A DNA stretch of 64,000 bases from Anaerolineaceae bacterium. Lineage in GTDB: Bacteria > Chloroflexota > Anaerolineae > Aggregatilineales > Phototrophicaceae. Positions within the stretch are counted from its first letter, which is position 1; each line of letters begins with the position of its first letter. Shown piece by piece: positions 1 through 64,000 of this stretch. The notes beneath the pieces were generated by a model. It worked only from the letters and a program-made list of their open reading frames with translations, made no database searches and had not been told where the DNA came from. The position numbers and the translations under genes were made by a program. The stretch lies in assembly GCA_016124855.1 (NCBI GenBank), contig WGMX01000014.1:124001-188000 (forward strand), given 5' to 3'.

Positions 1-1
1 A

Positions 2-349
2 TTTTGGGATGGGGGCTTCATACTGTTTCGCAAATCAATTCAAGATTGGATGTTCGGGCAAAAATATGCCGATATGGTTGTGATTCAAAGCACTGAAAAT
101 GATGCGGTAAAACTGTGCAACTCATCCCGCGCCGACCTTGCTCTCGTAGTTAAAGGTGGCATACCACAAATTGGCGATACAGAATTAATGGCAAAGTTCA
201 CCAACATCAAAACCGTTGCTGCAACTCTCGACGGCAAACCGAAAGCAATCCACATTGACCTCGCCAAACGTATCCATGCCAATGCGCTCAAAGAACCCGG
301 CTTAGAAGTCGAAGCTATACCGAAGCGAAAACTATTTACCTTCATTTGA
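2..349 (+). CDS. C-terminal part of an unrecognised protein (5' end outside window)
   Basis: The frame is open from the first base, so this is the tail of a longer gene; an internal ATG at position 50 is unlikely to be the true start because coding continues upstream of it. About 115 residues are visible and end with a basic stretch (PKRKLFTFI). I do not recognise a family. The visible part mixes beta-strand-like hydrophobic runs (VVIQS, LALVVKGG) with polar helices and has no membrane segment. It ends 30 bases before a B12-binding radical SAM gene on the same strand and is probably cotranscribed with it, so a shared pathway is possible but unproven. Confidence 0.6.
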   Translation, partial: FWDGGFILFRKSIQDWMFGQKYADMVVIQSTENDAVKLCNSSRADLALVVKGGIPQIGDTELMAKFTNIKTVAATLDGKPKAIHIDLAKRIHANALKEPGLEVEAIPKRKLFTFI

Positions 350-379
350 ACGATAAATAAAGTAGGAGATATAAACACC

Positions 380-1891
380 ATGACTGACATTCTGTTTGGA
401 CAATCCTACTATTTGCGTTTTGACCCCAAGCTCTGGGAAGCCATACAACCTTACCCGCCGCAAGGAACGCTGTATGCTGCTGCCTACATGCGCCAACGCG
501 GTTACTCGGTCGCGTTGTTCGACGCGATGCTCGCCGAAAGCACACAGGAATGGGCAGCCTCACTCAAACAATATCAACCGAAATACGCCGTGCTGTTCGA
601 GGACAACTTTAATTATCTCAGCAAAATGAGCCTGCTGCGGATGCGTGAAGCCGCCTTCGAGATGATAGAGATGGCAAAGGCACAGGGTTGTACCGTCATC
701 GTCACCGGCGCGGATATGACCGATCACGCCGATAAATATCTGGAGCACAACGCGGATTACGTGCTGGTTGGCGAAGGAGATGAAACTCTCGGCGAGCTAA
801 TTGATTATCTGGCGAAAATTCAAACGGCGGATGAGGCTGAACTCTACAAAATTCAGGGCATCGCCTATCGCCACGATGGACGCATGGTCAAAACACCTGC
901 CCGACCCGTCATCCGCGATTTGAACAGCCTGCCCTTCCCTGCATGGGACTTAGTTGACCGTGAAAAATATCGAAACGTGTGGATGGAGCATCATGGTTAT
1001 TACTCGATGAATCTCGTCACCACGCGCGGCTGCCCCTTCCACTGTAATTGGTGCGCCAAACCCATCTGGGGGCAAAAATATAACGTTCGCAGTGCCGCCA
1101 GTGTCGTTAATGAAATGGCATGGCTCAAAGAAAACTTCAATCCTGACCACATCTGGTTTATGGACGACATCATGGGCATCCAAGATCGCTGGATTGAAGA
1201 ATTTGCTGACCTCCTCGAAGCCCGAAAGCTGCACATCCCCTTCAAGAGCCTCAACCGTGTCGATTTGCTCTTACGTGGCAAAACAATTCCTGCATTAGCC
1301 CGTGCCGGTGCAAAAATCGTTTGGGTCGGCGCAGAAAGCGGTTCACAAAAGATTTTGGACGCAATGGATAAAGGTACACAGGTTACGCAAATCTACGAAG
1401 CCACCAAACAGCTTCATGCACACGGGGTAAAAGTCGCCTTTTTCCTCCAATTCGGCTATCCCGGTGAAACCCGTGAAGACATTGAACTGACGCTCAAAAT
1501 GGTGCGTGACCTTATGCCGGACGACATTGGCATCAGCGTAAGCTATCCATTGCCCGGAACGCCTTTCTATGAGAACGTCAAACACGAACTCGGCGAGCGC
1601 GTCAATTGGCTCGATAGCGCCGACCTCGCCATGCTCTATAAAGGGCCTTTCGCCACCGAATTCTATCGCCAACTGCACACAGTTGTGCATAAGGATTACC
1701 GGTCACGTAAAACATGGGGTGAAATTAAATCGCTGATCCATAATCCAGCCAATATGCGCCCATCGATGCTCAAACAAACCGCCGCCATGATCTATCACCG
1801 CCTCACCCTTCCTGCTGCCATTACCAAACTAGATGAACTCGCCAAACTACCCCATCAGCCCACACGGGTCAGTAATGTAGTAATGAATTAG
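380..1891 (+). CDS. B12-binding-domain radical SAM protein
   Basis: The 503-residue protein has an N-terminal cobalamin-binding-like domain (about residues 20-160, ending in the VGEGDET motif common in this class) followed by a radical SAM domain. The iron-sulfur motif CxxxCxxC is C218, C222 and C225. This is the BchE/MiaB-like subfamily organisation, whose members methylate or cyclise unactivated carbons, often on lipids, hopanoids, tetrapyrroles or natural products. The C-terminal third (about 400-503) fits the helical tail usual in this group. GGAG lies about 13 bases before the ATG. The substrate cannot be read from the sequence. The nearby glycan and flippase genes make an envelope substrate possible, which is inference only. 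Confidence 0.85.
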   Translation: MTDILFGQSYYLRFDPKLWEAIQPYPPQGTLYAAAYMRQRGYSVALFDAMLAESTQEWAASLKQYQPKYAVLFEDNFNYLSKMSLLRMREAAFEMIEMAKAQGCTVIVTGADMTDHADKYLEHNADYVLVGEGDETLGELIDYLAKIQTADEAELYKIQGIAYRHDGRMVKTPARPVIRDLNSLPFPAWDLVDREKYRNVWMEHHGYYSMNLVTTRGCPFHCNWCAKPIWGQKYNVRSAASVVNEMAWLKENFNPDHIWFMDDIMGIQDRWIEEFADLLEARKLHIPFKSLNRVDLLLRGKTIPALARAGAKIVWVGAESGSQKILDAMDKGTQVTQIYEATKQLHAHGVKVAFFLQFGYPGETREDIELTLKMVRDLMPDDIGISVSYPLPGTPFYENVKHELGERVNWLDSADLAMLYKGPFATEFYRQLHTVVHKDYRSRKTWGEIKSLIHNPANMRPSMLKQTAAMIYHRLTLPAAITKLDELAKLPHQPTRVSNVVMN

Positions 1892-1917
1892 AAATTTGTG
1901 CATATCAGTTCAGATAT

Positions 1918-1926
1918 TGTTATACT
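1918..1926 (+). promoter_or_regulatory. Extended -10 promoter for the gene at 1979
   Basis: TG, one base, then TATACT fits an extended -10 element. A weak -35 (TTGTGC, 1896-1901) lies 19 bases upstream. It sits in the 87-base gap after the radical SAM gene. Confidence 0.5.
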
Positions 1927-1930
1927 GCAT

Positions 1931-1946
1931 GTTTGAATTTTCAAAC
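1931..1946. promoter_or_regulatory. Palindromic operator-like site (GTTTGAA-TT-TTCAAAC)
   Basis: A perfect 7-bp inverted repeat with a 2-bp centre begins five bases downstream of the extended -10, so it covers the expected transcription start. A third half-site, TTCAAAC, follows at 1960-1966, and the first arm (1929-1937) can also pair with 1960-1968 over 9 bp. The layout suggests a repressor site, or a 5' UTR hairpin controlling the gene at 1979. Confidence 0.5.
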
Positions 1947-1978
1947 GTTTTAAACCATATTCAAACATAGGGAATACC

Positions 1979-2887
1979 ATGACGCTGGACTTTATCATCC
2001 ACTTTGTCCGAAGCGTGATGAATAACAATGCTCCACTAACGCTCATTCTCTTATCCAGCATTGTCTTGGTTTATACCATCATTGTTTCAGCCTTAAGGCA
2101 AGAATGGGCGCGTTATGCCTTCCTCATTCTCCTTGGAGGTGTACTGTATTTCGCCTCCACAACCATCAACGACAATATAAACAAAGAGTTTTTCAGCGGC
2201 TTAAGTACCGAGTTATTTGGTGCCGCCATTGCCTTAGTCATCTTGGGCAAATGGATGCTGCCATCGTTCTGGTCGCTAAGCATTCTGTCAATTGTGGTCA
2301 TCCTAGGGGAACTCCTAATTTTCCGCATAAAAAACCCATCACTGCGAAGCTACTATCTGGGTATGGCAAGTAATATTTGGGGAGCATTCTTGGTTGCCAT
2401 TCTGCTCGAAGAACTAGTTCACAAACGCGAAGGCCGCGAAAAAGATCGCGAAGATGCCACCAAGAAAGAGAAAGAAGAACGAAAAAACAGGGCAATGGAT
2501 AAGTATGTCAAAAAACTAGAAAAGGAAGTTGAAGAAGCATCGCAGCAGCACCAAAAGCAGCATGTTGAACGCTTGCAAAAAATTCTAGAGTCCATGCAGC
2601 CATCGGGATGGGACGTTGAGATAACAATACACGGGCGCAATCGTCGTCATCTCCAAAGTCAATTACTGCGCATACAACAAATGGTACATGTCGTACATAC
2701 CAGTGAAATCTATAAACATCCAGAGTCCGACTACTGCCACTGTTATATCAAAGCCAGCACCGTCAAACCTTCGCACCTTAATGGAAATGGTAAAACCAAC
2801 GGAACAGGTAAAATAAATACCGCATGGATGGCAGAAAGCGCCGATGCCTTAAAAGAGGAAGCCCAGCAGAACACTCAGCGGTCATAA
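1979..2887 (+). CDS. Polytopic membrane protein with charged coiled-coil and cytoplasmic tail, unknown function
   Basis: The 302-residue protein has about four to five membrane segments in residues 1-150, then a highly charged Lys/Glu coiled coil (about 150-205), and a soluble C-terminal domain of about 80 residues with mixed beta/alpha character. A Gly/Asn-rich linker lies near 260-275. Within the membrane part a segment recurs: FSGLSTELFGAAIAL near residue 70 and YLGMASNIWGAFLVAIL near residue 128, pointing to an internal duplication. I do not recognise a family. The coiled coil suggests oligomerisation or signal relay from the membrane. It has its own promoter and palindrome upstream. Confidence 0.8.
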   Translation: MTLDFIIHFVRSVMNNNAPLTLILLSSIVLVYTIIVSALRQEWARYAFLILLGGVLYFASTTINDNINKEFFSGLSTELFGAAIALVILGKWMLPSFWSLSILSIVVILGELLIFRIKNPSLRSYYLGMASNIWGAFLVAILLEELVHKREGREKDREDATKKEKEERKNRAMDKYVKKLEKEVEEASQQHQKQHVERLQKILESMQPSGWDVEITIHGRNRRHLQSQLLRIQQMVHVVHTSEIYKHPESDYCHCYIKASTVKPSHLNGNGKTNGTGKINTAWMAESADALKEEAQQNTQRS

Positions 2888-2892
2888 ATCAG

Positions 2893-3720
2893 CTATACCC
2901 GCTCCATCTCAAGCCAGTAATGATCGCCAAGATACTTGAACGGCCAATAAGGAGCGGTCAACTTTTCTAACGTCAATAATGGACGTGCTAACCACTGCCG
3001 TTCGCCAACTGGCTTATAAAGATCACTCGGTGGCAGAAACACGCCTAATCCCCACAGCAGCGAACGGTGGAAACCCTGCCCTAAATCATGCTGCATCCGT
3101 CCCACTGTTGGGTAGTAAACGGGGAAATACTTACCATCGAGATGAGCGATGGTGCTGCCTCTTAAGCGGCGGGAAGCATTTTTGAAATCGGCATGGATGG
3201 TGAACCAAAACACTTCCCACGGACACCACGGCCCGATAATCCCCAACCCAATTTTCCCGCCGACACGAACATGATTCGTCAATTGGGTTCCAATGGCTGT
3301 CCAGTCACCCACACAGTTCAACGCCCCATAATTCGAATAGGCTCCGTCAAACTGCCCTTCCAACTGCCAGTGAGCCGCTTCAGCAAAATCCATCAGCTTC
3401 ACATCGACTCGATCACCCACACCCGCTGACTGCGCTTTGCGTCGGGTTTCGTCAATCATCGCTTGGCTGCCATCGGTCGCCAACACAGAAACTCCCCGTT
3501 TCGCCAACCAAACTGCATCCTCACCGGTTCCGCAGCCTAACTCCAGAACGCGATCACCGGCATGGAATAGGGTTCCCAATCGCTCCCAAACCCGCGCCCG
3601 AAACCACAGGCTCAACTCGGTATTGGTGAACTCGACGTCATATCGCGCTCCAATCTTATTAAACGCCTCTGCTGAGGTTCCCACCGCTTCCGATTGTGCT
3701 TCTGAATGGCTGTCTGTCAT
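2893..3720 (-). CDS. Class I SAM-dependent methyltransferase
   Basis: The glycine-rich SAM-binding motif I (VLELGCGTGED) and the acidic post-I residue (LATDGSQAM) mark a Rossmann-fold methyltransferase of the Methyltransf_25/11 type. I chose the ATG at 3720 (275 residues). It has a purine-rich AGAGAG upstream and removes a 26-residue non-conserved extension that would run almost into the divergent flippase gene. The C-terminal part is rich in aromatic residues. It converges with the preceding membrane protein, separated by five bases. The substrate is unknown; a lipid or sugar precursor is plausible given the neighbours. Confidence 0.8.
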   Translation of the reverse strand: MTDSHSEAQSEAVGTSAEAFNKIGARYDVEFTNTELSLWFRARVWERLGTLFHAGDRVLELGCGTGEDAVWLAKRGVSVLATDGSQAMIDETRRKAQSAGVGDRVDVKLMDFAEAAHWQLEGQFDGAYSNYGALNCVGDWTAIGTQLTNHVRVGGKIGLGIIGPWCPWEVFWFTIHADFKNASRRLRGSTIAHLDGKYFPVYYPTVGRMQHDLGQGFHRSLLWGLGVFLPPSDLYKPVGERQWLARPLLTLEKLTAPYWPFKYLGDHYWLEMERV

Positions 3721-3810
3721 AATACTCTCTGTAAAAATGCTTCGACTGGTCGTTTGATTGTAACCGTTCTGGAACGTTATCGCACAATAACCCGACATTG
3801 AGCAAATCCG

Positions 3811-5043
3811 TTGAGAAGTCTATCACGAAACACAGGCACACTCCTCCTCAGCAACGCCGGCAGCGCCCTTTTATCATTCGTGCTTTCAGTGTTAATCGGG
3901 CGCGTACTCGGCAAAGATGGACTCGGCATCTACGCGGCAGCCTTAGCGTGGGTTTTTCCATTGTCACTCATCGCCGATTTCGGCATCAGTACTCTGATGA
4001 CACGTGAGGCCGCTCGTGATCGCGCGTTGGAAGCAGATTACATGCGGCTGGCAACCGTCTCGCGCCTATGGTTTGGCGGCGGATTAATGTTCGCGCTTAT
4101 CCTTACCGCACCACTTCTTACCAGCGATAGCCGTGTCATTGACGGCTTACGCATCTCCGCACCACTCATCCTGATTACCCCTTTATTTGGCAATTACACC
4201 GCCATCTTTCGTGCGCGGCAGCAAATGTGGCCTATCCCGTGGCTGAACTTGGGTATGCTCACCATACAAGTTGCCCTCACCTTTATCGTGTTCACGGCGG
4301 GTGGAAGCATACTAACCGCGCTAATCGTCAACACACTCACCTCCGCCGGACAGCTTGTCGCCGCGTGGTGGATATGGCGACGCTGGTTCCTCGACTCCCA
4401 AACACCCAATCAAGTCTCATTGCAAATCCGCTCGGTTTTGATGCAAGCATGGCCCTTCGCTGTCGCGGGGATATTAGCTGCCGTCCAAGCCCGCTTAGCG
4501 CCAATCATGCTGGAAAAACTCACTGATACCGGTGGCGTAGGTTATTACGCTGCTGCCAGCCGTTTTGTCGAAGCCGGACGCACTGTTCCCAATGCGCTCT
4601 TTGGCGCGCTTTTTCCCTTACTAGCAACCTTAGTTGCACAGCCGGAGCAAATGCGCCGAACCTTCCAAAAAGTCATGCTCGGATTAGGCGCATTCAGTGG
4701 CGTATTAGCGATTGGCACAACCCTTCTAGCACCGTTGATTTTGCGGCTGACCTATGGATCAGATTTCCTCGCGGCAAGCAGCACTCTACAAGCCGCCATG
4801 TGGGGGCTTGTCCCTTCCCTACTCCGTGCCGGATTGACTCTCTACTGGTACGCTCAAGGTCGCGAACAATTGGTCAATCGCATTATAGTAGTGATGTTGA
4901 TCGTCCAAGTTGGATTCAGCTTATGGCTTATACCCGCTCAACAGGCTTACGGTGCAGCACTCGCCATTCTCATCAGCGAAATCATCGGATTCAGCTTGCT
5001 TTTGCTTCCATTACTGTGGAACACCAACAATGAGCGACAATAA
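3811..5043 (+). CDS. Oligosaccharide flippase family protein (Wzx/MOP superfamily)
   Basis: The 410-residue, strongly hydrophobic protein has about 12 predicted membrane helices and the N-terminal pattern of polysaccharide flippases (NAGSALLSFVLSVLIGRVLG, FGISTLMTREAARD). Such proteins flip lipid-linked glycans across the inner membrane. The frame closes at a stop just upstream, so the first usable start is the TTG at 3811; the ribosome binding site there is weak and a slightly later start is possible. Its end overlaps the next gene by 14 bases, so it is cotranscribed with the GT39 glycosyltransferase that follows. Confidence 0.85.
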   Translation: MRSLSRNTGTLLLSNAGSALLSFVLSVLIGRVLGKDGLGIYAAALAWVFPLSLIADFGISTLMTREAARDRALEADYMRLATVSRLWFGGGLMFALILTAPLLTSDSRVIDGLRISAPLILITPLFGNYTAIFRARQQMWPIPWLNLGMLTIQVALTFIVFTAGGSILTALIVNTLTSAGQLVAAWWIWRRWFLDSQTPNQVSLQIRSVLMQAWPFAVAGILAAVQARLAPIMLEKLTDTGGVGYYAAASRFVEAGRTVPNALFGALFPLLATLVAQPEQMRRTFQKVMLGLGAFSGVLAIGTTLLAPLILRLTYGSDFLAASSTLQAAMWGLVPSLLRAGLTLYWYAQGREQLVNRIIVVMLIVQVGFSLWLIPAQQAYGAALAILISEIIGFSLLLLPLLWNTNNERQ

Positions 5044-6559
5044 AATTCGACTGATTCGGATCGAACTCTCGCTCATTTGTGGACTTTTTGCGCTAAGTTT
5101 ATTACTTCGCCTCGCGCTTGTTTTACCGACAAACTTCGATGGTCTATACGGTCAAGATGCCTATGCTTATTATGACTACGCGCAAAACATTAGAGATACC
5201 GTACAATCAGGCACACCGCTAAAGCCTTTCTTTTGGCCTCTGGGCTATCCCACCTTGTTAGCGATTACTTTCAGCTCAAGCGGCACAAATCCGTCAATTG
5301 CCCAAGCCGTCAGTTTATTAATGGGCGCAGCATTAACCTCATTGGTTTACATTATCGCTCGGCAAATTGGAGTCGGTCACTTTGGGAGTATTGCCGCAGC
5401 AGCCATCATGACGTTTTGCGGTCAAGCCTTACAGTCGAGTACGGTTGTCATGAGCGACATACCCGCCTTATTTTGGGCGACAGTCAGCCTCATGTTTCTC
5501 CTGCGTTATCTCACGCCTAGCGCACCTTTGCATACCTACGAGTCCGATTACAAAACCAGATGGTTAATCTTAGCCGCTGTCAATTTGGTTTTGGCTTCGC
5601 TCACACGCTGGATTTATCTCGTGTTGGGACTGCCCTTCGCGCTGGCTGTTGTGTTGTCTTGGCATGGACGTATTCGCTGGCGTGCCACACTGTTGACCCT
5701 CGTCGTCATAGCTTTGATACTTTTACCACAAATTCTCTACAGCCGTACCAATCCCTTCCCTGCGCTCAATCATGAATGGGTCGAAGGCTGGTCGCCAGCT
5801 AATGCCCTTCAACGGAGTTTTACCAACCCTGATGGTCGCTTTGACTATGAGAAAATCAATGCCGTTTATTATGCTCAACCCTACTACGATCCCAATTACC
5901 TCTCGCCTTTGTTCTCAATTTTCATCATCATTGGCTTATGGACACTTGCGCGACAAAAGTTATGGCTGCTGATATTACTCGGCAGTTGGATACTCCTGCC
6001 TTATCTATTCTTAGCAGGCATTCCCTATCAAAATATCCGCTTTCCATTGATTGTCGTTCCGGCGGTCGCCCTATTAATTGGCCGCGGATTCGATGCCGTT
6101 ATCAATTGGCTGCGAACGACACGCGTCAAACAGTTCAGACTAATCTACCTTCAGGGCTTCATCGTCATTATTTTGCTGCTTGGTCTGTGGCAAATGTGGG
6201 GGAATGCCAACACACTTGTTACCACATTTATCAACAACCAGCAGCGTGACAAACTCGCAGCGGCATGGGTTGGAGAGAATGTTCCAGCGGGTTCAACCGT
6301 GTATACTTTTGGCTTGACACTCACGCTCCAACACTACACGGCGTTTAAGGTCTACGAACTCTATTATGAAACACCTCAAACCTTGGCGGGAAAATGGCAG
6401 CGTGGAAAAGACGAATATCTGGTTCTAAATCTCTGGAATATCGAAAACCAATGGGTTGGACGTGATCCACAGCTTGATTATCATTGGCTGCGCGACCAGC
6501 GTGGCTTGGAACAACTTGGCAAGTTCGGTAACTACACCTTATTTAAAATACGGGGGTAA
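5030..6559 (+). CDS. GT39/ArnT-like membrane glycosyltransferase
   Basis: This is a 509-residue GT-C-fold enzyme with about 10-12 membrane helices. The acidic first loop (YGQDAYAYYDYA, near residue 45) is where this fold carries its catalytic or metal-binding aspartate. A soluble periplasmic-like tail follows from about residue 400. Members transfer sugars from polyprenyl-phosphate donors to lipids or proteins. The frame is open further upstream, but the ATG at 5030 sits inside the end of the flippase gene (14-base overlap) and matches the usual N-terminus. It works in the same operon as the flippase and the GT4 enzyme. Confidence 0.8.
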   Translation: MSDNKIRLIRIELSLICGLFALSLLLRLALVLPTNFDGLYGQDAYAYYDYAQNIRDTVQSGTPLKPFFWPLGYPTLLAITFSSSGTNPSIAQAVSLLMGAALTSLVYIIARQIGVGHFGSIAAAAIMTFCGQALQSSTVVMSDIPALFWATVSLMFLLRYLTPSAPLHTYESDYKTRWLILAAVNLVLASLTRWIYLVLGLPFALAVVLSWHGRIRWRATLLTLVVIALILLPQILYSRTNPFPALNHEWVEGWSPANALQRSFTNPDGRFDYEKINAVYYAQPYYDPNYLSPLFSIFIIIGLWTLARQKLWLLILLGSWILLPYLFLAGIPYQNIRFPLIVVPAVALLIGRGFDAVINWLRTTRVKQFRLIYLQGFIVIILLLGLWQMWGNANTLVTTFINNQQRDKLAAAWVGENVPAGSTVYTFGLTLTLQHYTAFKVYELYYETPQTLAGKWQRGKDEYLVLNLWNIENQWVGRDPQLDYHWLRDQRGLEQLGKFGNYTLFKIRG

Positions 6560-6561
6560 TC

Positions 6562-7077
6562 ATGGCAAAACTCGATAATTATCTGGAACGCAAAGCGGTT
6601 GCGCTGGCAGATCGTAAATCCGATTGGACAACCAACCCCGAAAAAGCAGTTGCAATCATCAAAGCCTCTTCAAAGGTGGCAGGCATCACTGGCACACGCC
6701 CGACCACGATGGGCAGCCACACCATTGTAAGTGACTCCGCCCCCGCTCTAGCAGGTCATTCCCTCGGCCCGACTTCGCCCGAAATGCTGCTCGGCGCGTT
6801 GGCAAGCTGCCTCGTCCATACGTATCTCATTCACGCTACCCTGATGAATATCCCGCTTGATGATGTCTCAGTTGAGATCAGCGGCATACTCGACTACAAA
6901 CCCGTCATCGGGATACCAACGCCTAACCGTCCCGCCATCTATGACATTCACTATCAAGCACAGGTCGAAAGTCCGGCGGATGCCGCAACTATTGAGCAAT
7001 TACATGCTGCCGTTGAGACAAGTTGCCCTGTACTGAACACCATTCGTCACCCAACCAGCATCCAACGTGATCACTAA
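6562..7077 (+). CDS. OsmC/Ohr family protein
   Basis: The 171-residue protein has the two conserved cysteines of the OsmC fold: one in ALASCLVHT (about residue 84) and one in ETSCPVLN (about residue 155). In characterised members these reduce organic hydroperoxides. It starts two bases after the GT39 stop, behind a G-rich site, and its stop overlaps the start of the next glycosyltransferase by one base (TAATG). It is therefore embedded in a glycan operon, an odd place for a peroxidase. The N-terminal 50 residues are longer than in classic Ohr and closer to the YhfA-like OsmC subgroup. Confidence 0.8.
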   Translation: MAKLDNYLERKAVALADRKSDWTTNPEKAVAIIKASSKVAGITGTRPTTMGSHTIVSDSAPALAGHSLGPTSPEMLLGALASCLVHTYLIHATLMNIPLDDVSVEISGILDYKPVIGIPTPNRPAIYDIHYQAQVESPADAATIEQLHAAVETSCPVLNTIRHPTSIQRDH

Positions 7078-8207
7078 TGCGCGTCGGCATTATTCTGCCC
7101 GGTTTCAGCAGTGACGAAAATGATTGGGCGATTCCAGTACAGCTTAATCTAGTACGGGAATTGGCAAGACATGACGAAGTGCGTGTCTTAACACTCCGTT
7201 ATCCACATCGTCGTGACCGTTATTCGATTTATGGCGCAGCCGTTTATTCACTCGGCGTGGGGCAAATACGTGGATTAGGTCGTCTGCGATTGTGGTTGGA
7301 TACGCTCCTGAACTTGAGGCGCTTGCACCGTGAACAACCATTTGATGTGCTCCATGCCATGTGGGCAGATGAAACCGGAGTGATCGGGGCATGGGCGGGG
7401 CATTGGCTTGGTATTCCGGTTGTCGTGTCCATCGCAGGCGGTGAACTCGTCGGTTTTCATGATCTCCATTACGGTTTACAGCGCGGAGCCTTCAGCCATT
7501 GGATTGTCGGGCAAGCACTCAATGGAGCAAATTGTGTGGTCGCTGCCTGCACTTATACCCGTGATCTCATCCCTAAAGTCGGCTACGATATTCCACAGGA
7601 TAAAATCCGAACGATTACGCTCGGTGTCGATACCGACATCTTCATCCCACCAAAATCCAACCAGACCCTATCCGAAACCAAACTGATTCATGCGGCATCC
7701 TTAGTTGCTGTCAAAGATCAAGCCACACTCTTACGCGCACTCGCACAGCTTCCCGATAACATCTCCCTCGACATTATTGGCACTGGCCCCGAAGAATCCC
7801 ACTTACGCGACTTAGCTTACCAACTCGGCATCAGCCACCGGGTCCATTTTCTTGGCAAAGTCCACCATCTGGATTTACCTGCCCATTATCAACAGGCCGC
7901 GCTCAACATCCTCTGTTCGCGACATGAAGGCTTAGGCATGGTCACACTGGAAGCCGCCGCCTGCGGCATCCCAACCGTCAGCACAGCCGTTGGCCTCCTC
8001 CCTGACTATCCGAACTTGGGTATCAGCGTACCTGTGGGCGACCATAACGCCCTAGCCCACGCTATCAGCACCCTACTTGCAGATAAACAAAAACGGATTG
8101 ACCTCGGCCAATCCGCTCGAAAACTCGTTGAAGATCACTTTATGATTCAGAAAACGGTGCGGCAGTTTCGTACTCTTTATGAGGAACTCATCGCATCAAA
8201 ACACTAA
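7077..8207 (+). CDS. Glycosyltransferase family 4
   Basis: The 376-residue GT-B enzyme shows the GT4 donor-site signature ExxxxxxLE-like region (SRHEGLGMVTLEAAACGIPTV cut here to its core EGLGMVTLEA), plus IGTGPEE and an N-terminal acceptor Rossmann domain. It would add a sugar from a nucleotide donor to a lipid-linked glycan on the cytoplasmic side. The start codon overlaps the OsmC stop by one base, and its own stop overlaps the stop of the convergent methyltransferase by two or three bases. The final 20 residues form a short charged helix typical of the family. Confidence 0.9.
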   Translation: MRVGIILPGFSSDENDWAIPVQLNLVRELARHDEVRVLTLRYPHRRDRYSIYGAAVYSLGVGQIRGLGRLRLWLDTLLNLRRLHREQPFDVLHAMWADETGVIGAWAGHWLGIPVVVSIAGGELVGFHDLHYGLQRGAFSHWIVGQALNGANCVVAACTYTRDLIPKVGYDIPQDKIRTITLGVDTDIFIPPKSNQTLSETKLIHAASLVAVKDQATLLRALAQLPDNISLDIIGTGPEESHLRDLAYQLGISHRVHFLGKVHHLDLPAHYQQAALNILCSRHEGLGMVTLEAAACGIPTVSTAVGLLPDYPNLGISVPVGDHNALAHAISTLLADKQKRIDLGQSARKLVEDHFMIQKTVRQFRTLYEELIASKH

Positions 8208-8905
8208 ACCGTTTTCCACCATACGCCCGTACACTCTGGCAGGATCACCCAATTCTTACGAACCACCTCATCCGCCAGTGCATCGCCGAAGAAAAACCGC
8301 GTAAGCTGTTCGGCCTCTGTTAACAAATCAAACTTGTAATCCGTGCGAATGTTCACATTTTGGAAACCATGTGTGCCTTCCAGCCACGCGTAAAATTCCG
8401 CCAGATCAGCCGTCGGTGGAAACGGTGTCTCGCGTCCCGTACCCATTGTCTCCAACATGATAATCGTTCCGCCGGGACGTAGAAGACGCTGCATTTCAGC
8501 AATCGCTTTCCCCGCCTCGATGCGCCAACTATCCCGATACCACCCGCAGAAATGCCCAAAGCTCCAACCTTGAATCGCCAGATCAGCCGAAGCCGACTCC
8601 GCTGGAATATCACGATTATCCGCCACCTGCGCCTGCCAGTTGGTCAATCCACTTGCCTTCAGTTTACCAATCGCCACATCCAACATATGCTGCGAACCTT
8701 CAAATACCCGCAAACTCTTGACCAGCGGCGCAAGCATCAGCGTCAATCGGCCTGTACCCGCCCCAAATTCCACTGCGTCAATCCCTGCCAACGGGCGAAT
8801 CCCTTGCAGCGTCTTGAGGATATTTCCCTCGTAATCTTCTCGCCGAACCAGTGCCTCATACTGATCAGCTTTGCTGGCATAAATCGTCTGAAAGTGGTCA
8901 GGCAT
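8204..8905 (-). CDS. Class I SAM-dependent methyltransferase
   Basis: The 233-residue protein has SAM motif I (VEFGAGTGRLT, about residue 45) and the later motif LLRPGGTIIMLETMG. It is a Methyltransf_11-type enzyme of unknown substrate. It ends by overlapping the end of the GT4 gene and follows the GHL6-like hydrolase gene on the same strand with a gap of nine bases, suggesting cotranscription with that gene. It is a different paralogue from the methyltransferase at 2893. Confidence 0.85.
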   Translation of the reverse strand: MPDHFQTIYASKADQYEALVRREDYEGNILKTLQGIRPLAGIDAVEFGAGTGRLTLMLAPLVKSLRVFEGSQHMLDVAIGKLKASGLTNWQAQVADNRDIPAESASADLAIQGWSFGHFCGWYRDSWRIEAGKAIAEMQRLLRPGGTIIMLETMGTGRETPFPPTADLAEFYAWLEGTHGFQNVNIRTDYKFDLLTEAEQLTRFFFGDALADEVVRKNWVILPECTGVWWKTV

Positions 8906-8914
8906 AATGCCTCC

Positions 8915-10918
8915 CTATTCAACTACCACAACCGTATGCGAACCCACAGACGGCAGCGTGACATGAACATAACCATCATTGAATGTGAACGCCACATCCT
9001 CGCCTTCTGGTGCCAGATATACGCGCCTCGGTGCAGTTTCCGCCTTTAGCGAAAAAGCCAAACCCGCTGTTGACCACGATTGATCGACGTGTGGAATCGC
9101 CTGCAATGACCGGCGCGGGTGATAGCATATGACATGCACTACGCTCCGTTCAGGTCGTCCATCAGCTTGAGCCTGTCGGGTCAGTGCAAACTCTGTCCAA
9201 CCCGGCCCTTGCGGCTTGATGAGTCGCGCGGGCAAAAATGCGTCCAACAAATTACGCGCCATCTCTCGATAGGACCAATAATCCGCCTGCTTGAAGCCGC
9301 TGAACAACGGCGCAGCGAAATACAAAACCTGATCATTACTCACCGCAATCGGCGCATTCAAGGACTCGCCAACCGGTGCATGTTGATGCCCCATGAAATG
9401 TTCCCACGTCCGGTTGAACAACGCCCGACTCAATACCCCGTGTGATACTGCCCCATCAACAGCCTGTACCACATGCGCTTGAACATAAAACGCATAATCG
9501 TAATCATCTGCCAACTCGCTTGATCCGATCATCTCAGCTGTTGGACGCAAATAGCTCGGAACCGTCGGCGCTGCTTCAACGTAACGCACAGGAATTTGCG
9601 CCAATTGGAATTGACCAGTCGAGGCATCCAGTCCAGCCGTTCCGCTCAAGATCAACCGTCCGCCATTCGCCAGATACCCATTCAATTTGCTAACCAGCGC
9701 CTCATCCAAAACAGCACCATCCGGCAGCATAACAGCCTGATAACCGCTTAGTTCCGCCTCAGCATCCACGATATCAAACTGACAACCCATTTCGAGCAAT
9801 GCCTGTGCTGCCCCTTCCAAATCCGTTGGATATTCCGCATTCCCAACACGCCGTTTATCCAACCCGTTTGCGACAATCAGGGCAATCTCGGCTGTAAATT
9901 TGGCATCCTCAAGCCACGGCTCAAGCGCTTCCACCCGTTTAAACGTATGCCCGATTAACCGATAAACTGCCGCATCCAACTTCCCGCTCGGATGCAGTTG
10001 ATCGCCGACACAAATTTTGCCACCCGCCGCTAAAATCGTCCCGCATTCATAATCTAGTTGATCGTGAGTCTTGAGTCCTCCAAAATCGCCCCATGAGCCA
10101 TGAAAGCGTCCGTTCATCCCCAAGAAATCTAATCCGTAGGTACGGGCTTGTCGCGCGGCAATCGGATAATGCAAATAACCCCAACCAGTCGTTGTCGGCA
10201 AGCTCTCCACTTCCAGATGAGTCATATACGGTGCAACCCGCCGCATGTCCGCTTGGATCGTCCCGTTGTAATAAATCGTCGCTTCCGGCGAACGATCATG
10301 AACAACTTTGGTCAGGCGCTTAAAAAAATCGGTCTGCTTTTTGCGAGAAAATGCCCATACCGCCCCATCATCTTCAACATGAACATTTGCCAGCCGCATT
10401 TGTTCCTTCGCCCACATCGAATAGTTCGGCAGTGGGAAACAAATGTCAAACCACAGGCCATCCAACGTATACAAACTCATCAATTCTTCGACTTGTGCTT
10501 GGACGTAGTCCGCATAACCCGACGAAACGTCCATCGTCGTCCAACCCCAAATGTTCGACAGCGGAGGGCGCGTAATAGCCTTCCCTTCTTTATCCACCAT
10601 CACCCACTCAGGGTGCGTTTTACCCGCCAATTCATCCCACATAATCGACACATACACCGGACATTTAATATCTCGTTTGTGCAGCGCTTCGATTTGTTCC
10701 CCGAGCAGATCACACTTCAAATTCGGATGCGGCGTTCCCACCTTGGTCGGATAATAAGAGTAACCATGATGGCACTTGGCAAAAATATTAATCGAATTGA
10801 CTCGCGCGTCATCTAAAGTCGCGGCGAATTCATCCGCGTTAAAATCACCACCAACATTTTCACACCATTCAGACGTATGAAAATCAAGGTGAACTTGGCG
10901 AAAACGAAGCTTAGTCAT
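8915..10918 (-). CDS. Putative glycoside hydrolase (GHL6/GH42-like, with trimerisation-type domain)
   Basis: This large soluble protein (667 residues from the chosen start) begins with a TIM-barrel-like domain of the hypothetical glycosyl hydrolase 6 type (HLDFHTSEW, FAKCHHGYSYYPTK, GLWFDICFP, about 1-340). It continues into a region like the beta-galactosidase trimerisation domain (about 350-560) and a beta-rich C-terminus. No signal peptide is visible, so it is likely cytoplasmic. AAAGGA lies eight bases before the ATG at 10918, which is better than the ATG 24 bases further upstream. Family members are mostly uncharacterised; fucosidase- or galactosidase-like action is inference. Confidence 0.75.
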   Translation of the reverse strand: MTKLRFRQVHLDFHTSEWCENVGGDFNADEFAATLDDARVNSINIFAKCHHGYSYYPTKVGTPHPNLKCDLLGEQIEALHKRDIKCPVYVSIMWDELAGKTHPEWVMVDKEGKAITRPPLSNIWGWTTMDVSSGYADYVQAQVEELMSLYTLDGLWFDICFPLPNYSMWAKEQMRLANVHVEDDGAVWAFSRKKQTDFFKRLTKVVHDRSPEATIYYNGTIQADMRRVAPYMTHLEVESLPTTTGWGYLHYPIAARQARTYGLDFLGMNGRFHGSWGDFGGLKTHDQLDYECGTILAAGGKICVGDQLHPSGKLDAAVYRLIGHTFKRVEALEPWLEDAKFTAEIALIVANGLDKRRVGNAEYPTDLEGAAQALLEMGCQFDIVDAEAELSGYQAVMLPDGAVLDEALVSKLNGYLANGGRLILSGTAGLDASTGQFQLAQIPVRYVEAAPTVPSYLRPTAEMIGSSELADDYDYAFYVQAHVVQAVDGAVSHGVLSRALFNRTWEHFMGHQHAPVGESLNAPIAVSNDQVLYFAAPLFSGFKQADYWSYREMARNLLDAFLPARLIKPQGPGWTEFALTRQAQADGRPERSVVHVICYHPRRSLQAIPHVDQSWSTAGLAFSLKAETAPRRVYLAPEGEDVAFTFNDGYVHVTLPSVGSHTVVVVE

Positions 10919-11182
10919 TGAAATAATCCTTTGAGGCAGCAATGGAAAAGAATTTTGCAGAGTTCCACCTCAATTCAGCGCTCAGCAAAAGTCTAATTTA
11001 TAAATGATAACTCTTATTAACGAACCACATTTTCCGGATGGTATACAACCCACCACAATTTATTCTATCCAACTAATGAAATTTGATTTAATCCGGTGAC
11101 TTGTGTAGGGGCGCACGGCTGTGCGCCCGCATTATTCTCCCCTCTCCAAAACTTTGAAGAGGGGTGAGGGGTGAATTTTTAC
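10919..11182. other. Intergenic spacer with a palindromic repeat
   Basis: No gene is visible in this 264-base gap. The first part is AT-rich and presumably carries the promoter of the hydrolase gene to its left. The right part holds the GTAGGGG-type repeat described separately, immediately downstream of the phosphomutase gene. Confidence 0.6.
11104..11171. repeat. GTAGGGG-type palindromic repeat, double-hairpin copy
   Basis: The first hairpin (11104-11130) is TGTAGGGGCGCAC, a two-base centre, then GTGCGCCC. A second stem (CCCCTCTCC paired with the AGAGGGGTGAGGGG region, 11138-11171) follows. The same two-part layout recurs at 18968-19050. It lies 3' of the phosphomutase gene on the minus strand, where it could also act as a terminator or mRNA-stabilising structure. 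Confidence 0.7.
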
Positions 11183-12598
11183 CTAACTAAACGCCTTCAC
11201 CTGATCCAGCAGCTTGGTCTGGTCAACATCAGGATATTTATCCAGCAGCGCTGTGAAAATCTTCATATATTCCACGATCTGCTCTTTGGTATAAGCCTCA
11301 AACCGCAGCGTAATCGCCGGTTGTGTATTGCTGGCGCGTACCATACCCCAACCGCCGCTAAATGATGCACGAACGCCGTCCAACGTAATCACATCATATT
11401 GTTTCGCTAACGTGTCCGAGATTTCCTGAATGATCTGGAACTTGGTCGCATCAGGCGCATTCAAAATAATTTCGGGGGTCGCCACCAACTTCGGAATCTC
11501 GTCAAAAATTTCAGAAATGGTCTTATCTGAATTTGAGATAATTTCGAGTGTTTTCAATGCAACCAGCGGCGCATCGTCAAACCCGTAATAATTCTCACCG
11601 ACGAACAAATGCCCGCTGACCTCGCCACCAAGAGGCGAACCAATTTCGTGCATTTTCTTCTTCATCAAGCTGTGACCAGTCTTCCACATCACCGGTACGC
11701 CGCCGTATTTCTTAATCTCATCTGGCAGCGCTTGCGAGGCCTTTACATCAAACACAATCGATGCCCCCGGATGCCGGCTTAGCAGATCACGAGCTAGCAG
11801 CGCCAACAAACGGTCAGCCGCAATATGATGTCCATGATCGTCAATGAACCCGCAGCGATCCGAATCCCCGTCAAAACCCAAACCCAGATCAGCCTTGACT
11901 TCGACCACTTTGGCTTCCAAATCCTTTGTGGTTTCGGGGTCTTCAGGATTCGGCAAATGGTTTGGATACGTCCCATCGGATTCGAGATACAACCCTACTA
12001 CCTCGACACCCAACTTCTTGAGCACAGCCGGAATATAGGTTCCGCTCAAACCGTTACCAGCGTCCAACACCACCTTCAACGGGCGATTGATTTTAACCTT
12101 AGAGCCAATCGTATCCATGTGCTTATAAATCATTTGCGGATCAGATGTAATCTCACCTTGTCCAGTTGCAAATGCATCCGTTTGAATGAGCTTGAGCAGG
12201 GCTTGGATTTGGTCATCCGCTAACGCCAGCGCACCGTAAGCCATTTTGATACCGTTGTATCGGGTATCCAAGTGACTGCCCGTAATCATCACACCTGCGC
12301 CTTTACCTGAATAACTGGCAGAGGCGAAATACAATGTTGGGGTTAGTACCGCGCCAATGTCGGTGACATTCATACCGGTAGAGGCTAAACCCTCAGCCAT
12401 CGCTTGCTTGATACCCGGTGAACTGGTGCGGTTATCACACCCCACAAATACACGATCTATTTGGAACTGCTGCGGCAGGTAAGTTCCCAGAGCCTTCCCG
12501 ACCAATCGTGCCAGATCAGGTGTAATCTGCGGTTTATCTCCGCTGACTGTGCCACGAATATCATACTTACGGAAAATCGAGGTATCAACCTGCGTCAT
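11183..12598 (-). CDS. Phosphomannomutase/phosphoglucomutase
   Basis: The 471-residue protein has the four-domain alpha-D-phosphohexomutase layout. It shows the N-terminal FRKYDIRG motif, the phosphoserine loop with S108-H109, the metal loop DGDSDRC, the sugar-specificity loop GGEVSGH, and the C-terminal phosphate-binding region RASNTQPAITLRFEA. It interconverts hexose 1- and 6-phosphates for nucleotide-sugar synthesis, which suits the glycan genes around it. The active loop reads TGSHLDTRYNG where the family normally has NP after SH, a local departure worth noting. It is read 70 bases downstream of the small hypothetical gene. Confidence 0.92.
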   Translation of the reverse strand: MTQVDTSIFRKYDIRGTVSGDKPQITPDLARLVGKALGTYLPQQFQIDRVFVGCDNRTSSPGIKQAMAEGLASTGMNVTDIGAVLTPTLYFASASYSGKGAGVMITGSHLDTRYNGIKMAYGALALADDQIQALLKLIQTDAFATGQGEITSDPQMIYKHMDTIGSKVKINRPLKVVLDAGNGLSGTYIPAVLKKLGVEVVGLYLESDGTYPNHLPNPEDPETTKDLEAKVVEVKADLGLGFDGDSDRCGFIDDHGHHIAADRLLALLARDLLSRHPGASIVFDVKASQALPDEIKKYGGVPVMWKTGHSLMKKKMHEIGSPLGGEVSGHLFVGENYYGFDDAPLVALKTLEIISNSDKTISEIFDEIPKLVATPEIILNAPDATKFQIIQEISDTLAKQYDVITLDGVRASFSGGWGMVRASNTQPAITLRFEAYTKEQIVEYMKIFTALLDKYPDVDQTKLLDQVKAFS

Positions 12599-12668
12599 AA
12601 TTCAACTCCTTTATTGATTAAAATTAGAATTTAGCCAACCATTTTACCGGTTAATCCAACATCGTCCA

Positions 12669-13256
12669 CTAACTTGCTGGCTTATCTACTTTGCGTGTCC
12701 GCCTTTGGATATGCGTTTGCGCTGTTACCCGAAGCACGTCACGGCAGGCAGCTTGCAGAGTCGCCCCTTGCCCCAACAAGCTCAGCTCCCCTTTCTCAGC
12801 ACCGACCCGCGCTTGAAAACGCAAATCCGCCATCTCAACTGGTTCGTAGATAATCGTCAGCGTCCATGCATTCGAAAAAGCAATATGAAACACATCCAGC
12901 ATTTGATCAAACAAGAGTTGCGTTGACCGATCTAACCATTCATCGTCCTTGTAATTTGCTGGCCGGCGCAACATCGCCTCGCGTGATTCAAATATCACAT
13001 GCTTGTGGTCAATCTCCGCCCATAAGTCACGCAGCGTAGAAGCCAGCGAAGCCTTCGATGTAACTTGTTCGGCATTTTGACCCCAAACTGCGTATGCACT
13101 CCACGTCACCACACCCGCATCGGCTGCCGCTTGCAGCGTTAACCGGGCATCCAGTCGATATTGCAACCGCAGATAACCAATCGTAGCTTCCCATGCTAAC
13201 AACCCATTTGCAGGTCTTTGGGGCATTGGTCGAGCATTCAGCGTAGCAGGCATCAC
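12669..13256 (-). CDS. Hypothetical protein, 195 residues
   Basis: No family is recognised. The protein is soluble, Ala/Leu-rich and compact, with alternating strand and helix character and a basic C-terminal tail (HIQRRTRKVDKPAS). It starts two bases after the stop of the esterase gene and lies in a tight minus-strand run with the Clp-like ATPase and the esterase, so it is surely cotranscribed with them. The ATG at 13253 is an equally good start. A role with the ATPase or esterase is only suggested by position. Confidence 0.7.
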   Translation of the reverse strand: MMPATLNARPMPQRPANGLLAWEATIGYLRLQYRLDARLTLQAAADAGVVTWSAYAVWGQNAEQVTSKASLASTLRDLWAEIDHKHVIFESREAMLRRPANYKDDEWLDRSTQLLFDQMLDVFHIAFSNAWTLTIIYEPVEMADLRFQARVGAEKGELSLLGQGATLQAACRDVLRVTAQTHIQRRTRKVDKPAS

Positions 13257-13258
13257 TG

Positions 13259-14428
13259 TTACTCCGAAAAAAATGTACAGGCCAAAAAGCGGTCGAGATG
13301 ATATTGCACCAATTGTGCGCCCAATCCAAATGTCACCGCGTCAAACCCATGCCGCGCCCAAGGCAAACGGATCTGAACATACGGCGTGTTGGTCATCAAC
13401 AACTTCTTACTCAATTTGTCGCCATGATGTGCCGGCACTATCGTATCCTGCATTCCCTCAACAAAGAAAATCGGCGGCAGATTATCGCGCACCCAATCCA
13501 AAGGTGTAGCGTCGTGATAAACTTCCGGCAAATCTTCCAAAGACCCGCCAATCAAATTGTAGATTTGTGACGCGGGTGTCAATCCAGCAAATTTTAAGTC
13601 GGCTGGCGCATAAAACGCGATAATCGCTTGCACAGGATTTGTCGCGTCAGTCCTCAATCCTGTCATGAGGGCGATATGTGCTCCTGCCGAACGCCCTAAC
13701 AACGCGATTTGTTTGGGATCAACCTTGTATTCGCTCGCATGGTCTCGCACCCATTGGAGCGCAGTTTGCGCGTCTTCCAGTTGTGCGGGCCACTTAAACT
13801 TCCCCGACAACCGGTACTGAATATCGAAAACCACAAAACCGAGATTGGCCAAATAACGGTTGCTTGGCTCAAAATACTGCCCCTTATCGCCATTTTGCCA
13901 ACCACCACCATGAATGACGATTATCGCTGGATACATATCACCACCAACCGGCTTCGTCATTGGTTCGTAGATATCCAATTTCAGAGGAACACCTTTCGGT
14001 GTCGCATACACTACATCCCGCCAAACGCGCGCCCGTGCATCACGGATATATTCACCAAATATATTGGGCAGCGTCAGCGGCGCGGTCAGTAGCCGCTTCT
14101 TGACATCAACTGGAATACGCGCCTCATAATGCTTACCCAATCCAACCCGCATCGCCGTTTCCGCATCATCCAGTGTCGCCCAATATTCCATAAATGGCTT
14201 CAACGACAGTGCAGTACCTATCCCGCCGGCCAGCAAACCCAACCAAATACGCGGCTTTCCTGCTAACGCCCACAACATGGCGATTGCCCCTAGCAGAGCC
14301 GGAAACCACGACGTTTCATTGACCACAATCTGCGCCGGACGCAAAGCTTCGTGATCATCTCTCTTGATGAGCAGCAGTCCTGCCACGGCAGATAAAAGGC
14401 CAAAGCTAACCGTAATAAATCGACGCAA
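13259..14428 (-). CDS. Membrane-anchored alpha/beta-hydrolase (esterase/lipase family)
   Basis: The first about 90 residues carry two to three hydrophobic segments. They are followed by a BD-FAE-type alpha/beta hydrolase: the oxyanion motif HGGGW, nucleophile elbow GRSAG (about residue 248), the acid in EGMQDTIVP, and the histidine in RHGFD near the end. The catalytic triad therefore looks complete. The active domain probably faces the periplasm or outer surface. It begins two bases after the Clp-like gene stop and ends two bases before the hypothetical gene start. Carboxylester substrates such as acylated glycans are plausible but not shown. Confidence 0.85.
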   Translation of the reverse strand: MRRFITVSFGLLSAVAGLLLIKRDDHEALRPAQIVVNETSWFPALLGAIAMLWALAGKPRIWLGLLAGGIGTALSLKPFMEYWATLDDAETAMRVGLGKHYEARIPVDVKKRLLTAPLTLPNIFGEYIRDARARVWRDVVYATPKGVPLKLDIYEPMTKPVGGDMYPAIIVIHGGGWQNGDKGQYFEPSNRYLANLGFVVFDIQYRLSGKFKWPAQLEDAQTALQWVRDHASEYKVDPKQIALLGRSAGAHIALMTGLRTDATNPVQAIIAFYAPADLKFAGLTPASQIYNLIGGSLEDLPEVYHDATPLDWVRDNLPPIFFVEGMQDTIVPAHHGDKLSKKLLMTNTPYVQIRLPWARHGFDAVTFGLGAQLVQYHLDRFLACTFFSE

Positions 14429-14430
14429 AA

Positions 14431-16671
14431 CTAACTCCCTACAGTTACTTCTTTACCATCGACCAAAGCAGCGAACTTCAACTTGGTCGAGTCAGCATCA
14501 ACTTTCACTTGCGTCCCCGGTGGTGGATTAACCTTTAACAAGAAATCAGCCAATGGCTCGCGCACAAATCGCCGGATAATGCGTTTCAGCGGACGTGCCC
14601 CATATTCAGGTTCATCATTTTGGGCCAGCATCCATTCGACTGCCGCATCCGTAAAATCAAGTTGCAATCCTCTATCGCCTGCCATCCGCTTCTCACCCTT
14701 CAGTTGCAGCAGCAATATATTGTGCAAATCTTCAGTCGCAAGGGCGTGAAACATAATGATTTCATCAAGGCGGTTTAGGAATTCAGGCCGGAACCATGTC
14801 CGCACTTCTTCCATGGCAGTCTCACGGACTTCATCAGTCACCACCGGAACAGCCAGTTCTTCCGAACCGAGATTGCTCGTCAAGATAATGACCGACTCAC
14901 TAAACTGCGTGGTATTACCGCGCCCGTCGGTCAAGCGTCCCTCTTCAATGACTTGCAAAAGGATATCCATAATGCGCGGATGGGCTTTTTCCACTTCATC
15001 AAACAGCACGATGATATAAGGTTGCTGCCGAACGCGCTCGGTGAGTTGACCGCCAGCCTCGCTGTCCACATACCCGCTCGGTGAACCGATCAACCGGTTA
15101 AGACTGCTCTCGTCCTTAAATTCGCTCATGTCGAGTGGCAGCATAGCATCCTCGCTGCCGAACATGAACTCCGCCAGCGCCTTCGCCAGTTCGGTCTTAC
15201 CGACACCGGTTGGACCAAGAAACAGGAACGCACCAATCGGACGCTTCGGGTCTTTCAAGCCCACCCGTGCCGTTTTGATAGCACGGCTCACAGTGAGAAC
15301 GGCCTCGTCTTCGCCGATCAGCCGCTCTTTCAGATGCTCAACCATACTGGCATAGCGCAGCCGTTCATCCTCGCCCAGCTTATTGACCGGAATGCCTGTC
15401 ATTTGGCTCGCTGTCAGCGTAATGTCTTCTGCATCCAGCGTATTATCCCCTGCCCGATCAGTCTTGAACGGCAGTTGGCTCTGCTGGCTCATGCTGACCA
15501 TTGCCGCCGTCCGGTGCAAGAGTTGTTCGGCACTCCTTGGCAGTGGTGATGTGTTGAAATACCGTTTTGCCAACCGCACAGCCAACGACAGCGCATCATC
15601 CGTCACAGTGAGCTTATAATCCGCTTCCAAATGTGATTTCAAAATCTTGAGTATTTCCAGTGTTTCATCCAGAGACGGCTCCGGCACACGGATAATCTGG
15701 CTGTTCTCCGAAATCGCGCTGACCGAAGCCAGCCGTTCCTTATAATCCACTTCCGTAGATGTGCCGATAATCACCGGATCATCCGCCAAAAACGCCTTCT
15801 GAATGAGCGGAGTAGCCTTACCGAACTCCGCCTTTATCGGCCCACCAAAAAAACGGTGCAAATGTGGTATGAACAAAATGCCATTCGCGGCTTGGCTTAA
15901 TCCGGCACGAACTGTTTTCTGGTCATTGTCCAACAGAGCCGTTTCATCGATCTGAACAAAGTTCTTCAGTCCGACTGGCCCTTTACCCTCGGACATTAAC
16001 AAGCCAAGACTGTAGGCTAAAGTTCGTTTCCCCACGCCATCCGGCCCGATTAAAATGATATGGCGTTTGACCGACTGCGACAGAATATTGACCATGTCCC
16101 GCAGCAGTTCTTCACGGAAGTAAACGGCCCGCAGCTTACCGGCCTTGGCCTGTGCCACCACATCCTGAGTTGTTCCATCCGGTTTTAACCGCACCTGCGA
16201 ATTATCCATTCGAATATCAGCAATTGCTTTCGGCGTAATCCCCTGCGCCCGCAGCAAACCGCTTGTTGACATCGACGGTTCCGCCATAATGCTTAATAGA
16301 TGGTCAGTGTCGACGCGTACCTCATCTTGGGAATTAGCTAGACTGAGCGCATCATCAATCAGAATAATCGAAAGCTTGGATAACGGTACTTGCCGATTAC
16401 CTTTTGCTAGGAAATCCAAATTACCATTAGGGTCACCGCGCCCTTCTACAGCCAGATGTACTTGGCGATCCAGCTTTTCAAGATCAACCGCGCGCGTACT
16501 TTTGAATACATCCAACAAACGGGAAGCCGCCGTATCAGGATGTCGCAGTAATGCCAATAGAATAAGTTCGGGTTGGAGAGTCGGTTTGCGATACTGATCT
16601 TTTAACGCAACCGCGTCATTGATGACCGTATCAAGGTCTTTGGAGAGCAAATCCGGGTTTAGTGTTCCCAT
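14431..16671 (-). CDS. Clp/Hsp100-like AAA+ ATPase with a degenerate first ATPase domain
   Basis: The 746-residue protein has a Clp N-domain (about 1-150), AAA domain D1 and AAA domain D2, without the long coiled-coil M-domain of ClpB. D2 is intact: Walker A G486-K492, Walker B D558-E559, sensor TSNLGS, arginine-finger region NRLDE, and the Clp D2-small domain. D1 is damaged: its Walker A ends K215-R216 instead of K-T/S, the Walker B acids are replaced by P269-H270 (ILFIPHLH), and the D1 pore loop aromatic motif is missing. The D2 pore loop reads GYVD instead of GYVG. I see no IGF/VGF loop for ClpP docking between sensor and arginine finger. It heads a minus-strand operon with the esterase. 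Confidence 0.85.
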   Translation of the reverse strand: MGTLNPDLLSKDLDTVINDAVALKDQYRKPTLQPELILLALLRHPDTAASRLLDVFKSTRAVDLEKLDRQVHLAVEGRGDPNGNLDFLAKGNRQVPLSKLSIILIDDALSLANSQDEVRVDTDHLLSIMAEPSMSTSGLLRAQGITPKAIADIRMDNSQVRLKPDGTTQDVVAQAKAGKLRAVYFREELLRDMVNILSQSVKRHIILIGPDGVGKRTLAYSLGLLMSEGKGPVGLKNFVQIDETALLDNDQKTVRAGLSQAANGILFIPHLHRFFGGPIKAEFGKATPLIQKAFLADDPVIIGTSTEVDYKERLASVSAISENSQIIRVPEPSLDETLEILKILKSHLEADYKLTVTDDALSLAVRLAKRYFNTSPLPRSAEQLLHRTAAMVSMSQQSQLPFKTDRAGDNTLDAEDITLTASQMTGIPVNKLGEDERLRYASMVEHLKERLIGEDEAVLTVSRAIKTARVGLKDPKRPIGAFLFLGPTGVGKTELAKALAEFMFGSEDAMLPLDMSEFKDESSLNRLIGSPSGYVDSEAGGQLTERVRQQPYIIVLFDEVEKAHPRIMDILLQVIEEGRLTDGRGNTTQFSESVIILTSNLGSEELAVPVVTDEVRETAMEEVRTWFRPEFLNRLDEIIMFHALATEDLHNILLLQLKGEKRMAGDRGLQLDFTDAAVEWMLAQNDEPEYGARPLKRIIRRFVREPLADFLLKVNPPPGTQVKVDADSTKLKFAALVDGKEVTVGS

Positions 16672-16834
16672 TTAACCTTTGCTTTCTATGTTTAAAGCGT
16701 TTCGACCCGTAAGCCAATGATTACGTGATGAAGGAGCAATGTAAAAGAGTATGAAGGCCATCATCGCCTATCAACCGGACGAGAAACACACGCCGCTAAG
16801 ATGGAATATGGTATTGGAAAACGCCGGAATCGAT

Positions 16835-18736
16835 TCACCTGACGGTAAACGTTGCCACCTGCAAACGGTCGGCTTGCTCACCCGTCGCCGTATCGACCCC
16901 CATTAAACGTTCGCCTGTTTGCCAATTATACACTGCCGCGCGTAAACTGTATGCGCCTGCTGGAACATTTAACGTGGTTTCATGACACGCCTTCTCGTCA
17001 TTAGGAAGCCCGTAATCCGCTTGTGCCACCAAATTTCCAGACGCATCCTCAACATGCAGCGCCACCGAATACAGATCATTCGGTATAGTCTTGGCTTTCG
17101 TCGAACCTAGTACCACCGTCACTTGTCCATTTTGGCTGACATCAGCCGCTTCCACCATCTGCATATGGATACCATCACCAAATTGCAGCGGCATATCAAC
17201 GGGATTTGTTAGGCGTGTGTAGAGTGTTAATGTGACCGAAATATCATTCAATGCCGTATAACATTCAATAAATTGTTCGCTCGTCAACGCCCGTTGAAAT
17301 TCCCCTAACCGGAAGTTCGGCGCATCAACATGCGAAACAGCCAACCATATATTCTGTGATTGATCAACGAACGCCTTAGCATGATTGTAGTAATCATCGT
17401 TCTCCAGTTTGCCCGGAATATATTCCATCATCTGATGTTTTATCGGCAGTCCATATAAATAATGATCGAGTTCCAGCGACCGAATCCAATCATAGTTCCC
17501 CGCGTGGTAAGCCACCATGTCTCCGGGTTTGGCCTGTTGTTCAAGTACCGCACGAAATTCTCGCCACGATGGAATAACGCCATAGAGATAACCGCTAAAA
17601 TCATTATTAGCAATTGTCCAAAATCCAGCCAGCACCCAAATCGACAGCATCACCACAGGCGAGACATTCAATCGGCTCAGTCGCTCGACGCCCAATCCGA
17701 CCAGCACCGCCAGCAGCGGCCACAAAAAAATGATGTAACGAATTTGGTTGATGAACGGATAATAGACATTCACCGCCAGCGTAACAATGACACCTGCCAC
17801 CACCACAAAAATGATGAACCGCAGCGACCAAGCATTCCGGTAAACGCCAAAAATCACCAACGCCGCCAGCAGCGCCACACTGTTATTGCTAAATGTCAGC
17901 AGCAGCGCAGGCACAACCTTGCCTAAACTCATCCCGACAACTGCATTAATTTTCGCCCCTTCCGAAAATTGGATAACGACCGCCACCCATGGCAGATAAA
18001 GTGCCGCTGCCCCCGCTAACAACAGCGCTATTTCCCACCACTGCCGATTTTTTCGCACCAGTATCAGGTGATATAAGCTGATAACCCCCACCACAAAAAA
18101 TAGTTGATAATGCAGATAAAGCGAAGCAGCAGCGACCAGCACAAACCCGATTCTCAGCGCCCAACTCCGTTTTTCGCTTGATTGGATCAGCCTCAAATAC
18201 GCCCAAATCTCAAACGCACTGCACGCCACGATAACCGTATAAACCCGAAGTTCATGCAGGTAATAGATATAATATGCCGATGCGCCAACCGCAACTGCCG
18301 CCCCCAATCCCACCAATTCTGCCGATGGAATTTGGACACTCGCCGCAAAATCTCGCCCTAACCTGTACGTCAGCGCCACCGACAGCAAACCAAACAGCAG
18401 CGCGAACATCCGCCCTGCCAATGCCGATGAACCTGCCGCCGTCAGCCAGAAATGCAGCGCGAGGTAATACCCCGGCGGATTTTTCTCATGCTGGAGCTGT
18501 GCCGCCACACGTGAAATCACCTCTCCCGCGCTGATTGGCCCGTACTGCTGCCCTCCCGCATAAATATATGAATAAATCTCGTCATACCACATGGCATCTT
18601 GATTAAGGCCGCTTATACCTAGCCACGTCACAACCATCAGCAGTAAAATCATCCACCAGAAAATTCTGGTAGGATAATATGCACGTTTACCAACCGTATT
18701 GGATTTGAGACTTACGGACTGAGAAACCATCAACAA
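16835..18736 (-). CDS. GT39/ArnT-like membrane glycosyltransferase with C-terminal periplasmic domain
   Basis: The 633-residue protein has about 10-12 membrane helices. The catalytic-loop acidic motif MWYDEIYSYIY is near residue 55 and EKNPPGYY near residue 85, as in the GT-C enzymes that use polyprenyl-phosphate sugars. Residues from about 420 to the end form a soluble beta-rich domain of unknown role. It is a distant paralogue of the GT39 protein at 5030. The ATG at 18730 is an alternative start. A 163-base gap separates it from the Clp-like gene, so it may have separate expression. Confidence 0.8.
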   Translation of the reverse strand: MLMVSQSVSLKSNTVGKRAYYPTRIFWWMILLLMVVTWLGISGLNQDAMWYDEIYSYIYAGGQQYGPISAGEVISRVAAQLQHEKNPPGYYLALHFWLTAAGSSALAGRMFALLFGLLSVALTYRLGRDFAASVQIPSAELVGLGAAVAVGASAYYIYYLHELRVYTVIVACSAFEIWAYLRLIQSSEKRSWALRIGFVLVAAASLYLHYQLFFVVGVISLYHLILVRKNRQWWEIALLLAGAAALYLPWVAVVIQFSEGAKINAVVGMSLGKVVPALLLTFSNNSVALLAALVIFGVYRNAWSLRFIIFVVVAGVIVTLAVNVYYPFINQIRYIIFLWPLLAVLVGLGVERLSRLNVSPVVMLSIWVLAGFWTIANNDFSGYLYGVIPSWREFRAVLEQQAKPGDMVAYHAGNYDWIRSLELDHYLYGLPIKHQMMEYIPGKLENDDYYNHAKAFVDQSQNIWLAVSHVDAPNFRLGEFQRALTSEQFIECYTALNDISVTLTLYTRLTNPVDMPLQFGDGIHMQMVEAADVSQNGQVTVVLGSTKAKTIPNDLYSVALHVEDASGNLVAQADYGLPNDEKACHETTLNVPAGAYSLRAAVYNWQTGERLMGVDTATGEQADRLQVATFTVR

Positions 18737-18922
18737 CGCCTCAGAAGGAAAATTTCAATCGGTAATATTGTCTTGTGCGCCAATTAACGAATGAAATAGT
18801 AATCAGACATACGAGGTATTGGCATGTTTTTCCTGTCTCGTAGCATCGTGGCTTATAGCTGTTTACATTTAATGTGGAAAATGATGGTCAATTTTTAGTA
18901 CTTTAACCACGCGTATTTTCGT

Positions 18923-19092
18923 ACGGACGGCATAATGACATTTAACTTTTTAATACGGAGTACCCGGCGTAGGGGAGCACCTATGTGTGCTCCCGTATTT
19001 CTCCCTTGCCTTGTTACTACGGGAAAAAGGCTGGGGTTAGGGGTATGATTTTTTCTCCGTTCCAATTTGTTAAACATCATCATGCCGTCCGT
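18923..19092. mobile_element. MITE-like element with 24-bp terminal inverted repeats
   Basis: The left end (18923-18946, ACGGACGGCATAATGACATT...) and the reverse complement of the right end (19069-19092) match at 21 of 24 positions. The 170-bp interior codes for nothing and carries a GTAGGGG-type double-hairpin (18968-19050). I could not identify a clear target-site duplication. Size, inverted ends and lack of coding content fit a miniature inverted-repeat transposable element. Confidence 0.55.
18968..19050. repeat. GTAGGGG-type palindromic repeat, double-hairpin copy
   Basis: GTAGGGGAGCAC, a short centre, then GTGTGCTCCC, followed by a second CTCCC...GGGGTTAGGGG part, the same order as at 11104-11171. 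The arms differ in sequence from that copy, but each remains self-complementary. Confidence 0.65.
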
Positions 19093-19233
19093 TACCTAAT
19101 TACCACACTAATTTGGAAATGACCATTAGCCTGATGCGGCACACCCCGTCGATTACTTTGATTGCATTAATCGTCTTTCAGACAGCGCACGGCATTATAC
19201 AACCAATTCAAGATCGGGTTCAGGATTGACTAA

Positions 19234-21459
19234 ATGCAACAAATCACCAAAACCACTTTACGTTATACGCAATGGCTGATAGCAATCCTTGCTTTGAGCC
19301 TTACCTTTCTGGCTCATGCCGAAATAAGGTCTGCCCAAACCTGCGGCTCACTAAACGGAACCATAACCCGTAGTAGCTTCCGCAGCGATCCTGCCCAAAC
19401 CACCTTCTACTACTCGGTCTACACACCGCCTTGCTACGATGCGTCAACCACCGGCTACCCGGTTATCTATCTCATGCACGGCTCAAATGATGACGACGGT
19501 CAATGGGGACGCTTAGGCATTCAATCGGCGCTTGACACCGGCATCGCCAATAGCACACTCCCACCCATGATCGTCGTCATGCCCTTTGGCGAATGGCTTG
19601 CCAACAAAAATCAATTTGATACGGTCTCGTGGGAAAATGTTTTCCTCAATGAATTGATGCCGCTGGTCGAAGGCCAATATCGCATTGATGCCCGCCGCGA
19701 AACTCGCGCCATCGGTGGTATATCGCGCGGCGGTTTTTGGGCATTTGAAATCGCCTTCCGTCATCCTGATCTGTTCAGTTCAGTAGCTGGACACAGCGCC
19801 TTTTTCTCTGAAGGGCAAGCACCTGTCGATTTCGACCCGCTGAAAATGGCAAAAAACGCACCTAATCTGGATACCCTTCGCATCGAATTAGATCGCGGTA
19901 ATGCGGATTACGCTGCCCCCGGTCTTGACCTGATGCACCAGTATCTAGACCAACGCGGCATCAATCATTTCTACACTGTTTACCCTGAAGGCCAGCATAA
20001 CAACGCCCATTGGCAGATGCATGTTGCCGACTATTTAGCCTATTATGCTGAGCCGTGGAAAACACAAATCGCTGTACCAGCTCCTACACAGCCGCCCATG
20101 ATATTTGCCACCAACACACCCAATCTACCAACTGCACCATCGACTGCAACTCCAGCAGCACAAACCAATCAAGCGAGCTGGACAGTATTCCTCCCCGCCG
20201 TAGCATTTCCCAGCCTCGCCGGGAATATCGACCTCGTACGCCTTCAAACACTCCGAATCGGTCAGCCAGATTCGCAGTTGGTCATTGATGAAACCACTTC
20301 TCAGGCACTGCAAAGTTACGGCATCAACCTCTCTCCCGAAACCGCAGTGGTACCCGATAACGCACTACAAAACAGCTTGTGGCGCAGTCGAAAACTTTAT
20401 ACGCTGCTCGCCTTCGACCGTCTCACCACACATTATCGCGTTCTGCATATCAACGGTCAGCACCCGCTCGATACCGATCTAAACACCTATCCTTTTGCCT
20501 TTTCCGGCGATCATCCTAATTTCGAGCCGCAGAAATTAACGCGCATATTGATGTCCGGTGTTACCGCCCTCACCCGTTTGACCCGCACCGCACTCGATAA
20601 AGAAGGCACAGATTGGGCTGCATCTGGCATCTTAGATACCGTCAATCACGCTGATTTTTTTCACACCAGTAACGAAGTCTCCTTTTCGCCGACCTGCCCC
20701 GATTGGGAGACCACGCCACCGCTCGGTGAATTTTGTTCCAAAGAATCGCACTTCGATCTACTTACCAAGCTTGGCCTAGATATCGTCGAGCTCACAGGCA
20801 ACCACAACAACGACTTCGGCACCGATAATTACCTTAGAACGCTGGAGTGGTATCAATGGCATGGCATCCGCACTATTGGCGGCGGAGCCACTCTCGAAGA
20901 TGCTCGCCAGCCGCTCTTAATCGATCATCACAGCAATAAAATCGCTATGCTGGCCTGCAATTGGGTTGGCCCGTATTATGCCCTTGCAACTGATAAGGCC
21001 CCCGGCGCGGCCTTTTGTGATTGGAATTGGCTTCGTGCTGTCATTCCGCAGCTTAAAGCCGAGGGAAATTTCGTGGTTGTCTCAGTACAGTATCTAGAAA
21101 TTGAGGACTATAAACCCTCTGCCAAACAAATCTCTGACTTTCAAGGTGTAGCCGATTTAGGCGCGGATGTCGTTATCGGCACACAGGCCCATAAACCCCA
21201 AACACTCACTTTTTACGGCGCGCGTACCGGAAATGAATCGTTCCTCCATTACGGCCTCGGTAATCTATTTTTCGATCAGCCATTTTGGGGTAACAGCCGC
21301 TTCTTCATGGACGAACTCTATATCTACAACGGTCGCTTGCTCAACATCGATCTCTTTACCGGAATCATTGACGACCTTGCCCGTCCGCGTCCTATGACAC
21401 CCGACGAACAAGCCAACTTCTTTGCCTTCATGTTCAACACTCAAGGCAGTTTTCAGTAA
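19234..21459 (+). CDS. Secreted fusion: esterase (enterochelin-esterase-like) plus CapA-type domain
   Basis: A signal peptide (about 1-29, hydrophobic core LIAILALSLTFLAHA) precedes an alpha/beta-hydrolase of the esterase D/Fes type (about 35-285). Its nucleophile elbow is GISRGG (S164), with YLMHGS upstream and a late histidine in EGQHNNAHW. A Pro/Thr/Ala-rich linker (about 285-315) leads to a C-terminal CapA/poly-gamma-glutamate-synthesis-type metallophosphatase-like domain (about 320-741) with TGNHNNDFG and GTQAHKPQ. Such CapA domains usually stand alone. The GxHPH-like motif of CapA is altered to TQAHKP. The likely role is on cell-surface polymers, which is inference. Confidence 0.8.
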   Translation: MQQITKTTLRYTQWLIAILALSLTFLAHAEIRSAQTCGSLNGTITRSSFRSDPAQTTFYYSVYTPPCYDASTTGYPVIYLMHGSNDDDGQWGRLGIQSALDTGIANSTLPPMIVVMPFGEWLANKNQFDTVSWENVFLNELMPLVEGQYRIDARRETRAIGGISRGGFWAFEIAFRHPDLFSSVAGHSAFFSEGQAPVDFDPLKMAKNAPNLDTLRIELDRGNADYAAPGLDLMHQYLDQRGINHFYTVYPEGQHNNAHWQMHVADYLAYYAEPWKTQIAVPAPTQPPMIFATNTPNLPTAPSTATPAAQTNQASWTVFLPAVAFPSLAGNIDLVRLQTLRIGQPDSQLVIDETTSQALQSYGINLSPETAVVPDNALQNSLWRSRKLYTLLAFDRLTTHYRVLHINGQHPLDTDLNTYPFAFSGDHPNFEPQKLTRILMSGVTALTRLTRTALDKEGTDWAASGILDTVNHADFFHTSNEVSFSPTCPDWETTPPLGEFCSKESHFDLLTKLGLDIVELTGNHNNDFGTDNYLRTLEWYQWHGIRTIGGGATLEDARQPLLIDHHSNKIAMLACNWVGPYYALATDKAPGAAFCDWNWLRAVIPQLKAEGNFVVVSVQYLEIEDYKPSAKQISDFQGVADLGADVVIGTQAHKPQTLTFYGARTGNESFLHYGLGNLFFDQPFWGNSRFFMDELYIYNGRLLNIDLFTGIIDDLARPRPMTPDEQANFFAFMFNTQGSFQ

Positions 21460-21476
21460 TTTTCAAGTGAGGTTGT

Positions 21477-21806
21477 ATGACAAACGATGAGAATTGGGAT
21501 CGGGAAGCCGAACTAAATCAAATTTTCAATCCAGATGATGTATCCCAATGGCTGAAGTATTCACCGCTAGAGTTTATCGGTATTACGTTGCTTGAAATTA
21601 AACAGCAAAATGTATCCATTCGGAATTGGTCGGAAATTATGGCAAAAATCCCGGAATTTAATGCTCAAGTCTACCAACTTAATAACCAAGAAATTACCGC
21701 GAAATTCTTCCTAGAGGTAAATCTAGCCAGTTCCCGTATTATTGATCGTTTATTAGCTACAATGCATGCTTACGCGGTAGAAATGTCAAAATCCGATAAC
21801 GAATAA
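21477..21806 (+). CDS. Small hypothetical protein, 109 residues
   Basis: The protein is acidic, soluble and helical, with no recognised family. It starts 17 bases after the esterase-CapA gene behind AAGTGAGG, so it is probably translated from the same message. The N-terminus is rich in Asp/Glu/Asn, and the middle contains a Leu/Ile-rich helix (FIGITLLEIKQQ). There is no signal peptide, so unlike its neighbour it should stay in the cytoplasm. Confidence 0.65.
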   Translation: MTNDENWDREAELNQIFNPDDVSQWLKYSPLEFIGITLLEIKQQNVSIRNWSEIMAKIPEFNAQVYQLNNQEITAKFFLEVNLASSRIIDRLLATMHAYAVEMSKSDNE

Positions 21807-21857
21807 AAACAGGAGCGATTGGTTTGAGGCCATTTGAAAAGGGTGATTCATTCCATA

Positions 21858-21887
21858 CAGGGCGGGTCAGAGACACCGCCCCTACAG
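21858..21887. repeat. GTAGGGG-type palindromic repeat (reverse orientation)
   Basis: CAGGGCGGGT, a short centre, then ACACCGCCCCTACAG. Read on the minus strand it begins CTGTAGGGGCGGTGT and ends CCGCCCTG, so it shares the outer bases of the family but has different arms. Confidence 0.6.
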
Positions 21888-22013
21888 AAAATCATTTGTA
21901 TGTTTCGAATGTACGTTTTAGCCAATACGACTTTTCAAACGGCTTCTTTGAAAACTCGAACCAAAACTGCTTGCTTTCCACGCTCATTTGTTCTAAAATG
22001 AATTTGGATTTAA

Positions 22014-22044
22014 TGTAGGGCATAACATGTTATGTTATGTCCTG
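22014..22044. repeat. GTAGGG-type palindromic repeat with CATAACA arms
   Basis: TGTAGGGCATAACATG followed by TTATGTTATGTCCTG forms a hairpin (GGGCATAACA with TGTTATGTCC). The central CATAACATGTTATG is a perfect palindrome. The outer bases match the other copies in the window and the arms do not. Confidence 0.6.
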
Positions 22045-22190
22045 TTTAACATCAAAATCGCTATCACCAACCCAAAATTCTTCACTCGATTCGACAAACT
22101 TCACTCGTGAAATTGAAGAATCTGAAGAATTTTACGAACATTCAGCGGTCTGCTCGCTCAAATCCGCCGTAAAAACCATGTTGTAACAAC

Positions 22191-22337
22191 AACATCAACT
22201 GCAACATTTTGAACATTTCGAATCTTTTGGCTCGTCGTATGGTAAATTCTTCACAAAAATAGCTTATTGGAATTGCCGAAACTGCCGCTTTTGCTGCATA
22301 TTCCGCATATTAGTACTGGAGACTGATAGCTGGCGAC
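22191..22337. repeat. Degenerate dispersed repeat, copy A
   Basis: It contains CAACAACATCAACTGCAACATTTTGAACATTT, then CCGCTTTTGCTGCATATTCCGCATATT, then ACTGATAGCTGGCGACT. The same motifs occur in the same order at 60747-61087. Both copies lie in gene-free gaps. Confidence 0.5.
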
Positions 22338-22339
22338 TT

Positions 22340-24016
22340 TCAAGGCAATCCCACCATCTTAATCGATAGCTTCCCGTTCGCCGGAATCTTTCCAAACAAC
22401 ACCCTGCATACCGCCGGAATCGCCTGCGGTAACGGGCTGTATGTCACTACATAACCAGAAACCTTCGGGTAAACCGTAAAGTCATAAACTGAAGCCAGCG
22501 CCACCGCAATCGTCTTATCAGGGGGTAAAGCCTTCACCAATGCCTTCTCGTTCGTGTCAGCATCCGCATTCTGGGTAAACACCACCGCCAAATCACTCAA
22601 AATCGTTTGCGTTTTGGCGCTCTCAATATCCTCTACCGAAGGAGAGGCTTGCACCGATAATAGTCGAACCGTCACCCCATCCGCCTTGCAATATTCTGGG
22701 ATTTGGATACGTGTGCCCGGGTAAATCAGCGCTACACTTTTACCCGCTTGTAGGGGAAGAACATGGTTTTTATCCAGCGCGACAGTCACACCTTTTTGGA
22801 ATAACTCATCAACCAATTTGGCATGTTCAGTCAAATTCAATCGTTCCGTTACCGTGTTTGGGTCAAGCGCCTGCCAACCGAGCAAACCGTATCGTTCCTT
22901 GGCTGCCAAAATCCGTCTCACAGACTCGTTAATGCGTTCTTCCGGTATCTCACCCGACCGCACCGCATCAACCACTGTCTGAATACCGGCAGCCTGCGCT
23001 TCCAAACTAACATGCGCCGCGATCACCAGATCAATACCCGCCTTAATCGCAGTTAACGCCGCCTTTGGGTAGCTGTAAACTGTATCAATCGCGTCCATAT
23101 CCAGCGCATCAGTGACTATTAAACCTTGATACCCCATTTCCTCGCGTAAAAGTCCCGTAACGACATGACGCGACATCGAAGCCGGTAAATTTTTCTCCGG
23201 TTCCAGTGCCGGATACCAAATATGCGCCACCATCACGGTACTCACCCCAGCCTCAATTGCTGCCCTGAAAGGAGCCAGTTCCACCGTTTCCAATCGCTCT
23301 CGATCCAGCGAAATCACAGGTAATCCGGTATGCGAGTCGGTACTGCTGTCACCATGACCGGGGAAATGTTTAGCCGTTGCCAGCACATTTGCGCCTTGCA
23401 TCCCTTTGATAAACCCCGCCAATATCGGGCTGGTCATCGTTGGGTCATTCCCAAACGCTCGGCGCTTAATAATCGGATTGTTGGGGTTCGTTTCAAGGTC
23501 AGCCACCGGCGCGAGGTCCATGTTCACGCCCACAGCCAGCATTTCCTTCCCCATTGCCTGCCCTACCCGCTCGGCTAAATCCACATCGCCCGTCGCCGTT
23601 AGTAACGCCATCACGGGGAAAGTTGTAAACCCGTCATTCAGGTGGGAAATCGTACCGCCCTCTTGATCAACCGCGATGAACAGTGGCAATCCACCACTGC
23701 CTGTAATCACTTGCTGATAACGATTAATGAGTTCGGTAACTTCAGTCGGGGACTTAACATTTTCAGGCAGTAACACCAGCCCACCCGGTTGCTGCTCGGT
23801 TAGAAACGCTCCACCCGCTTCTGTGAGTTGGCTGCCATATAAATTGACGATGAACATCTGGGCGACTCGCTGTTCAAGCGAGAGACGAGCTAACAGATCA
23901 GGTTGTGCAAAAGTCAACCGGTCAATCTCTAACCCAAGTAGCAAAAAAACACAGAGGCTTATCGCTAAGCGTCTCTGTGTTCGGATAATTGCTAAATGTA
24001 AATCTAAGCGGGGCAT
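22340..24016 (-). CDS. nagZ: Beta-N-acetylhexosaminidase, GH3 (NagZ type)
   Basis: The GH3 catalytic domain covers about 40-370. It has the general acid/base loop KHFPGHGDSSTDSHTG, which is the NagZ-specific His/Asp dyad, and the nucleophile aspartate in VTDALDMDAI. A second domain of about 190 residues follows, as in two-domain Gram-positive NagZ proteins rather than the 340-residue enterobacterial form. It cleaves GlcNAc from muropeptides during cell-wall recycling. The N-terminus reads as a signal peptide (RRLAISLCVFLLLGL), but that stretch is encoded inside a perfect intrinsic terminator, so the true start may be further in (for example the TTG at LTFAQPD). It lies 14 bases after the response regulator. 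Confidence 0.88.
   Translation of the reverse strand: MPRLDLHLAIIRTQRRLAISLCVFLLLGLEIDRLTFAQPDLLARLSLEQRVAQMFIVNLYGSQLTEAGGAFLTEQQPGGLVLLPENVKSPTEVTELINRYQQVITGSGGLPLFIAVDQEGGTISHLNDGFTTFPVMALLTATGDVDLAERVGQAMGKEMLAVGVNMDLAPVADLETNPNNPIIKRRAFGNDPTMTSPILAGFIKGMQGANVLATAKHFPGHGDSSTDSHTGLPVISLDRERLETVELAPFRAAIEAGVSTVMVAHIWYPALEPEKNLPASMSRHVVTGLLREEMGYQGLIVTDALDMDAIDTVYSYPKAALTAIKAGIDLVIAAHVSLEAQAAGIQTVVDAVRSGEIPEERINESVRRILAAKERYGLLGWQALDPNTVTERLNLTEHAKLVDELFQKGVTVALDKNHVLPLQAGKSVALIYPGTRIQIPEYCKADGVTVRLLSVQASPSVEDIESAKTQTILSDLAVVFTQNADADTNEKALVKALPPDKTIAVALASVYDFTVYPKVSGYVVTYSPLPQAIPAVCRVLFGKIPANGKLSIKMVGLP
23943..23981 (-). terminator. Intrinsic terminator with GNRA loop inside the 5' end of nagZ
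   Basis: Read on the minus strand: AACACAGAG, AC bulge, GCTTA, loop GCGA, TAAGC, CTCTGTGTT, then a run of T. That gives about 14 paired bases around a GNRA tetraloop followed by seven T. It starts about 50 bases after the stop of the upstream response-regulator gene and overlaps codons 12-23 of nagZ as annotated. Confidence 0.8.
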
Positions 24017-24030
24017 TCGATCAAACTTGA

Positions 24031-24894
24031 TTACTGACCAGTTTCACTTAGGCGGTAACCAATACCGCGCACATTCACAATCAGATCAGCATCCTTGCCC
24101 GTCTGCTTCAGCTTACGGCGCAAGTTACTCACATGCGGGCGTATCACTTCGCGGGCTTCGGCTTCATCAACTGCATAACCCCGCACTTCTCGCACCAACT
24201 CATGACATGATACAACACGTCCACGATGTGCCGCCAAATACAGCAGGAGATCAAATTCAGTCGGCGTCAAATCTATCGGCTGGTCTCCCACCGAAATTTG
24301 GTATCGTCCGGGGTAAATAGTCAGCGGCCCAAGCGTCATGTTGGCATTCATTGGCTCGACCGGTGCGCTGTTGCTTTCGTAGCGCGGTTCAGGAGCAATC
24401 GCAGGCGACTCATCGTCCTCATAAACCGCGGCAATCGCTTCAACGTCGGCGCGCGTCAGCTCAAAAACATTACTGCGGATAGCATCCAGCAGCGCCCGTC
24501 TACGCTTGAGGTTACGCGCACGTTCCACGCCTCGGGCAACACTTTGGCGGATATCTTGGCTTGAACTGGGTTTAATTAGATAATCATGCGCACCCAAACG
24601 TAGGCTTTCAACCGCTGTACCCAAACTCGCATAACCCGTCATCAGAATGACGATACCGTCAGGCGAAATATCCTTAATCCGTTTGAGCAAATCGACTCCC
24701 GAAAGTCCGGGCATACGAATATCAGTGAGTATCACTTCATACTCGTGGCGGGCAATCATCTCTAACGCTTCTTCGCCACTAGCCGCTTCATCAACCTGAT
24801 AGCCTATGCGTTGCAAGGTCTTGCTTACCGAGTAACGGATCGCCCCCTCATCATCAACGACGAGAACGTGGGCAGTATCGATCATTGTATCCAT
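24031..24894 (-). CDS. Response regulator, receiver plus OmpR-type winged helix (orphan)
   Basis: The 287-residue protein has a receiver domain (about 8-125): acidic pair D14/D15, phospho-acceptor D58 (ILTDIRMPG), MTGYAS with the switch residues, and LIKP with the conserved lysine. The TGYASLGTAVE...GAHDYLIKP pattern is closer to NtrC-class receivers than to OmpR. After a linker with an acidic, Pro-rich portion (about 160-185) comes an OmpR/PhoB winged helix (LTPTEFDLLLYL, RPHVSNLRRKL, VRGIGYRL). No histidine kinase is nearby. It is followed on the same strand by nagZ, which suggests a cell-wall-linked regulon, an inference weakened by the terminator between them. Confidence 0.9.
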   Translation of the reverse strand: MDTMIDTAHVLVVDDEGAIRYSVSKTLQRIGYQVDEAASGEEALEMIARHEYEVILTDIRMPGLSGVDLLKRIKDISPDGIVILMTGYASLGTAVESLRLGAHDYLIKPSSSQDIRQSVARGVERARNLKRRRALLDAIRSNVFELTRADVEAIAAVYEDDESPAIAPEPRYESNSAPVEPMNANMTLGPLTIYPGRYQISVGDQPIDLTPTEFDLLLYLAAHRGRVVSCHELVREVRGYAVDEAEAREVIRPHVSNLRRKLKQTGKDADLIVNVRGIGYRLSETGQ

Positions 24895-25018
24895 AGCGCC
24901 AACCTATATCTAGTGTTTACTATTCCCATATTTTGTCTTAATGATAGTCAACTTAGTCTACTTACGCAACCAACAAAGCCTCTTACATAGTTGTTTATTG
25001 CTCGAAATTTGGACAAAT

Positions 25019-26437
25019 TCATGAATTTTCCAGAAATTGAAAATAAATAATTGGCGATTCGCTATTTCTCACTGCGAATAATTCACTAACAAACCATTCA
25101 TCATTTACGACAATCGCCGCAATCATATCGTTGACAACCAGTAGGGGGATTTGATCCCGTATTTCTCTTGGGATTTTGCGGTTTACCATCCACCGGCTAA
25201 CCTTTTGAGTATGCCCGTTCATACCTAATGGAGAGAATACATCTCCATCATGACGGGTTCTCAGGATCGCTTGAGAACCATTTGGGATCTCCAGTTTACA
25301 ATATGACTTATCATTAGGTGGTTGCTCAAGCCTCACCTGAAGCAACCATTCTTGCACCGTGTTCAGAGAGGGAATAGTAATTGCACGAGTAAAGTTGGCT
25401 GGTAGTAACGGTATCGGCGACCGTATATATTTATACCTACTATCCTCAGTCTCAATAAACAGCATGAGGTAGTCAACTCGTAAACTTCCACCCCCGCCCA
25501 AAAGTGCAATCGCCCCGTGCCGACCGCGCTTCGCAATCTCAATCGCTTCCATAATCAGGTGAGCTGACGCATGATCAACTAATCCCAATTTTCCCATCCC
25601 CCACAACAGCACACGACGTTGCAAAGCAGGATGTAGTCCATTGAATGCATCACGGTTTATCGCAATTCGCCCTGCTGAAATCGTTAGAGTTGCCAACCGT
25701 GTAAAAGAATTAATTTGCTGCTGGATGTAATCATTTTCAATTGCTGCGATTTCAGCCAACCGTGCTAAGGCTGGCCTGGTTTGTGGAGCATAACCTTCCA
25801 GAAACGGCAGCACCTCTAGCCGAATCGCATTCCTTAAAATTGATGTATCAACATTAGTTGAATCCACGCGCGGAATAAGATAATTCTGTTGGCAATATTC
25901 TTCAATTTCGGCGCGTGTTACTTCAAGCAGCGGTCGAATAAGGAGCAAATCATCATGGTTCGGTACTGTTGAACGCATCGCCATGCCCGCCAATCCATGA
26001 ATACCCGCCCCGCGCAGAATATGCATAAGGACCGTCTCAGCTTGATCGTCCACATGATGCGCCACTGCGACATTGCTCGCGCCGACACGATAAGCGGTCG
26101 CCGCCAAAAAATCGTAGCGAGCCAACCGAGCAGCCGTTTCGATGCCAATTTGCTGCTGTCGGGCTAAACGACTAACGTCAGCTTGCCCCGTCGTAACAGC
26201 GATACCCCATTCACGGCATATTTGCTCCACAAAGCGCACGTCACCCGCACTTTCTTCCCCACGCAGTTGATGGTCAAGCGTCGCAGCGTGAATAGTAAAG
26301 CCTATTGACCGTCCAAGTTGGTTGAGGATGTGAAGCAGTGCTAACGAATCCGTTCCGCCTGAAACACCCACAACTAAGGTTTGACCCGTTGTGATAAGCT
26401 GAAATTTCTGAATGGTTTGGCGAACGCGTTCTAACAT
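25019..26437 (-). CDS. tilS: tRNA(Ile)-lysidine synthase
   Basis: The N-terminal PP-loop ATPase has SGGTDSLALL (about residues 26-35), the LDHQLRGEES and VAHHVDDQAETVLMHILRG motifs, and a C-terminal TilS domain ending near residue 472. It modifies the wobble cytidine of the CAU anticodon of a minor tRNA-Ile to lysidine so that it reads AUA. This is an essential housekeeping gene. It is divergent from mreB, 195 bases away, and does not carry an hpt or ftsH neighbour as is common elsewhere. Confidence 0.93.
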   Translation of the reverse strand: MLERVRQTIQKFQLITTGQTLVVGVSGGTDSLALLHILNQLGRSIGFTIHAATLDHQLRGEESAGDVRFVEQICREWGIAVTTGQADVSRLARQQQIGIETAARLARYDFLAATAYRVGASNVAVAHHVDDQAETVLMHILRGAGIHGLAGMAMRSTVPNHDDLLLIRPLLEVTRAEIEEYCQQNYLIPRVDSTNVDTSILRNAIRLEVLPFLEGYAPQTRPALARLAEIAAIENDYIQQQINSFTRLATLTISAGRIAINRDAFNGLHPALQRRVLLWGMGKLGLVDHASAHLIMEAIEIAKRGRHGAIALLGGGGSLRVDYLMLFIETEDSRYKYIRSPIPLLPANFTRAITIPSLNTVQEWLLQVRLEQPPNDKSYCKLEIPNGSQAILRTRHDGDVFSPLGMNGHTQKVSRWMVNRKIPREIRDQIPLLVVNDMIAAIVVNDEWFVSELFAVRNSESPIIYFQFLENS

Positions 26438-26588
26438 AGCATTTTAATGAGTTTGGTGAAGCCTTTTTGTAAGGCTGAAATACGCAACAATTCATATCTC
26501 GGCATCGACTCATTCATACGACCAATGCACTTAATCATTATAGTATGGTTGGCGCAGGGTTAGGTATCTTTGTATTCGGGAGGGAGCG

Positions 26589-26597
26589 TGTTATAAT
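26589..26597 (+). promoter_or_regulatory. Extended -10 promoter of mreB
   Basis: TG, one base, then a perfect TATAAT, followed by a GC run. A weak -35-like TTTGTA (26569-26574) lies 17 bases upstream. It is 36 bases before the chosen GTG start. Confidence 0.65.
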
Positions 26598-26632
26598 GCC
26601 GCGCGCTTTCCTTTTCCGTGAGGAGCTACTAC

Positions 26633-27694
26633 GTGCAGAGTCCGTTCGATTTTTTGCTCGGCATATTTTCTCTGGACATCGGCATAGATCTTGGTACCGC
26701 CAACACACTCGTCAGTGTACGCGGTAAGGGCATTGTTATTAATGAACCATCTTTCGTAGCGCTTGATAAAAAGACACGTCGCCCTATTGAGGTTGGCGCT
26801 CGCGCAAAAGAGATGTGGAATAAAAACCCTAAAGATATTATTGTCGTCCGTCCCTTAAGAGATGGTGTCATCAGTGAGTTTGAAGTCACTGAGGCTATGC
26901 TCAACCACCTCATAAATAAGGCACACGAACAGACATGGGTTCCACTTCCGCGTCCCCGTGTTGTTGTTGGTATTCCTAGTGGTGTGACTGAAGTTGAAAA
27001 ACGCGCCGTATTCGATGCCACTATCAGCGCAGGTGCCCGCGAAGCATACTTGATTGAAGAGCCTGTTGCAGCCGCCATCGGTGCCGGCTTACCCGTTCAA
27101 GAAACACGCGGCAGTATGGTCATAGATATCGGTGGTGGAACTACCGAAGTCGCTATTTTCTCGCTCGGTGGCATCGTCATCAGCCGGTCTATCCGCGTGG
27201 CTGGTGATGAAATGGATGAAGATATTGTGCAGTATATGCGTACCAAGCACAATCTGCTCATCGGCGAACCTACAGCCCAAAAAGTAAAAGAAGAAATCGG
27301 CTCAGCCTATCCGCTCCCTCAAGAACGTACATTCATGGTCAAAGGTCGTAACCTAATGACCGGGCTTCCGACTTCAGTCGAAGTCAGTTCTATTGAAATC
27401 CGCGAAGCTGTTTCCGGCTCTGTAGACATCATCGTCGATACCGTAAAAGATGCTCTGGACGATACGCCGCCAGAATTAGTCGCAGATTTAATGGAAAGCG
27501 GCATTTGTATGGCAGGTGGCAGCAGCCAGCTAAAAGGACTTACCGACCGCATTACCGACGAAGTGAATATCCGTGCTTGGCTAGCAGAAGATCCAATGAC
27601 TTGTGTCGCACGCGGCGCGGGACGTGTACTCGAAGACTACAACAACCTCCGCCGACTATTAGTGGGTCTCGAGCGCGGCAGTACCCGCCACTAA
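26633..27694 (+). CDS. mreB: Rod shape-determining protein MreB
   Basis: This actin-fold ATPase (353 residues) has the phosphate-1 motif DIGIDLGTANTLV, phosphate-2 DIGGGTTEVA and the adenosine motif GGSSQLKG. It forms filaments that guide lateral wall synthesis. I chose the GTG at 26633 because AGGAG lies exactly seven bases upstream; a GTG 15 bases earlier overlaps that site. The N-terminus SPFDFLLGIF is an amphipathic, membrane-binding segment of the kind seen in Gram-negative MreB. It opens the mreBCD-mrdA-min-rodA block. Confidence 0.95.
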   Translation: MQSPFDFLLGIFSLDIGIDLGTANTLVSVRGKGIVINEPSFVALDKKTRRPIEVGARAKEMWNKNPKDIIVVRPLRDGVISEFEVTEAMLNHLINKAHEQTWVPLPRPRVVVGIPSGVTEVEKRAVFDATISAGAREAYLIEEPVAAAIGAGLPVQETRGSMVIDIGGGTTEVAIFSLGGIVISRSIRVAGDEMDEDIVQYMRTKHNLLIGEPTAQKVKEEIGSAYPLPQERTFMVKGRNLMTGLPTSVEVSSIEIREAVSGSVDIIVDTVKDALDDTPPELVADLMESGICMAGGSSQLKGLTDRITDEVNIRAWLAEDPMTCVARGAGRVLEDYNNLRRLLVGLERGSTRH

Positions 27695-27782
27695 TTCACG
27701 CTTTAAGATTGACAATGCTTGCATTCATCCCTCAAATCCACCTCTGCCCAAGTCAGCATCAGCGAACGATCTCAGACAAGTT

Positions 27783-27791
27783 TGATATAAT
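27783..27791 (+). promoter_or_regulatory. Extended -10 promoter of mreC
   Basis: TG, one base, TATAAT, the same extended form as at mreB, lies 35 bases before the mreC start. No good -35 is visible, as is tolerated for extended -10 promoters. It suggests mreCD can be expressed independently of mreB. Confidence 0.55.
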
Positions 27792-27825
27792 GCAGGTTAT
27801 TGTAGCTAAGCTGAGGCATTAACCC

Positions 27826-28689
27826 GTGCGTAATTGGCGCTCAAATCGCATTCTTTTCTTAGGTGTGTGCCTCGCCATTGCTTTGACTTTAATCGGCACA
27901 AGTCAGGCCGGATTTCTAGCACCGATAAAAAGTATCATTGTGGCACCCCTCAATTTTGTAACCGGATTATTCAACAAATCAACATTGGACACCGTCAAGA
28001 TAGCCGACATGTCATCTGATGTACCGACGCTGCAAAAACGGGTTGCTGATCTCGAAGAAGCTTTAGCGCGTTATCAATCTGAATTGGTGGAACTCCGCGA
28101 AGTCGCCAACGACTACCAGCGATTATCTGAACTGGTCAATTACACAGCACAGACACAAAATCAAGAATTTCTAGCGGCAGATGTAATTAGCAACGCCGAC
28201 TCAAATGCCCCACTTCAGACAATTTCGATTAACAAAGGCACACGTGACGGAATCACCATTGGAATGCCCGTCGTTTCACAGTTGGGCTTGATTGGTCGCG
28301 TGTTGGATGTTACAGCCAATGCATCGCGTGTTCTACTCATTACGGATGTTTCAAGCGCCATTAGTGGACGCCTTCAAACTACCCGTGATGAAGGGAGCAT
28401 AGTTGGTCAAGCTAGCAACGATTTACGCATGGAATTCATCCCCTTAAACGCCAAAGTGCAAGAAGGCGATATTGTCATCACATCTGGTTTGGGTGGTAAC
28501 CTTCCAGCCGGGATTGTCATTGGACAGGTTACAAGCGTGCAACAGCGCGAATTTGAGCTTTTCCAGAATGCGGTTGTACGCAGCTTGAACAATTTCGCCA
28601 CGCTTGAAACCGTCTTGGTCATCACCAACTTCCAACCTGTTGACCTTTCAGTATTCGAACAAAGTACCCAAACGGCACCGGGAAGCTAA
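27826..28689 (+). CDS. mreC: Rod shape-determining protein MreC
   Basis: The 287-residue protein has a single N-terminal membrane segment (about 8-30), a coiled coil (about 62-105) and a periplasmic beta-barrel domain with the MreC sequence SINKGTRDGITIGMPVVS and GLIGRVLDV. It is the periplasmic scaffold of the elongasome. The start is GTG behind GAGG. It is followed three bases later by mreD. Confidence 0.92.
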   Translation: MRNWRSNRILFLGVCLAIALTLIGTSQAGFLAPIKSIIVAPLNFVTGLFNKSTLDTVKIADMSSDVPTLQKRVADLEEALARYQSELVELREVANDYQRLSELVNYTAQTQNQEFLAADVISNADSNAPLQTISINKGTRDGITIGMPVVSQLGLIGRVLDVTANASRVLLITDVSSAISGRLQTTRDEGSIVGQASNDLRMEFIPLNAKVQEGDIVITSGLGGNLPAGIVIGQVTSVQQREFELFQNAVVRSLNNFATLETVLVITNFQPVDLSVFEQSTQTAPGS

Positions 28690-28692
28690 ATC

Positions 28693-29223
28693 ATGGGGAG
28701 TTTCCTCAGTCTACCGATTATGATACTGGTTGCCGCCTTGCAAGTTACCGTAATGCCTCAAATTAGTTTTTGGGGTGGTCGGCCAGACCTCGTATTATTG
28801 GTTGTCGTATCGTGGGCATTGAATTCGACCCTTGAACAAGGTGTTTTATGGGCCTTCGTCGGCGGAATTTGTAAAGATTTACTCTCGGCTGCCCCTATTG
28901 GTACATCAATTGTTGGTCTCATTCTGATCATTTTTGGAATTCATCTTGTCAGGCAGCAGTTGTTCAGTGTAGGCATTTTTACATTGATATGGGTAAGTCT
29001 GCTTGGAACAATCATTCAGGAAGTTTGTATTTTTATTATATTGTTGTTCAGTGGCTTTCAACCTTACTTTGCCAATGAACTTGGCTACGGTGTCATGCTC
29101 AACCAGTTTCGATTATTCATTGTGCCAACTATCGTTTATAATCTCGTTGGCATTATTCCCATTTATATCATGACGCGTATCATTCAACGCGCGGTAGGAA
29201 CCAATCTCCGATTGACCCGATGA
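28693..29223 (+). CDS. mreD: Rod shape-determining protein MreD
   Basis: The 176-residue hydrophobic protein has about five membrane helices and the pattern of MreD (RPDLVLLVVVSWAL, LWAFVGGICKDLLSAAPIG). It sits between mreC and mrdA in the classic order. A 119-base gap to mrdA may hold a further promoter or 5' UTR. Confidence 0.88.
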   Translation: MGSFLSLPIMILVAALQVTVMPQISFWGGRPDLVLLVVVSWALNSTLEQGVLWAFVGGICKDLLSAAPIGTSIVGLILIIFGIHLVRQQLFSVGIFTLIWVSLLGTIIQEVCIFIILLFSGFQPYFANELGYGVMLNQFRLFIVPTIVYNLVGIIPIYIMTRIIQRAVGTNLRLTR

Positions 29224-29342
29224 CCACATTTTTCAACCCTTTCCATGGGATATGACGTGGAACCAGAAGTGCCGCACGAAAACTCCAGACAACGCCATAG
29301 TCCATAAAACATCAATGAGTTTTAGGCAGGAGAACCAAATCA

Positions 29343-31676
29343 ATGAACAGACGTTTACTTCCCTTTCAGGGGTGGCGACTGACATTATTCCAAGCCGTGA
29401 TGTTCGCCGTATTCATTCTATTCTCGTTACGTATGTATGATTTGCAAATTGCAAGTTACCAAACCTATGAAGCAGCCGCCGACGAAAACCGCTTAAGCCG
29501 TCTTCCAATACCTGCTGACCGGGGTGTAATTTTTGATCGCAACGGCATTCCCCTTGCCCGAAACGTACCGGCCTTCAATGTCACCATTATCCCTGCCCTT
29601 TTGCCCGGTGATCGTACCGCTACACTTCAAATTTTTAACCGCTTATCTGCGCTTGTGAACGTCCCGCCTACGGCTGACATTGCGGCTGCCAGCGCTCAAA
29701 CAACGGGGCAAAAGATACGCAGTATCGAAGAACTCGTGCTGGAAGGCGAAGGTATCGCACCATTCCGTGAAGTGACAATTGCACGCGATGTTGACTTTCA
29801 TGTTGCACTGCAAATCCGCGAAGAACGTCAATCTTTACCCGGCGTAGATGTACAAGCAAAACCAGTACGCGAATATCCGACCGGCGAATTGACGGCACAT
29901 ATTGTCGGCTACATGGCTCCCATACCACCGGAAGATGCCGAAGCACTCATTAAGCAAGGGTATGACCCTGCATTTGATCGTATCGGCGTGGACGGCATCG
30001 AGTATTACCTGAATAATGAATTGGCAGGCAAACGAGGCACGGAACTCCGTGAGGTTGATGTCGCAGGTGCAACCATCCGACAGTTAGAACAAGTTGATCC
30101 TGTTCCCGGCCAAAATGTGCGTTTGACCATCGATGTCGACTTGCAAAAAACCGCCGAAGATGCTCTCAAAAATCAAATTGCCTTGCTAAATTCGACCTAC
30201 AAAAAAGTAGTCAGTCAACAAGGTGTTATCGTCGCTATGAATCCCCAAAATGGACAAATTCTGGCGATGGTCAGTTACCCCGGCTATGACAACACAAAAT
30301 TTGCTCGTAATATTGATGTGACCTACTACCAGCAGGTCGCCAACGATCCGTTGAAGCCACTCATCAATAACGCAATTCGCTCTCTGTATCCTCCCGGCTC
30401 AACTTGGAAGTTGATTACCGCTTCGGGTGCGCTTCAAGAGAACGTGATTTCACCCAACAGTGTATTAGATGATCCCGGTCGGCTCGTTGTCGAAAATAAA
30501 TATGCGCCGAACGACCCTGCCGCATCCCAAACCTTCGTGTGCTGGAAGCGTGACGGACACGGCTTAATCAATATGATCGGGGCGATTGCCAATAGTTGTA
30601 ACGTTTACTTCTATCAAGTTGGGGGAGGCAATCCTGATGTCCCAAGTGTAACTTTACGTGATGGCGGTTTGGGTATTGAAGATTTGTTCCGCTACGCCAC
30701 AGCCTACGGCATCGGAAGTGAATTAGGTGTTGAACTCCCCGCCGAGAATCGTGGGCGTATGCCAGATCGAACTTGGAAACGCGTCTTATATGGAGAAAAC
30801 TGGTCAACAGGTGATACTTACAACGCCGCCTTGGGACAGGGATATGTAAATGTTACGCCGCTCCAACTCGTTAGTATGGCAGCTACAGTTGCCAATGGCG
30901 GAACCTTGTATCAACCGACCATCATTGACAGCTTTCTGGACCCCGAAGGTAAAGTAATTCAGCCGTTTACCCCCCACGTGCTGCGGAACGTAAATCTATC
31001 CAATATGACTGGAACGCTAAGACTGCTGCTGGTTGAGGACATGATTATGAAGGGTCCGAATAGTTTGGATTGTATCTGCGAATCGGACAGCCCTTATTAC
31101 AATGGGGTACGCTGTAATCCTTCTACCTATCGCAATACGGTCGATCTCAGCGTTAATCAGGATGGAAGTGATATTCGGGAATATGAAGTCTATATTCCAC
31201 AAAATTACACTTTCAACGCGGGCATGTGCACTGATTTGCGTTTCAACGACAAATATCGTCCAGCGTTTGTGAGTCAACAAAACATCGACATTGTACGTCA
31301 GGGCATGCGCGCGGCTGTAACCGTTGGAACGGCCACTAAAGCAAATTTACCATATGTCGATGTTGCCGGCAAAACGGGAACAGCCCAATATTGCGATAAT
31401 ATTGCCAATGGCTTAGGGTTATGCAAGTTTGGTAGTTGGCCGGCTCATGCGTGGTTTGTGGCCTTCGCGCCTTACGAAAATCCCGAAATCGTCGTAGCAG
31501 GATTCATCTATAACGGTACTGAAGGATCACTTTGGGCATTGCCCATGGTACGTGAAGTATTAGAGGCTTACTATCGTCTCAAAAACCAGCGAGCCGGTAT
31601 TGCCCCTCCGCCCGCTGCCGCAGCCATTGCTGCGCCCGCAACACCTGTACCCACCAACACGCCTACAGGAGGCTAA
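29343..31676 (+). CDS. mrdA: Penicillin-binding protein 2 with a cysteine-bearing insert
   Basis: The 777-residue class B PBP has an N-terminal membrane anchor, the pedestal domain and a transpeptidase domain. The active-site motifs are S353-T-W-K356, S418-C-N420 and K677-T-G679. It cross-links peptidoglycan for elongation with RodA. The gap between SxN and KTG is about 259 residues, roughly 100 more than in E. coli PBP2. The extra segment (about 560-650) carries C577, C579, C591 and C629, with further cysteines at SCN and after KTG. The tail is Pro/Ala-rich. AGGAGA precedes the ATG. Confidence 0.93.
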   Translation: MNRRLLPFQGWRLTLFQAVMFAVFILFSLRMYDLQIASYQTYEAAADENRLSRLPIPADRGVIFDRNGIPLARNVPAFNVTIIPALLPGDRTATLQIFNRLSALVNVPPTADIAAASAQTTGQKIRSIEELVLEGEGIAPFREVTIARDVDFHVALQIREERQSLPGVDVQAKPVREYPTGELTAHIVGYMAPIPPEDAEALIKQGYDPAFDRIGVDGIEYYLNNELAGKRGTELREVDVAGATIRQLEQVDPVPGQNVRLTIDVDLQKTAEDALKNQIALLNSTYKKVVSQQGVIVAMNPQNGQILAMVSYPGYDNTKFARNIDVTYYQQVANDPLKPLINNAIRSLYPPGSTWKLITASGALQENVISPNSVLDDPGRLVVENKYAPNDPAASQTFVCWKRDGHGLINMIGAIANSCNVYFYQVGGGNPDVPSVTLRDGGLGIEDLFRYATAYGIGSELGVELPAENRGRMPDRTWKRVLYGENWSTGDTYNAALGQGYVNVTPLQLVSMAATVANGGTLYQPTIIDSFLDPEGKVIQPFTPHVLRNVNLSNMTGTLRLLLVEDMIMKGPNSLDCICESDSPYYNGVRCNPSTYRNTVDLSVNQDGSDIREYEVYIPQNYTFNAGMCTDLRFNDKYRPAFVSQQNIDIVRQGMRAAVTVGTATKANLPYVDVAGKTGTAQYCDNIANGLGLCKFGSWPAHAWFVAFAPYENPEIVVAGFIYNGTEGSLWALPMVREVLEAYYRLKNQRAGIAPPPAAAAIAAPATPVPTNTPTGG

Positions 31677-31677
31677 C

Positions 31678-32820
31678 TTGCTAAAGGTATTTGACCTACG
31701 CCGCTTCAAAACACAATGGGCATCCGCAATGCTGGTAGGTATAGCAAGTCTAATCGTATTTATGGTTCTCGGTCACACGCCATCGATGCGTGCTTTAGGC
31801 ATGGCAGCATGTGTGACCGCTGTAACCCTCATATTGCAGCGCTTTGGAACGATGTTAGCCGTCATCGGTGGTTTTGCCTTAGCTTTCAGCCCTGCTTTCT
31901 GGTCGCAAACCGGTGGGGAAGACACGAAACTCGTGGTGTTAGTCGCGCTCACGCTGTTAGCCGCACTGATTGTTACTGGCCTGTTCATATGGATCGGTCG
32001 TGTTACCGAGCGAGGTTTGGTCGCTGGAGTAGTTGTTTTTGCGGTACTCTTCTGGGCGTTGGTCGGTACGCCCCGCAGCCTACGCGTGACTACCCTACTC
32101 AATACTTGGCTTCTCTACATCTTGATTGATGTCGTCATGAGTACTAACCCGCGCCCTGATTCTCCACGAATGCCACTTCCCGGTCAGCACCATACTTTAG
32201 GATTACTCGTCTTAGTGCTAATCGGCGTACTCAATGACCCTCTGTTTGTCTTGCTTGCGCCAGCGTTATTGGTTGGATTGTATTTATCAAAAGTACAGCT
32301 TCCTTGGTGGTATTGGGCGATTATCCTTGTTGTAGTCGTCATCGGTATTCGAGGATTAACCATTCAATACGTGTCGGACGATTGGTGGCTAAAATCATCG
32401 GCATTACTTCAGGCGAATGGTACTCAAGTCCCCTATTTCGTCAGAGATGGCTGGCGCGAAGCTTCACGTTGGCTGTATCTTATTAATCTGGTTAGAAATC
32501 AGTTTACGGATGTCGGAATTTTGCTCGCGATATTAGGTTTGGCGCGTTTATCACGCTGGTATCCGCCCTTAGGCACAACCACTTTGGTCGCTTATGGTTC
32601 CTATGCCCTGTTCGGGCTAATTTATTTCGGCAAGGATAGCACTGTCCTTCTCTTACCCATGATCGTCATTCACGTAATATGGATGACGTATGCCATTTAT
32701 GCTCTTGGTCAGTGGATGCAAAACAGTTTCGTTAAACGCGGTCAAACCGCTTGGTTAGCGACAGGCGCTTTTACCCTTCTCCCGCTGTTACTATTGGCAC
32801 GGATTGCGGGCGTGTTATAG
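31678..32820 (+). CDS. Polytopic membrane protein of unknown function in the elongasome cluster
   Basis: The TTG at 31678 starts five bases after a perfect AGGAGG that overlaps the end of mrdA. An in-frame extension upstream would run inside mrdA and is rejected. The 380-residue product has about 10-11 membrane helices with short loops and no large soluble domain. I do not recognise a family; it is not a second SEDS protein, because rodA is separate at 34859. Its place between mrdA and minC suggests a part in cell-wall or division-site biology. Confidence 0.75.
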   Translation: MLKVFDLRRFKTQWASAMLVGIASLIVFMVLGHTPSMRALGMAACVTAVTLILQRFGTMLAVIGGFALAFSPAFWSQTGGEDTKLVVLVALTLLAALIVTGLFIWIGRVTERGLVAGVVVFAVLFWALVGTPRSLRVTTLLNTWLLYILIDVVMSTNPRPDSPRMPLPGQHHTLGLLVLVLIGVLNDPLFVLLAPALLVGLYLSKVQLPWWYWAIILVVVVIGIRGLTIQYVSDDWWLKSSALLQANGTQVPYFVRDGWREASRWLYLINLVRNQFTDVGILLAILGLARLSRWYPPLGTTTLVAYGSYALFGLIYFGKDSTVLLLPMIVIHVIWMTYAIYALGQWMQNSFVKRGQTAWLATGAFTLLPLLLLARIAGVL

Positions 32821-32920
32821 CGCGCATAAAAATATAAGGTATAGTTAATGATTAAGAGACACCAAAATTCTTTACAAACGGAGGTTAACATCTACCTCAG
32901 CACTTCCTTAACCCTTTATC

Positions 32921-33619
32921 ATGGTGACATTCATGCAAGAACAAAACGTCGCAATTAAGGGGATAAAAGATGGTTTATTAATTGCCCTGAGCCCATCAGA
33001 AGAATGGCAGGCAATTACAGCTGACCTTGCCGCACGAATTGATCAGCAAAGTGCGTTCTTTGCGGGCGCACGAATTACGGTCGATTTGGGTGCAAGACCT
33101 GTTCCAAAACATGAACTGAGTTCGTTAAAAGCTCTTTTAGAACGGCGTAGTCTCTCGTTATGGGCAGTATTGAGCGAGAGTAAAACAACAGTTGACGCGG
33201 CACAAGCGCTTGACCTTCGCACAAATATTTCTACCCCTATTCCCGGTCATGAAGATGACGAGGAATCAGAATTTGATCCGGAAGAAGACGGAACAGTTGG
33301 GGTAATGATTAAGCGCACACTACGTTCTGGACGAACTGTAAATAGTCCGGGTCATGTCGTGGTATTGGGGGATGTTAATCCGGGCGCAAAAATCATTGCG
33401 GCTGGAGACATCATTGTTTGGGGCAGATTACGGGGCATTGTTCATGCAGGGGCAGATGGCGATGAGGAAGCAGTGGTATGTGCACTAGATATGACCCCGA
33501 TGCAGCTTCGCATCGCCGGATATATTACCACCTCACCTCAAGATAAACGTCGCCAGCCTAAACCGGAGATTGCTTCGGTGCGTAAAGAACAAATTATTGT
33601 AGAACCATGGACATATTGA
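32921..33619 (+). CDS. minC: Septum site-determining protein MinC
   Basis: The 232-residue protein has a MinC N-domain-like first half and a C-terminal MinC beta-helix domain (SGRTVNSPGHVVVLGDVNPGA, GDIIVWGRLRGIVHAGA). An acidic linker (EDDEESEFDPEED) joins them. It inhibits FtsZ polymerisation away from midcell. The ATG at 32933 is an alternative start. The 100-base gap after the unknown membrane gene holds a GAGGT-ACCTC hairpin (32881-32898) of unclear meaning. Confidence 0.9.
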   Translation: MVTFMQEQNVAIKGIKDGLLIALSPSEEWQAITADLAARIDQQSAFFAGARITVDLGARPVPKHELSSLKALLERRSLSLWAVLSESKTTVDAAQALDLRTNISTPIPGHEDDEESEFDPEEDGTVGVMIKRTLRSGRTVNSPGHVVVLGDVNPGAKIIAAGDIIVWGRLRGIVHAGADGDEEAVVCALDMTPMQLRIAGYITTSPQDKRRQPKPEIASVRKEQIIVEPWTY

Positions 33620-33636
33620 AAGGAACATGAATCCTT

Positions 33637-34443
33637 ATGGGGGCTAAAGTCATAACGGTTACGTCAGGCAAAGGCGGGGTTGGCAAAACCACTACTACCG
33701 CTAATCTTGGCGTAGCATTAGCGCGAATGGGCAAAAAAGTCGTGCTGATAGATGCGGATATCGGTCTGAGAAATCTCGATATTGTGATGGGGCTGGAAAA
33801 TCGTATCGTCTACGACATGGTCGATGTTATCGAAGGCCGCTGCCAACTGCGCCAAGCTATGATTAAGCACAAGCAGTTTCCAGACTTGTTCCTCATTCCA
33901 GCCGCACAAACGCGCGACAAAACGGCTGTTAGTCCCACAGATATGATTCAAACGACGGACAAACTGCGCCCTGAATTCGACTTTATTCTAATCGACTCTC
34001 CTGCCGGTATCGAACGCGGTTTCCGTAATGCAATCGCGCCAGCGGATGAAGTACTAATAGTCACCAATCCTGAAGTCTCAGCGGTAAGAGATGCGGATCG
34101 CATTATTGGTCTACTTGAAGCCAATAACAAAGGCCCCGGCAAACTCATTCTCAACCGCGTCAAAGCCAAAATGGTTGAAAAAGGCGAGATGATGTCAGCC
34201 GATGATGTTACTGACATCCTTGCCATCAAATTGATCGGTATTGTTCCCGAAGATGAAGGTGTTATTCCGTCATCGAATAGTGGTAACCCGATTAGCCAAA
34301 ACGAGAACTCACGCGCTGGGCAAGCTTTCCGTAATATTGCACGGCGGCTCAACGGCGAAGATGTACCCTTCATGCAGCTCAGTGAAACAGGTGGCATCTT
34401 CCAGCGTATTGCCCGATTATTTTCAGGCGGTCAGTCCGAATAA
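33637..34443 (+). CDS. minD: Septum site-determining ATPase MinD
   Basis: This ParA/MinD-family ATPase of 268 residues has the deviant Walker A KGGVGKTTTT near residue 10, switch DIGLRNLDIVMGLENR, and a C-terminal amphipathic membrane-targeting helix (FQRIARLFSGG). It drives pole-to-pole oscillation and recruits MinC. It follows minC by 17 bases and precedes minE by 18. Confidence 0.95.
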   Translation: MGAKVITVTSGKGGVGKTTTTANLGVALARMGKKVVLIDADIGLRNLDIVMGLENRIVYDMVDVIEGRCQLRQAMIKHKQFPDLFLIPAAQTRDKTAVSPTDMIQTTDKLRPEFDFILIDSPAGIERGFRNAIAPADEVLIVTNPEVSAVRDADRIIGLLEANNKGPGKLILNRVKAKMVEKGEMMSADDVTDILAIKLIGIVPEDEGVIPSSNSGNPISQNENSRAGQAFRNIARRLNGEDVPFMQLSETGGIFQRIARLFSGGQSE

Positions 34444-34461
34444 CAGAGAAGGACGTATCTC

Positions 34462-34791
34462 ATGTCTGGATTTTTTGAGCGCTTGCTCGGGCGAACCAAC
34501 ACAAAAGGCAGCGGAACAACCGCTAAAGAACGTTTGCAGTTCATTCTGGTGCATGACCGTATTAATCTGCCGCCAGAACGGCTGCAAGCTATGAAGGCGG
34601 AGATACTTGAGGTCATTTCCAAATATGTCTCGGTCGACAGTGAGGACGTGGACATTTTTCTCGAACAGCGCGACCGGAACAGTCTCATCAAAGCTGAGAT
34701 TCCGTTTACGGGCGTGAACGAGAAAGATGAAGCACGAAATCGGTTGGCCCATCCCTCTTCACCAAATGATGAAATCGTTGATGATGGCTAG
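34462..34791 (+). CDS. minE: Cell division topological specificity factor MinE
   Basis: The 109-residue protein has an N-terminal amphipathic helix (SGFFERLLG), the MinD-contact segment (AKERLQFILVHDR) and the dimerisation domain (EILEVISKYVSVD...VDIFLEQRD). It is slightly longer than E. coli MinE. The presence of MinE next to MinCD argues for an oscillating Min system and not the DivIVA type. Confidence 0.93.
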   Translation: MSGFFERLLGRTNTKGSGTTAKERLQFILVHDRINLPPERLQAMKAEILEVISKYVSVDSEDVDIFLEQRDRNSLIKAEIPFTGVNEKDEARNRLAHPSSPNDEIVDDG

Positions 34792-34815
34792 CTCATTCAC
34801 TACGCAAAAATGTTT

Positions 34816-34824
34816 TGCTATAAT
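34816..34824 (+). promoter_or_regulatory. Extended -10 promoter of rodA
   Basis: TG, one base, TATAAT, with a weak -35-like TTCACT (34796-34801) 17 bases upstream. It is the third extended -10 of this exact form in the cell-shape cluster. Confidence 0.6.
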
Positions 34825-34858
34825 CGTGACGTAGTTCAATAGCCTTCAAGAAGCGGGT

Positions 34859-35956
34859 ATGAATAGAACCAATAGTTTTTGGCGCAATTTCGATTTTGTC
34901 CTGTTAGGCACCACTGTCATCCTTATCCTCTTCGGCATATTAATGATCCGCAGCGCGACCATCGGTGCAATTGATACCGAACTGATTAGCCGCGTTCCGG
35001 ACCAAATTCGCTATGCAATTATTGGCCTTGTATTGGTATTTGTGCTTGCGGCGGTCGACTATCGACTTTTGGGCGGCATGCACATTTGGCTCTATATCAT
35101 CATGGTCGCTCTTTTAATCTTGGTTCAGTTTTTGGGCGTAGTCGGAGATGCCGGTTCGCAGCGATGGATTAACTTTGGCATCCGTATTCAACCGTCTGAA
35201 ATCGGTAAAATAATTATTATCATTACACTAGGGCATCACCTGAGTTTGAACTTCGAGAAGTTAAGCAGCCTGCGCGCGGTATTTATGTCGTTGATGCATA
35301 TGTCCATTCCGACCGCTCTCATATTTATACAGCCCAATCTGGGTACTACGATTGTCTTTATGGTGATCTGGTTTGCGATGGTTTGGGCAGCCGGCTTGCG
35401 ACTTCGACATATTGGATTTTTCATTGCTATTATCCTCATCGTTGCGCCAATTATTTGGACACAGATGAAACCTTATCAAAAGTCACGTATCACCACCTTC
35501 TTAAGTCCCGAAAGTGACCCTGCGGCCTTTTACAACATTCTGCAAGCACGTATCAGCATTGGTTCAGGCGGATTTGGTGGAAAAGGCTATGCAAACGGCA
35601 CACAAAGCCAACTACGGTTTTTGCGCGTCCGTCATACTGACTTTATTTTTAGCGTCATTGCCGAAGAATTCGGCTTCGTCGGTGGAGCCGCCGTCATGGT
35701 TCTAATTGGAATCGTGATCTTACGTATATTACGTGGGGCACGCCAAGCCGTTGATCCACTCGGCAGTTTGATTTGCTATGGGGTTGCCGCCATTATCTTT
35801 TTCCAGACAGTAGTGTCAATAGGTATGAACCTCAACATGCTGCCCGTTACAGGGTTAACATTGCCCTTTATCAGTTCTGGTGGAACATCCCTCCTATCAA
35901 TTCTAGCGGGTATTGGTTTGGCTGAGAGCGTCATCATCCGCAGCCGCAAGATCTAG
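34859..35956 (+). CDS. rodA: SEDS-family peptidoglycan glycosyltransferase RodA
   Basis: The 365-residue protein has ten predicted membrane helices and SEDS signatures: QPSEIGKI (about residue 112), QPNLGTT, the loop KSRITTFLSPESDP, and LPFISSGGTSLL near the end. It polymerises glycan strands with PBP2. The gene position next to mrdA and mre genes favours RodA over FtsW. Confidence 0.92.
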   Translation: MNRTNSFWRNFDFVLLGTTVILILFGILMIRSATIGAIDTELISRVPDQIRYAIIGLVLVFVLAAVDYRLLGGMHIWLYIIMVALLILVQFLGVVGDAGSQRWINFGIRIQPSEIGKIIIIITLGHHLSLNFEKLSSLRAVFMSLMHMSIPTALIFIQPNLGTTIVFMVIWFAMVWAAGLRLRHIGFFIAIILIVAPIIWTQMKPYQKSRITTFLSPESDPAAFYNILQARISIGSGGFGGKGYANGTQSQLRFLRVRHTDFIFSVIAEEFGFVGGAAVMVLIGIVILRILRGARQAVDPLGSLICYGVAAIIFFQTVVSIGMNLNMLPVTGLTLPFISSGGTSLLSILAGIGLAESVIIRSRKI

Positions 35957-36034
35957 GCATTTCTCACACCCTACAAATAGCCCCTCAACTATTGTAAAAT
36001 GCTGGGCCGCTTCCGCTCTGATCAGGAGTATTTC

Positions 36035-37549
36035 GTGACTGACTCAACAACTCGCCCCGTTCGGGTGCGCTTTGCGCCCAGCCCTACCGGATCACTCCAT
36101 ATTGGTGGGCTTCGAACAGCATTATTTAATTGGCTGTTTGCCCGTCACAATAATGGTAAGTTCATTTTGCGTATAGAGGATACTGATCAAACACGCCTCG
36201 ACCCGACAGCATTACAGACCCTTACCGAAGCGCTTCGCTGGGCAAAATTAGACTGGGATGAAGGACCGGAAGTAGGCGGTTCTCATGGGCCGTACGTTCA
36301 GTCTGAACGGCTTGCCCTTTATCAAGAATGGGCGAAATGGCTGCTCGATAACGATAAAGCCTACAAAGCTTACGAAACCCCTGAAGAACTCGACAAAATG
36401 CGCGAAGAAATGAAAGCGCGCAAATTATCGTCAGGTTATAACCGCCAGCATCGTGATCTGACTCCTGAGCAGCAGGCGAAGTTTGAGGCTGAAGGACGGT
36501 CCTCTGTCATTCGCTTTAAAATGCCATTGGATGGCGAAACCGTTGTACCGGATGCCATACGTGGCGAAGTACGCTTTGACAACGACAAACAGCAAGACAC
36601 AGTGCTGCTAAAGGCTGATGGATTCCCGACATATCACCTTGCCCATGTCGTTGATGATCATTTTATGGAGATTTCCCATGTCTTGCGGGCAGTCGAATGG
36701 TTACCCTCTTTGCCTGTACATTGGCAGTTGTGGTTAGCCTTTGGTTGGGAACCGCCAATATATGCTCATTTACCCGTGATGCTCAATCCTAACGGCAAAG
36801 GCAAAATGAGCAAGCGTAATCCTCCCGTAGATAAGTTCGGCAACGTCATTCCGGTGATGGTACACGACTATATCAATCGTGGTTATTTACCAGAAGCGTT
36901 GGACAATTTCCTAACCAATATCGGTTGGAGCTTTGGCGATGAACGTGAAATCTTCACTATGTCTGAGGCCATTGAACGCTTTGATTTAAGCCGAATTAAT
37001 CCCGCCAATAGCGCCTTTCCACCGGAAAAATTAGATTGGCTCAATGGCGAACATATACGTCGGCTAACAGTCGAGGATTTAGCGCAACGATTAAAACCAT
37101 TTCTCGAAAAAGCGGATTTGGAAGTGAATACCGAAGTGTTGCTGAAAATCACGCCAATTGTCCAAACACGGATCAAAACCTTGAGCGAAGTGGTTGAGTT
37201 AGCTGGCTTTTTCTTCCATGAGGAATTTATCCCCCCTGCGCCTGATAAACTCCCGCAGAAGAAGATGGATGTTGCCCAAACACTCAAAGCACTCAAAACA
37301 TCCGAGTCCGCTCTAGAAAAGGTGACCGACTTCACTTTCAATCCCCTTCATGATGCCATCGCGGCACTTACTGAAGAAATGGGTTTAAACAACGGTCAGC
37401 TTTTCGGGACGCTGCGTGTGGCAGTAACGGGTCAGCAAATTTCGCCCCCTTTGTTCGAGACAATGGAGATTCTCGGTAAAGAGGAGTCGTTGAAACGTAT
37501 TCATCTGGCGATCAACAGTTTGGATAATTCCCAACAGCCAGCAGTTTAG
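36035..37549 (+). CDS. gltX: Glutamyl-tRNA synthetase
   Basis: This class I synthetase of 504 residues has the HIGH-equivalent FAPSPTGSLHIGG and the KMSKS-equivalent GKMSKRN. AGGAG lies six bases before the GTG at 36035. An in-frame ATG at 35999 would add 12 unconserved residues and would overlap a TAAAAT that is probably the -10. It charges tRNA-Glu. A tRNA-Gln gene follows 52 bases later; whether this enzyme also mischarges tRNA-Gln cannot be told from the sequence alone. Confidence 0.92.
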   Translation: MTDSTTRPVRVRFAPSPTGSLHIGGLRTALFNWLFARHNNGKFILRIEDTDQTRLDPTALQTLTEALRWAKLDWDEGPEVGGSHGPYVQSERLALYQEWAKWLLDNDKAYKAYETPEELDKMREEMKARKLSSGYNRQHRDLTPEQQAKFEAEGRSSVIRFKMPLDGETVVPDAIRGEVRFDNDKQQDTVLLKADGFPTYHLAHVVDDHFMEISHVLRAVEWLPSLPVHWQLWLAFGWEPPIYAHLPVMLNPNGKGKMSKRNPPVDKFGNVIPVMVHDYINRGYLPEALDNFLTNIGWSFGDEREIFTMSEAIERFDLSRINPANSAFPPEKLDWLNGEHIRRLTVEDLAQRLKPFLEKADLEVNTEVLLKITPIVQTRIKTLSEVVELAGFFFHEEFIPPAPDKLPQKKMDVAQTLKALKTSESALEKVTDFTFNPLHDAIAALTEEMGLNNGQLFGTLRVAVTGQQISPPLFETMEILGKEESLKRIHLAINSLDNSQQPAV

Positions 37550-37556
37550 TCAACTC

Positions 37557-37585
37557 TTGAAATGAGGTCAACTGCATGATAAGAT
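37557..37585 (+). promoter_or_regulatory. Promoter of tRNA-Gln
   Basis: A -35 TTGAAA (37557-37562), 17-base spacer and extended -10 TGATAAGAT (37577-37585) are all present, placing the start near 37592, ten bases before the tRNA. Confidence 0.75.
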
Positions 37586-37601
37586 GTCCCTCACTCAACG
37601 G

Positions 37602-37672
37602 TGGGGGATAGTTCAACGGCAGAACCGCAGGCTCTGAACCTGTTAATCTTGGTTCGAATCCAGGTCCCCCAG
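37602..37672 (+). tRNA. tRNA-Gln (anticodon CTG)
   Basis: The cloverleaf folds fully: acceptor TGGGGGA with TCCCCCA, D arm GTTC/GAAC, anticodon stem GCAGG/CCTGT with loop CTCTGAA, and T arm CTTGG/CCAGG around TTCGAAT. The anticodon CTG reads CAG. The 71-base gene includes discriminator G. The 3' CCA is not encoded. Confidence 0.95.
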
Positions 37673-37682
37673 TCCTAAACAC

Positions 37683-37708
37683 AAAATCGGCATCGTTCTG
37701 CCGATTTT
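37683..37708 (+). terminator. Intrinsic terminator after tRNA-Gln
   Basis: AAAATCGGCA, six-base loop, TGCCGATTTT plus one more T form a perfect 10-bp stem ending in a T run, eleven bases after the tRNA. Confidence 0.9.
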
Positions 37709-37998
37709 TGATTCTTGAGCCTGAGTGATGTCCGCTTCCAATCCACGTTCAAAAGGCGCAGCGAGATGGCAGCATGACAACCATCAGAAGCCTAAAGCCT
37801 GACAGTGCTTATGGTGGCAGCGTCCCCGCTAAGAGATATACCAGAAAGTTAGCCCGCCTAATACTGAGCCATATCAAGACAAAGATCATTACCCTTTACT
37901 GAAGGAAAGCATTACTAAGAGTCAATGAGGCAGATTATTCTTTGACTATGTGGGATTTTATCCCTGTTTAAATTAACCTTAATAAGGGAGGAGTACGC
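37709..37998. other. Leader region of the hox operon
   Basis: No gene is visible in these 290 bases. A TTGACT (37942-37947) followed by an AT-rich stretch may be the hox promoter, but the -10 is poor. A strong GGGAGGAG ribosome binding site precedes hoxE. Confidence 0.45.
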
Positions 37999-38487
37999 AT
38001 GGCGTCGCCCCCAAACGATGATAAACGCTGGCGGATTATCAATGCAACCATGCGTCGTCATGGTTATAAACCCGGCGCGTTAATCGAAACTCTGCACGAC
38101 GCCCAAGAAGCTTTTGGCTATTTGGACGAAACGACACTACATTATATCTCCGCAAATCTGCATGTTCCTCTGAGTCGCGCTTATGGTGTTGCCACTTTTT
38201 ATAATTATTTCAGGCTGAAACCTCAAGGATTGCACTCATGTGTGGTCTGTTTAGGTACTGCGTGTTACATCAAAGATTCCCCCACTATTTTAGAACGAAT
38301 TCAAACTGGTTTAGGTATCCAGCCGCAGCAGACAACACCTGATGGACAAATCTCCTTATCTATTGCCCACTGTGTTGGGATGTGCTGGCTAGCCCCGGTG
38401 GTTCTCGGTGATGAACAAGTGATTGAGCAAATGACCGAAACCAACGCACTCGAAAAAATTCAGGAGTGGAAACGTCATGTTACCTGA
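37999..38487 (+). CDS. hoxE: Bidirectional [NiFe] hydrogenase diaphorase subunit HoxE (NuoE-like)
   Basis: The 162-residue thioredoxin-like [2Fe-2S] protein has ligands in CLGTACY and AHCVGMCWLAP. It transfers electrons between the diaphorase and the hydrogenase core or other acceptors. It heads a run with 11-base overlap into hoxF. GGAGGAG lies eight bases before the ATG. Its presence distinguishes HoxEFUYH from the simpler HoxFUYH. Confidence 0.92.
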   Translation: MASPPNDDKRWRIINATMRRHGYKPGALIETLHDAQEAFGYLDETTLHYISANLHVPLSRAYGVATFYNYFRLKPQGLHSCVVCLGTACYIKDSPTILERIQTGLGIQPQQTTPDGQISLSIAHCVGMCWLAPVVLGDEQVIEQMTETNALEKIQEWKRHVT

Positions 38488-40132
38488 CCATTTATTGCCA
38501 GAAGATGAATTGCAGCAAGTCGATGAGCAGGAACGTGCCGAAAAACAGCAGTACCAGCATCATATCTATGTCTGCATGGGAGCCGCCTGCCTAACCGCTG
38601 GCAGTGCCGAAGTGAAGGCAAGTCTCGAATCCCATCTTGCGCCCGATAACCATTGTCGCGTGATCGGTGGGGGTTGTCGCGGTTTGTGTGTTGCAGGACC
38701 TACAGTGACCATCACACCCGACGATGTCCTGTATGGCGAAGTCAAGCCAGAGGATGCGCCGGACATCATCAAAAGTTTGGATGCCAGAAAACCTGTTGAA
38801 CGGTTACAACGTCCCTCCAATACGCCGTTTTTTATGCGGCAGCAGCGGGTGGTGCTGGAATTAGCAGGTAAGCTGAATCCTGAACGCATCGAAGATTACA
38901 TCGCTAACCGCGGATTTACCTCGCTTATGAAGGCCGTCACCGATATGACCCCCGATCAGATCATCGACGAGATCACGCGCAGTGGTCTACGTGGACGGGG
39001 TGGCGCAGGTTATCCCACAGGCTTGAAATGGCGCACGGTCGCCAAAGCCGATGGATCACCCAAATACGTCATCTGCAACGGTGATGAAGGCGATCCCGGC
39101 GCATTTATGGATCGCAGTGTCATGGATGATTATCCTTTCCGCCTGCTCGAAGGCATCGCAATTGCAGCCTATGCAGTAGGCGCCAGTTATGGCTATGTCT
39201 ACATCCGCGCCGAATATCCGCTGTCGGTCAAACGTGTACAGAATGCTATTCGGCAGATGAAGCGCTTTAACATGCTCGGCAATAATATTTGCGGAACTTC
39301 TTTCAGTTTCGATGTTGAGGTTCGGGTTGGCGCGGGTGCGTTCGTTTGTGGCGAAGAAACCGCCTTAATCGCTTCAATTGAAGGCAAGCGCGGGCATCCA
39401 AGACCACGCCCGCCATATCCTGCGACCTCCGGGTTGTGGGGTAAGCCCACACTCATCAATAATGTCGAGACTTATGCCAATATCGCCTCGATTATCCGCA
39501 ATGGTGCCGAATGGTTCGCTGGCATTGGAACAGAAAAGAGCAAAGGCACGAAGGTTTTCGCGCTGACGGGCAATATCAGTCATAGCGGCTTAATCGAAGT
39601 TCCGATGGGCATAACACTACGCGAGATAATCTACCAGATCGGCGGTGGTATCCCGGATGGCAAAACCTTTAAAGCAGTACAGACAGGCGGCCCCTCCGGC
39701 GGTTGCATTCCGGCGCAGTATCTCGATATGCCCGTGGATTATGAATCGTTAGCCAGCATCGGTTCAATCATCGGTTCGGGCGGCATGATCGTAATGGACG
39801 AATCGACCTGTATGGTAGATGTCGCTAAATACTTCATGAAATTCTGTATGACCGAGTCATGCGGCAAATGTATCCCTTGCCGGGTTGGAACCGCACAAAT
39901 GCACCAGATTCTGGACAAAATTACGCGGTACGAAGCCACGTTGGCCGATCTAGAACAGCTCGAAGCCCTTTGCGAGATGGTTAGTCAGACCAGTTTGTGC
40001 GGTCTGGGCCACGCTGCACCTAATCCCGTAAAAAGTACACTCCGCTTCTTCCGCGATGAATACTTGGCGCACATTGTCGATCACACCTGCCCTGCCGGAG
40101 TCTGTAAACACGAAGAGGTGGTGCCGCTATGA
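38477..40132 (+). CDS. hoxF: Bidirectional hydrogenase NAD(P)H/FMN subunit HoxF (NuoF-like)
   Basis: The 551-residue protein has an N-terminal thioredoxin-like [2Fe-2S] domain ([18 protein letters not shown], about 25-110). The NADH/FMN domain carries [13 protein letters not shown] and [14 protein letters not shown] [4Fe-4S] site [12 protein letters not shown] lies near residue 458, with a further conserved Cys later. It oxidises or reduces pyridine nucleotide. The protein ends at [10 protein letters not shown], without the extra ferredoxin domain found in bifurcating HydB-type homologues, which favours simple NAD(P)-linked chemistry. The start overlaps hoxE by 11 bases. Confidence 0.93.
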
Positions 40133-40842
40133 AGGTTGTCACACTCAAAATTAACGATCATGATGTCACCGGACGGGATGACGAATCAATACTACAAGTC
40201 GCCCGCGATAACAACATAGAAATTCCGACCTTATGTTTTCTGGAAGGCTTAAGTGAAATCGGAGCGTGCCGTTTGTGTCTGGTAGAGATCAAAGGCAGTC
40301 CTAAGCTTGTGTCTGCCTGTACCGCACACGTTAACGAGGGGATGGAAGTCTTTACCGAATCTGAACGCCTCACCAAATACCGTCGCATGATTATCGAGAT
40401 GTTGTTTGTCGAAGGTAATCACGTCTGTTCGGTGTGTGTCTCCAATGGACATTGCGAACTGCAAAACCTCGCACAGAAGCTGGAAGTTGACCACGTTCGG
40501 CTGATGTACCAGTACCCTAAACGCGAAGTGGATGCTTCCCATCAGCGCTTCATTCTGGACCATAACCGCTGCGTATTGTGTACACGCTGCGTGCGCGTCT
40601 GTGATGAAGTCGAAGGATCGCATACGTGGGATGTCTACGGACGCGGCAGAGAATCTCGAATTATCAGTGATCTGAATACGCCTTGGGGTGAATCCGACAC
40701 CTGTACCAGTTGCGGTAAGTGTGTGCACGTTTGCCCGACAGGAGCATTAATCGAAAAAGGAAAATCTGTTGCAGAAATGACCAAACGCCGCGAATTTTTG
40801 CCTTATCTAACAGTGATGCGCAAGGAAAATGGAAATGACTAA
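40129..40842 (+). CDS. hoxU: Bidirectional hydrogenase diaphorase subunit HoxU (NuoG-N-like)
   Basis: The 237-residue protein has an N-terminal [2Fe-2S] ferredoxin fold (GACRLCLVE), the His-Cys3 cluster region ([15 protein letters not shown]) and two [4Fe-4S] motifs ([11 protein letters not shown] and [12 protein letters not shown]). It wires HoxF to HoxY. It overlaps hoxF by four bases (ATGA) and hoxY by 14. Confidence 0.93.
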
Positions 40843-41368
40843 GAAAAAACTGGCGACAGTCTGGTTAGATGGATGTTCTGGCTGCCACATGTCATTTCTA
40901 GATATAGACGAACGCCTGTTGGAACTCGCTGACCTCATTGAACTGGTCTATAGCCCCTTGGTTGATAACAAAGTCTTCCCCGATGAGGTCGATATAACGC
41001 TGGTCGAAGGTGCAATCAGTTCCGAAGAAGACTTGGAGAAAATCAAACATATTCGGCAGCATACAAAAGTGCTTATCGCCATGGGGGATTGTGCAGTTAC
41101 AGCAAATGTGCCTTCAATGCGTAATCCGTTCGGTGTGGATGCAGTACTGCATCGGGCATATCTGGAAGAGGAAAATCGGAACCCACAAATTCCAACCAGT
41201 CATTTACCCAGACTGTTGCCACAAGCCCGCCCTGTACATACCGCGGTAAATGTCGATGTGTATCTGACAGGTTGCCCTCCTTCCGCCAAGGTGATTCTGT
41301 TCACCCTTACGGAACTTCTCAATGGACGCACACCATCACTGCAGCAGCTTACCCGGTTTGGCGCGTAG
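40829..41368 (+). CDS. hoxY: Bidirectional [NiFe] hydrogenase small subunit HoxY
   Basis: The 179-residue protein carries the proximal [4Fe-4S] ligands in [14 protein letters not shown] and TGCPPS. It lacks the signal peptide and the medial/distal clusters of uptake hydrogenase small subunits, as expected for a cytoplasmic group 3d enzyme. The ATG at 40835 is an alternative start. It overlaps hoxU and is followed 19 bases later by hoxH. Confidence 0.93.
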
Positions 41369-41387
41369 TATAGAGACGGAGTATTTC

Positions 41388-42800
41388 ATGGCACAACAAA
41401 TTACAATTGATCCCGTCACCCGTATCGAAGGTCATGCGCGTATTACGCTCCAACTGGATGATACAGGAACCGTAACGGATGCTCAATTTCATGTTACCCA
41501 GATTCGTGGGTTCGAAAAATTCTGCGAAGGACGTCCTTTTTACGAAATGCCCTCGCTGATGGCGCGTATCTGCGGAATTTGTCCGGTAAGTCACCTCATT
41601 GCGTCTGCCAAAGCCTGTGATGCGCTGCTTGCAGTTCGCATCCCACCGACAGCGGCAAATTTGCGCCGCATTTTGAATCTGGCACAAATCGCGCAGTCCC
41701 ATGCGCTCAGTTTCTTCTATCTGTCTTCGCCGGATTTACTGCTCGGCATGGATGCCGATCCCAAACAGCGCAACCTGTTTGGTGTAGCACAGGCGAAACC
41801 ACAGCTTGCCAAAGACGGTGTACGTCTGCGCCAGATCGGTCAAAGCATCATCGAATTGTTAGGTGACAAGCGAATACATCCAGCATGGGTAGTTCCCGGA
41901 GGAGTCAGCGAACCCCTAACGCCGGAAAAACGCGACCAAATTCTAGCGATGATGCCGGACGGAATTACAATTATTCATCGGACGCTGGATTGGTTTAAGA
42001 CTGTATTAGAAGGATACAAACCAGAGATCGAGACCTTCGCCAACTTCCCCACGTTGTTTATGGGGCTAGTAGATGAACACGGCGCGCTAGAAACCTACGA
42101 TGGAAATATTCGCATTGTCGACGCTGAAGGTCATCAGGTTCACGATGATTTTCCATCCGAGCAATATCGGGACTATATCGCCGAATCAGTTGAACCCTAC
42201 AGCTACCTCAAGTCACCCTATTATAAACCGTTGGGATACCCGCAGGGCATCTACCGCGTCGGCCCATTGGCACGTTTAAATATCGTAGATCGTATCGGGA
42301 CACCACTCGCAGACGCGGAATTCGCCGGGTTCAAGTGGCTCAACCGCAGCAGTTCCTTCCATTATCATTATGCCCGCTTGATCGAAATTTTGTACTGCTT
42401 CGAGATGATTCAACAATTGTTGAACGAACCAGACATACTCAACAAACACGTTCGCGCTCATGCCGCGCCCAATAACTTTGAAGGATTTGGGGTAAGTGAA
42501 GCGCCGCGTGGCACACTAATGCACCACTATCAGATTGACGAAAATGGCTTAATGACCCGTGCCAGCCTAATTATCGCCACCGGGCACAATAATCTGGCGA
42601 TGAACCGGGGTGTTTTACAAACCGCACAGCACTTTGTAAAAGGGGCAAAGCTCACGGACGGTATGCTAAACCGCGTCGAAGCCGTAATCCGCACATTTGA
42701 TCCCTGTTTAAGCTGTTCGACTCATGCAATAGGCAAAATGCCGATGCAAATCCAATTGATGTCTGCCGGCGGAGAAGTAGTAGACGAACTGAAGCGGTAA
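41388..42800 (+). CDS. hoxH: Bidirectional [NiFe] hydrogenase large subunit HoxH
   Basis: The catalytic subunit of 470 residues has nickel ligands C62/C65 ([10 protein letters not shown]) and C440/C443 (DPCLSCSTH). His446 is the expected cleavage point, leaving a 24-residue C-terminal peptide to be removed by the protease encoded next. A GGAG site precedes the ATG at 41388; the longer open frame would overlap hoxY and is rejected. With hoxEFUY it forms a group 3d-type NAD(P)-linked hydrogenase that can make or consume H2. Confidence 0.95.
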
Positions 42801-42809
42801 AAAAGAGCC

Positions 42810-43262
42810 ATGTCCCACTTTTTAATTATCGGATATGGCAACACCTTACGCGGTGATGACGGTGCGGGTCAGTATGTCGCCCAAGCTTTGATGCAAGAAT
42901 CTCTTGAAGTGGAGATAATCACTTGTCATCAGCTAACCCCCGAACTGGTGTTCCCGATTGCCCAAGCGGATTATGTCATATATATCGATGCTTGTTTGGG
43001 GTTAATTCCCGGCAACATAAACGTAGAACACATTGAACCCGAAGCTGATGCGGGGGCCTTTACCCATGATGTCACACCGATGTCGCTGCTGGCAGCCGCG
43101 CACAACCTCTATGGTCATCAGCCTCAGGCATATCTGATCACCATAATGGGTGTGGATTTCGACTATGGCGAAGTGCTGTCGCCACAAGTGGAATCAGCGG
43201 TAGCTAGTGTCGTCAATCTGATTCAGTCGGCTATAGATAATATCAATGTATTAGACGGCTGA
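42810..43262 (+). CDS. hoxW: Hydrogenase maturation protease (HoxW/HyaD family)
   Basis: The 150-residue protein has the nickel-sensing motif GYGNTLRGDDGAG with the conserved first acidic residue, a second acid in YIDACLG and a histidine in FTHDVTP. It clips the C-terminal peptide of the large subunit after nickel insertion. It lies nine bases after hoxH and so most likely processes HoxH. Confidence 0.9.
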   Translation: MSHFLIIGYGNTLRGDDGAGQYVAQALMQESLEVEIITCHQLTPELVFPIAQADYVIYIDACLGLIPGNINVEHIEPEADAGAFTHDVTPMSLLAAAHNLYGHQPQAYLITIMGVDFDYGEVLSPQVESAVASVVNLIQSAIDNINVLDG

Positions 43263-43375
43263 GGGAGTACCGCGCAAATCAGAAACCACCAGTTGATATG
43301 GGCATCAGGCAGTTATTACAACGTTAAACAATTGGGCATAGGATCGGTTGTCTGGAACTTGGCGAGGCTCACGCG

Positions 43376-45694
43376 GTGAATAAAACGTATGACCTCAAAT
43401 TACGAGAAGTAGATCAGCGGAGAGGAAGCGTGTGTGAACGCATTTGCATCACCATACAAGGTGCTGTTCAGGGAGTAGGCTTTCGCCCCTTTGTCTATCG
43501 CTTGGCGCACGACTTGGGTGTCACGGGATGGGTAAATAATTCGCCCCAAGGTGTAACGATTGAGGCCGAAGCATCTCCCGATGTTTTACGCGCCTTTGTC
43601 ACGGCACTCCGTGAACAAAAACCACCACACGCTCAAATCAATCATCTCAGTGTGCTTAATCTACCCCCGCACGGCAGTCGCGATTTTGAAATCCACCCCA
43701 GTGACCACGCCGGCACAAAATCTGCTGTCATATTGCCCGATTATGCCGTTTGCGCAGATTGTCTCCGTGAGTTATTCGACCCTAACGACCGCCGTTATTT
43801 ATATCCTTTCATCAACTGTACTCATTGTGGGCCGCGTTACAGCATTATCACTGGACTGCCATATGATCGTCCGGCGACCACCATGGCGAGCTTTGAGATG
43901 TGCGAGGACTGTCGCGCCGAATACGAAAACCCTTTGAATCGGCGTTTCCACGCACAGCCGATTGCATGTCCAAAATGCGGACCACAGCTAACCTTGTGGG
44001 ACACCAATCGGCAGGCGTTGGCTGTGCGCCACGCTGCGTTGTTGCTTGCAGCCGGGGCAATCCGTCAAGGGAAAATCGTAGCACTAAAAGGTCTGGGTGG
44101 CTTCCAACTCCTGTGCGATGCCGCAAATCCCCAAGCCGTCATGCGTTTACGCCAGCGCAAAAACCGTGCCCATAAACCGTTTGCGCTAATGTTCCCAAGG
44201 CTTGAACAGATTCAACAAGTCTGTGAGATCTGCCCCCTTGAAACAGGTTGGCTAACCGCATCCGAAGCACCGATTGTTCTGCTGCGTAAAAAATTAATAA
44301 GTCGTGACGATCCTATTGCGCCTGATAACGCCTATCTCGGTGTGATGCTGCCATATACTCCTTTGCACCATTTACTAATGCGTGAACTAGATTTTCCAAT
44401 CGTGGCAACCAGCGGCAACATCTCCGGTGAACCGATTTGTATTGATAATCAACAGGCCCTAACCAAACTACATGACATTGCCGACTTGTGGCTGATCCAT
44501 GACCGCCCGATTACCCGCCCGATTGACGATTCGGTGGTACAGGTCGTTAATGATGACATCACGGTACTGCGACGGGCACGGGGCTTCCCGCTAAACTGTG
44601 GAACCATAAACGAAATCAATGTACTGGCGGTTGGTGGACAACAGAAAAACACCATTGCCTTGTCTAACGGTGTTCTGAGCCAGCACATCGGCGATATGGA
44701 CTCAGTCGAAACAGAAACCGCCTTCAAAAATACCATTCAGGACTTGCAAACCCTCTACGATTTTCAGCCGCACGTGATTGCCTGCGATCTCCATCCAGAT
44801 TATCACACCACACGCTGTGCTGAAGCCATCGGCCTGCCCATCATGAAAGTCCAGCATCACTACGCCCATGTGTTAGCGTGTATGGCAGAAAATCAGTTGA
44901 AACCACCGGTTCTAGGTGTCGCTTGGGACGGCACAGGTTATGGCACCGATGGAACAATATGGGGGGGAGAATTTTTGCTTGTTGAAGAACATGGTTTTCG
45001 CCGCGTCGGACATCTACGCCCATTTTATTTACCCGGAGGTGAACAAGCTGTTCGCGAGCCACGTCGCTCAGCCTTAGGATTGTTGTACGCGCTGTATGGA
45101 GATGCCGCCTTCGAACATGAACACATCCAGACCATGTTCAATGGAAGTGAATTGAGCCTAATGCAAACCATGCTAAAAAAACGCATCAACAGCCCGCTCA
45201 CCACCAGTGCTGGACGATTATTTGACGCAATAGCAGCCCTTCTCGGCATTTGTCCTTTCGCCTCTTTTGAAGGACAAGCCGCCATTGCCCTAGAAGCAGC
45301 GGCAGTGCAGAGCAGCACCGACGAATGCTACCCGTATTTGATTACAGAAATCACTGACGAACAATGGGGCACTGGACATATGCTCGAGACTAAACCGATG
45401 GTGTCGTCGCTCCTGGAAGATCGCTCTGCCATCACTGACATCGCCTTAAAATTTCACAATACGCTGGCAAATATGATCGTTGATATGGCCCGATCTATCG
45501 CAGTGAAGAAGGTAGCACTTACCGGAGGATGCTTCCAGAACAGAACACTCCTCAGCATATTATCGTCTGTCGGATTTCACCCCTACCATCACAGGTTGAT
45601 TCCCCCAAATGATGGTGGACTTTCAGTGGGTCAAATCATCGCAGTAGAGATGGGAGGCAGGAATGTGTCTCGCAGTTCCGGGCAAAATTCTTGA
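43376..45694 (+). CDS. hypF: Carbamoyltransferase HypF
   Basis: The 772-residue protein has an acylphosphatase domain (QGAVQGVGFRPFVYRLA), two Cys4 zinc fingers (CADC...CTHC and CEDC...CPKC), a YrdC-like domain and a Kae1-like O-carbamoyltransferase domain (HHYAHVLACMAE, GTGYGTDGTIWGGE, GGCFQN). It makes the carbamoyl group for the cyanide ligands with HypE. The frame starts at GTG 43376; a GTG at 43430 has the stronger GGAGAGGA site and may be the real start. It overlaps hypC by 32 bases. Confidence 0.94.
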   Translation: MNKTYDLKLREVDQRRGSVCERICITIQGAVQGVGFRPFVYRLAHDLGVTGWVNNSPQGVTIEAEASPDVLRAFVTALREQKPPHAQINHLSVLNLPPHGSRDFEIHPSDHAGTKSAVILPDYAVCADCLRELFDPNDRRYLYPFINCTHCGPRYSIITGLPYDRPATTMASFEMCEDCRAEYENPLNRRFHAQPIACPKCGPQLTLWDTNRQALAVRHAALLLAAGAIRQGKIVALKGLGGFQLLCDAANPQAVMRLRQRKNRAHKPFALMFPRLEQIQQVCEICPLETGWLTASEAPIVLLRKKLISRDDPIAPDNAYLGVMLPYTPLHHLLMRELDFPIVATSGNISGEPICIDNQQALTKLHDIADLWLIHDRPITRPIDDSVVQVVNDDITVLRRARGFPLNCGTINEINVLAVGGQQKNTIALSNGVLSQHIGDMDSVETETAFKNTIQDLQTLYDFQPHVIACDLHPDYHTTRCAEAIGLPIMKVQHHYAHVLACMAENQLKPPVLGVAWDGTGYGTDGTIWGGEFLLVEEHGFRRVGHLRPFYLPGGEQAVREPRRSALGLLYALYGDAAFEHEHIQTMFNGSELSLMQTMLKKRINSPLTTSAGRLFDAIAALLGICPFASFEGQAAIALEAAAVQSSTDECYPYLITEITDEQWGTGHMLETKPMVSSLLEDRSAITDIALKFHNTLANMIVDMARSIAVKKVALTGGCFQNRTLLSILSSVGFHPYHHRLIPPNDGGLSVGQIIAVEMGGRNVSRSSGQNS

Positions 45695-45911
45695 TATTAC
45701 AGTCGAAACGCCTCTTGAACGTTCCGGTAAAGTAAGCTTTGGAGGGATAATCAAAGACGTTAACCTCGCTTACGTCCCCGAAGCAAAGGTCGGCGATTAT
45801 GTCATCGTCCATGTCGGATTCGCGCTCAATCTCGTTGATGAAAAAGAGGCAAAGAGTGTTTTTGACTACCTTGCCCAGATGGGCGAATTGGCGGAACTCC
45901 ATGATGACTAA
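45663..45911 (+). CDS. hypC: Hydrogenase maturation chaperone HypC
   Basis: The 82-residue protein begins MCLAVPGKIL, with the essential Cys2. It carries the Fe(CN)2CO precursor with HypD to the large subunit. Only one HypC/HybG-type gene is present, so it presumably serves both hydrogenases of the window. Confidence 0.95.
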   Translation: MCLAVPGKILDITVETPLERSGKVSFGGIIKDVNLAYVPEAKVGDYVIVHVGFALNLVDEKEAKSVFDYLAQMGELAELHDD

Positions 45912-45949
45912 ACAATATTTCGTCATTTTAAGGTCGATGGTGTGACGCC

Positions 45950-47035
45950 ATGAAATACATTGACGAGTACCGTGATGCAGAGTCGGTTCAGCGTTTTGCA
46001 GAAGCGATAGCCCATCGGGTGACCCAACCTTGGACATTGATGGAAGTCTGCGGCGGACAAACCCATGCCATTGTCAAATTTGGGATAGATGAACTCCTTC
46101 CGCCACAAATCACTTTGCTGCATGGTCCGGGCTGCCCGGTATGTGTTACACCAGTAGAACTCATTGATAAAGCGGTCGAAATTGCACGGCAGCCCGGCGT
46201 AATCTTTACATCGTTTGGTGATATGCTCCGCGTGCCGGGGACACATGGCGACTTATTTAGTGCCAAAGCACAGGGTGGTGACGTCCGAATGGTCTATTCG
46301 CCACTAGATGCGCTCAAGATCGCCACTGCCAACCCCGATAAGCAGGTGGTGTTCTTTGCGGTAGGTTTCGAGACGACAGCACCCGCCAACGCGATGACAG
46401 TTTTTCAGGCAGCGAAACGTCAGATCCGAAATTTCTCAATTCTGGTGTCTCACGTACTTGTCCCCCCGGCGATTGAAGCAATCTTGTCGTCGGATACCAA
46501 TCGTGTGCAGGGATTTCTGGCTGCGGGGCATGTCTGCGCTGTGGTAGGTTACGAAGAATACGAACCCTTGGCTAAAAAATATCAAGTGCCCTTTGTCGTC
46601 ACTGGATTTGAGCCACTGGATATATTGCAGGGCGTTTACATGTGTGTTCAGCAGTTAGAGGAGGGGCGAACCGAAGTCGAAAATCAATATGCACGGTGTG
46701 TCCAGCGTGAAGGCAATCGATCCGCTCAGAATTTAGTGCGCGAAGTATTTACGGTTGTCCCCCGCAAATGGCGCGGTATCGGGCAAATCCCACATAGTGG
46801 TCTCGGACTGCGCACTGAATTTTCACACTTTGATGCTGAACAGCGCTTCGGTTTAACGGATTATTCCGCTGAAGAAAACACGGAGTGTATTAGCGGATTA
46901 ATTTTGCAGGGCGAAAAAAAACCATTTGAGTGTCCCCTATTTGGCACAGTCTGTACGCCAGAACATCCTTTGGGCGCAACGATGGTATCAAACGAAGGGG
47001 CATGTGCCGCCTATTATCGTTATCGTACCCATTAG
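45950..47035 (+). CDS. hypD: Hydrogenase maturation iron-sulfur protein HypD
   Basis: The 361-residue protein has the HypD motifs [31 protein letters not shown] and the C-terminal cysteine cluster ([28 protein letters not shown] in parts). It builds the Fe(CN)2CO moiety with HypC. It lies 38 bases after hypC. Confidence 0.95.
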
Positions 47036-47113
47036 AGCCTGCGCATGTCGCCCGCTTTGGCAAACGTCTTGCAAACTTGATTGAATCCGGCTGTGGATTA
47101 CAGGGAGAACTTA

Positions 47114-48148
47114 ATGACTGATTTTAATGTATCCTGCCCGATTCCGATTTCGGATTATCCGACGGTGATGTTGGCACATGGCGGCGGAGGCCGTCTGATG
47201 CATAGCCTCATCACAAAAATGTTTACCTCGGCTTTTGAAAATTATCTGTTAAGTGAGCAGCATGATGGTGCAGTGTTCCCGGTTCGCGCTGGCAGAATGG
47301 CATTCACGACTGATTCATATGTAGTGCATCCTTGGAGTTTCCCCGGCGGAGATATCGGCACATTAGCCATAAATGGCACCGTAAACGATCTGGCAATGTG
47401 CGGAGCGCGCCCCTTATATTTGAGCGCAGGATTTATCCTTGAAGAAGGGTTGCCAATGGAAACCCTTTGGCAGATTGTCCAGTCAATGCGCACCACAGCT
47501 ATTCAGGCTAATATCCAGATTGTGACTGGAGATACAAAAGTGGTGGATCGTGGCAAAGGGGATGGCATTTATATCAATACAGCAGGGGTCGGGGTTATCG
47601 AGCATGAGCTGAGAATCGCGCCATCAACGGTCGCAATCGGTGACGCGATGATCGTCAACGGCGATTTAGGTCGGCACGGCATGGCAATTATGATGGCCCG
47701 TGAAGGGCTGTCCTTCGAAAGTGAAATCGAAAGCGACTGTGCCCCACTAAACGCCGATGTGCTGCGTTTGATTGATGCTGGAATCGATATTCACTGCCTG
47801 CGGGATTTAACTCGCGGTGGATTGGCGAGTGCGCTAGTTGAAATTGCGCAGACCGCACAACTGCACCTTCAGATTAATGAAAGTGCAATCCCGGTTCGCG
47901 AAGATGTGCGCGGCGCATGTGAGATATTAGGCTTAGACCCGATGTATGTCGCCAATGAGGGACGGATGATCGTCTTTGTCCCACAGGAACAGGCCGCACG
48001 TACTGTTGCTCTACTTGGCGACAGTGCGCGAGTAATTGGGCAGGTTCAAAATCATCAGTCACGTGGGCAGGTAACACTCCGTAGTCTAATTGGCGCGACC
48101 CGCATTGTCGATATGATCAGCGGTGAGCAGCTTCCCCGTATCTGTTGA
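47114..48148 (+). CDS. hypE: Carbamoyl-dehydratase HypE
   Basis: The 344-residue PurM-like ATPase has the glycine-rich [13 protein letters not shown] near the start, [17 protein letters not shown], and the C-terminal PRIC with the terminal cysteine that carries thiocarbamate then thiocyanate. CAGGGAG precedes the ATG at 47114; the longer frame is rejected. It works with HypF to supply cyanide ligands. Confidence 0.95.
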
Positions 48149-48276
48149 TCAAGCACTTTGCTAGCGCCGAATCTCAAGTGATTTCTATTATCCGCCAAAC
48201 ATCACACGACACTGCTGACCTTTGACAGTTTGTTATACGGGAAATTAGTGGTAAGAAAGTATCAGAGGGATGGATT

Positions 48277-48486
48277 ATGAACAGGATTTACAAGACCATC
48301 ACAACCAACACCGCTGTTGCCGTGTTCTCTGAAATCATACCATCTCCCTCACATCGCTCGCGGTTTGGCGCACATATCGTGTTTGGGAAAACCGAATCCC
48401 ATGCAATTTCCGTTTTGGAGTCCTTGGTGACCATCGATCTACAGGTGCATCGTCAGACCATTTCTATGGAAGATGCCAATGCATGA
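48277..48486 (+). CDS. Possible small protein within the hyp operon
   Basis: The 69-codon frame has AGAGGGATGG upstream of its ATG and overlaps the start of hypA by eight bases, which would allow translational coupling. The product has no recognised family: a Thr/Ala-rich N-terminus and no membrane segment. It could be a leader ORF or a random frame. Confidence 0.35.
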   Translation: MNRIYKTITTNTAVAVFSEIIPSPSHRSRFGAHIVFGKTESHAISVLESLVTIDLQVHRQTISMEDANA

Positions 48487-48841
48487 ACTGATGGTCACCC
48501 AAAATGTCCTTGACATCGCACTTAAACAGGTATCTGGTGGGCAGAAAATTACAGCCCTTTATTTAGTAGTCGGGAAGCTGTCCTCAATGATCGATGAATC
48601 AGTACAGTTCTATTGGGACATCATCAGCGAAGGCACAGCCGCACAGGGAGCACAATTACATTTCCGGCGTATTCCGGCTAATATGCAGTGTGTGGACTGC
48701 CACCAAGAATATCAGTTGGGTGGCGATGACTTCACCTGCCCCTACTGCCGCAGCAGCAGTGTTCGCTTGATTTCCGGCGATGAATTTTACTTGCAAGCGA
48801 TTGATGTTGAAGAGAATAGCGAAAAGCAAAACACACCATGA
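48479..48841 (+). CDS. hypA: Hydrogenase nickel incorporation protein HypA
   Basis: The mature start MHELMVTQNVL gives the conserved nickel-binding Met-His-Glu. The zinc site CVDC...CPYC lies near residues 70-90. The ATG at 48479 is preferred over the one six bases earlier because it gives the canonical N-terminus and leaves room for GGAAG. It overlaps hypB by four bases. Confidence 0.93.
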   Translation: MHELMVTQNVLDIALKQVSGGQKITALYLVVGKLSSMIDESVQFYWDIISEGTAAQGAQLHFRRIPANMQCVDCHQEYQLGGDDFTCPYCRSSSVRLISGDEFYLQAIDVEENSEKQNTP

Positions 48842-49485
48842 CCCAAATTCAAGTAGTCGAAAAAATACTCAGTGCCAATGACCGAATCGCTGACGAAAAT
48901 CGCGCAATGTTGGATGCAGCAGGCGTTTTTGCCCTCAATTTGATGGCATCACCGGGAGCTGGCAAAACTTCTTTGATCGAACAAACCGTAAAACACCTCT
49001 CCAACCGTTTGCGCATCGGGGTAATTGATGGCGACATCGCAACAAGCCTAGACGCAGAACGTGCTGCTGCAGCCGGTGCTGTTTCGATGCAGATCAATAC
49101 CGGTGGCGATTGTCATCTGGACGCGGTCATGCTGCACAGTGCTCTTGCGAGTTTTTCCCTCAACGATATTGACCTCCTGATTGTCGAAAACGTGGGCAAT
49201 CTAATTTGCCCTGCCAATTTCCGACTTGGAACGCACAAAAGTGTTCTTATTGCCTCAATTCCTGAAGGAGATGACAAACCCTATAAATATCCGGGTATTT
49301 ATCGCGGCGTCGATACGCTGGTAATCAACAAAATTGATTTGCTCCCTTACGTTCCTTTCGATATGGAGAATTTCCAGCGCGGTGTCGAAATCCTCAATCC
49401 CGGACTGTTGACATTCCCGCTTTCATGTCGAACTGCGGAAGGCTTAGAGCCATGGCTGACATGGATTACCGAGTCCTGTAGTTAG
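48838..49485 (+). CDS. hypB: Hydrogenase nickel incorporation GTPase HypB
   Basis: The 215-residue SIMIBI GTPase has P-loop SPGAGKTSL, the metal/switch region GDIATSLDAERA, DCHLDA and guanine-recognition NKIDLL. It lacks the N-terminal CxxCGC and His-rich nickel-storage extension of some HypB proteins. It drives nickel delivery with HypA. Confidence 0.94.
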   Translation: MTQIQVVEKILSANDRIADENRAMLDAAGVFALNLMASPGAGKTSLIEQTVKHLSNRLRIGVIDGDIATSLDAERAAAAGAVSMQINTGGDCHLDAVMLHSALASFSLNDIDLLIVENVGNLICPANFRLGTHKSVLIASIPEGDDKPYKYPGIYRGVDTLVINKIDLLPYVPFDMENFQRGVEILNPGLLTFPLSCRTAEGLEPWLTWITESCS

Positions 49486-49566
49486 TCAAAAATCATATCG
49501 AATCGCGCAGTTCGTTACTACATCATTTCGTCCCAATGACTTAGCATGAAGGTAGAGGAGGTACTT

Positions 49567-50115
49567 ATGCTCTACGTTCTGCTGATTATTGTCATGCTCA
49601 GTTGCGCAATATATGCTGTGCGTGCAAAGCGCTTGTTGTCATCAGCCTTGTGGTTGGCGGGCGTAAGTATTTCAACGGCGATTCTCCTTTACCTGATTGG
49701 TGCCGTGTGGATCGCGGTCATTGAACTCAGCCTCAGTGTGGGCTTAATTACGATTCTACTGGTGTTTGCCATCAGCATGGCTGGTGCCGATTCTCCCAAT
49801 CAACCCGTTTCAAGGCTATTGAACGTGCCCTTGGTACTGCTGATGTTGGCATTGGTCATTGGCTTGACAATGCCAATCTTGGTTACGCAGACAAACATCC
49901 CTGAATCCTCTTTCGCGACCATCTTCTGGAATGTACGACAGTCCGATGTACTAGCCCAGATTGCACTAATTTTCACCGGTGTCTTAGGCGTGCTCGGATT
50001 GCTGGTCGAGGTTCGATCCAAAGATACGCCACCAACAAAAGTAATCTCAGAATCGGTTTCCCCGAAAGACGAAACTTCAGCCAAGGAGTTTGAGCAAGAA
50101 TGGGAGCGAGTCTGA
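49567..50115 (+). CDS. Group 4 hydrogenase membrane subunit, NuoJ-like
   Basis: The 182-residue protein has about five membrane helices. Its central ELSLSVGLITILLVFAIS resembles the NuoJ/chain 6 helix with its buried glutamate. A perfect AGAGGAGG lies five bases before the ATG at 49567, so the ATG 21 bases earlier is rejected. It is the first gene of a tight operon encoding a membrane-bound [NiFe] hydrogenase. The charged C-terminal tail is cytoplasmic. Confidence 0.75.
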   Translation: MLYVLLIIVMLSCAIYAVRAKRLLSSALWLAGVSISTAILLYLIGAVWIAVIELSLSVGLITILLVFAISMAGADSPNQPVSRLLNVPLVLLMLALVIGLTMPILVTQTNIPESSFATIFWNVRQSDVLAQIALIFTGVLGVLGLLVEVRSKDTPPTKVISESVSPKDETSAKEFEQEWERV

Positions 50116-50417
50116 TGGCAATGCAGCTTTTACTGGCAAGCGCGATAATTTTGCTGGGGATCGGCCTGTATGGACTTCTTGTGATCCGCAATATGATCAA
50201 GGTCGTAATTGCGCTTCAGATCATGGTAAAAGGGGCGCTCATTGCGTTTGTGGTTGCGGGTGGACTGAACGGTCAGCTCAATCTGGGGCAAAGTATCGCC
50301 GTGGCCATTATCACAGCAGATACGATGGTCGCTATTATCGGGTTAGCGCTGGCGGTGAAAATCCAGCAGCGCTTTGGAACTTTGAATGTAGATGAGGTAA
50401 TGCACTTGGAGGGATAA
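50115..50417 (+). CDS. Group 4 hydrogenase membrane subunit, NuoK/MnhC-like
   Basis: The 100-residue protein has three membrane helices, with NuoK/MrpC-like IRNMIKVVIALQIMVKGALIA and AIITADTMVAIIGLALAV. The start overlaps the preceding stop (TGATG). With the NuoJ- and NuoN-like proteins it would form the ion-translocating membrane arm. Confidence 0.8.
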   Translation: MAMQLLLASAIILLGIGLYGLLVIRNMIKVVIALQIMVKGALIAFVVAGGLNGQLNLGQSIAVAIITADTMVAIIGLALAVKIQQRFGTLNVDEVMHLEG

Positions 50418-50419
50418 AG

Positions 50420-51796
50420 ATGCCCCCATTTGTGGTAATTCCCCTGTTTTTCTCGCCTCTGATTTACTTATCAGGCCGAATAACTGCGGCACGCGATATC
50501 GCTCTGGCGGCAGTAGCTGGGCTTTGGCTGTATTTCATTTTTGCGATCAGCACTTTCGACGGCCTCAGTCGGTTTATCATTGCGACACTACTGTTTTTCG
50601 CGACCTTAGTTACGCTCTATTCAAGATCGGATATGCGCGGCACGCAGGGCGAAGAAAAATATTATGCCATGCTCATCCTGATGACCGGAGCAGTTATCGG
50701 ATTAGTATCCGCCCACGATCTTTTCAATCTCTGGATTTGGTTCGAAGTGACAGCCGTATCCTCATACTTATTGGTCGCTTTTTATCACGAACGCAAAAAT
50801 GCCTTAGCCGCTTGCGCTAAATACCTCATTCAAACAGCATCGGGTTCAATTATTGTACTGTTTGCCATCGCCCTTATCTTTGCGCAATCCGGGTCACTGG
50901 AATTTACATCCATGCACCTGCCAATTACACCGTTGATGATCGTTGCCGGAGTGCTGTTTATTCTAGGCTTCGGAGTTAAGCTTGCCCTTGTTCCAACCCA
51001 TAGTTGGCTGCCAGACGCTTATGCCCAAGCGCCAACAGGAATCAGTGCAATGCTCTCCAGCATCATCACCATTTCAGCCCTCGTCGCGCTGCTGCGGGTG
51101 CTCAGCATCTTGAACGGCTTAACGATTGAATGGGGTGCAGTGTTGATTGGTTTTGGCACAGTCAATATTCTCGTTGGGAACTTACTCGCACTCCGGCAAG
51201 ACGAAGTCAAGCGAATTTTCGCTTATTCCAGCCTCAGTCACATCGGGTTTATTCTGCTCGCGGTCGGGATCGGGTTGTATACGCGCCAGTATACGGGTTT
51301 TTATAGCGGGATGCTCCACCTCTTTAACCATGCCGCCATGAAAGCCCTTGCATTTTTCGCAGTCGGCACGGTGATCTTTAATCTACGCAAATCAACCCTG
51401 TACGTAAACGACCTCAAAGGGTTGGCCGCGCGCGACCCACTGACGGCATTCGCCTTAGTGATCGCCTGCTTAAGTCTGGCCGGCATTCCACCGCTGGCAG
51501 GCTTCATGTCCAAATTACAGATATTCGCAGCAGGCCTAGAATCCCGCAATCCAACTATAATGTTGTTGATCATCTTTGCGGCACTCAATAGTGTTTTTTC
51601 GCTTGCCTATTTTCTCCCAATAATCAACGTTCTATTCCAGCCAAATAATGTCTCAATCGGGCATCCTCCCCGGACAATGCGCTTGCCGCTCCTAATTCTG
51701 ATTGCAGAGATATTGATGTTAGGGATTCTTCCGGGGTTGTTGAATGGTCTAATCATGCCTGCCAGCGAAAACCTGCTGCATTTATTCGGAGGTTGA
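50420..51796 (+). CDS. Group 4 hydrogenase proton/ion-translocating subunit, NuoN/NuoM/MrpD-like
   Basis: The 458-residue protein has about 14 membrane helices. It has the antiporter-type residues: a glutamate in LFNLWIWFEVTAVSSYLL, a lysine in GFGVKLALVPTHSWLPDAY, and DEVKRIFAYSSLSHIG. It is the only subunit of this type in the cluster, unlike complex I, which has three. It therefore gives the hydrogenase one full antiporter-like channel. Confidence 0.88.
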   Translation: MPPFVVIPLFFSPLIYLSGRITAARDIALAAVAGLWLYFIFAISTFDGLSRFIIATLLFFATLVTLYSRSDMRGTQGEEKYYAMLILMTGAVIGLVSAHDLFNLWIWFEVTAVSSYLLVAFYHERKNALAACAKYLIQTASGSIIVLFAIALIFAQSGSLEFTSMHLPITPLMIVAGVLFILGFGVKLALVPTHSWLPDAYAQAPTGISAMLSSIITISALVALLRVLSILNGLTIEWGAVLIGFGTVNILVGNLLALRQDEVKRIFAYSSLSHIGFILLAVGIGLYTRQYTGFYSGMLHLFNHAAMKALAFFAVGTVIFNLRKSTLYVNDLKGLAARDPLTAFALVIACLSLAGIPPLAGFMSKLQIFAAGLESRNPTIMLLIIFAALNSVFSLAYFLPIINVLFQPNNVSIGHPPRTMRLPLLILIAEILMLGILPGLLNGLIMPASENLLHLFGG

Positions 51797-51800
51797 CCTT

Positions 51801-52103
51801 ATGCTGACACCGCCGTTTGCTTTTCTGATTTATCTCTTGCTAGTCACGTTGTTATGGGGTCTGGGACGACTGTTGGCCGGGCGTTCAAACCCATCTGTTG
51901 AGAAATCAAGCCCCTATGCCAGCGGTGAAAAAGGGCTAATGACTTCAGCTGTACCCGGCTACAGCCCCTTCTTTCGAGTAGCCCTATTTTTCGCCATTCT
52001 ACATCTGGGTGCGGTTGTGCTTGGCACAGGAGGATCATCACCAATGGCAGGTGTTTACCTGCTGGGCTTGATTTTTGCCTTAGTTGCCTTAGTTCTACAG
52101 TGA
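51801..52103 (+). CDS. Group 4 hydrogenase membrane subunit, NuoA-like
   Basis: The 100-residue protein has three helices and the NuoA pattern (SPYASGEKG, YSPFFRVALFFAILHLGAV). The usual cysteine of the loop (Y-x-C/S-G-E) is serine here. NuoA-like subunits are unusual in Ech-type hydrogenases, so this is a point in favour of a complex-I-like subgroup. Confidence 0.75.
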   Translation: MLTPPFAFLIYLLLVTLLWGLGRLLAGRSNPSVEKSSPYASGEKGLMTSAVPGYSPFFRVALFFAILHLGAVVLGTGGSSPMAGVYLLGLIFALVALVLQ

Positions 52104-52115
52104 AACGGATTTAAT

Positions 52116-52562
52116 ATGATAAACCTTCTGGATCAAATTAAAACATGGGCACGGGTGAACTCGCCTTGGGCAATTCACTTCAACAGCGGTTCCTGTAATG
52201 GCTGCGACATCGAAATTCTGGCGACGCTGACACCTCGTTATGATGTGGAACGGTTGGGTGTCAAGCTGCAAGGCAGTCCCCGTCATGCCGATGTCTTGAT
52301 CTGCACCGGACCTGTCACTCGACAAGCACGCGAACGCTTATTACTCACATACGAGCAGATGCCGGAACCTAAATTTGTGATCGCCGTTGGCTCGTGTGCA
52401 ATTTCCGGTGGCGTTTTTCAGAATTGCTATAACGTGGTGGGACACATTGACGAGGTGCTGCCGGTGGATGTGTATGTTCCCGGATGTCCACCTAGACCCG
52501 AAGCCATCATAGATGGGTTGATAAAGTTGTTAGAAAAGCTAAAACAGGCAGACATCGCATGA
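52116..52562 (+). CDS. Group 4 [NiFe] hydrogenase small subunit, NuoB-like
   Basis: The 148-residue protein has the proximal [4Fe-4S] ligands in GSCNGCDIE, GSCAISGG and PGCPPRPE. It lacks other clusters. It pairs with the NuoD-like large subunit and corresponds to EchC/MbhJ. It is followed by a 4-base overlap into the NuoC-like gene. Confidence 0.9.
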   Translation: MINLLDQIKTWARVNSPWAIHFNSGSCNGCDIEILATLTPRYDVERLGVKLQGSPRHADVLICTGPVTRQARERLLLTYEQMPEPKFVIAVGSCAISGGVFQNCYNVVGHIDEVLPVDVYVPGCPPRPEAIIDGLIKLLEKLKQADIA

Positions 52563-52987
52563 ATACCGAAACCGCATTGAAAACCGCACGCCAACGGCTC
52601 GACCACTGGACGATTGAAACCACCAATCCTGAACCAAATCGCTTGGAAGTCGTGGTAAAAGACTCGGACTTGGTTCTAGCGGCGCGTGTACTAAGTGATT
52701 GGGGATATTTGTCGGCTATTACTGGGCTTGATTTAGGCAAGGAATTAGGGGTGATAGAGGTTCTGTATCACTTTTGCGAAGGGGCAGCAGTCGTCACGCT
52801 TCGGGTTCGCCTGTCGCGTCAATCCGCGTCCGTTCCAACCTTGCTCGGGATTTTGCCTTCAGCCAGCTTTTACGAGCGTGAGCTGCACGAGATGTTTGGC
52901 GTAACAGTTAATGGATTACCCGACCCAAGCTATCTATTTTTACCTGATGATTGGACGAAGGATGTATATCCTTTGCGCAAGGATTAA
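52559..52987 (+). CDS. Group 4 hydrogenase subunit, NuoC-like
   Basis: The 142-residue protein ends with the NuoC/30-kDa signature: YERELHEMFGV followed by FLPDDWTKDVYPLRKD. It is a structural part of the hydrogenase module (EchD/MbhK-like). It overlaps the small-subunit gene by four bases. Confidence 0.88.
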   Translation: MNTETALKTARQRLDHWTIETTNPEPNRLEVVVKDSDLVLAARVLSDWGYLSAITGLDLGKELGVIEVLYHFCEGAAVVTLRVRLSRQSASVPTLLGILPSASFYERELHEMFGVTVNGLPDPSYLFLPDDWTKDVYPLRKD

Positions 52988-52992
52988 CGGAC

Positions 52993-54156
52993 ATGGAAAA
53001 ATTTGTTATTCCGATTGGACCACAACACCCGGCTTTGAAGGAACCGGGACACTTCGAATTCACCGTTGATGGCGAAATTGTAACCAGCGCAACAGTCCGC
53101 CTCGGGTATGTGCATCGTGGCATTGAAAAAGCGACTGAGTCACGAAGCTGGGTGCAAAATCTGTATCTGCTTGAGCGCGTCTGCGGAATATGCTCTCATA
53201 TTCATTCCCTTGCATATTGTCTGGGCGTTGAGCGATTAGCCGATGTTACCGTGCCGCCTCGCGCACAGGCGATTCGGACATTAGTAGCGGAACTAGAACG
53301 GATACACAGCCATTTGCTCTGGCTGGGTGTGGCAGCACACGAAGCGGGCTTCGACACGCTCTTTATGTACAGTTGGCGTGACCGTGAAACAGTCATGGAT
53401 ATTCTCGAAGAGCTGACTGGAAATCGCGTGAATTATTCCGCCAATATTTTAGGCGGAGTCAAAATTGATATCAGCAGCGCGCAGCACGATACCATCCTTC
53501 GCGGATTGGATTTTTTAGAAGAGCGCACCCGACATTATCTTGAAATCATACGCACCGATGCCATTTTATTACAACGGATACGCGGCATTGGAGTCACAAC
53601 CGCAGAACAAGCCGGCATATTAGGGTTGGTCGGCCCTACCGCAAGGGCTTCCGGTGTAGCACGCGATATTCGGGTAGATGCCCCCTATTCGGCGTATACC
53701 GATTTTCCGATCCAGATGGTGATGGATACTTCAGGCGATCTCGAAGCACGTTTTGTGGTTCGCCTCAATGAATTATTTGAGTGTTATCGGATCATCCGGC
53801 ACATTTTAGATCACCTGCCACAGAGCGCATTAACCACCCGAATTCCGCGCCGTATCAAACAAGGTGAAACCATCAGCCGGGTAGAAGCGCCGCGCGGTGA
53901 ATTGTTTTACTTCATTAAAAGCAGCGGCGGCACAGTTCCAGAACGTATCAAAATCCGTACACCAACCATGTGTAATATTGCCTCGGTGCTCACTCTGGCA
54001 ATCGGCCATCAATTAGCAGACATACCCATGATCCTGATCGGCGTTGACCCCTGTTTTTCATGCAATGACCGCAGCGTCGTCATCAATCAACAGGGATGCA
54101 TGACGTGGGAACAACTTAGACAGTACGGAATCGAATTCTACAGGAGGCATTCATGA
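52993..54156 (+). CDS. Group 4 [NiFe] hydrogenase large subunit, NuoD-like
   Basis: The 387-residue protein keeps both nickel-binding CxxC motifs: C64/C67 (RVCGICSHIH) and C354/C357 (DPCFSCNDR). NuoD of complex I has lost these, so this is a true hydrogenase. The N-terminus GPQHPALKEPGHFEF is typical of the group. The C-terminal tail of about 27 residues after NDR is a candidate for proteolytic removal. The ATG at 52993 has AAGGA upstream; the longer frame overlaps the NuoC-like gene and is rejected. Confidence 0.93.
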   Translation: MEKFVIPIGPQHPALKEPGHFEFTVDGEIVTSATVRLGYVHRGIEKATESRSWVQNLYLLERVCGICSHIHSLAYCLGVERLADVTVPPRAQAIRTLVAELERIHSHLLWLGVAAHEAGFDTLFMYSWRDRETVMDILEELTGNRVNYSANILGGVKIDISSAQHDTILRGLDFLEERTRHYLEIIRTDAILLQRIRGIGVTTAEQAGILGLVGPTARASGVARDIRVDAPYSAYTDFPIQMVMDTSGDLEARFVVRLNELFECYRIIRHILDHLPQSALTTRIPRRIKQGETISRVEAPRGELFYFIKSSGGTVPERIKIRTPTMCNIASVLTLAIGHQLADIPMILIGVDPCFSCNDRSVVINQQGCMTWEQLRQYGIEFYRRHS

Positions 54157-55067
54157 GTGAACTTTTTTCGCTGGCAGTTTTTCCCGGCGGATTGTTCGTG
54201 TTGCTTGCTGGGATGGCTTACGAATGGGCGGACCATAAACTCGTCGCTCGGTTGCAAAATCGCGTAGGTCCGCGCTGGTTTCAACCGCTGGCCGATACCA
54301 TCAAACTGTTGGCAAAAGAAGAAGTCATTCCCGCGCACGTCAATACATTTTTGTTTCTAGCACTCCCGATTACAGCATTAGCCGGAGCCTTAACTGCCGC
54401 CCTTTACATACCGCTGCTTGGCATGAACCCGATTTACAATTTTCCCGGTGACCTCATCGTTACGCTGTATCTACTCAGCCTGCTCACGCTTTGCACAGGA
54501 CTTGCTGGGGCAAACACGAGTGATCGCTTTTCGTTGATCGGAGCGACGCGCACATTAACCCAGTTATTCTCCTACGAAGCGCCGTTTCTTATGGCGTTAT
54601 TGGGCGCAGGCTTAGCGGCTGGCACTTGGCAAATTGACACCATCAACACCTATGCACAAAGCCATTGGCTCATCATCACCCAACCCATCGGATTTATCGT
54701 TGCCCTGATCGGGTTAATGGGAAAATTAGAACTATCCCCATTTGATGCCCCTGAAGCTGAAACCGAAATCGTCGCCGGAGCATTGACCGAGTATAGTGGG
54801 CGTGGATTAGCGCTGTTTCGCTTGGGCAGAAACGTGGAATTATTTCTTGGGCTAACCTTAGTTGCCACGTTTTATTTCGGTGGGATTTCCACACCTCTTG
54901 GATTTTTTGTCAAGACTTTTGTTCTGCTGTTGGGGCTGTCGGCGCTTCAATCACTGATGGCACGGCTGCGGATTGATCAAACCGTCGGTTTATGGTGGCG
55001 TTACGGAGCGCTGCTGGTACTAGCACAGTGGCTGCTGCTCATGCTCACTGGAGGGATACCGCGATGA
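54153..55067 (+). CDS. Group 4 hydrogenase membrane subunit, NuoH-like
   Basis: The 304-residue protein has about eight helices and NuoH/EchB motifs: LQNRVGPRWFQPLADTIKLLAKE near residue 30 and LSPFDAPEAETEIVAGALTEYSG near residue 190. It joins the hydrogenase module to the membrane arm. Four-base overlap with the large-subunit gene. Confidence 0.92.
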   Translation: MSELFSLAVFPGGLFVLLAGMAYEWADHKLVARLQNRVGPRWFQPLADTIKLLAKEEVIPAHVNTFLFLALPITALAGALTAALYIPLLGMNPIYNFPGDLIVTLYLLSLLTLCTGLAGANTSDRFSLIGATRTLTQLFSYEAPFLMALLGAGLAAGTWQIDTINTYAQSHWLIITQPIGFIVALIGLMGKLELSPFDAPEAETEIVAGALTEYSGRGLALFRLGRNVELFLGLTLVATFYFGGISTPLGFFVKTFVLLLGLSALQSLMARLRIDQTVGLWWRYGALLVLAQWLLLMLTGGIPR

Positions 55068-55480
55068 AATTGGGCGCGATGTTTAGCGATGTGTTTCGGG
55101 CATTGTTCCGGCGTACTGCGACCCGAAAATATCCATTTGAGCGCACACCACCACCGGAACACTTACGCGGCAAACTTTATTGGGACGCCGAAAAATGTAC
55201 CGGCTGTTGTTTGTGCAGCAAAGATTGTCCGGCGAATGCGATTGAAGTGCTAACCGTCAATAAAGCAAATAAGCGCTTTATTGTACGCTACCACGCGGAT
55301 CGCTGTACCTATTGTGCCCAGTGTGTGTTGTCTTGTCCTCAACATGCCTTGCACCTATCCTCAAATGATTGGGAGCTGGCCAACACGGACAAGCAGGCAT
55401 TTACTTTTTACTATGGGGATGATGCCGATGTCGAATCCTTCTTGGTCAAACGTGCTGAAAACAGCGCTGAAGAAGTCTAA
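55064..55480 (+). CDS. Group 4 hydrogenase ferredoxin-like subunit, NuoI-like
   Basis: The 138-residue protein has two [4Fe-4S] motifs (CTGCCLCSKDCP and CTYCAQCVLSCP) and corresponds to EchF/MbhN. It would accept electrons from soluble ferredoxin. Its ATG overlaps the NuoH-like stop by four bases, behind GGAGGGA. The upstream open frame is rejected. Confidence 0.9.
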   Translation: MKLGAMFSDVFRALFRRTATRKYPFERTPPPEHLRGKLYWDAEKCTGCCLCSKDCPANAIEVLTVNKANKRFIVRYHADRCTYCAQCVLSCPQHALHLSSNDWELANTDKQAFTFYYGDDADVESFLVKRAENSAEEV

Positions 55481-55925
55481 TCAGCGAATTACCATTTTGG
55501 GCATCGGGCATGAACTGCGCAGTGATGATGCTGCGGGCGTAAAGATGGCGCGCGTGCTTAAACGAAGTCTGGCAAACAAACCTCAAATTCTAGTCATCGA
55601 AGGTGGTTCAGCCCCCGAAAATCACACAGCCGTTATACGACGCTTTGCCCCTGACATAGTACTGTTGGTTGATGCCGCCGAAATGGGCCAACCTCCCGGC
55701 TTCATTAAGTGCTTATCATGGGAACAAATCACTGGCCTAAGTGCCTCAACTCATACCCTGCCCCTCCATATCTTGGCACACTATTTGCATGCCGAACTCT
55801 CCTGTCAGGTTTTGCTCATTGGCATACAGCCTGAAACCTTAACCATTGGCGAGAGCCTTTCACTGGACGTAGAGAAAGCAGTTTTTCAATTAACTTCATT
55901 CCTGACGAAGTTCTTCCAGAATTAG
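55428..55925 (+). CDS. Hydrogenase maturation protease (HycI family)
   Basis: The 165-residue protein has GIGHELRSDDAAGV, LVDAAEMG and a histidine in STHTLPLH, the metal-sensing set of HycI-like endopeptidases. It overlaps the ferredoxin-like gene by about 53 bases. Starts at 55419, 55422 and 55428 are equally possible. Position argues that it processes the group 4 large subunit. Confidence 0.85.
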   Translation: MSNPSWSNVLKTALKKSNQRITILGIGHELRSDDAAGVKMARVLKRSLANKPQILVIEGGSAPENHTAVIRRFAPDIVLLVDAAEMGQPPGFIKCLSWEQITGLSASTHTLPLHILAHYLHAELSCQVLLIGIQPETLTIGESLSLDVEKAVFQLTSFLTKFFQN

Positions 55926-56473
55926 TTGATTATTTCCCCAACGATTCCTTGAACCCCTTGATACGCCTGTTGAGCCTTCAAAATTAGGAATTTACCGCAT
56001 TCGGCTGCTTAATCTTTCCATTGCCGCCAATTTCTCAATTCTGAGATATGAGAACGAATCGAGGTTAAGAAGCTCGACAACTTCATCGTGACGACTCTTA
56101 AAGTAATGACAGGTGTGATTTAACAGCCAGCCTGTAAAGTATTTTTTGAGGAAATTTCTCCTACTTTCCAACACAGTCTAACTAAATGAGGGGATTTAAC
56201 GAATAAACACAACCCCGCGTAAACATTGGTAGAGGTGACAAATAATGTCACCTCTACGTTTAGAATGAATATTCCCTCAAACCTGTCCAACTCAGCCATT
56301 TGTTAAAGCATAAAAATCCTCACAACCAGACTTCACTTATTGAATAGTAGTATCGCTAACCTGACCCACCGCATTTGTCCCCTGTAACAAATGGTTTGGA
56401 GATGGATTTGTACATTTACATGACTGCTCATAAAATTGTCCAAACTCATTTACACCCCAAAAAGGAACATCAT
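55926..56473. other. Gene-free region with a 12-bp inverted repeat
   Basis: No well-supported gene is visible before the TTG start of the SDR gene. A perfect hairpin lies at 56229-56257. A 60-codon minus-strand frame (55992-56174) lacks a family or good start site. Confidence 0.55.
56229..56257. repeat. Perfect inverted repeat GTAGAGGTGACA / TGTCACCTCTAC
   Basis: Two 12-bp arms surround AATAA. Outer TAAAC (56220-56224) and GTTTA (56258-56262) can also pair. There is no T run, so it is not a standard terminator. Its GTAG...CTAC ends resemble the GTAGGGG repeat family. Confidence 0.7.
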
Positions 56474-57268
56474 TTGACACCACTATTACATGGCAAAGTT
56501 ATGGTTATTACCGGTGCAGCCGGTCAGATCGGTCGTGGGATGCTGACCTATCTAGCCCAACAAGGCGCATCGCTGGTGTTGTGTGATATTGTTGAACCAA
56601 CCCACGAAGCCATAGCAGCTTTTTTAAAGACAAACTCACAGAATGCGATTTACGAGATCACCGATATTACGGTGCCGTCAGCTGTATCGGCGCTTGTCGA
56701 CAAAACGGTGAATACATTTGGGAAATTAGATATTTGGGTCAACAATGCTCAGTCAAGACAAACCTACTTTGGCAAACGCGTGACCGAACTTGAACCCGAA
56801 GAATGGGACGAAGTGCTCAATGTCGATCTGAAAGCCCCTTACCTCAGCGCAAAATACGCTATTCCGAAAATGATTGCCAATGGCGGCGGTGTCATCATCA
56901 ATATCGCCTCAGTACATGCCTTAGTTGCATATCCGGCAACACCCGCCTACGATGCCGCTAAAGCTGGCCTTATCGCCCTCACTCGACAAATCGCGGCTGA
57001 TTTCGGCTCATCAGGCATTCGCGCCAACGCCGTGATTCCCGGCCTAACACTGGAACGTCAAACCGATGGAACATTGCCCGATTGGAGCAATCCTGAACTT
57101 TTGAAAGCTTATGCCCAGCGCAATTCCATCCCGCGCATTGGCTCACCGCAAGATGTTGCCAAAGCGGTTGCCTATCTGGCTTCAGATCAAGCCGAATTTA
57201 TTACTGGTACATCCCTTCTGGTTGACGGTGGCATGTTAGCCCGCTCACCCGAATGGTCTATTCAATAG
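56474..57268 (+). CDS. SDR-family oxidoreductase
   Basis: The short-chain dehydrogenase (264 residues) has TGAAGQIG for NAD(P), CDI after beta-2 suggesting NAD, NNAQ, S in NIASVHA and the catalytic YDAAK. AAGGA lies seven bases before a TTG at 56474, giving the normal family N-terminus; the frame open to 56375 adds unconserved residues. It overlaps the surrounding frame of the next gene and is 14 bases from it. A sugar (galactose or related) dehydrogenase role is inferred from the dgoD-like neighbour. Confidence 0.85.
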   Translation: MTPLLHGKVMVITGAAGQIGRGMLTYLAQQGASLVLCDIVEPTHEAIAAFLKTNSQNAIYEITDITVPSAVSALVDKTVNTFGKLDIWVNNAQSRQTYFGKRVTELEPEEWDEVLNVDLKAPYLSAKYAIPKMIANGGGVIINIASVHALVAYPATPAYDAAKAGLIALTRQIAADFGSSGIRANAVIPGLTLERQTDGTLPDWSNPELLKAYAQRNSIPRIGSPQDVAKAVAYLASDQAEFITGTSLLVDGGMLARSPEWSIQ

Positions 57269-57282
57269 AAATTGAACTTCAC

Positions 57283-58401
57283 ATGAAAATCACAAAACTA
57301 GAAACCATTTTTGTAAAACCGCGTTGGATGTTTTTGAAAATGCATACTGACGAAGGCATAGTCGGCTTGGGCGAACCCATTGTTGAAGGCCGCGCCCGAA
57401 CAGTTGCCGCCGCCGTACATGAATTTGAGGAATACCTCATTGGTCAAGACCCACGCCGCATTGAGCATCATTGGCAGGTTATGTACCGTAGCACCTTCTA
57501 TCGCGGCGGCCCCGTCCTTGTTAGTGCCATCAGCGGTATTGAGCAAGCTATGTGGGATATTCTGGGCAAATCGTTAGGTGTCCCTGTTTATAAATTATTG
57601 GGAGGGGCTTGCCGCGACCGCATCCGTATTTACTCGCAGTGTCATGGTGACACAGCCGAAGCTGTAGCCGCGCGGGCAAAAGAACTCGTCGCTGAAGGCT
57701 TCACGGCCCTCAAAACAGCAATTGATGCCCCCGTCCGTTTGATTGATACCAAAGCCTATATTAAAGGTCAGGTAAAACGTATCGAGATGATCCGCGAAGC
57801 CATCCCCGATACCGTTGATCTTGCGGTCGATTTTCACGGGCGTTCCAGCCCGGCCATGTCCATTCAACTGGCTAAAGCCTTCGAACCTTACAACTTAATG
57901 TTTATCGAGGAACCCGTACTTCCTCACAGTGTCGATGCGCTGGTCACAGTCGCTCGTTCCACCACCATTCCAATTGCCACAGGTGAGCGTCTGTTTACCC
58001 GTTGGGGTTTCCGCGAAGTATTGGAAAAACAAGCTGCTGCCATTGTGCAGCCTGATTTATGTCACGCCGGTGGCATCGGTGAGGTTCGCAAAATAGCGAA
58101 TATGGCTGAAACCTATTACGCTGCTGTCGCCCCTCATAATCCGCTCGGCCCGATTTCACTCGCATCCGCCATTCAGGTTGATGCCTGCATACCCAATTTC
58201 CTTTGTCAGGAGCAAATTACGTTGGGCGAAGGTTATCTCAAACAGCCTTTTGTCCAAACTAACGGCTTCATCGAGCTGCCAACCGCTCCCGGGTTGGGCA
58301 TCGAGTTAGATGAAGAAGCACTGATGTCAATGACCGATGATGGCTCATGGGGAACACCTCGCCTCTTCTATGATGACGATGGTTCACTCGCTGAATGGTA
58401 A
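57283..58401 (+). CDS. dgoD: Enolase-superfamily dehydratase, galactonate dehydratase-like
   Basis: The 372-residue protein matches DgoD along its length by memory: PRWMFLKMHTDEG, GEPIVEGRARTV, YLIGQDP, YRGGPVL, DFHGR and EEPVLP metal ligands, ATGERLFTR, QPDLCHAGG, APHNPLGP and the end SLAEW. DgoD converts D-galactonate to 2-keto-3-deoxygalactonate. With the SDR it could make a short oxidative sugar pathway. Related enolase-family dehydratases act on other acid sugars, so specificity is not certain. Confidence 0.82.
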   Translation: MKITKLETIFVKPRWMFLKMHTDEGIVGLGEPIVEGRARTVAAAVHEFEEYLIGQDPRRIEHHWQVMYRSTFYRGGPVLVSAISGIEQAMWDILGKSLGVPVYKLLGGACRDRIRIYSQCHGDTAEAVAARAKELVAEGFTALKTAIDAPVRLIDTKAYIKGQVKRIEMIREAIPDTVDLAVDFHGRSSPAMSIQLAKAFEPYNLMFIEEPVLPHSVDALVTVARSTTIPIATGERLFTRWGFREVLEKQAAAIVQPDLCHAGGIGEVRKIANMAETYYAAVAPHNPLGPISLASAIQVDACIPNFLCQEQITLGEGYLKQPFVQTNGFIELPTAPGLGIELDEEALMSMTDDGSWGTPRLFYDDDGSLAEW

Positions 58402-58513
58402 TCAAAATGGCCTTAATGTAAGGATTCAAGCACAAAATACATCAAGATACAGGAACATTTTGGTCTGTTCCCAATTTGAAGGCTTTATCAATAACCTTAA
58501 ATCTCTGTCTCAC

Positions 58514-58540
58514 TGTAGGGGCACACGGCGGTGTGCCCGC
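58514..58540. repeat. GTAGGGG-type palindromic repeat
   Basis: TGTAGGGGCACAC, a short centre, GTGTGCCCGC. It is nearly identical in outline to the first hairpin at 11104 but with CACAC arms in place of CGCAC. It lies between dgoD and the metal transporter promoter. Confidence 0.7.
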
Positions 58541-58571
58541 TTTGCCAACCCATATTGCTATCGCCCTACCC

Positions 58572-58600
58572 TTGTCTCTCAAAAACAAATCTGATATGCT
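58572..58600 (+). promoter_or_regulatory. Promoter of the metal ABC transporter operon
   Basis: A -35 TTGTCT (58572-58577), a 17-base spacer and extended -10 TGATATGCT (58592-58600) give an expected start near 58607. Confidence 0.7.
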
Positions 58601-58606
58601 TTCTAT

Positions 58607-58623
58607 ATGATACAATGTATCAT
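58607..58623. promoter_or_regulatory. Perfect palindromic operator ATGATACA-A-TGTATCAT
   Basis: Two 8-bp arms around one base lie exactly over the predicted transcription start of the metal transporter genes. The TGATA-N5-TATCA outline resembles sites of Fur/Zur- or MntR/DtxR-type metalloregulators. No regulator gene is in the window. Confidence 0.7.
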
Positions 58624-58710
58624 TAACAGACACAGCCTATTAATTGGCAATTATTTTCGAATACAAATTTCCGTCTAGCCATTTGTCATCTGTTGGAGAC
58701 TCGCGTATTC

Positions 58711-59535
58711 ATGATCAGAACTTTTCATTTGCCCTATAGCCAGCAGCGGCAAATACCAACCGACGAAGGATTACCGGCGCTCGAAATACACGACCTGAGC
58801 GTTGGTTATCGCACCACTGGGCAGAATCGCGCACTAGATAATATCACTCTATGTGTTCCAAAAGGCCAGCGGGTTGCGCTCGTTGGCCCTAACGGTGCGG
58901 GTAAATCAACCCTCCTCAAGGCCATCGTCGGCTTACTACCGGTCCTCAGTGGTGACATACAAATATTTGGACAGCCCATCGCCGATTGTCGTCAGCGCGT
59001 CGCCTACTTACCACAGCGTGGTGATATTGATTGGCGTTTTCCAATCAGTTTGCGCAAATTGGTACTGTCTGGGCGTTATGTGCACTTGGGCTGGTTCAAA
59101 CAACCTCGCACCAAAGATTGGGCCGTTGCAGATGAAATGATCGCCAGACTCGGCCTCACTTCTTTAGCGGCCCGTCAAATTGGACAGCTTTCCGGTGGGC
59201 AGCAGCAGCGAGCCTTACTGGCACGCGCCCTCGCCCAAGAAGCAGATTTAATCTTGCTTGATGAACCGCTCAACGCTGTGGATGCCGACACCCGTGCCAT
59301 CATTTCCGATGTTCTCGACTTGCTGCAAAGTGAAGGCAAAACCATTATTGCCGCCACACATGATCTTGGTCGTCTTGAAAGTGATTATGACAGCGCGCTC
59401 TATTTAGCAGATGGTCATGAAGTACCACCGCCTCCCGGCTCATTTGTGGGCACAACTCATTCAAGACACATAACCTCCAAATCACCTTTTCATGTAGCGC
59501 TCCACAAGGCGACACTTTTACACGCTAATGAATAA
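58711..59535 (+). CDS. Metal (Mn/Zn/Fe-type) ABC transporter ATP-binding protein
   Basis: The 274-residue ATPase has Walker A GPNGAGKST, signature LSGGQQQR and Walker B LILLDEPL. The stretch PQRGDIDWRFPISL and VLSGRY is typical of Mn/Zn/Fe (TroB/MntB/ZnuC-like) transporters. A C-terminal extension of about 45 residues carries several histidines. The ATG at 58711 follows a GGAG at slightly long spacing; a TTG at 58693 is an alternative. The permease is separated by a terminator-like hairpin. Confidence 0.9.
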   Translation: MIRTFHLPYSQQRQIPTDEGLPALEIHDLSVGYRTTGQNRALDNITLCVPKGQRVALVGPNGAGKSTLLKAIVGLLPVLSGDIQIFGQPIADCRQRVAYLPQRGDIDWRFPISLRKLVLSGRYVHLGWFKQPRTKDWAVADEMIARLGLTSLAARQIGQLSGGQQQRALLARALAQEADLILLDEPLNAVDADTRAIISDVLDLLQSEGKTIIAATHDLGRLESDYDSALYLADGHEVPPPPGSFVGTTHSRHITSKSPFHVALHKATLLHANE

Positions 59536-59546
59536 TCTTCTCGTAG

Positions 59547-59567
59547 GGAAGGCTCTAAGAGCCTTCC
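59547..59567 (+). terminator. Terminator-like hairpin between the ATPase and permease genes
   Basis: GGAAGGCTC, TAA loop, GAGCCTTCC gives a perfect 9-bp stem followed by GATCTTTTCTT. It would partly stop transcription before the permease gene, or protect the upstream message. Confidence 0.65.
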
Positions 59568-59632
59568 GATCTTTTCTTAATTCACCAAAACTGTCGTGTC
59601 ATAAACATGTCGCGCAGAAAGTAGGCTAAGTT

Positions 59633-60466
59633 ATGAGTTGGTTGCTCGAACCACTGCGCTACAGCTTTATGTTAACTGCTCTGCTAGCCGCCATTCTTGT
59701 GGGTATCACTTGTGCCACGATTGGTGTCTATGTCGTTTTGCGCCGCATGGCCTTCATTGGCGATGCTCTCGCCCACACTGCCCTACCCGGTTTGGTGGTC
59801 GCTTACTTAAATGGTTGGAGTTTATTCGGTGGCGCGGTTGTAGCTGGTTTGCTCACCGCTTTAGGCATTGGTTGGCTCTCGCGGCGCGAAGAAGTTCGGG
59901 AAGATACCGCTATTGGCATTTTGTTCACCGGCATGTTTGCGCTAGGCATCTTACTGATTAGCACCACCCGTTCCTTCCGTGACCTCACCCATATCCTTTT
60001 TGGCAACATTTTAGGCGTAACACCCGCCGATTTACTGCTAATCGGTGGAGTAACTTTTATTACGCTCTTGGCTCTGATTGCTTTCCACAAAGAGCTAGAA
60101 CTCACATCCTTTGATCCAACACATGCCGAAGTGATTGGTCTACGTGCGGATCGACTGCGCTACTTGCTGCTTATCCTGCTGTCGTTGACTGTGGTCACCA
60201 GCATTCAAGTAGTGGGTGTTGTCTTAACCAGTGCCATGCTCGTCACCCCTGCCGCTGCCGCTGCCCTTGTCACCAACCGCTTGCCCCGTATGATGTTCAT
60301 CGCCTCCATCATAGCCATTGCTTCAGGTGTAGCCGGACTTTATATTTCCTTTTATCAGAATGTCTCGTCCGGCGCAGCCATCGTACTAATGTGTACGTTG
60401 TTTTTTGGTCTGGCGTGGATTGTACGCCTCATAAAAACCCGTAAACCCAAACGAGCGAAAGCCTGA
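59633..60466 (+). CDS. Metal ABC transporter permease (ABC-3 family)
   Basis: The 277-residue protein has about eight membrane helices and the ABC-3 motifs LRRMAFIGDALAHTALPGL and LVTPAAAAALVTNRLP. It is the membrane channel for the ATPase above. No substrate-binding lipoprotein gene lies in this operon or within the rest of the window, so the binding protein must be encoded elsewhere. Confidence 0.92.
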   Translation: MSWLLEPLRYSFMLTALLAAILVGITCATIGVYVVLRRMAFIGDALAHTALPGLVVAYLNGWSLFGGAVVAGLLTALGIGWLSRREEVREDTAIGILFTGMFALGILLISTTRSFRDLTHILFGNILGVTPADLLLIGGVTFITLLALIAFHKELELTSFDPTHAEVIGLRADRLRYLLLILLSLTVVTSIQVVGVVLTSAMLVTPAAAAALVTNRLPRMMFIASIIAIASGVAGLYISFYQNVSSGAAIVLMCTLFFGLAWIVRLIKTRKPKRAKA

Positions 60467-60746
60467 TTTCACCCCTTCTTATCAACTAAGTTTATTTTAG
60501 GTTTGTCGGCATACCATTTACTAACCATAGCTCAACCTACATCACATCTCTCTCGCCTACTAAGTTAGTGCTAACCTCGCGAAACAGTTACAAAATGTTC
60601 TTCCAAAATGTAACCCTTTCCACCTCGACTCGTCGTACAATAATCAACAGGCCGAATCATAGGGATTTGCCACTGACAAATCCTTCGCGGACTAACGCAC
60701 CTTAATAATCACCAATCGTTGTAAATGTGACAAAAAACATGGATTC

Positions 60747-61087
60747 TCAACAACAACATTTGCAACAACTGCAACATTTTCGACATTTTGTGCTGATTAT
60801 CACTCCGATATTGACGACTGTGGGTGCGTAACCTTCCGCGGATGTTTCCGGCATAAAAATGAGGTTATGTCGTAGTGCCGCCATAAAAAGCCTTTGTAAC
60901 GATTTACCGTCGGCAAATTCGCATCCGACCAACGCAGCTTAACATCATAATTCACGCCCAACCAGCACAACTAATCAGGCAAATTCGCCGCTTTTGCTGC
61001 TTTCGCCGCATGTTTCGCTTATTTGATATTGAGCACCGCTATAGGTAATGCATTGGGCTGATGACTGGCGACTGATAGCTGATGACT
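60747..61087. repeat. Degenerate dispersed repeat, copy B
   Basis: CAACAACAACATTTGCAACAACTGCAACATTTTCGACATTTTG, later TTCGCCGCTTTTGCTGCTTTCGCCGCATG, then CTGATGACTGGCGACTGATAGCTGATGACT. Order and wording parallel copy A at 22191-22337, with a longer spacer between parts. Confidence 0.5.
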
Positions 61088-61147
61088 TGTACCAACCAAA
61101 AGCCAATCGCTATCTGCTAAAAGCTATTCCCCATCAACCTCTTTAGA

Positions 61148-61153
61148 TATAAT
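61148..61153 (+). promoter_or_regulatory. -10 box of the small membrane protein gene
   Basis: A perfect TATAAT lies 21 bases before the ATG at 61174. The spacing leaves a very short leader that includes TTTGGAGAA as ribosome binding site. Confidence 0.45.
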
Positions 61154-61173
61154 GGGGATTATTTGGAGAAAAT

Positions 61174-61401
61174 ATGTCGAATTCCCCCTCACCATTGAAT
61201 GGGCGCAATTTAACACGGGCCGGTATCGCCGGTGCTGTTTTAGCGGTTCTAGGTATCGTCCTTTTTATTGTATTGTGGGTTGTACTGGGTTCATTCAAAT
61301 TGGATGCGATGCCGCGCTTATTTGCGTCATTATGCATTCCTCCGGCAGTTATCGCAGGCATCATGGGGGTCTATATCTTAGTCAGAAAACCTAAGGCCTA
61401 G
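61174..61401 (+). CDS. Small membrane protein, 75 residues
   Basis: Two hydrophobic helices (about 17-40 and 48-70) are joined by a short loop. The N-terminus is Ser/Pro/Asn-rich and the C-terminus ends KPKA. No family is recognised. The start is supported by TTTGGAGAA eight bases upstream and by a TATAAT. An overlapping frame at 61152 is a shadow. It converges on the methyltransferase gene with a gap of four bases. Confidence 0.7.
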   Translation: MSNSPSPLNGRNLTRAGIAGAVLAVLGIVLFIVLWVVLGSFKLDAMPRLFASLCIPPAVIAGIMGVYILVRKPKA

Positions 61402-61405
61402 CGGT

Positions 61406-62104
61406 TTAAACATCTTTTACAAAGCGATAAGCAATAATAATCGGGGTTCCTGTGCGTGTATCGGCATCAGCAAACTGGACTTCTTGTAGTTGACCCAAGC
61501 GTGGTTCTAGTACCGCATCAATGCGTAATCCTGCTTTTCTGCCAGCTTGATGATAATCAGCATATAAATGGACATAATGCTCAACAGCAAAAGTTTGACC
61601 ATCGGTTGTAGTAAATGTGCGCTGCTGTCCATTCAAAAAGATGAACGGATGAAAATCACTCACCAGCGCACATGCATTTGGTTTCATAACACGGCTAATT
61701 TCGCTCATTGAAGCATCAAGCTCCCGCAGATGTCCAAGTGCCAATCCACACAGCACAACATCTATCGAACTTGAAGCCAACGGGAGTTTTTCAGAAGTCG
61801 ATACCGCCCGCAGTTCCATTGGGTTTTGGCGAAGCATCGGAACACTATTATCTAAACCTATCGAAAATGCTGCTCCCTGCGCCGACGCAATCAGGCCATA
61901 CCGTCCACTCCCGCAGGCTAAATCTAACACTTTCTTTCCACTCAAAGGAGGAAATAATGCCCTCATCGTAGCTTCTTCAGCCTTCATAACAGCGTTATGG
62001 GCATGAGGTGGATATTGATTCGCCCAGTGTTCATAGGCGGCCAAACTGGACAATATCGTTCGAGACCTGTTCGAACGTAATCGCCTCCAGACTGTTTTCA
62101 ACAT
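61406..62104 (-). CDS. Class I SAM-dependent methyltransferase
   Basis: The protein (232 residues from ATG 62104) has SAM motif I VLDLACGSGRYG and motif III-like ISRVMKPNACALVSDFHP, a Methyltransf_11 type. It starts two bases after the stop of the membrane-protein gene. An in-frame extension to 62191 would overlap that gene and is rejected. It is the third gene of the radical SAM operon and may act on the same substrate. Confidence 0.82.
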   Translation of the reverse strand: MLKTVWRRLRSNRSRTILSSLAAYEHWANQYPPHAHNAVMKAEEATMRALFPPLSGKKVLDLACGSGRYGLIASAQGAAFSIGLDNSVPMLRQNPMELRAVSTSEKLPLASSSIDVVLCGLALGHLRELDASMSEISRVMKPNACALVSDFHPFIFLNGQQRTFTTTDGQTFAVEHYVHLYADYHQAGRKAGLRIDAVLEPRLGQLQEVQFADADTRTGTPIIIAYRFVKDV

Positions 62105-62106
62105 AT

Positions 62107-62643
62107 TTAGTGGCCTGTATAAAAATGTTCTTCCTGACGGGGATCCATTTCTTCTTCCCGAATCGTTCCCATAATCACAAAATCGGCCCAAAGCATAAAC
62201 ATAGTGTCACTGCTGTTATAAGACAGACGTGCCCGCAGCGGCAGATGCAGCCACATGTAGCCGATGCGCCGTCGCTCATAACGAGTAGTTCTTTCTCGTA
62301 ATTCATGGTACCAGCGTGGGTATCTCAAAATCTTCAGGTGTAGTTTCTCAGCCTGTTCATTATAGGTATACCCTAAACCCACCGTCAGAAGCATCACGAT
62401 TCCCAACATAGTTAATGTTACCGAAAGTTTAGGATACGATGCTGCCCACAACCCACCACAAAAACTAAGTACCCCTCCCCATGCCAGTACCCCTAGTCCG
62501 ACCATATACAATTTTTCATGAGGGCCATATTCTGAGAAAACCCGAATGATCGGTTCCTTAAAATAACCTAGCAAAATTAAGGTTGAGCGCACCAAAAAAA
62601 GTATACTTGCAGCCGTAAAACCGACCAATATGAGAATGGTCAT
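62107..62643 (-). CDS. Membrane protein of unknown function in radical SAM operon
   Basis: The 178-residue protein has about three membrane helices (around 1-25, 45-70 and 75-95) and a basic, aromatic cytoplasmic C-terminal half rich in Arg/Tyr/Trp. It starts four bases after the radical SAM stop behind AGGA. No family is recognised. The order radical SAM, membrane protein, methyltransferase on one message is suggestive of a modified-lipid or peptide pathway. Confidence 0.7.
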   Translation of the reverse strand: MTILILVGFTAASILFLVRSTLILLGYFKEPIIRVFSEYGPHEKLYMVGLGVLAWGGVLSFCGGLWAASYPKLSVTLTMLGIVMLLTVGLGYTYNEQAEKLHLKILRYPRWYHELRERTTRYERRRIGYMWLHLPLRARLSYNSSDTMFMLWADFVIMGTIREEEMDPRQEEHFYTGH

Positions 62644-62647
62644 ACAC

Positions 62648-63718
62648 TTACATCCTAAGCAATGCACGCGGCCCTTTATATAGGGGGCAAACACACCGTT
62701 CACATTCTTCACGCTTGCCAGTTCGGTAAGCTTCACGGAGCGCTTGGGCTGCCGATGAATTAATAGCTTCGTTCAATGGTAAAGCGGCTGAGACTTGCCC
62801 ATAAGTCGGCAAAAAATAACATGGGCGCAGCTTCCCATCCACTTCAATCACCGTTGAGACGTGCGGAGAATTACAACGTACTCGCGGAAACGGGGTTTCT
62901 CCACTTAAAGCAGAAAAATACTTCACCATACTGCGTAATTTTGAAGGCGATTCGCTTATCAATCCACTTTCAAAATCAGGTGCGAACCGCGTGATTGCAG
63001 CCTCTATTATTCCCTCAAATTCGGCTACATCTTGCGGCGTGAGGGCTGTTGCGGCGGGGCCATGTTCTGGCGGTGCGCCCCCGCCCATATTTGCGACCAA
63101 CTGTAACGAGGGATCAGCCGCAAACCGTGAGCCAAAAGCGTATTGATTACTAATGTCAACGGTTAAAAAACTAACTCGGTTGACATCAACTGATTTTGCT
63201 GCCTCAATGATTTGAGGAACTTCACGGAAGTTGGCACGTTGAAGGGTCGTGCGGGTCGAAACTGGAATACCACGTGCGCGAACTTCGCGTATGCCATCCA
63301 ATATCAGGTCAAACGCATCGACCCCGCGTATAGCGTCATACGTAGACGCTGTTCCCCCATCAAGGCTAACAATAACTTCATCAACACAGCCGACCAATTC
63401 ATCAGCCTGTTTACGTAAAAGCAGACCATTCGTCAAAAGCATCACATGCGTGCCTTCCGACTTAAAACGGCCTCCGATTTCAGGCCACTTCGGGTGCTGC
63501 ATCGCCTCTCCACCGCTCAGAAGCACCCAGCGAACCTGTAAATCTTGAAAAGTAGAGGCAATTTCCTCTACCAGTTCCATCTTCATATTGCGTCGTGGGT
63601 TACGCCAAATATCACAGGTTACACAGCGGCTGTTGCATCCATCAGTGAGATAAAGTACAACAAGGGGTAATGTATGTAGGCGATCACCAACGAGGTTAAG
63701 TAGATATTTGGGTTTCAT
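62648..63718 (-). CDS. Radical SAM protein with SPASM-like C-terminal cysteines
   Basis: The 356-residue protein has the radical SAM cysteines in DGCNSRCVTCDIW (CxxxCxxC, about residues 29-36), the GGEAMQHP motif, and SPASM-type cysteines at the end (RCNSPH, RPCYFLP, CERCVCPLY). SPASM enzymes modify peptides, quinone precursors or lipids with extra [4Fe-4S] clusters. It heads a three-gene minus-strand run. No precursor peptide gene is visible nearby. Confidence 0.85.
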   Translation of the reverse strand: MKPKYLLNLVGDRLHTLPLVVLYLTDGCNSRCVTCDIWRNPRRNMKMELVEEIASTFQDLQVRWVLLSGGEAMQHPKWPEIGGRFKSEGTHVMLLTNGLLLRKQADELVGCVDEVIVSLDGGTASTYDAIRGVDAFDLILDGIREVRARGIPVSTRTTLQRANFREVPQIIEAAKSVDVNRVSFLTVDISNQYAFGSRFAADPSLQLVANMGGGAPPEHGPAATALTPQDVAEFEGIIEAAITRFAPDFESGLISESPSKLRSMVKYFSALSGETPFPRVRCNSPHVSTVIEVDGKLRPCYFLPTYGQVSAALPLNEAINSSAAQALREAYRTGKREECERCVCPLYKGPRALLRM

Positions 63719-63775
63719 GGATTGGAGTATACCCCTAATGTCCCATCAACGCAGACTATCTCTGATACCAAACTA

Positions 63776-63784
63776 TGTTAAAAT
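63776..63784 (+). promoter_or_regulatory. Extended -10-like site for the gene at 63836
   Basis: TG, one base, TAAAAT. No -35 is evident. It lies 52 bases before the ATG. Confidence 0.4.
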
Positions 63785-63835
63785 GAATCACTATAAAACA
63801 TCCGTGCGGGCTGCGTTGGCCCAAAAAATCAACTA

Positions 63836-64000
63836 ATGAATATGCCAAATCTCGACCTGATAAAATCCGAGCAAGGTCCGCGCCTCGCTTTTATTGAAAA
63901 AGCAGAGGTGAATATGATTGCGGAAACGCTTGTCGCATTCGCCAACACCGAAGGCGGCACCATCATTTTCGGACTGAAAGATGATGGTGAAATTGCGCCT
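63836..64000 (+). CDS. AlbA_2/Schlafen-type ATP-binding domain protein, 5' part only
   Basis: Fifty-five codons are visible before the window ends. The pattern EKAEV...IAETLVAFANTEGGTIIFGLKDDGEI is the start of an AlbA_2 (AAA_4) domain found in RecG-like transcriptional regulators and Schlafen-like proteins. Position 63836 is the first ATG in frame; an ATG two codons later is an alternative. Function beyond the domain cannot be judged from this fragment. Confidence 0.7.
   Translation, partial: MNMPNLDLIKSEQGPRLAFIEKAEVNMIAETLVAFANTEGGTIIFGLKDDGEIAP

Follow-up and report, generated by a model that had tools for sequence, protein, structure and literature searches.

A probable hydrogenase island behind a tRNA gene in an Anaerolineaceae bacterium, with a Hox enzyme, one Hyp set and a putatively recombinant group 4 membrane hydrogenase

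The window, a 64,000-nucleotide stretch of an Anaerolineaceae genome, contains a block of ~18 kb (37,999-55,925) that encodes two [NiFe] hydrogenases and one Hyp set. All named genes lie on the plus strand at the coordinates given here, with assignments from Pfam and NCBIfam matches.

37602..37672, +, tRNA-Gln (CTG), left boundary of the block (ARAGORN; gltX-tRNA-Gln order is the same in three relatives)
37999..38487, +, hoxE, [2Fe-2S] thioredoxin-like subunit (PF01257, 4.4e-41; C-x4-C and C-x3-C visible)
38477..40132, +, hoxF, FMN/NADH subunit with N-terminal [2Fe-2S] domain (best solved relative 7t2r_B)
40129..40842, +, hoxU, Fe-S subunit of the short HydA/NuoG type (family match and solved-structure comparison)
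40829..41368, +, hoxY, hydrogenase small subunit (PF01058)
41388..42800, +, hoxH, hydrogenase large subunit (PF00374; ORF opens at 41,322)
42810..43262, +, hoxW-type maturation protease (PF01750, 3.8e-4, 20.7 bits vs cut-off of 23)
43376..45694, +, hypF (family match)
45663..45911, +, hypC (family match)
45950..47035, +, hypD (family match; sole copy found in the genome)
47081..48148, +, hypE (AIRS domains)
48473..48841, +, hypA (PF01155)
48838..49485, +, hypB (PF02492)
49546..50115, +, 4J, NuoJ/MbhD-like membrane subunit (PF00499, 8.7e-10)
50100..50417, +, 4K, NuoK-like membrane subunit (PF00420)
50420..51796, +, 4M, single antiporter-like subunit of the NuoM/N/MbhH type (PF00361, 2.1e-63; 6cfw_H best)
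51801..52103, +, 4A, NuoA-type subunit with three predicted helices (PF00507, 2.9e-4, 21.4 bits vs cut-off of 23.3)
52116..52562, +, 4B, NuoB/hydrogenase small subunit (PF01058; NCBIfam NuoB models above cut-off)
52559..52987, +, 4C, NuoC-like subunit (PF00329)
52993..54156, +, 4D, group 4 [NiFe] large subunit (6cfw_L, 272 bits; ORF opens at 52,951)
54153..55067, +, 4H, NuoH-like membrane anchor (PF00146, 5.2e-71)
55064..55480, +, 4I, NuoI-like ferredoxin subunit with two [4Fe-4S] clusters (two CxxCxxCxxxCP motifs; ORF opens at 54,992)
55413..55925, +, HycI-type maturation protease (start uncertain, ORF opens at 55,281; TIGR00142, TIGR00072)

An earlier note on this DNA described two [NiFe] hydrogenases of different type and one Hyp set in an 18-kb block, and all of these genes are indeed present with family matches. 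It was also right that each enzyme has its own protease, hoxW-type and HycI-type, and that the two units flank hypFCDE and hypAB. Its view that the Hyp set is common to both enzymes agrees with the presence of only one detectable HypD in the genome. Across the genome, PF00374 identifies only HoxH and 4D at E 0.001. The two weakest calls by family match are hoxW and 4A; a gene similar to hoxW lies 3' of hoxH in the Hox loci of relatives that we read. Sequence, together with the starts and lengths of homologues, points to likely starts at ~41,388 for hoxH, 52,993 for 4D and 55,064 for 4I. The run does not form a single tight operon, being broken by 113 bp between hoxW and hypF and by 324 bp between hypE and hypA; through hypAB and the group 4 genes, spacing is ≤60 bp.

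HoxH keeps both CxxC pairs, the second being DPCLSCSTH, and HoxE, F, U and Y are all present; the group 3d label for this enzyme derives from its subunit set rather than from a HydDB class. Cyanobacterial-type HoxEFUYH, also group 3d, is similar in having five subunits and [2Fe-2S] sites in HoxE and HoxF (PMC11647496). It differs in genomic context: here, hypFCDE and then the group 4 unit follow, the latter only here among the loci read. The clean division first drawn between an NAD-linked Hox and a ferredoxin-linked group 4 enzyme is unsafe, since HoxE and HoxF have the [2Fe-2S] cysteines (C-x4-C and C-x3-C, matching sites C1 of HydC and B5 of the HydB N-terminus), and HoxEFU of this five-subunit kind in Synechocystis reacts with ferredoxin (PMC11647496).

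The group 4 unit comprises nine structural genes, in the order J-K-M-A-B-C-D-H-I, and the HycI-type protease, which matches TIGR00142 at 1.3e-33 (115.9 bits vs a cut-off of 119.1) and TIGR00072 above cut-off. The features of energy-converting group 4 enzymes are present: L1 and L2 cysteines, and NuoB-like, NuoH-like and antiporter-like subunits. We considered whether 4D is a NuoD-like protein that is not a hydrogenase, and rejected this because both cysteine pairs are kept (RVCGICSHIH and DPCFSCNDR) and MbhL is closest; among solved structures, 4D is nearest MbhL and HycE, with NuoD behind. MbhL Glu21, whose role is covered in PMC7684303, is likewise Glu in 4D. Alignment shows the conserved Glu and Lys pump positions of 4M to be filled, and 4K has Gln at the position of NuoK Glu36, with Lys four residues further.

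The NuoA-type gene at 51,801-52,103 was missing from the first description of the group 4 unit. In a PDB profile search with 4A, all 18 matches up to E 1 were NuoA/ND3-type chains (best 0.0014) and none was an MBH chain; its profile gave an 85% match to NuoA over 61 columns. The structure model has helices at 4-25, 54-76 and 81-99 (pTM 0.40), and the best Foldseek E was 0.35. The 18 PDB matches and the three helices led us to reject 4A as MbhI, with the reservation that PMC10396290 equates MbhI of MBH with ND3. Given this equation, the weak NuoA homology and the pTM, the difference between NuoA-type and MbhI-type subunits may be only one of degree. Two further NuoA genes, which are of true complex I type, lie elsewhere, and this counts against the explanation that we favor below.

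What is the ancestry of the membrane enzyme? The window has one antiporter-like subunit, versus two in 60 of 61 named loci. In a tree of J-K-M, the window groups with L124 and L127 (support 100); in a tree of B-C-D-H, it groups with L102, L103 and L126 (support 100). The opposite placement was rejected when forced (AU 3.9e-34 and 0.004). These sequence comparisons suggest that the enzyme is probably recombinant, with J-K-M belonging with one-pump loci and B-C-D-H with two-pump loci. Against a clean split, two-pump loci L125 and L132 join the four one-pump loci in the JKM tree (support 100). GC3 is slightly higher in J-K-M (0.55-0.58) than in A to I (0.46-0.53), which fits a separate origin but would also fit an assembly join. 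Identity to two-pump relative L103 is 88% for 4B and 76% for 4D. We consider it quite possible, if not quite probable, that the group 4 enzyme is a natural swap, in which a two-pump-type hydrogenase head sits on a one-pump arm that would be complex I-like, with a NuoA bridge, rather than MBH-like.

Each of the two enzymes belongs to a known kind, and a Nuo-like hydrogenase plus Hox in the same genomes has already been predicted. Hfo, a group 4g enzyme of Bathyarchaeia that resembles Fpo and has 11 subunits, was predicted from MAGs, and every MAG with Hox (group 3d) also had Hfo (PMC7886697). Like the enzyme described here, Hfo has a Nuo-type subunit set without NuoEFG, has intact [NiFe] motifs, and is known from MAGs. 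The window also has a NuoA-type subunit with the A-B-C-D-H-I-J-K set, although NuoA is weak by single sequence; we infer a NuoA equivalent in Hfo from the phrase “same 11 subunits”. In contrast, Hfo is archaeal, with 11 subunits in Nuo/Fpo gene order, whereas the window unit is bacterial, has nine subunits in permuted order, has one antiporter-like subunit rather than three, and adjoins Hox. The closest solved relative of 4D and 4M is Pyrococcus furiosus MBH (6cfw), with the Glu21 position kept. However, MBH has MbhI, with two helices and a lateral helix (PMC7684303), and a Na+ module, whereas the window has the three-helix NuoA-type subunit. Neither of these group 4d features, an MbhI-type lateral-helix subunit or an Mrp-type Na+ module, was found, the evidence from 4A being moderate; ORFs between hypB and hycI include no further Mrp-type genes. 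Mbh-Bfu of Dehalococcoides likewise pairs a group 4 hydrogenase with a HoxEFU-like diaphorase at one locus in Chloroflexota, but its diaphorase genes lie inside the group 4 cluster and a single complex is predicted for the enzyme (PMC9304861). The arrangement described here is undescribed among the matches listed from open-licence papers.

The block is probably a laterally variable hydrogenase island 3' of tRNA-Gln, joined from two units. The tRNA gene sits within a left spacer of 449 bp, and a second 449-bp spacer lies on the right. Three nearest relatives are collinear with the window as far as the tRNA but differ beyond it, and neither large subunit was matched in their draft genomes at the cut-offs used; these two observations are why we read the block as an island. 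Counting against this reading, the drafts of G003 and G009 reach 87-88% completeness, and PF00374 gives a single marginal match in each of G003, G009 and G015 (E 7e-4 to 9e-4). The estimated contamination of the genome is 9%. We rejected recent foreign origin by base composition (GC of 0.46-0.53 in the block vs 0.46-0.50 in the flanking genes measured). No integrase gene adjoins the block among the ORFs tested, the tRNA end has no further 14-base match in the window that would suggest an attachment-site repeat, and the SDR gene at 56,375, considered for the right-hand junction, was unmatched at 1e-60 in G003, G009 and G015. A promoter and terminator scan found 21 and 20 sites, respectively, versus 24.3 and 19.0 in shuffles.

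Is the combination of Hox and group 4 enzymes under selection? The earlier note proposed a designed unit, to be given up if relatives carry the two modules at unrelated places. They do: hoxH lies within 20 kb of a group 4 large subunit in 2 of 32 genomes of the order that have both (2 of 14 where enough contig is known); in G025, one of these two, the Hox part at that locus is limited to HoxU-Y-H. We therefore rejected the idea that Hox and group 4 form a conserved operon, and linkage in so few genomes leaves selection for this exact pairing unproven. The Hox unit (with hypFCDE) and the group 4 unit are each common in this order, and usually apart. The H2 cycle proposed from co-location fares better when the partner is taken more broadly: a 3b-like hydrogenase adjoins the group 4 enzyme at 9 of 35 loci read in the order, and a group 3b-like hydrogenase lies beside it in all seven other genomes of the genus that carry this group 4 enzyme. 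Such recurrent pairing of group 3 and group 4 is as H2-linked ferredoxin-NAD(P)H exchange would predict.

An alternative explanation is that this is an island of maturation only: the two enzymes would be neighbors because they depend on the same single Hyp set and moved as one, with no metabolic link between them. Consistent with this, all 21 genomes searched have a single HypD, hyp genes lie near Hox (L158, L160, L166, L167, L171) and near group 4 (L205, L222, L253) in relatives, and the block is 3' of a tRNA where relatives differ. However, sharing Hyp does not need linkage, and no such proximity (within 20 kb) was seen in 30 of the 32 genomes that have both enzymes. Moreover, a group 3 partner adjoins group 4 in L102 and L103, with no hyp gene in the stretch read. 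We regard this alternative as somewhat unlikely.

A second alternative is that Hox is a relative of electron-bifurcating NiFe-HydABCSL, coupling H2 to NAD and ferredoxin together. HoxH, HoxF and HoxU each score highest against chains of 7t2r (for HoxH, 537 bits with 7t2r_D vs 425 with 5xf9_D), an entry titled only “NiFe hydrogenase” that we take for the bifurcating enzyme of A. mobile. HoxE and the N-terminus of HoxF also have their [2Fe-2S] sites, and a ~1,190-codon gene comes after hypC or hypF in 8 of the 25 Hox loci from relatives; the one tested encodes pyruvate:ferredoxin oxidoreductase. Nonetheless, the top score reflects a limited comparison, since the solved structures listed include no cyanobacterial Hox chain. 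Of the 692 residues of HydA, HoxU spans no more than the first 208, and HoxF aligns to residue 537 of 597 of 7t2r_B, stopping short of the C-terminal domain in which bifurcating HydB holds the two clusters B3 and B4; clusters B2-B5 together mark bifurcating members (PMC8880783 and PMC9304861). The missing domain led us to reject this reading, which we consider very improbable. The least probable alternative, that HoxEFU doubles as the NADH module of an NADH-linked (or NADH- and ferredoxin-linked) membrane hydrogenase, draws on HoxEFU without HoxYH 3' of the group 4 hycI in G446 (L116), on HoxEFU-like genes within other group 4 clusters (L144, L146, L150) and on the single Mbh-Bfu enzyme predicted for Dehalococcoides (PMC9304861), but in the window HoxEFU runs straight into its own hoxYH and hoxW, HoxU-Y-H order occurs in 25 of 25 Hox loci read (all chosen by HoxH), and 4I offers a site for ferredoxin entry.

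Gene content, intact metal-binding motifs, the single HypD, the conflicting ancestries of the two halves and the position behind the tRNA are read from the sequence. The explanation that we favor, and consider reasonably probable as a whole, combines an island, a recombinant group 4 enzyme and H2-linked exchange. Reduced ferredoxin would pass electrons through two-cluster 4I and NuoB-like 4B to the [NiFe] site of 4D, yielding H2, and energy would be relayed via the NuoH-like and NuoA-like subunits to the single antiporter-like pump. Hox would move electrons between H2 and NAD(H), and possibly ferredoxin too. Together, the enzymes would perform an ion-pumping, H2-linked ferredoxin:NAD exchange, reversible with conditions. 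The direction, the ferredoxin use, the pumped ion, the H2 exchange and a membrane arm oriented as in complex I are what we infer.

What would be the significance of a one-pump hybrid? The number of ions moved by such enzymes is disputed, as is whether each antiporter-like subunit accounts for a fixed share; in one published model, the net yield per 2 electrons is 0 H+ with one pump and 2 with two. A hybrid with a single ion pump could help to test how electron transfer is coupled to pumping. Since near relatives combine largely the same head with two pumps, they would provide matched one-pump and two-pump natural versions for counting ions per electron pair, and one- and two-pump complex I-type arms on a similar catalytic core would give a cleaner natural comparison. 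The more modest message is that combinations of group 3 and group 4 hydrogenases change in these bacteria, and that one Hyp set serves them.

Every gene that the earlier note had claimed for the hydrogenase block is present, as judged from open reading frames and family searches. On the + strand the order is hoxE, hoxF, hoxU, hoxY, hoxH, a gene for a HoxW-type protease, hypF, hypC, hypD and hypE, followed after a gap of 324 bp by hypA, hypB, the group 4 genes 4J-4K-4M-4A-4B-4C-4D-4H-4I (lettered after Nuo, with 4M antiporter-like and 4D the large subunit) and a gene for a HycI-type protease. The products make up two complete enzymes, whose metal-binding motifs are intact, together with a single Hyp set and two proteases. 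The two large subunits are the only ones found in the genome (PF00374 search, E 0.001), and a single copy of HypD was found. Nothing is unusual among the flanking genes tested: on the left are genes for cell shape and division, gltX and tRNA-Gln, and on the right an SDR gene, a member of the enolase superfamily and ABC transporter genes. A minus-strand group at 61406–63718 includes a radical SAM/SPASM protein and a methyltransferase. The source contig is 285 kb long, in a draft of 7.09 Mb and 84 contigs that is estimated to be 97.7% complete and 9.1% contaminated. By name, the best 80 of 591 matches to the group 4 enzyme are mostly from Anaerolineae or Chloroflexi MAGs and from the cultured Longilinea, Leptolinea, Ornatilinea and Thermanaerothrix.

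Is the pairing of Hox with a group 4 enzyme conserved? Of 154 genomes surveyed within the order, 48 have a match to the group 4 large subunit (E 1e-75) and 59 to HoxH (identity at least 56%; a looser tally of 86 genomes counts more distant proteins too). Both occur in 32 genomes, and hoxH lies within 20 kb of the group 4 gene in only two of these, the window's genome and G025, so that a conserved pairing of the two enzymes did not hold up. In 14 of the 32, a subset drawn from contigs of known length, at least one of the genes is flanked on both sides by more than 20 kb of contig, and linkage is seen in 2/14. The linked locus in G025 has HoxU, HoxY and HoxH only, then pyruvate:ferredoxin oxidoreductase and a dihydroorotate dehydrogenase-like protein. 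This HoxU-Y-H set (L101:959-10735) is the second in that genome; it is divergent, lacks HoxE and HoxF, and comes immediately after the group 4 genes. Among 80 named loci, which overlap partly with the compared genomes and many of which end at contig breaks, such a HoxH occurs in L220 only, on the same contig as in G025. The exact layout of the window's block was seen once.

The strongest competitor to a working link between the enzymes is that the block is an island only, its linkage explained by shared maturation and joint transfer, and the position of the block is pertinent here. The relatives nearest by gltX, among 14 other genomes of the same genus with a match, are G003, G009 and G015 (84, 81 and 80% identity). 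Nine window genes are matched in the same order in G009 and G015, ending at gltX; on a 4.2-kb contig of G003, rodA and gltX are matched. In all three, tRNA-Gln directly follows gltX, and past the tRNA (10 kb in L286, 6.5 kb in L288, 1.5 kb in L287) no window protein was matched at 1e-20. Neither the group 4 large subunit nor HoxH was matched in these genomes at the search cut-offs; each has one marginal PF00374 match (E 7e-4 to 9e-4), and completeness is 88% for G003 and 87% for G009. Hence, either the block was inserted in the window's lineage only, or it is older and the three relatives have lost it. A search for its right-hand junction found none, no repeats or integrase were seen within the parts tested, and its GC content is not distinct from its surroundings. 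Behind the tRNA-Gln (37602–37672), the window and the two relatives whose contigs reach far enough carry different genes, a pattern expected at an insertion hot spot.

Partners of a related kind recur beside group 4 enzymes. We read 35 group 4 loci from 47 other genomes of the order with a match, and in nine (L102, L103, L105, L106, L107, L114, L115, L125 and L132) HoxY-like or HoxH-like genes of 28–33% identity adjoin the group 4 genes, with the small subunit alone visible in L106, which ends at a contig break. All seven other same-genus genomes with a group 4 enzyme fall within these nine. For the L103 set, the group 3b models ShyA/HydA, HydB and HydG are best or nearly best, with scores below the model cut-offs; the other eight loci are classed from similarity only. 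The earlier note's idea of paired enzymes is supported in a weaker form, as a group 3-type partner that recurs beside group 4 (9/35), but not for Hox specifically (2/32). The recurrent partners favour the view that group 4 enzymes work together with enzymes of the NAD(P) type, though not specifically with Hox. Two named loci (L185:146-5892 and L235:1056-4093) have another group 3-like hydrogenase, 37% identical to HoxH, adjoining group 4 genes. In G446 (L116:3839-7810), hycI of the group 4 locus is followed immediately by HoxEFU without HoxYH, possibly an NADH module for the membrane enzyme.

HoxU-Y-H genes stand together in 25/25 Hox loci read. Since hypF or hypC comes next on the same strand in 13 of these (L158–L164, L166–L168 and L170–L172), and hypFCDE adjoin hox on the opposite strand in L177, hox and hyp genes are a common unit among these relatives. 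Eight of the 25 (L159–L162, L168 and L170–L172) have an ORF of ~1,180–1,200 codons after hypC or hypF, and in seven of these hypD lies behind it. The ORF of L171, the one tested, encodes pyruvate:ferredoxin oxidoreductase, and a dihydroorotate dehydrogenase-like gene follows; a neighbour of this type ties Hox to a ferredoxin source. The window's hox-hyp run has no such enzyme, and two are encoded elsewhere in its genome. The best matches of HoxH, HoxF and HoxU among solved structures are chains of 7t2r, which we take for the bifurcating enzyme of A. mobile. However, HoxF has no C-terminal two-cluster domain, and the part of HydA towards its C-terminus is missing from HoxU. Hence, by the criteria for bifurcating members set out in PMC8880783 and PMC9304861, the window's Hox is not one of them. 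Use of ferredoxin by this Hox is possible, since the [2Fe-2S] cysteines are kept in HoxE and HoxF, and Synechocystis HoxEFU reacts with ferredoxin (PMC11647496).

The group 4 locus departs from most of its family in pump number. Where the upstream part is complete, two antiporter-like genes are present in 60/61 named, 28/30 order and 6/6 class loci; only one is present in L220/L101, which both come from G025, and in L124 (G024). The window and L127 (G403; outside the count because of its short contig) also have one pump. In a J+K+M tree (38 sequences, 746 sites), the window groups with L124 and L127 (support 100), and all four one-pump loci fall in a group that also takes in L125 and L132, which have two pumps (support 100). 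In a B+C+D+H tree (40 sequences, 985 sites), the window groups with two-pump L102, L103 and L126 (support 100), as in a B+D+H tree of 42 sequences (support 99). The AU test rejects moving the window to the other group in both trees (3.9e-34 and 0.004). Window 4K is 75–76% identical to L124/L127 and 54% to L103, and 4B is 88% identical to L103 and 76–78% to L124/L127; identities of 4A do not separate the two groups (60% L103, 56% L124, 60% L127). These sequence comparisons indicate a recombinant locus, whose ancestry would change near the 4M-4A border, with either half replaced. GC3 of J-K-M (0.55–0.58) is slightly above that of A to I (0.46–0.53), and 4M and 4A are 4 bp apart; the step fits separate origins of the halves and is also compatible with an assembly join.

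The large subunit 4D scores higher against MbhL (6cfw, 272 bits) than against HycE (250 bits) or Nqo4 (220 bits). It has Glu at the position of MbhL Glu21, named as key to proton reduction (PMC7684303), and Lys at that of the quinone-binding His38 of Nqo4. 4M matches MbhH best, with the conserved Glu and Lys positions filled. In NuoK-like 4K (50100–50417), all 28 family rows aligned, none longer than 110 residues, have Gln at the Glu36 position and Lys four positions further along, from which the charge path beside the pump is predicted to differ from that of complex I.

As a single sequence 4A is weak (Pfam PF00507, 21.4 bits; cut-off 23.3). A 16-row profile gave 18 PDB sequence matches up to E 1 (best 0.0014), all NuoA, ND3 or chloroplast subunit 3, and against three true NuoA sequences 85% probability (E 6e-6, 61 columns). 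A model (63 sequences; mean pLDDT 78.9, pTM 0.40) has three helices (4–25, 54–76 and 81–99) with a long first loop. Foldseek found nothing below 0.001 (best E 0.35); of the 18 matches with E values up to 10, 13 are chains of complex I that are ~100–115 residues long. The modelled shape and the place between the antiporter and NuoB genes would suit a NuoA-type bridge; the NuoA FDVE stretch is LHLG in 4A. The MBH counterpart, MbhI, has two helices and a lateral helix, and Nqo7 helices 2–3 are linked to the different arm placement of complex I (PMC7684303). The contrast may be one of degree, since MbhI is treated as the ND3 counterpart in PMC10396290. 4A is present in 60/61 named loci with a complete upstream part (in the other, L233, it runs into the 4B ORF across ambiguous bases), 30/30 order and 6/6 class loci, and is thus part of this family. 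In a phylum sample of 301 genomes, the group 4 large subunit was found in 28 (E 1e-70) and 4A in 13 (E 0.01); nine 4A matches at or below 2e-8, including the window's, are all from genomes with the large subunit.

Judged from their families, the group 4 enzyme would oxidise ferredoxin, make H2 and pump an ion, and Hox would exchange electrons between H2 and NAD(H). Together they would do the job of a ferredoxin:NAD oxidoreductase with H2 as go-between; the reverse direction is conceivable. Loh and co-workers predicted Hfo, an 11-subunit Nuo-like group 4g hydrogenase of Bathyarchaeia that is said to close the gap to complex I, and reported that every MAG with Hox also has Hfo (PMC7886697). Both systems, as Hfo is described there, are Nuo-like and Hox-paired, but Hfo is archaeal with 11 subunits, whereas the enzyme here is bacterial with nine and one pump. 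The Hfo prediction, with its co-occurrence with Hox, removes most novelty of a Nuo-like enzyme and of its Hox pairing. As far as open papers among the matches listed show, the new points are that the two enzymes are physically linked, that a bacterial form has nine subunits and one pump, and that its origin is recombinant, as the trees suggest. The co-location is ordinary, the partner theme is recurrent, and one feature is of specialist interest.
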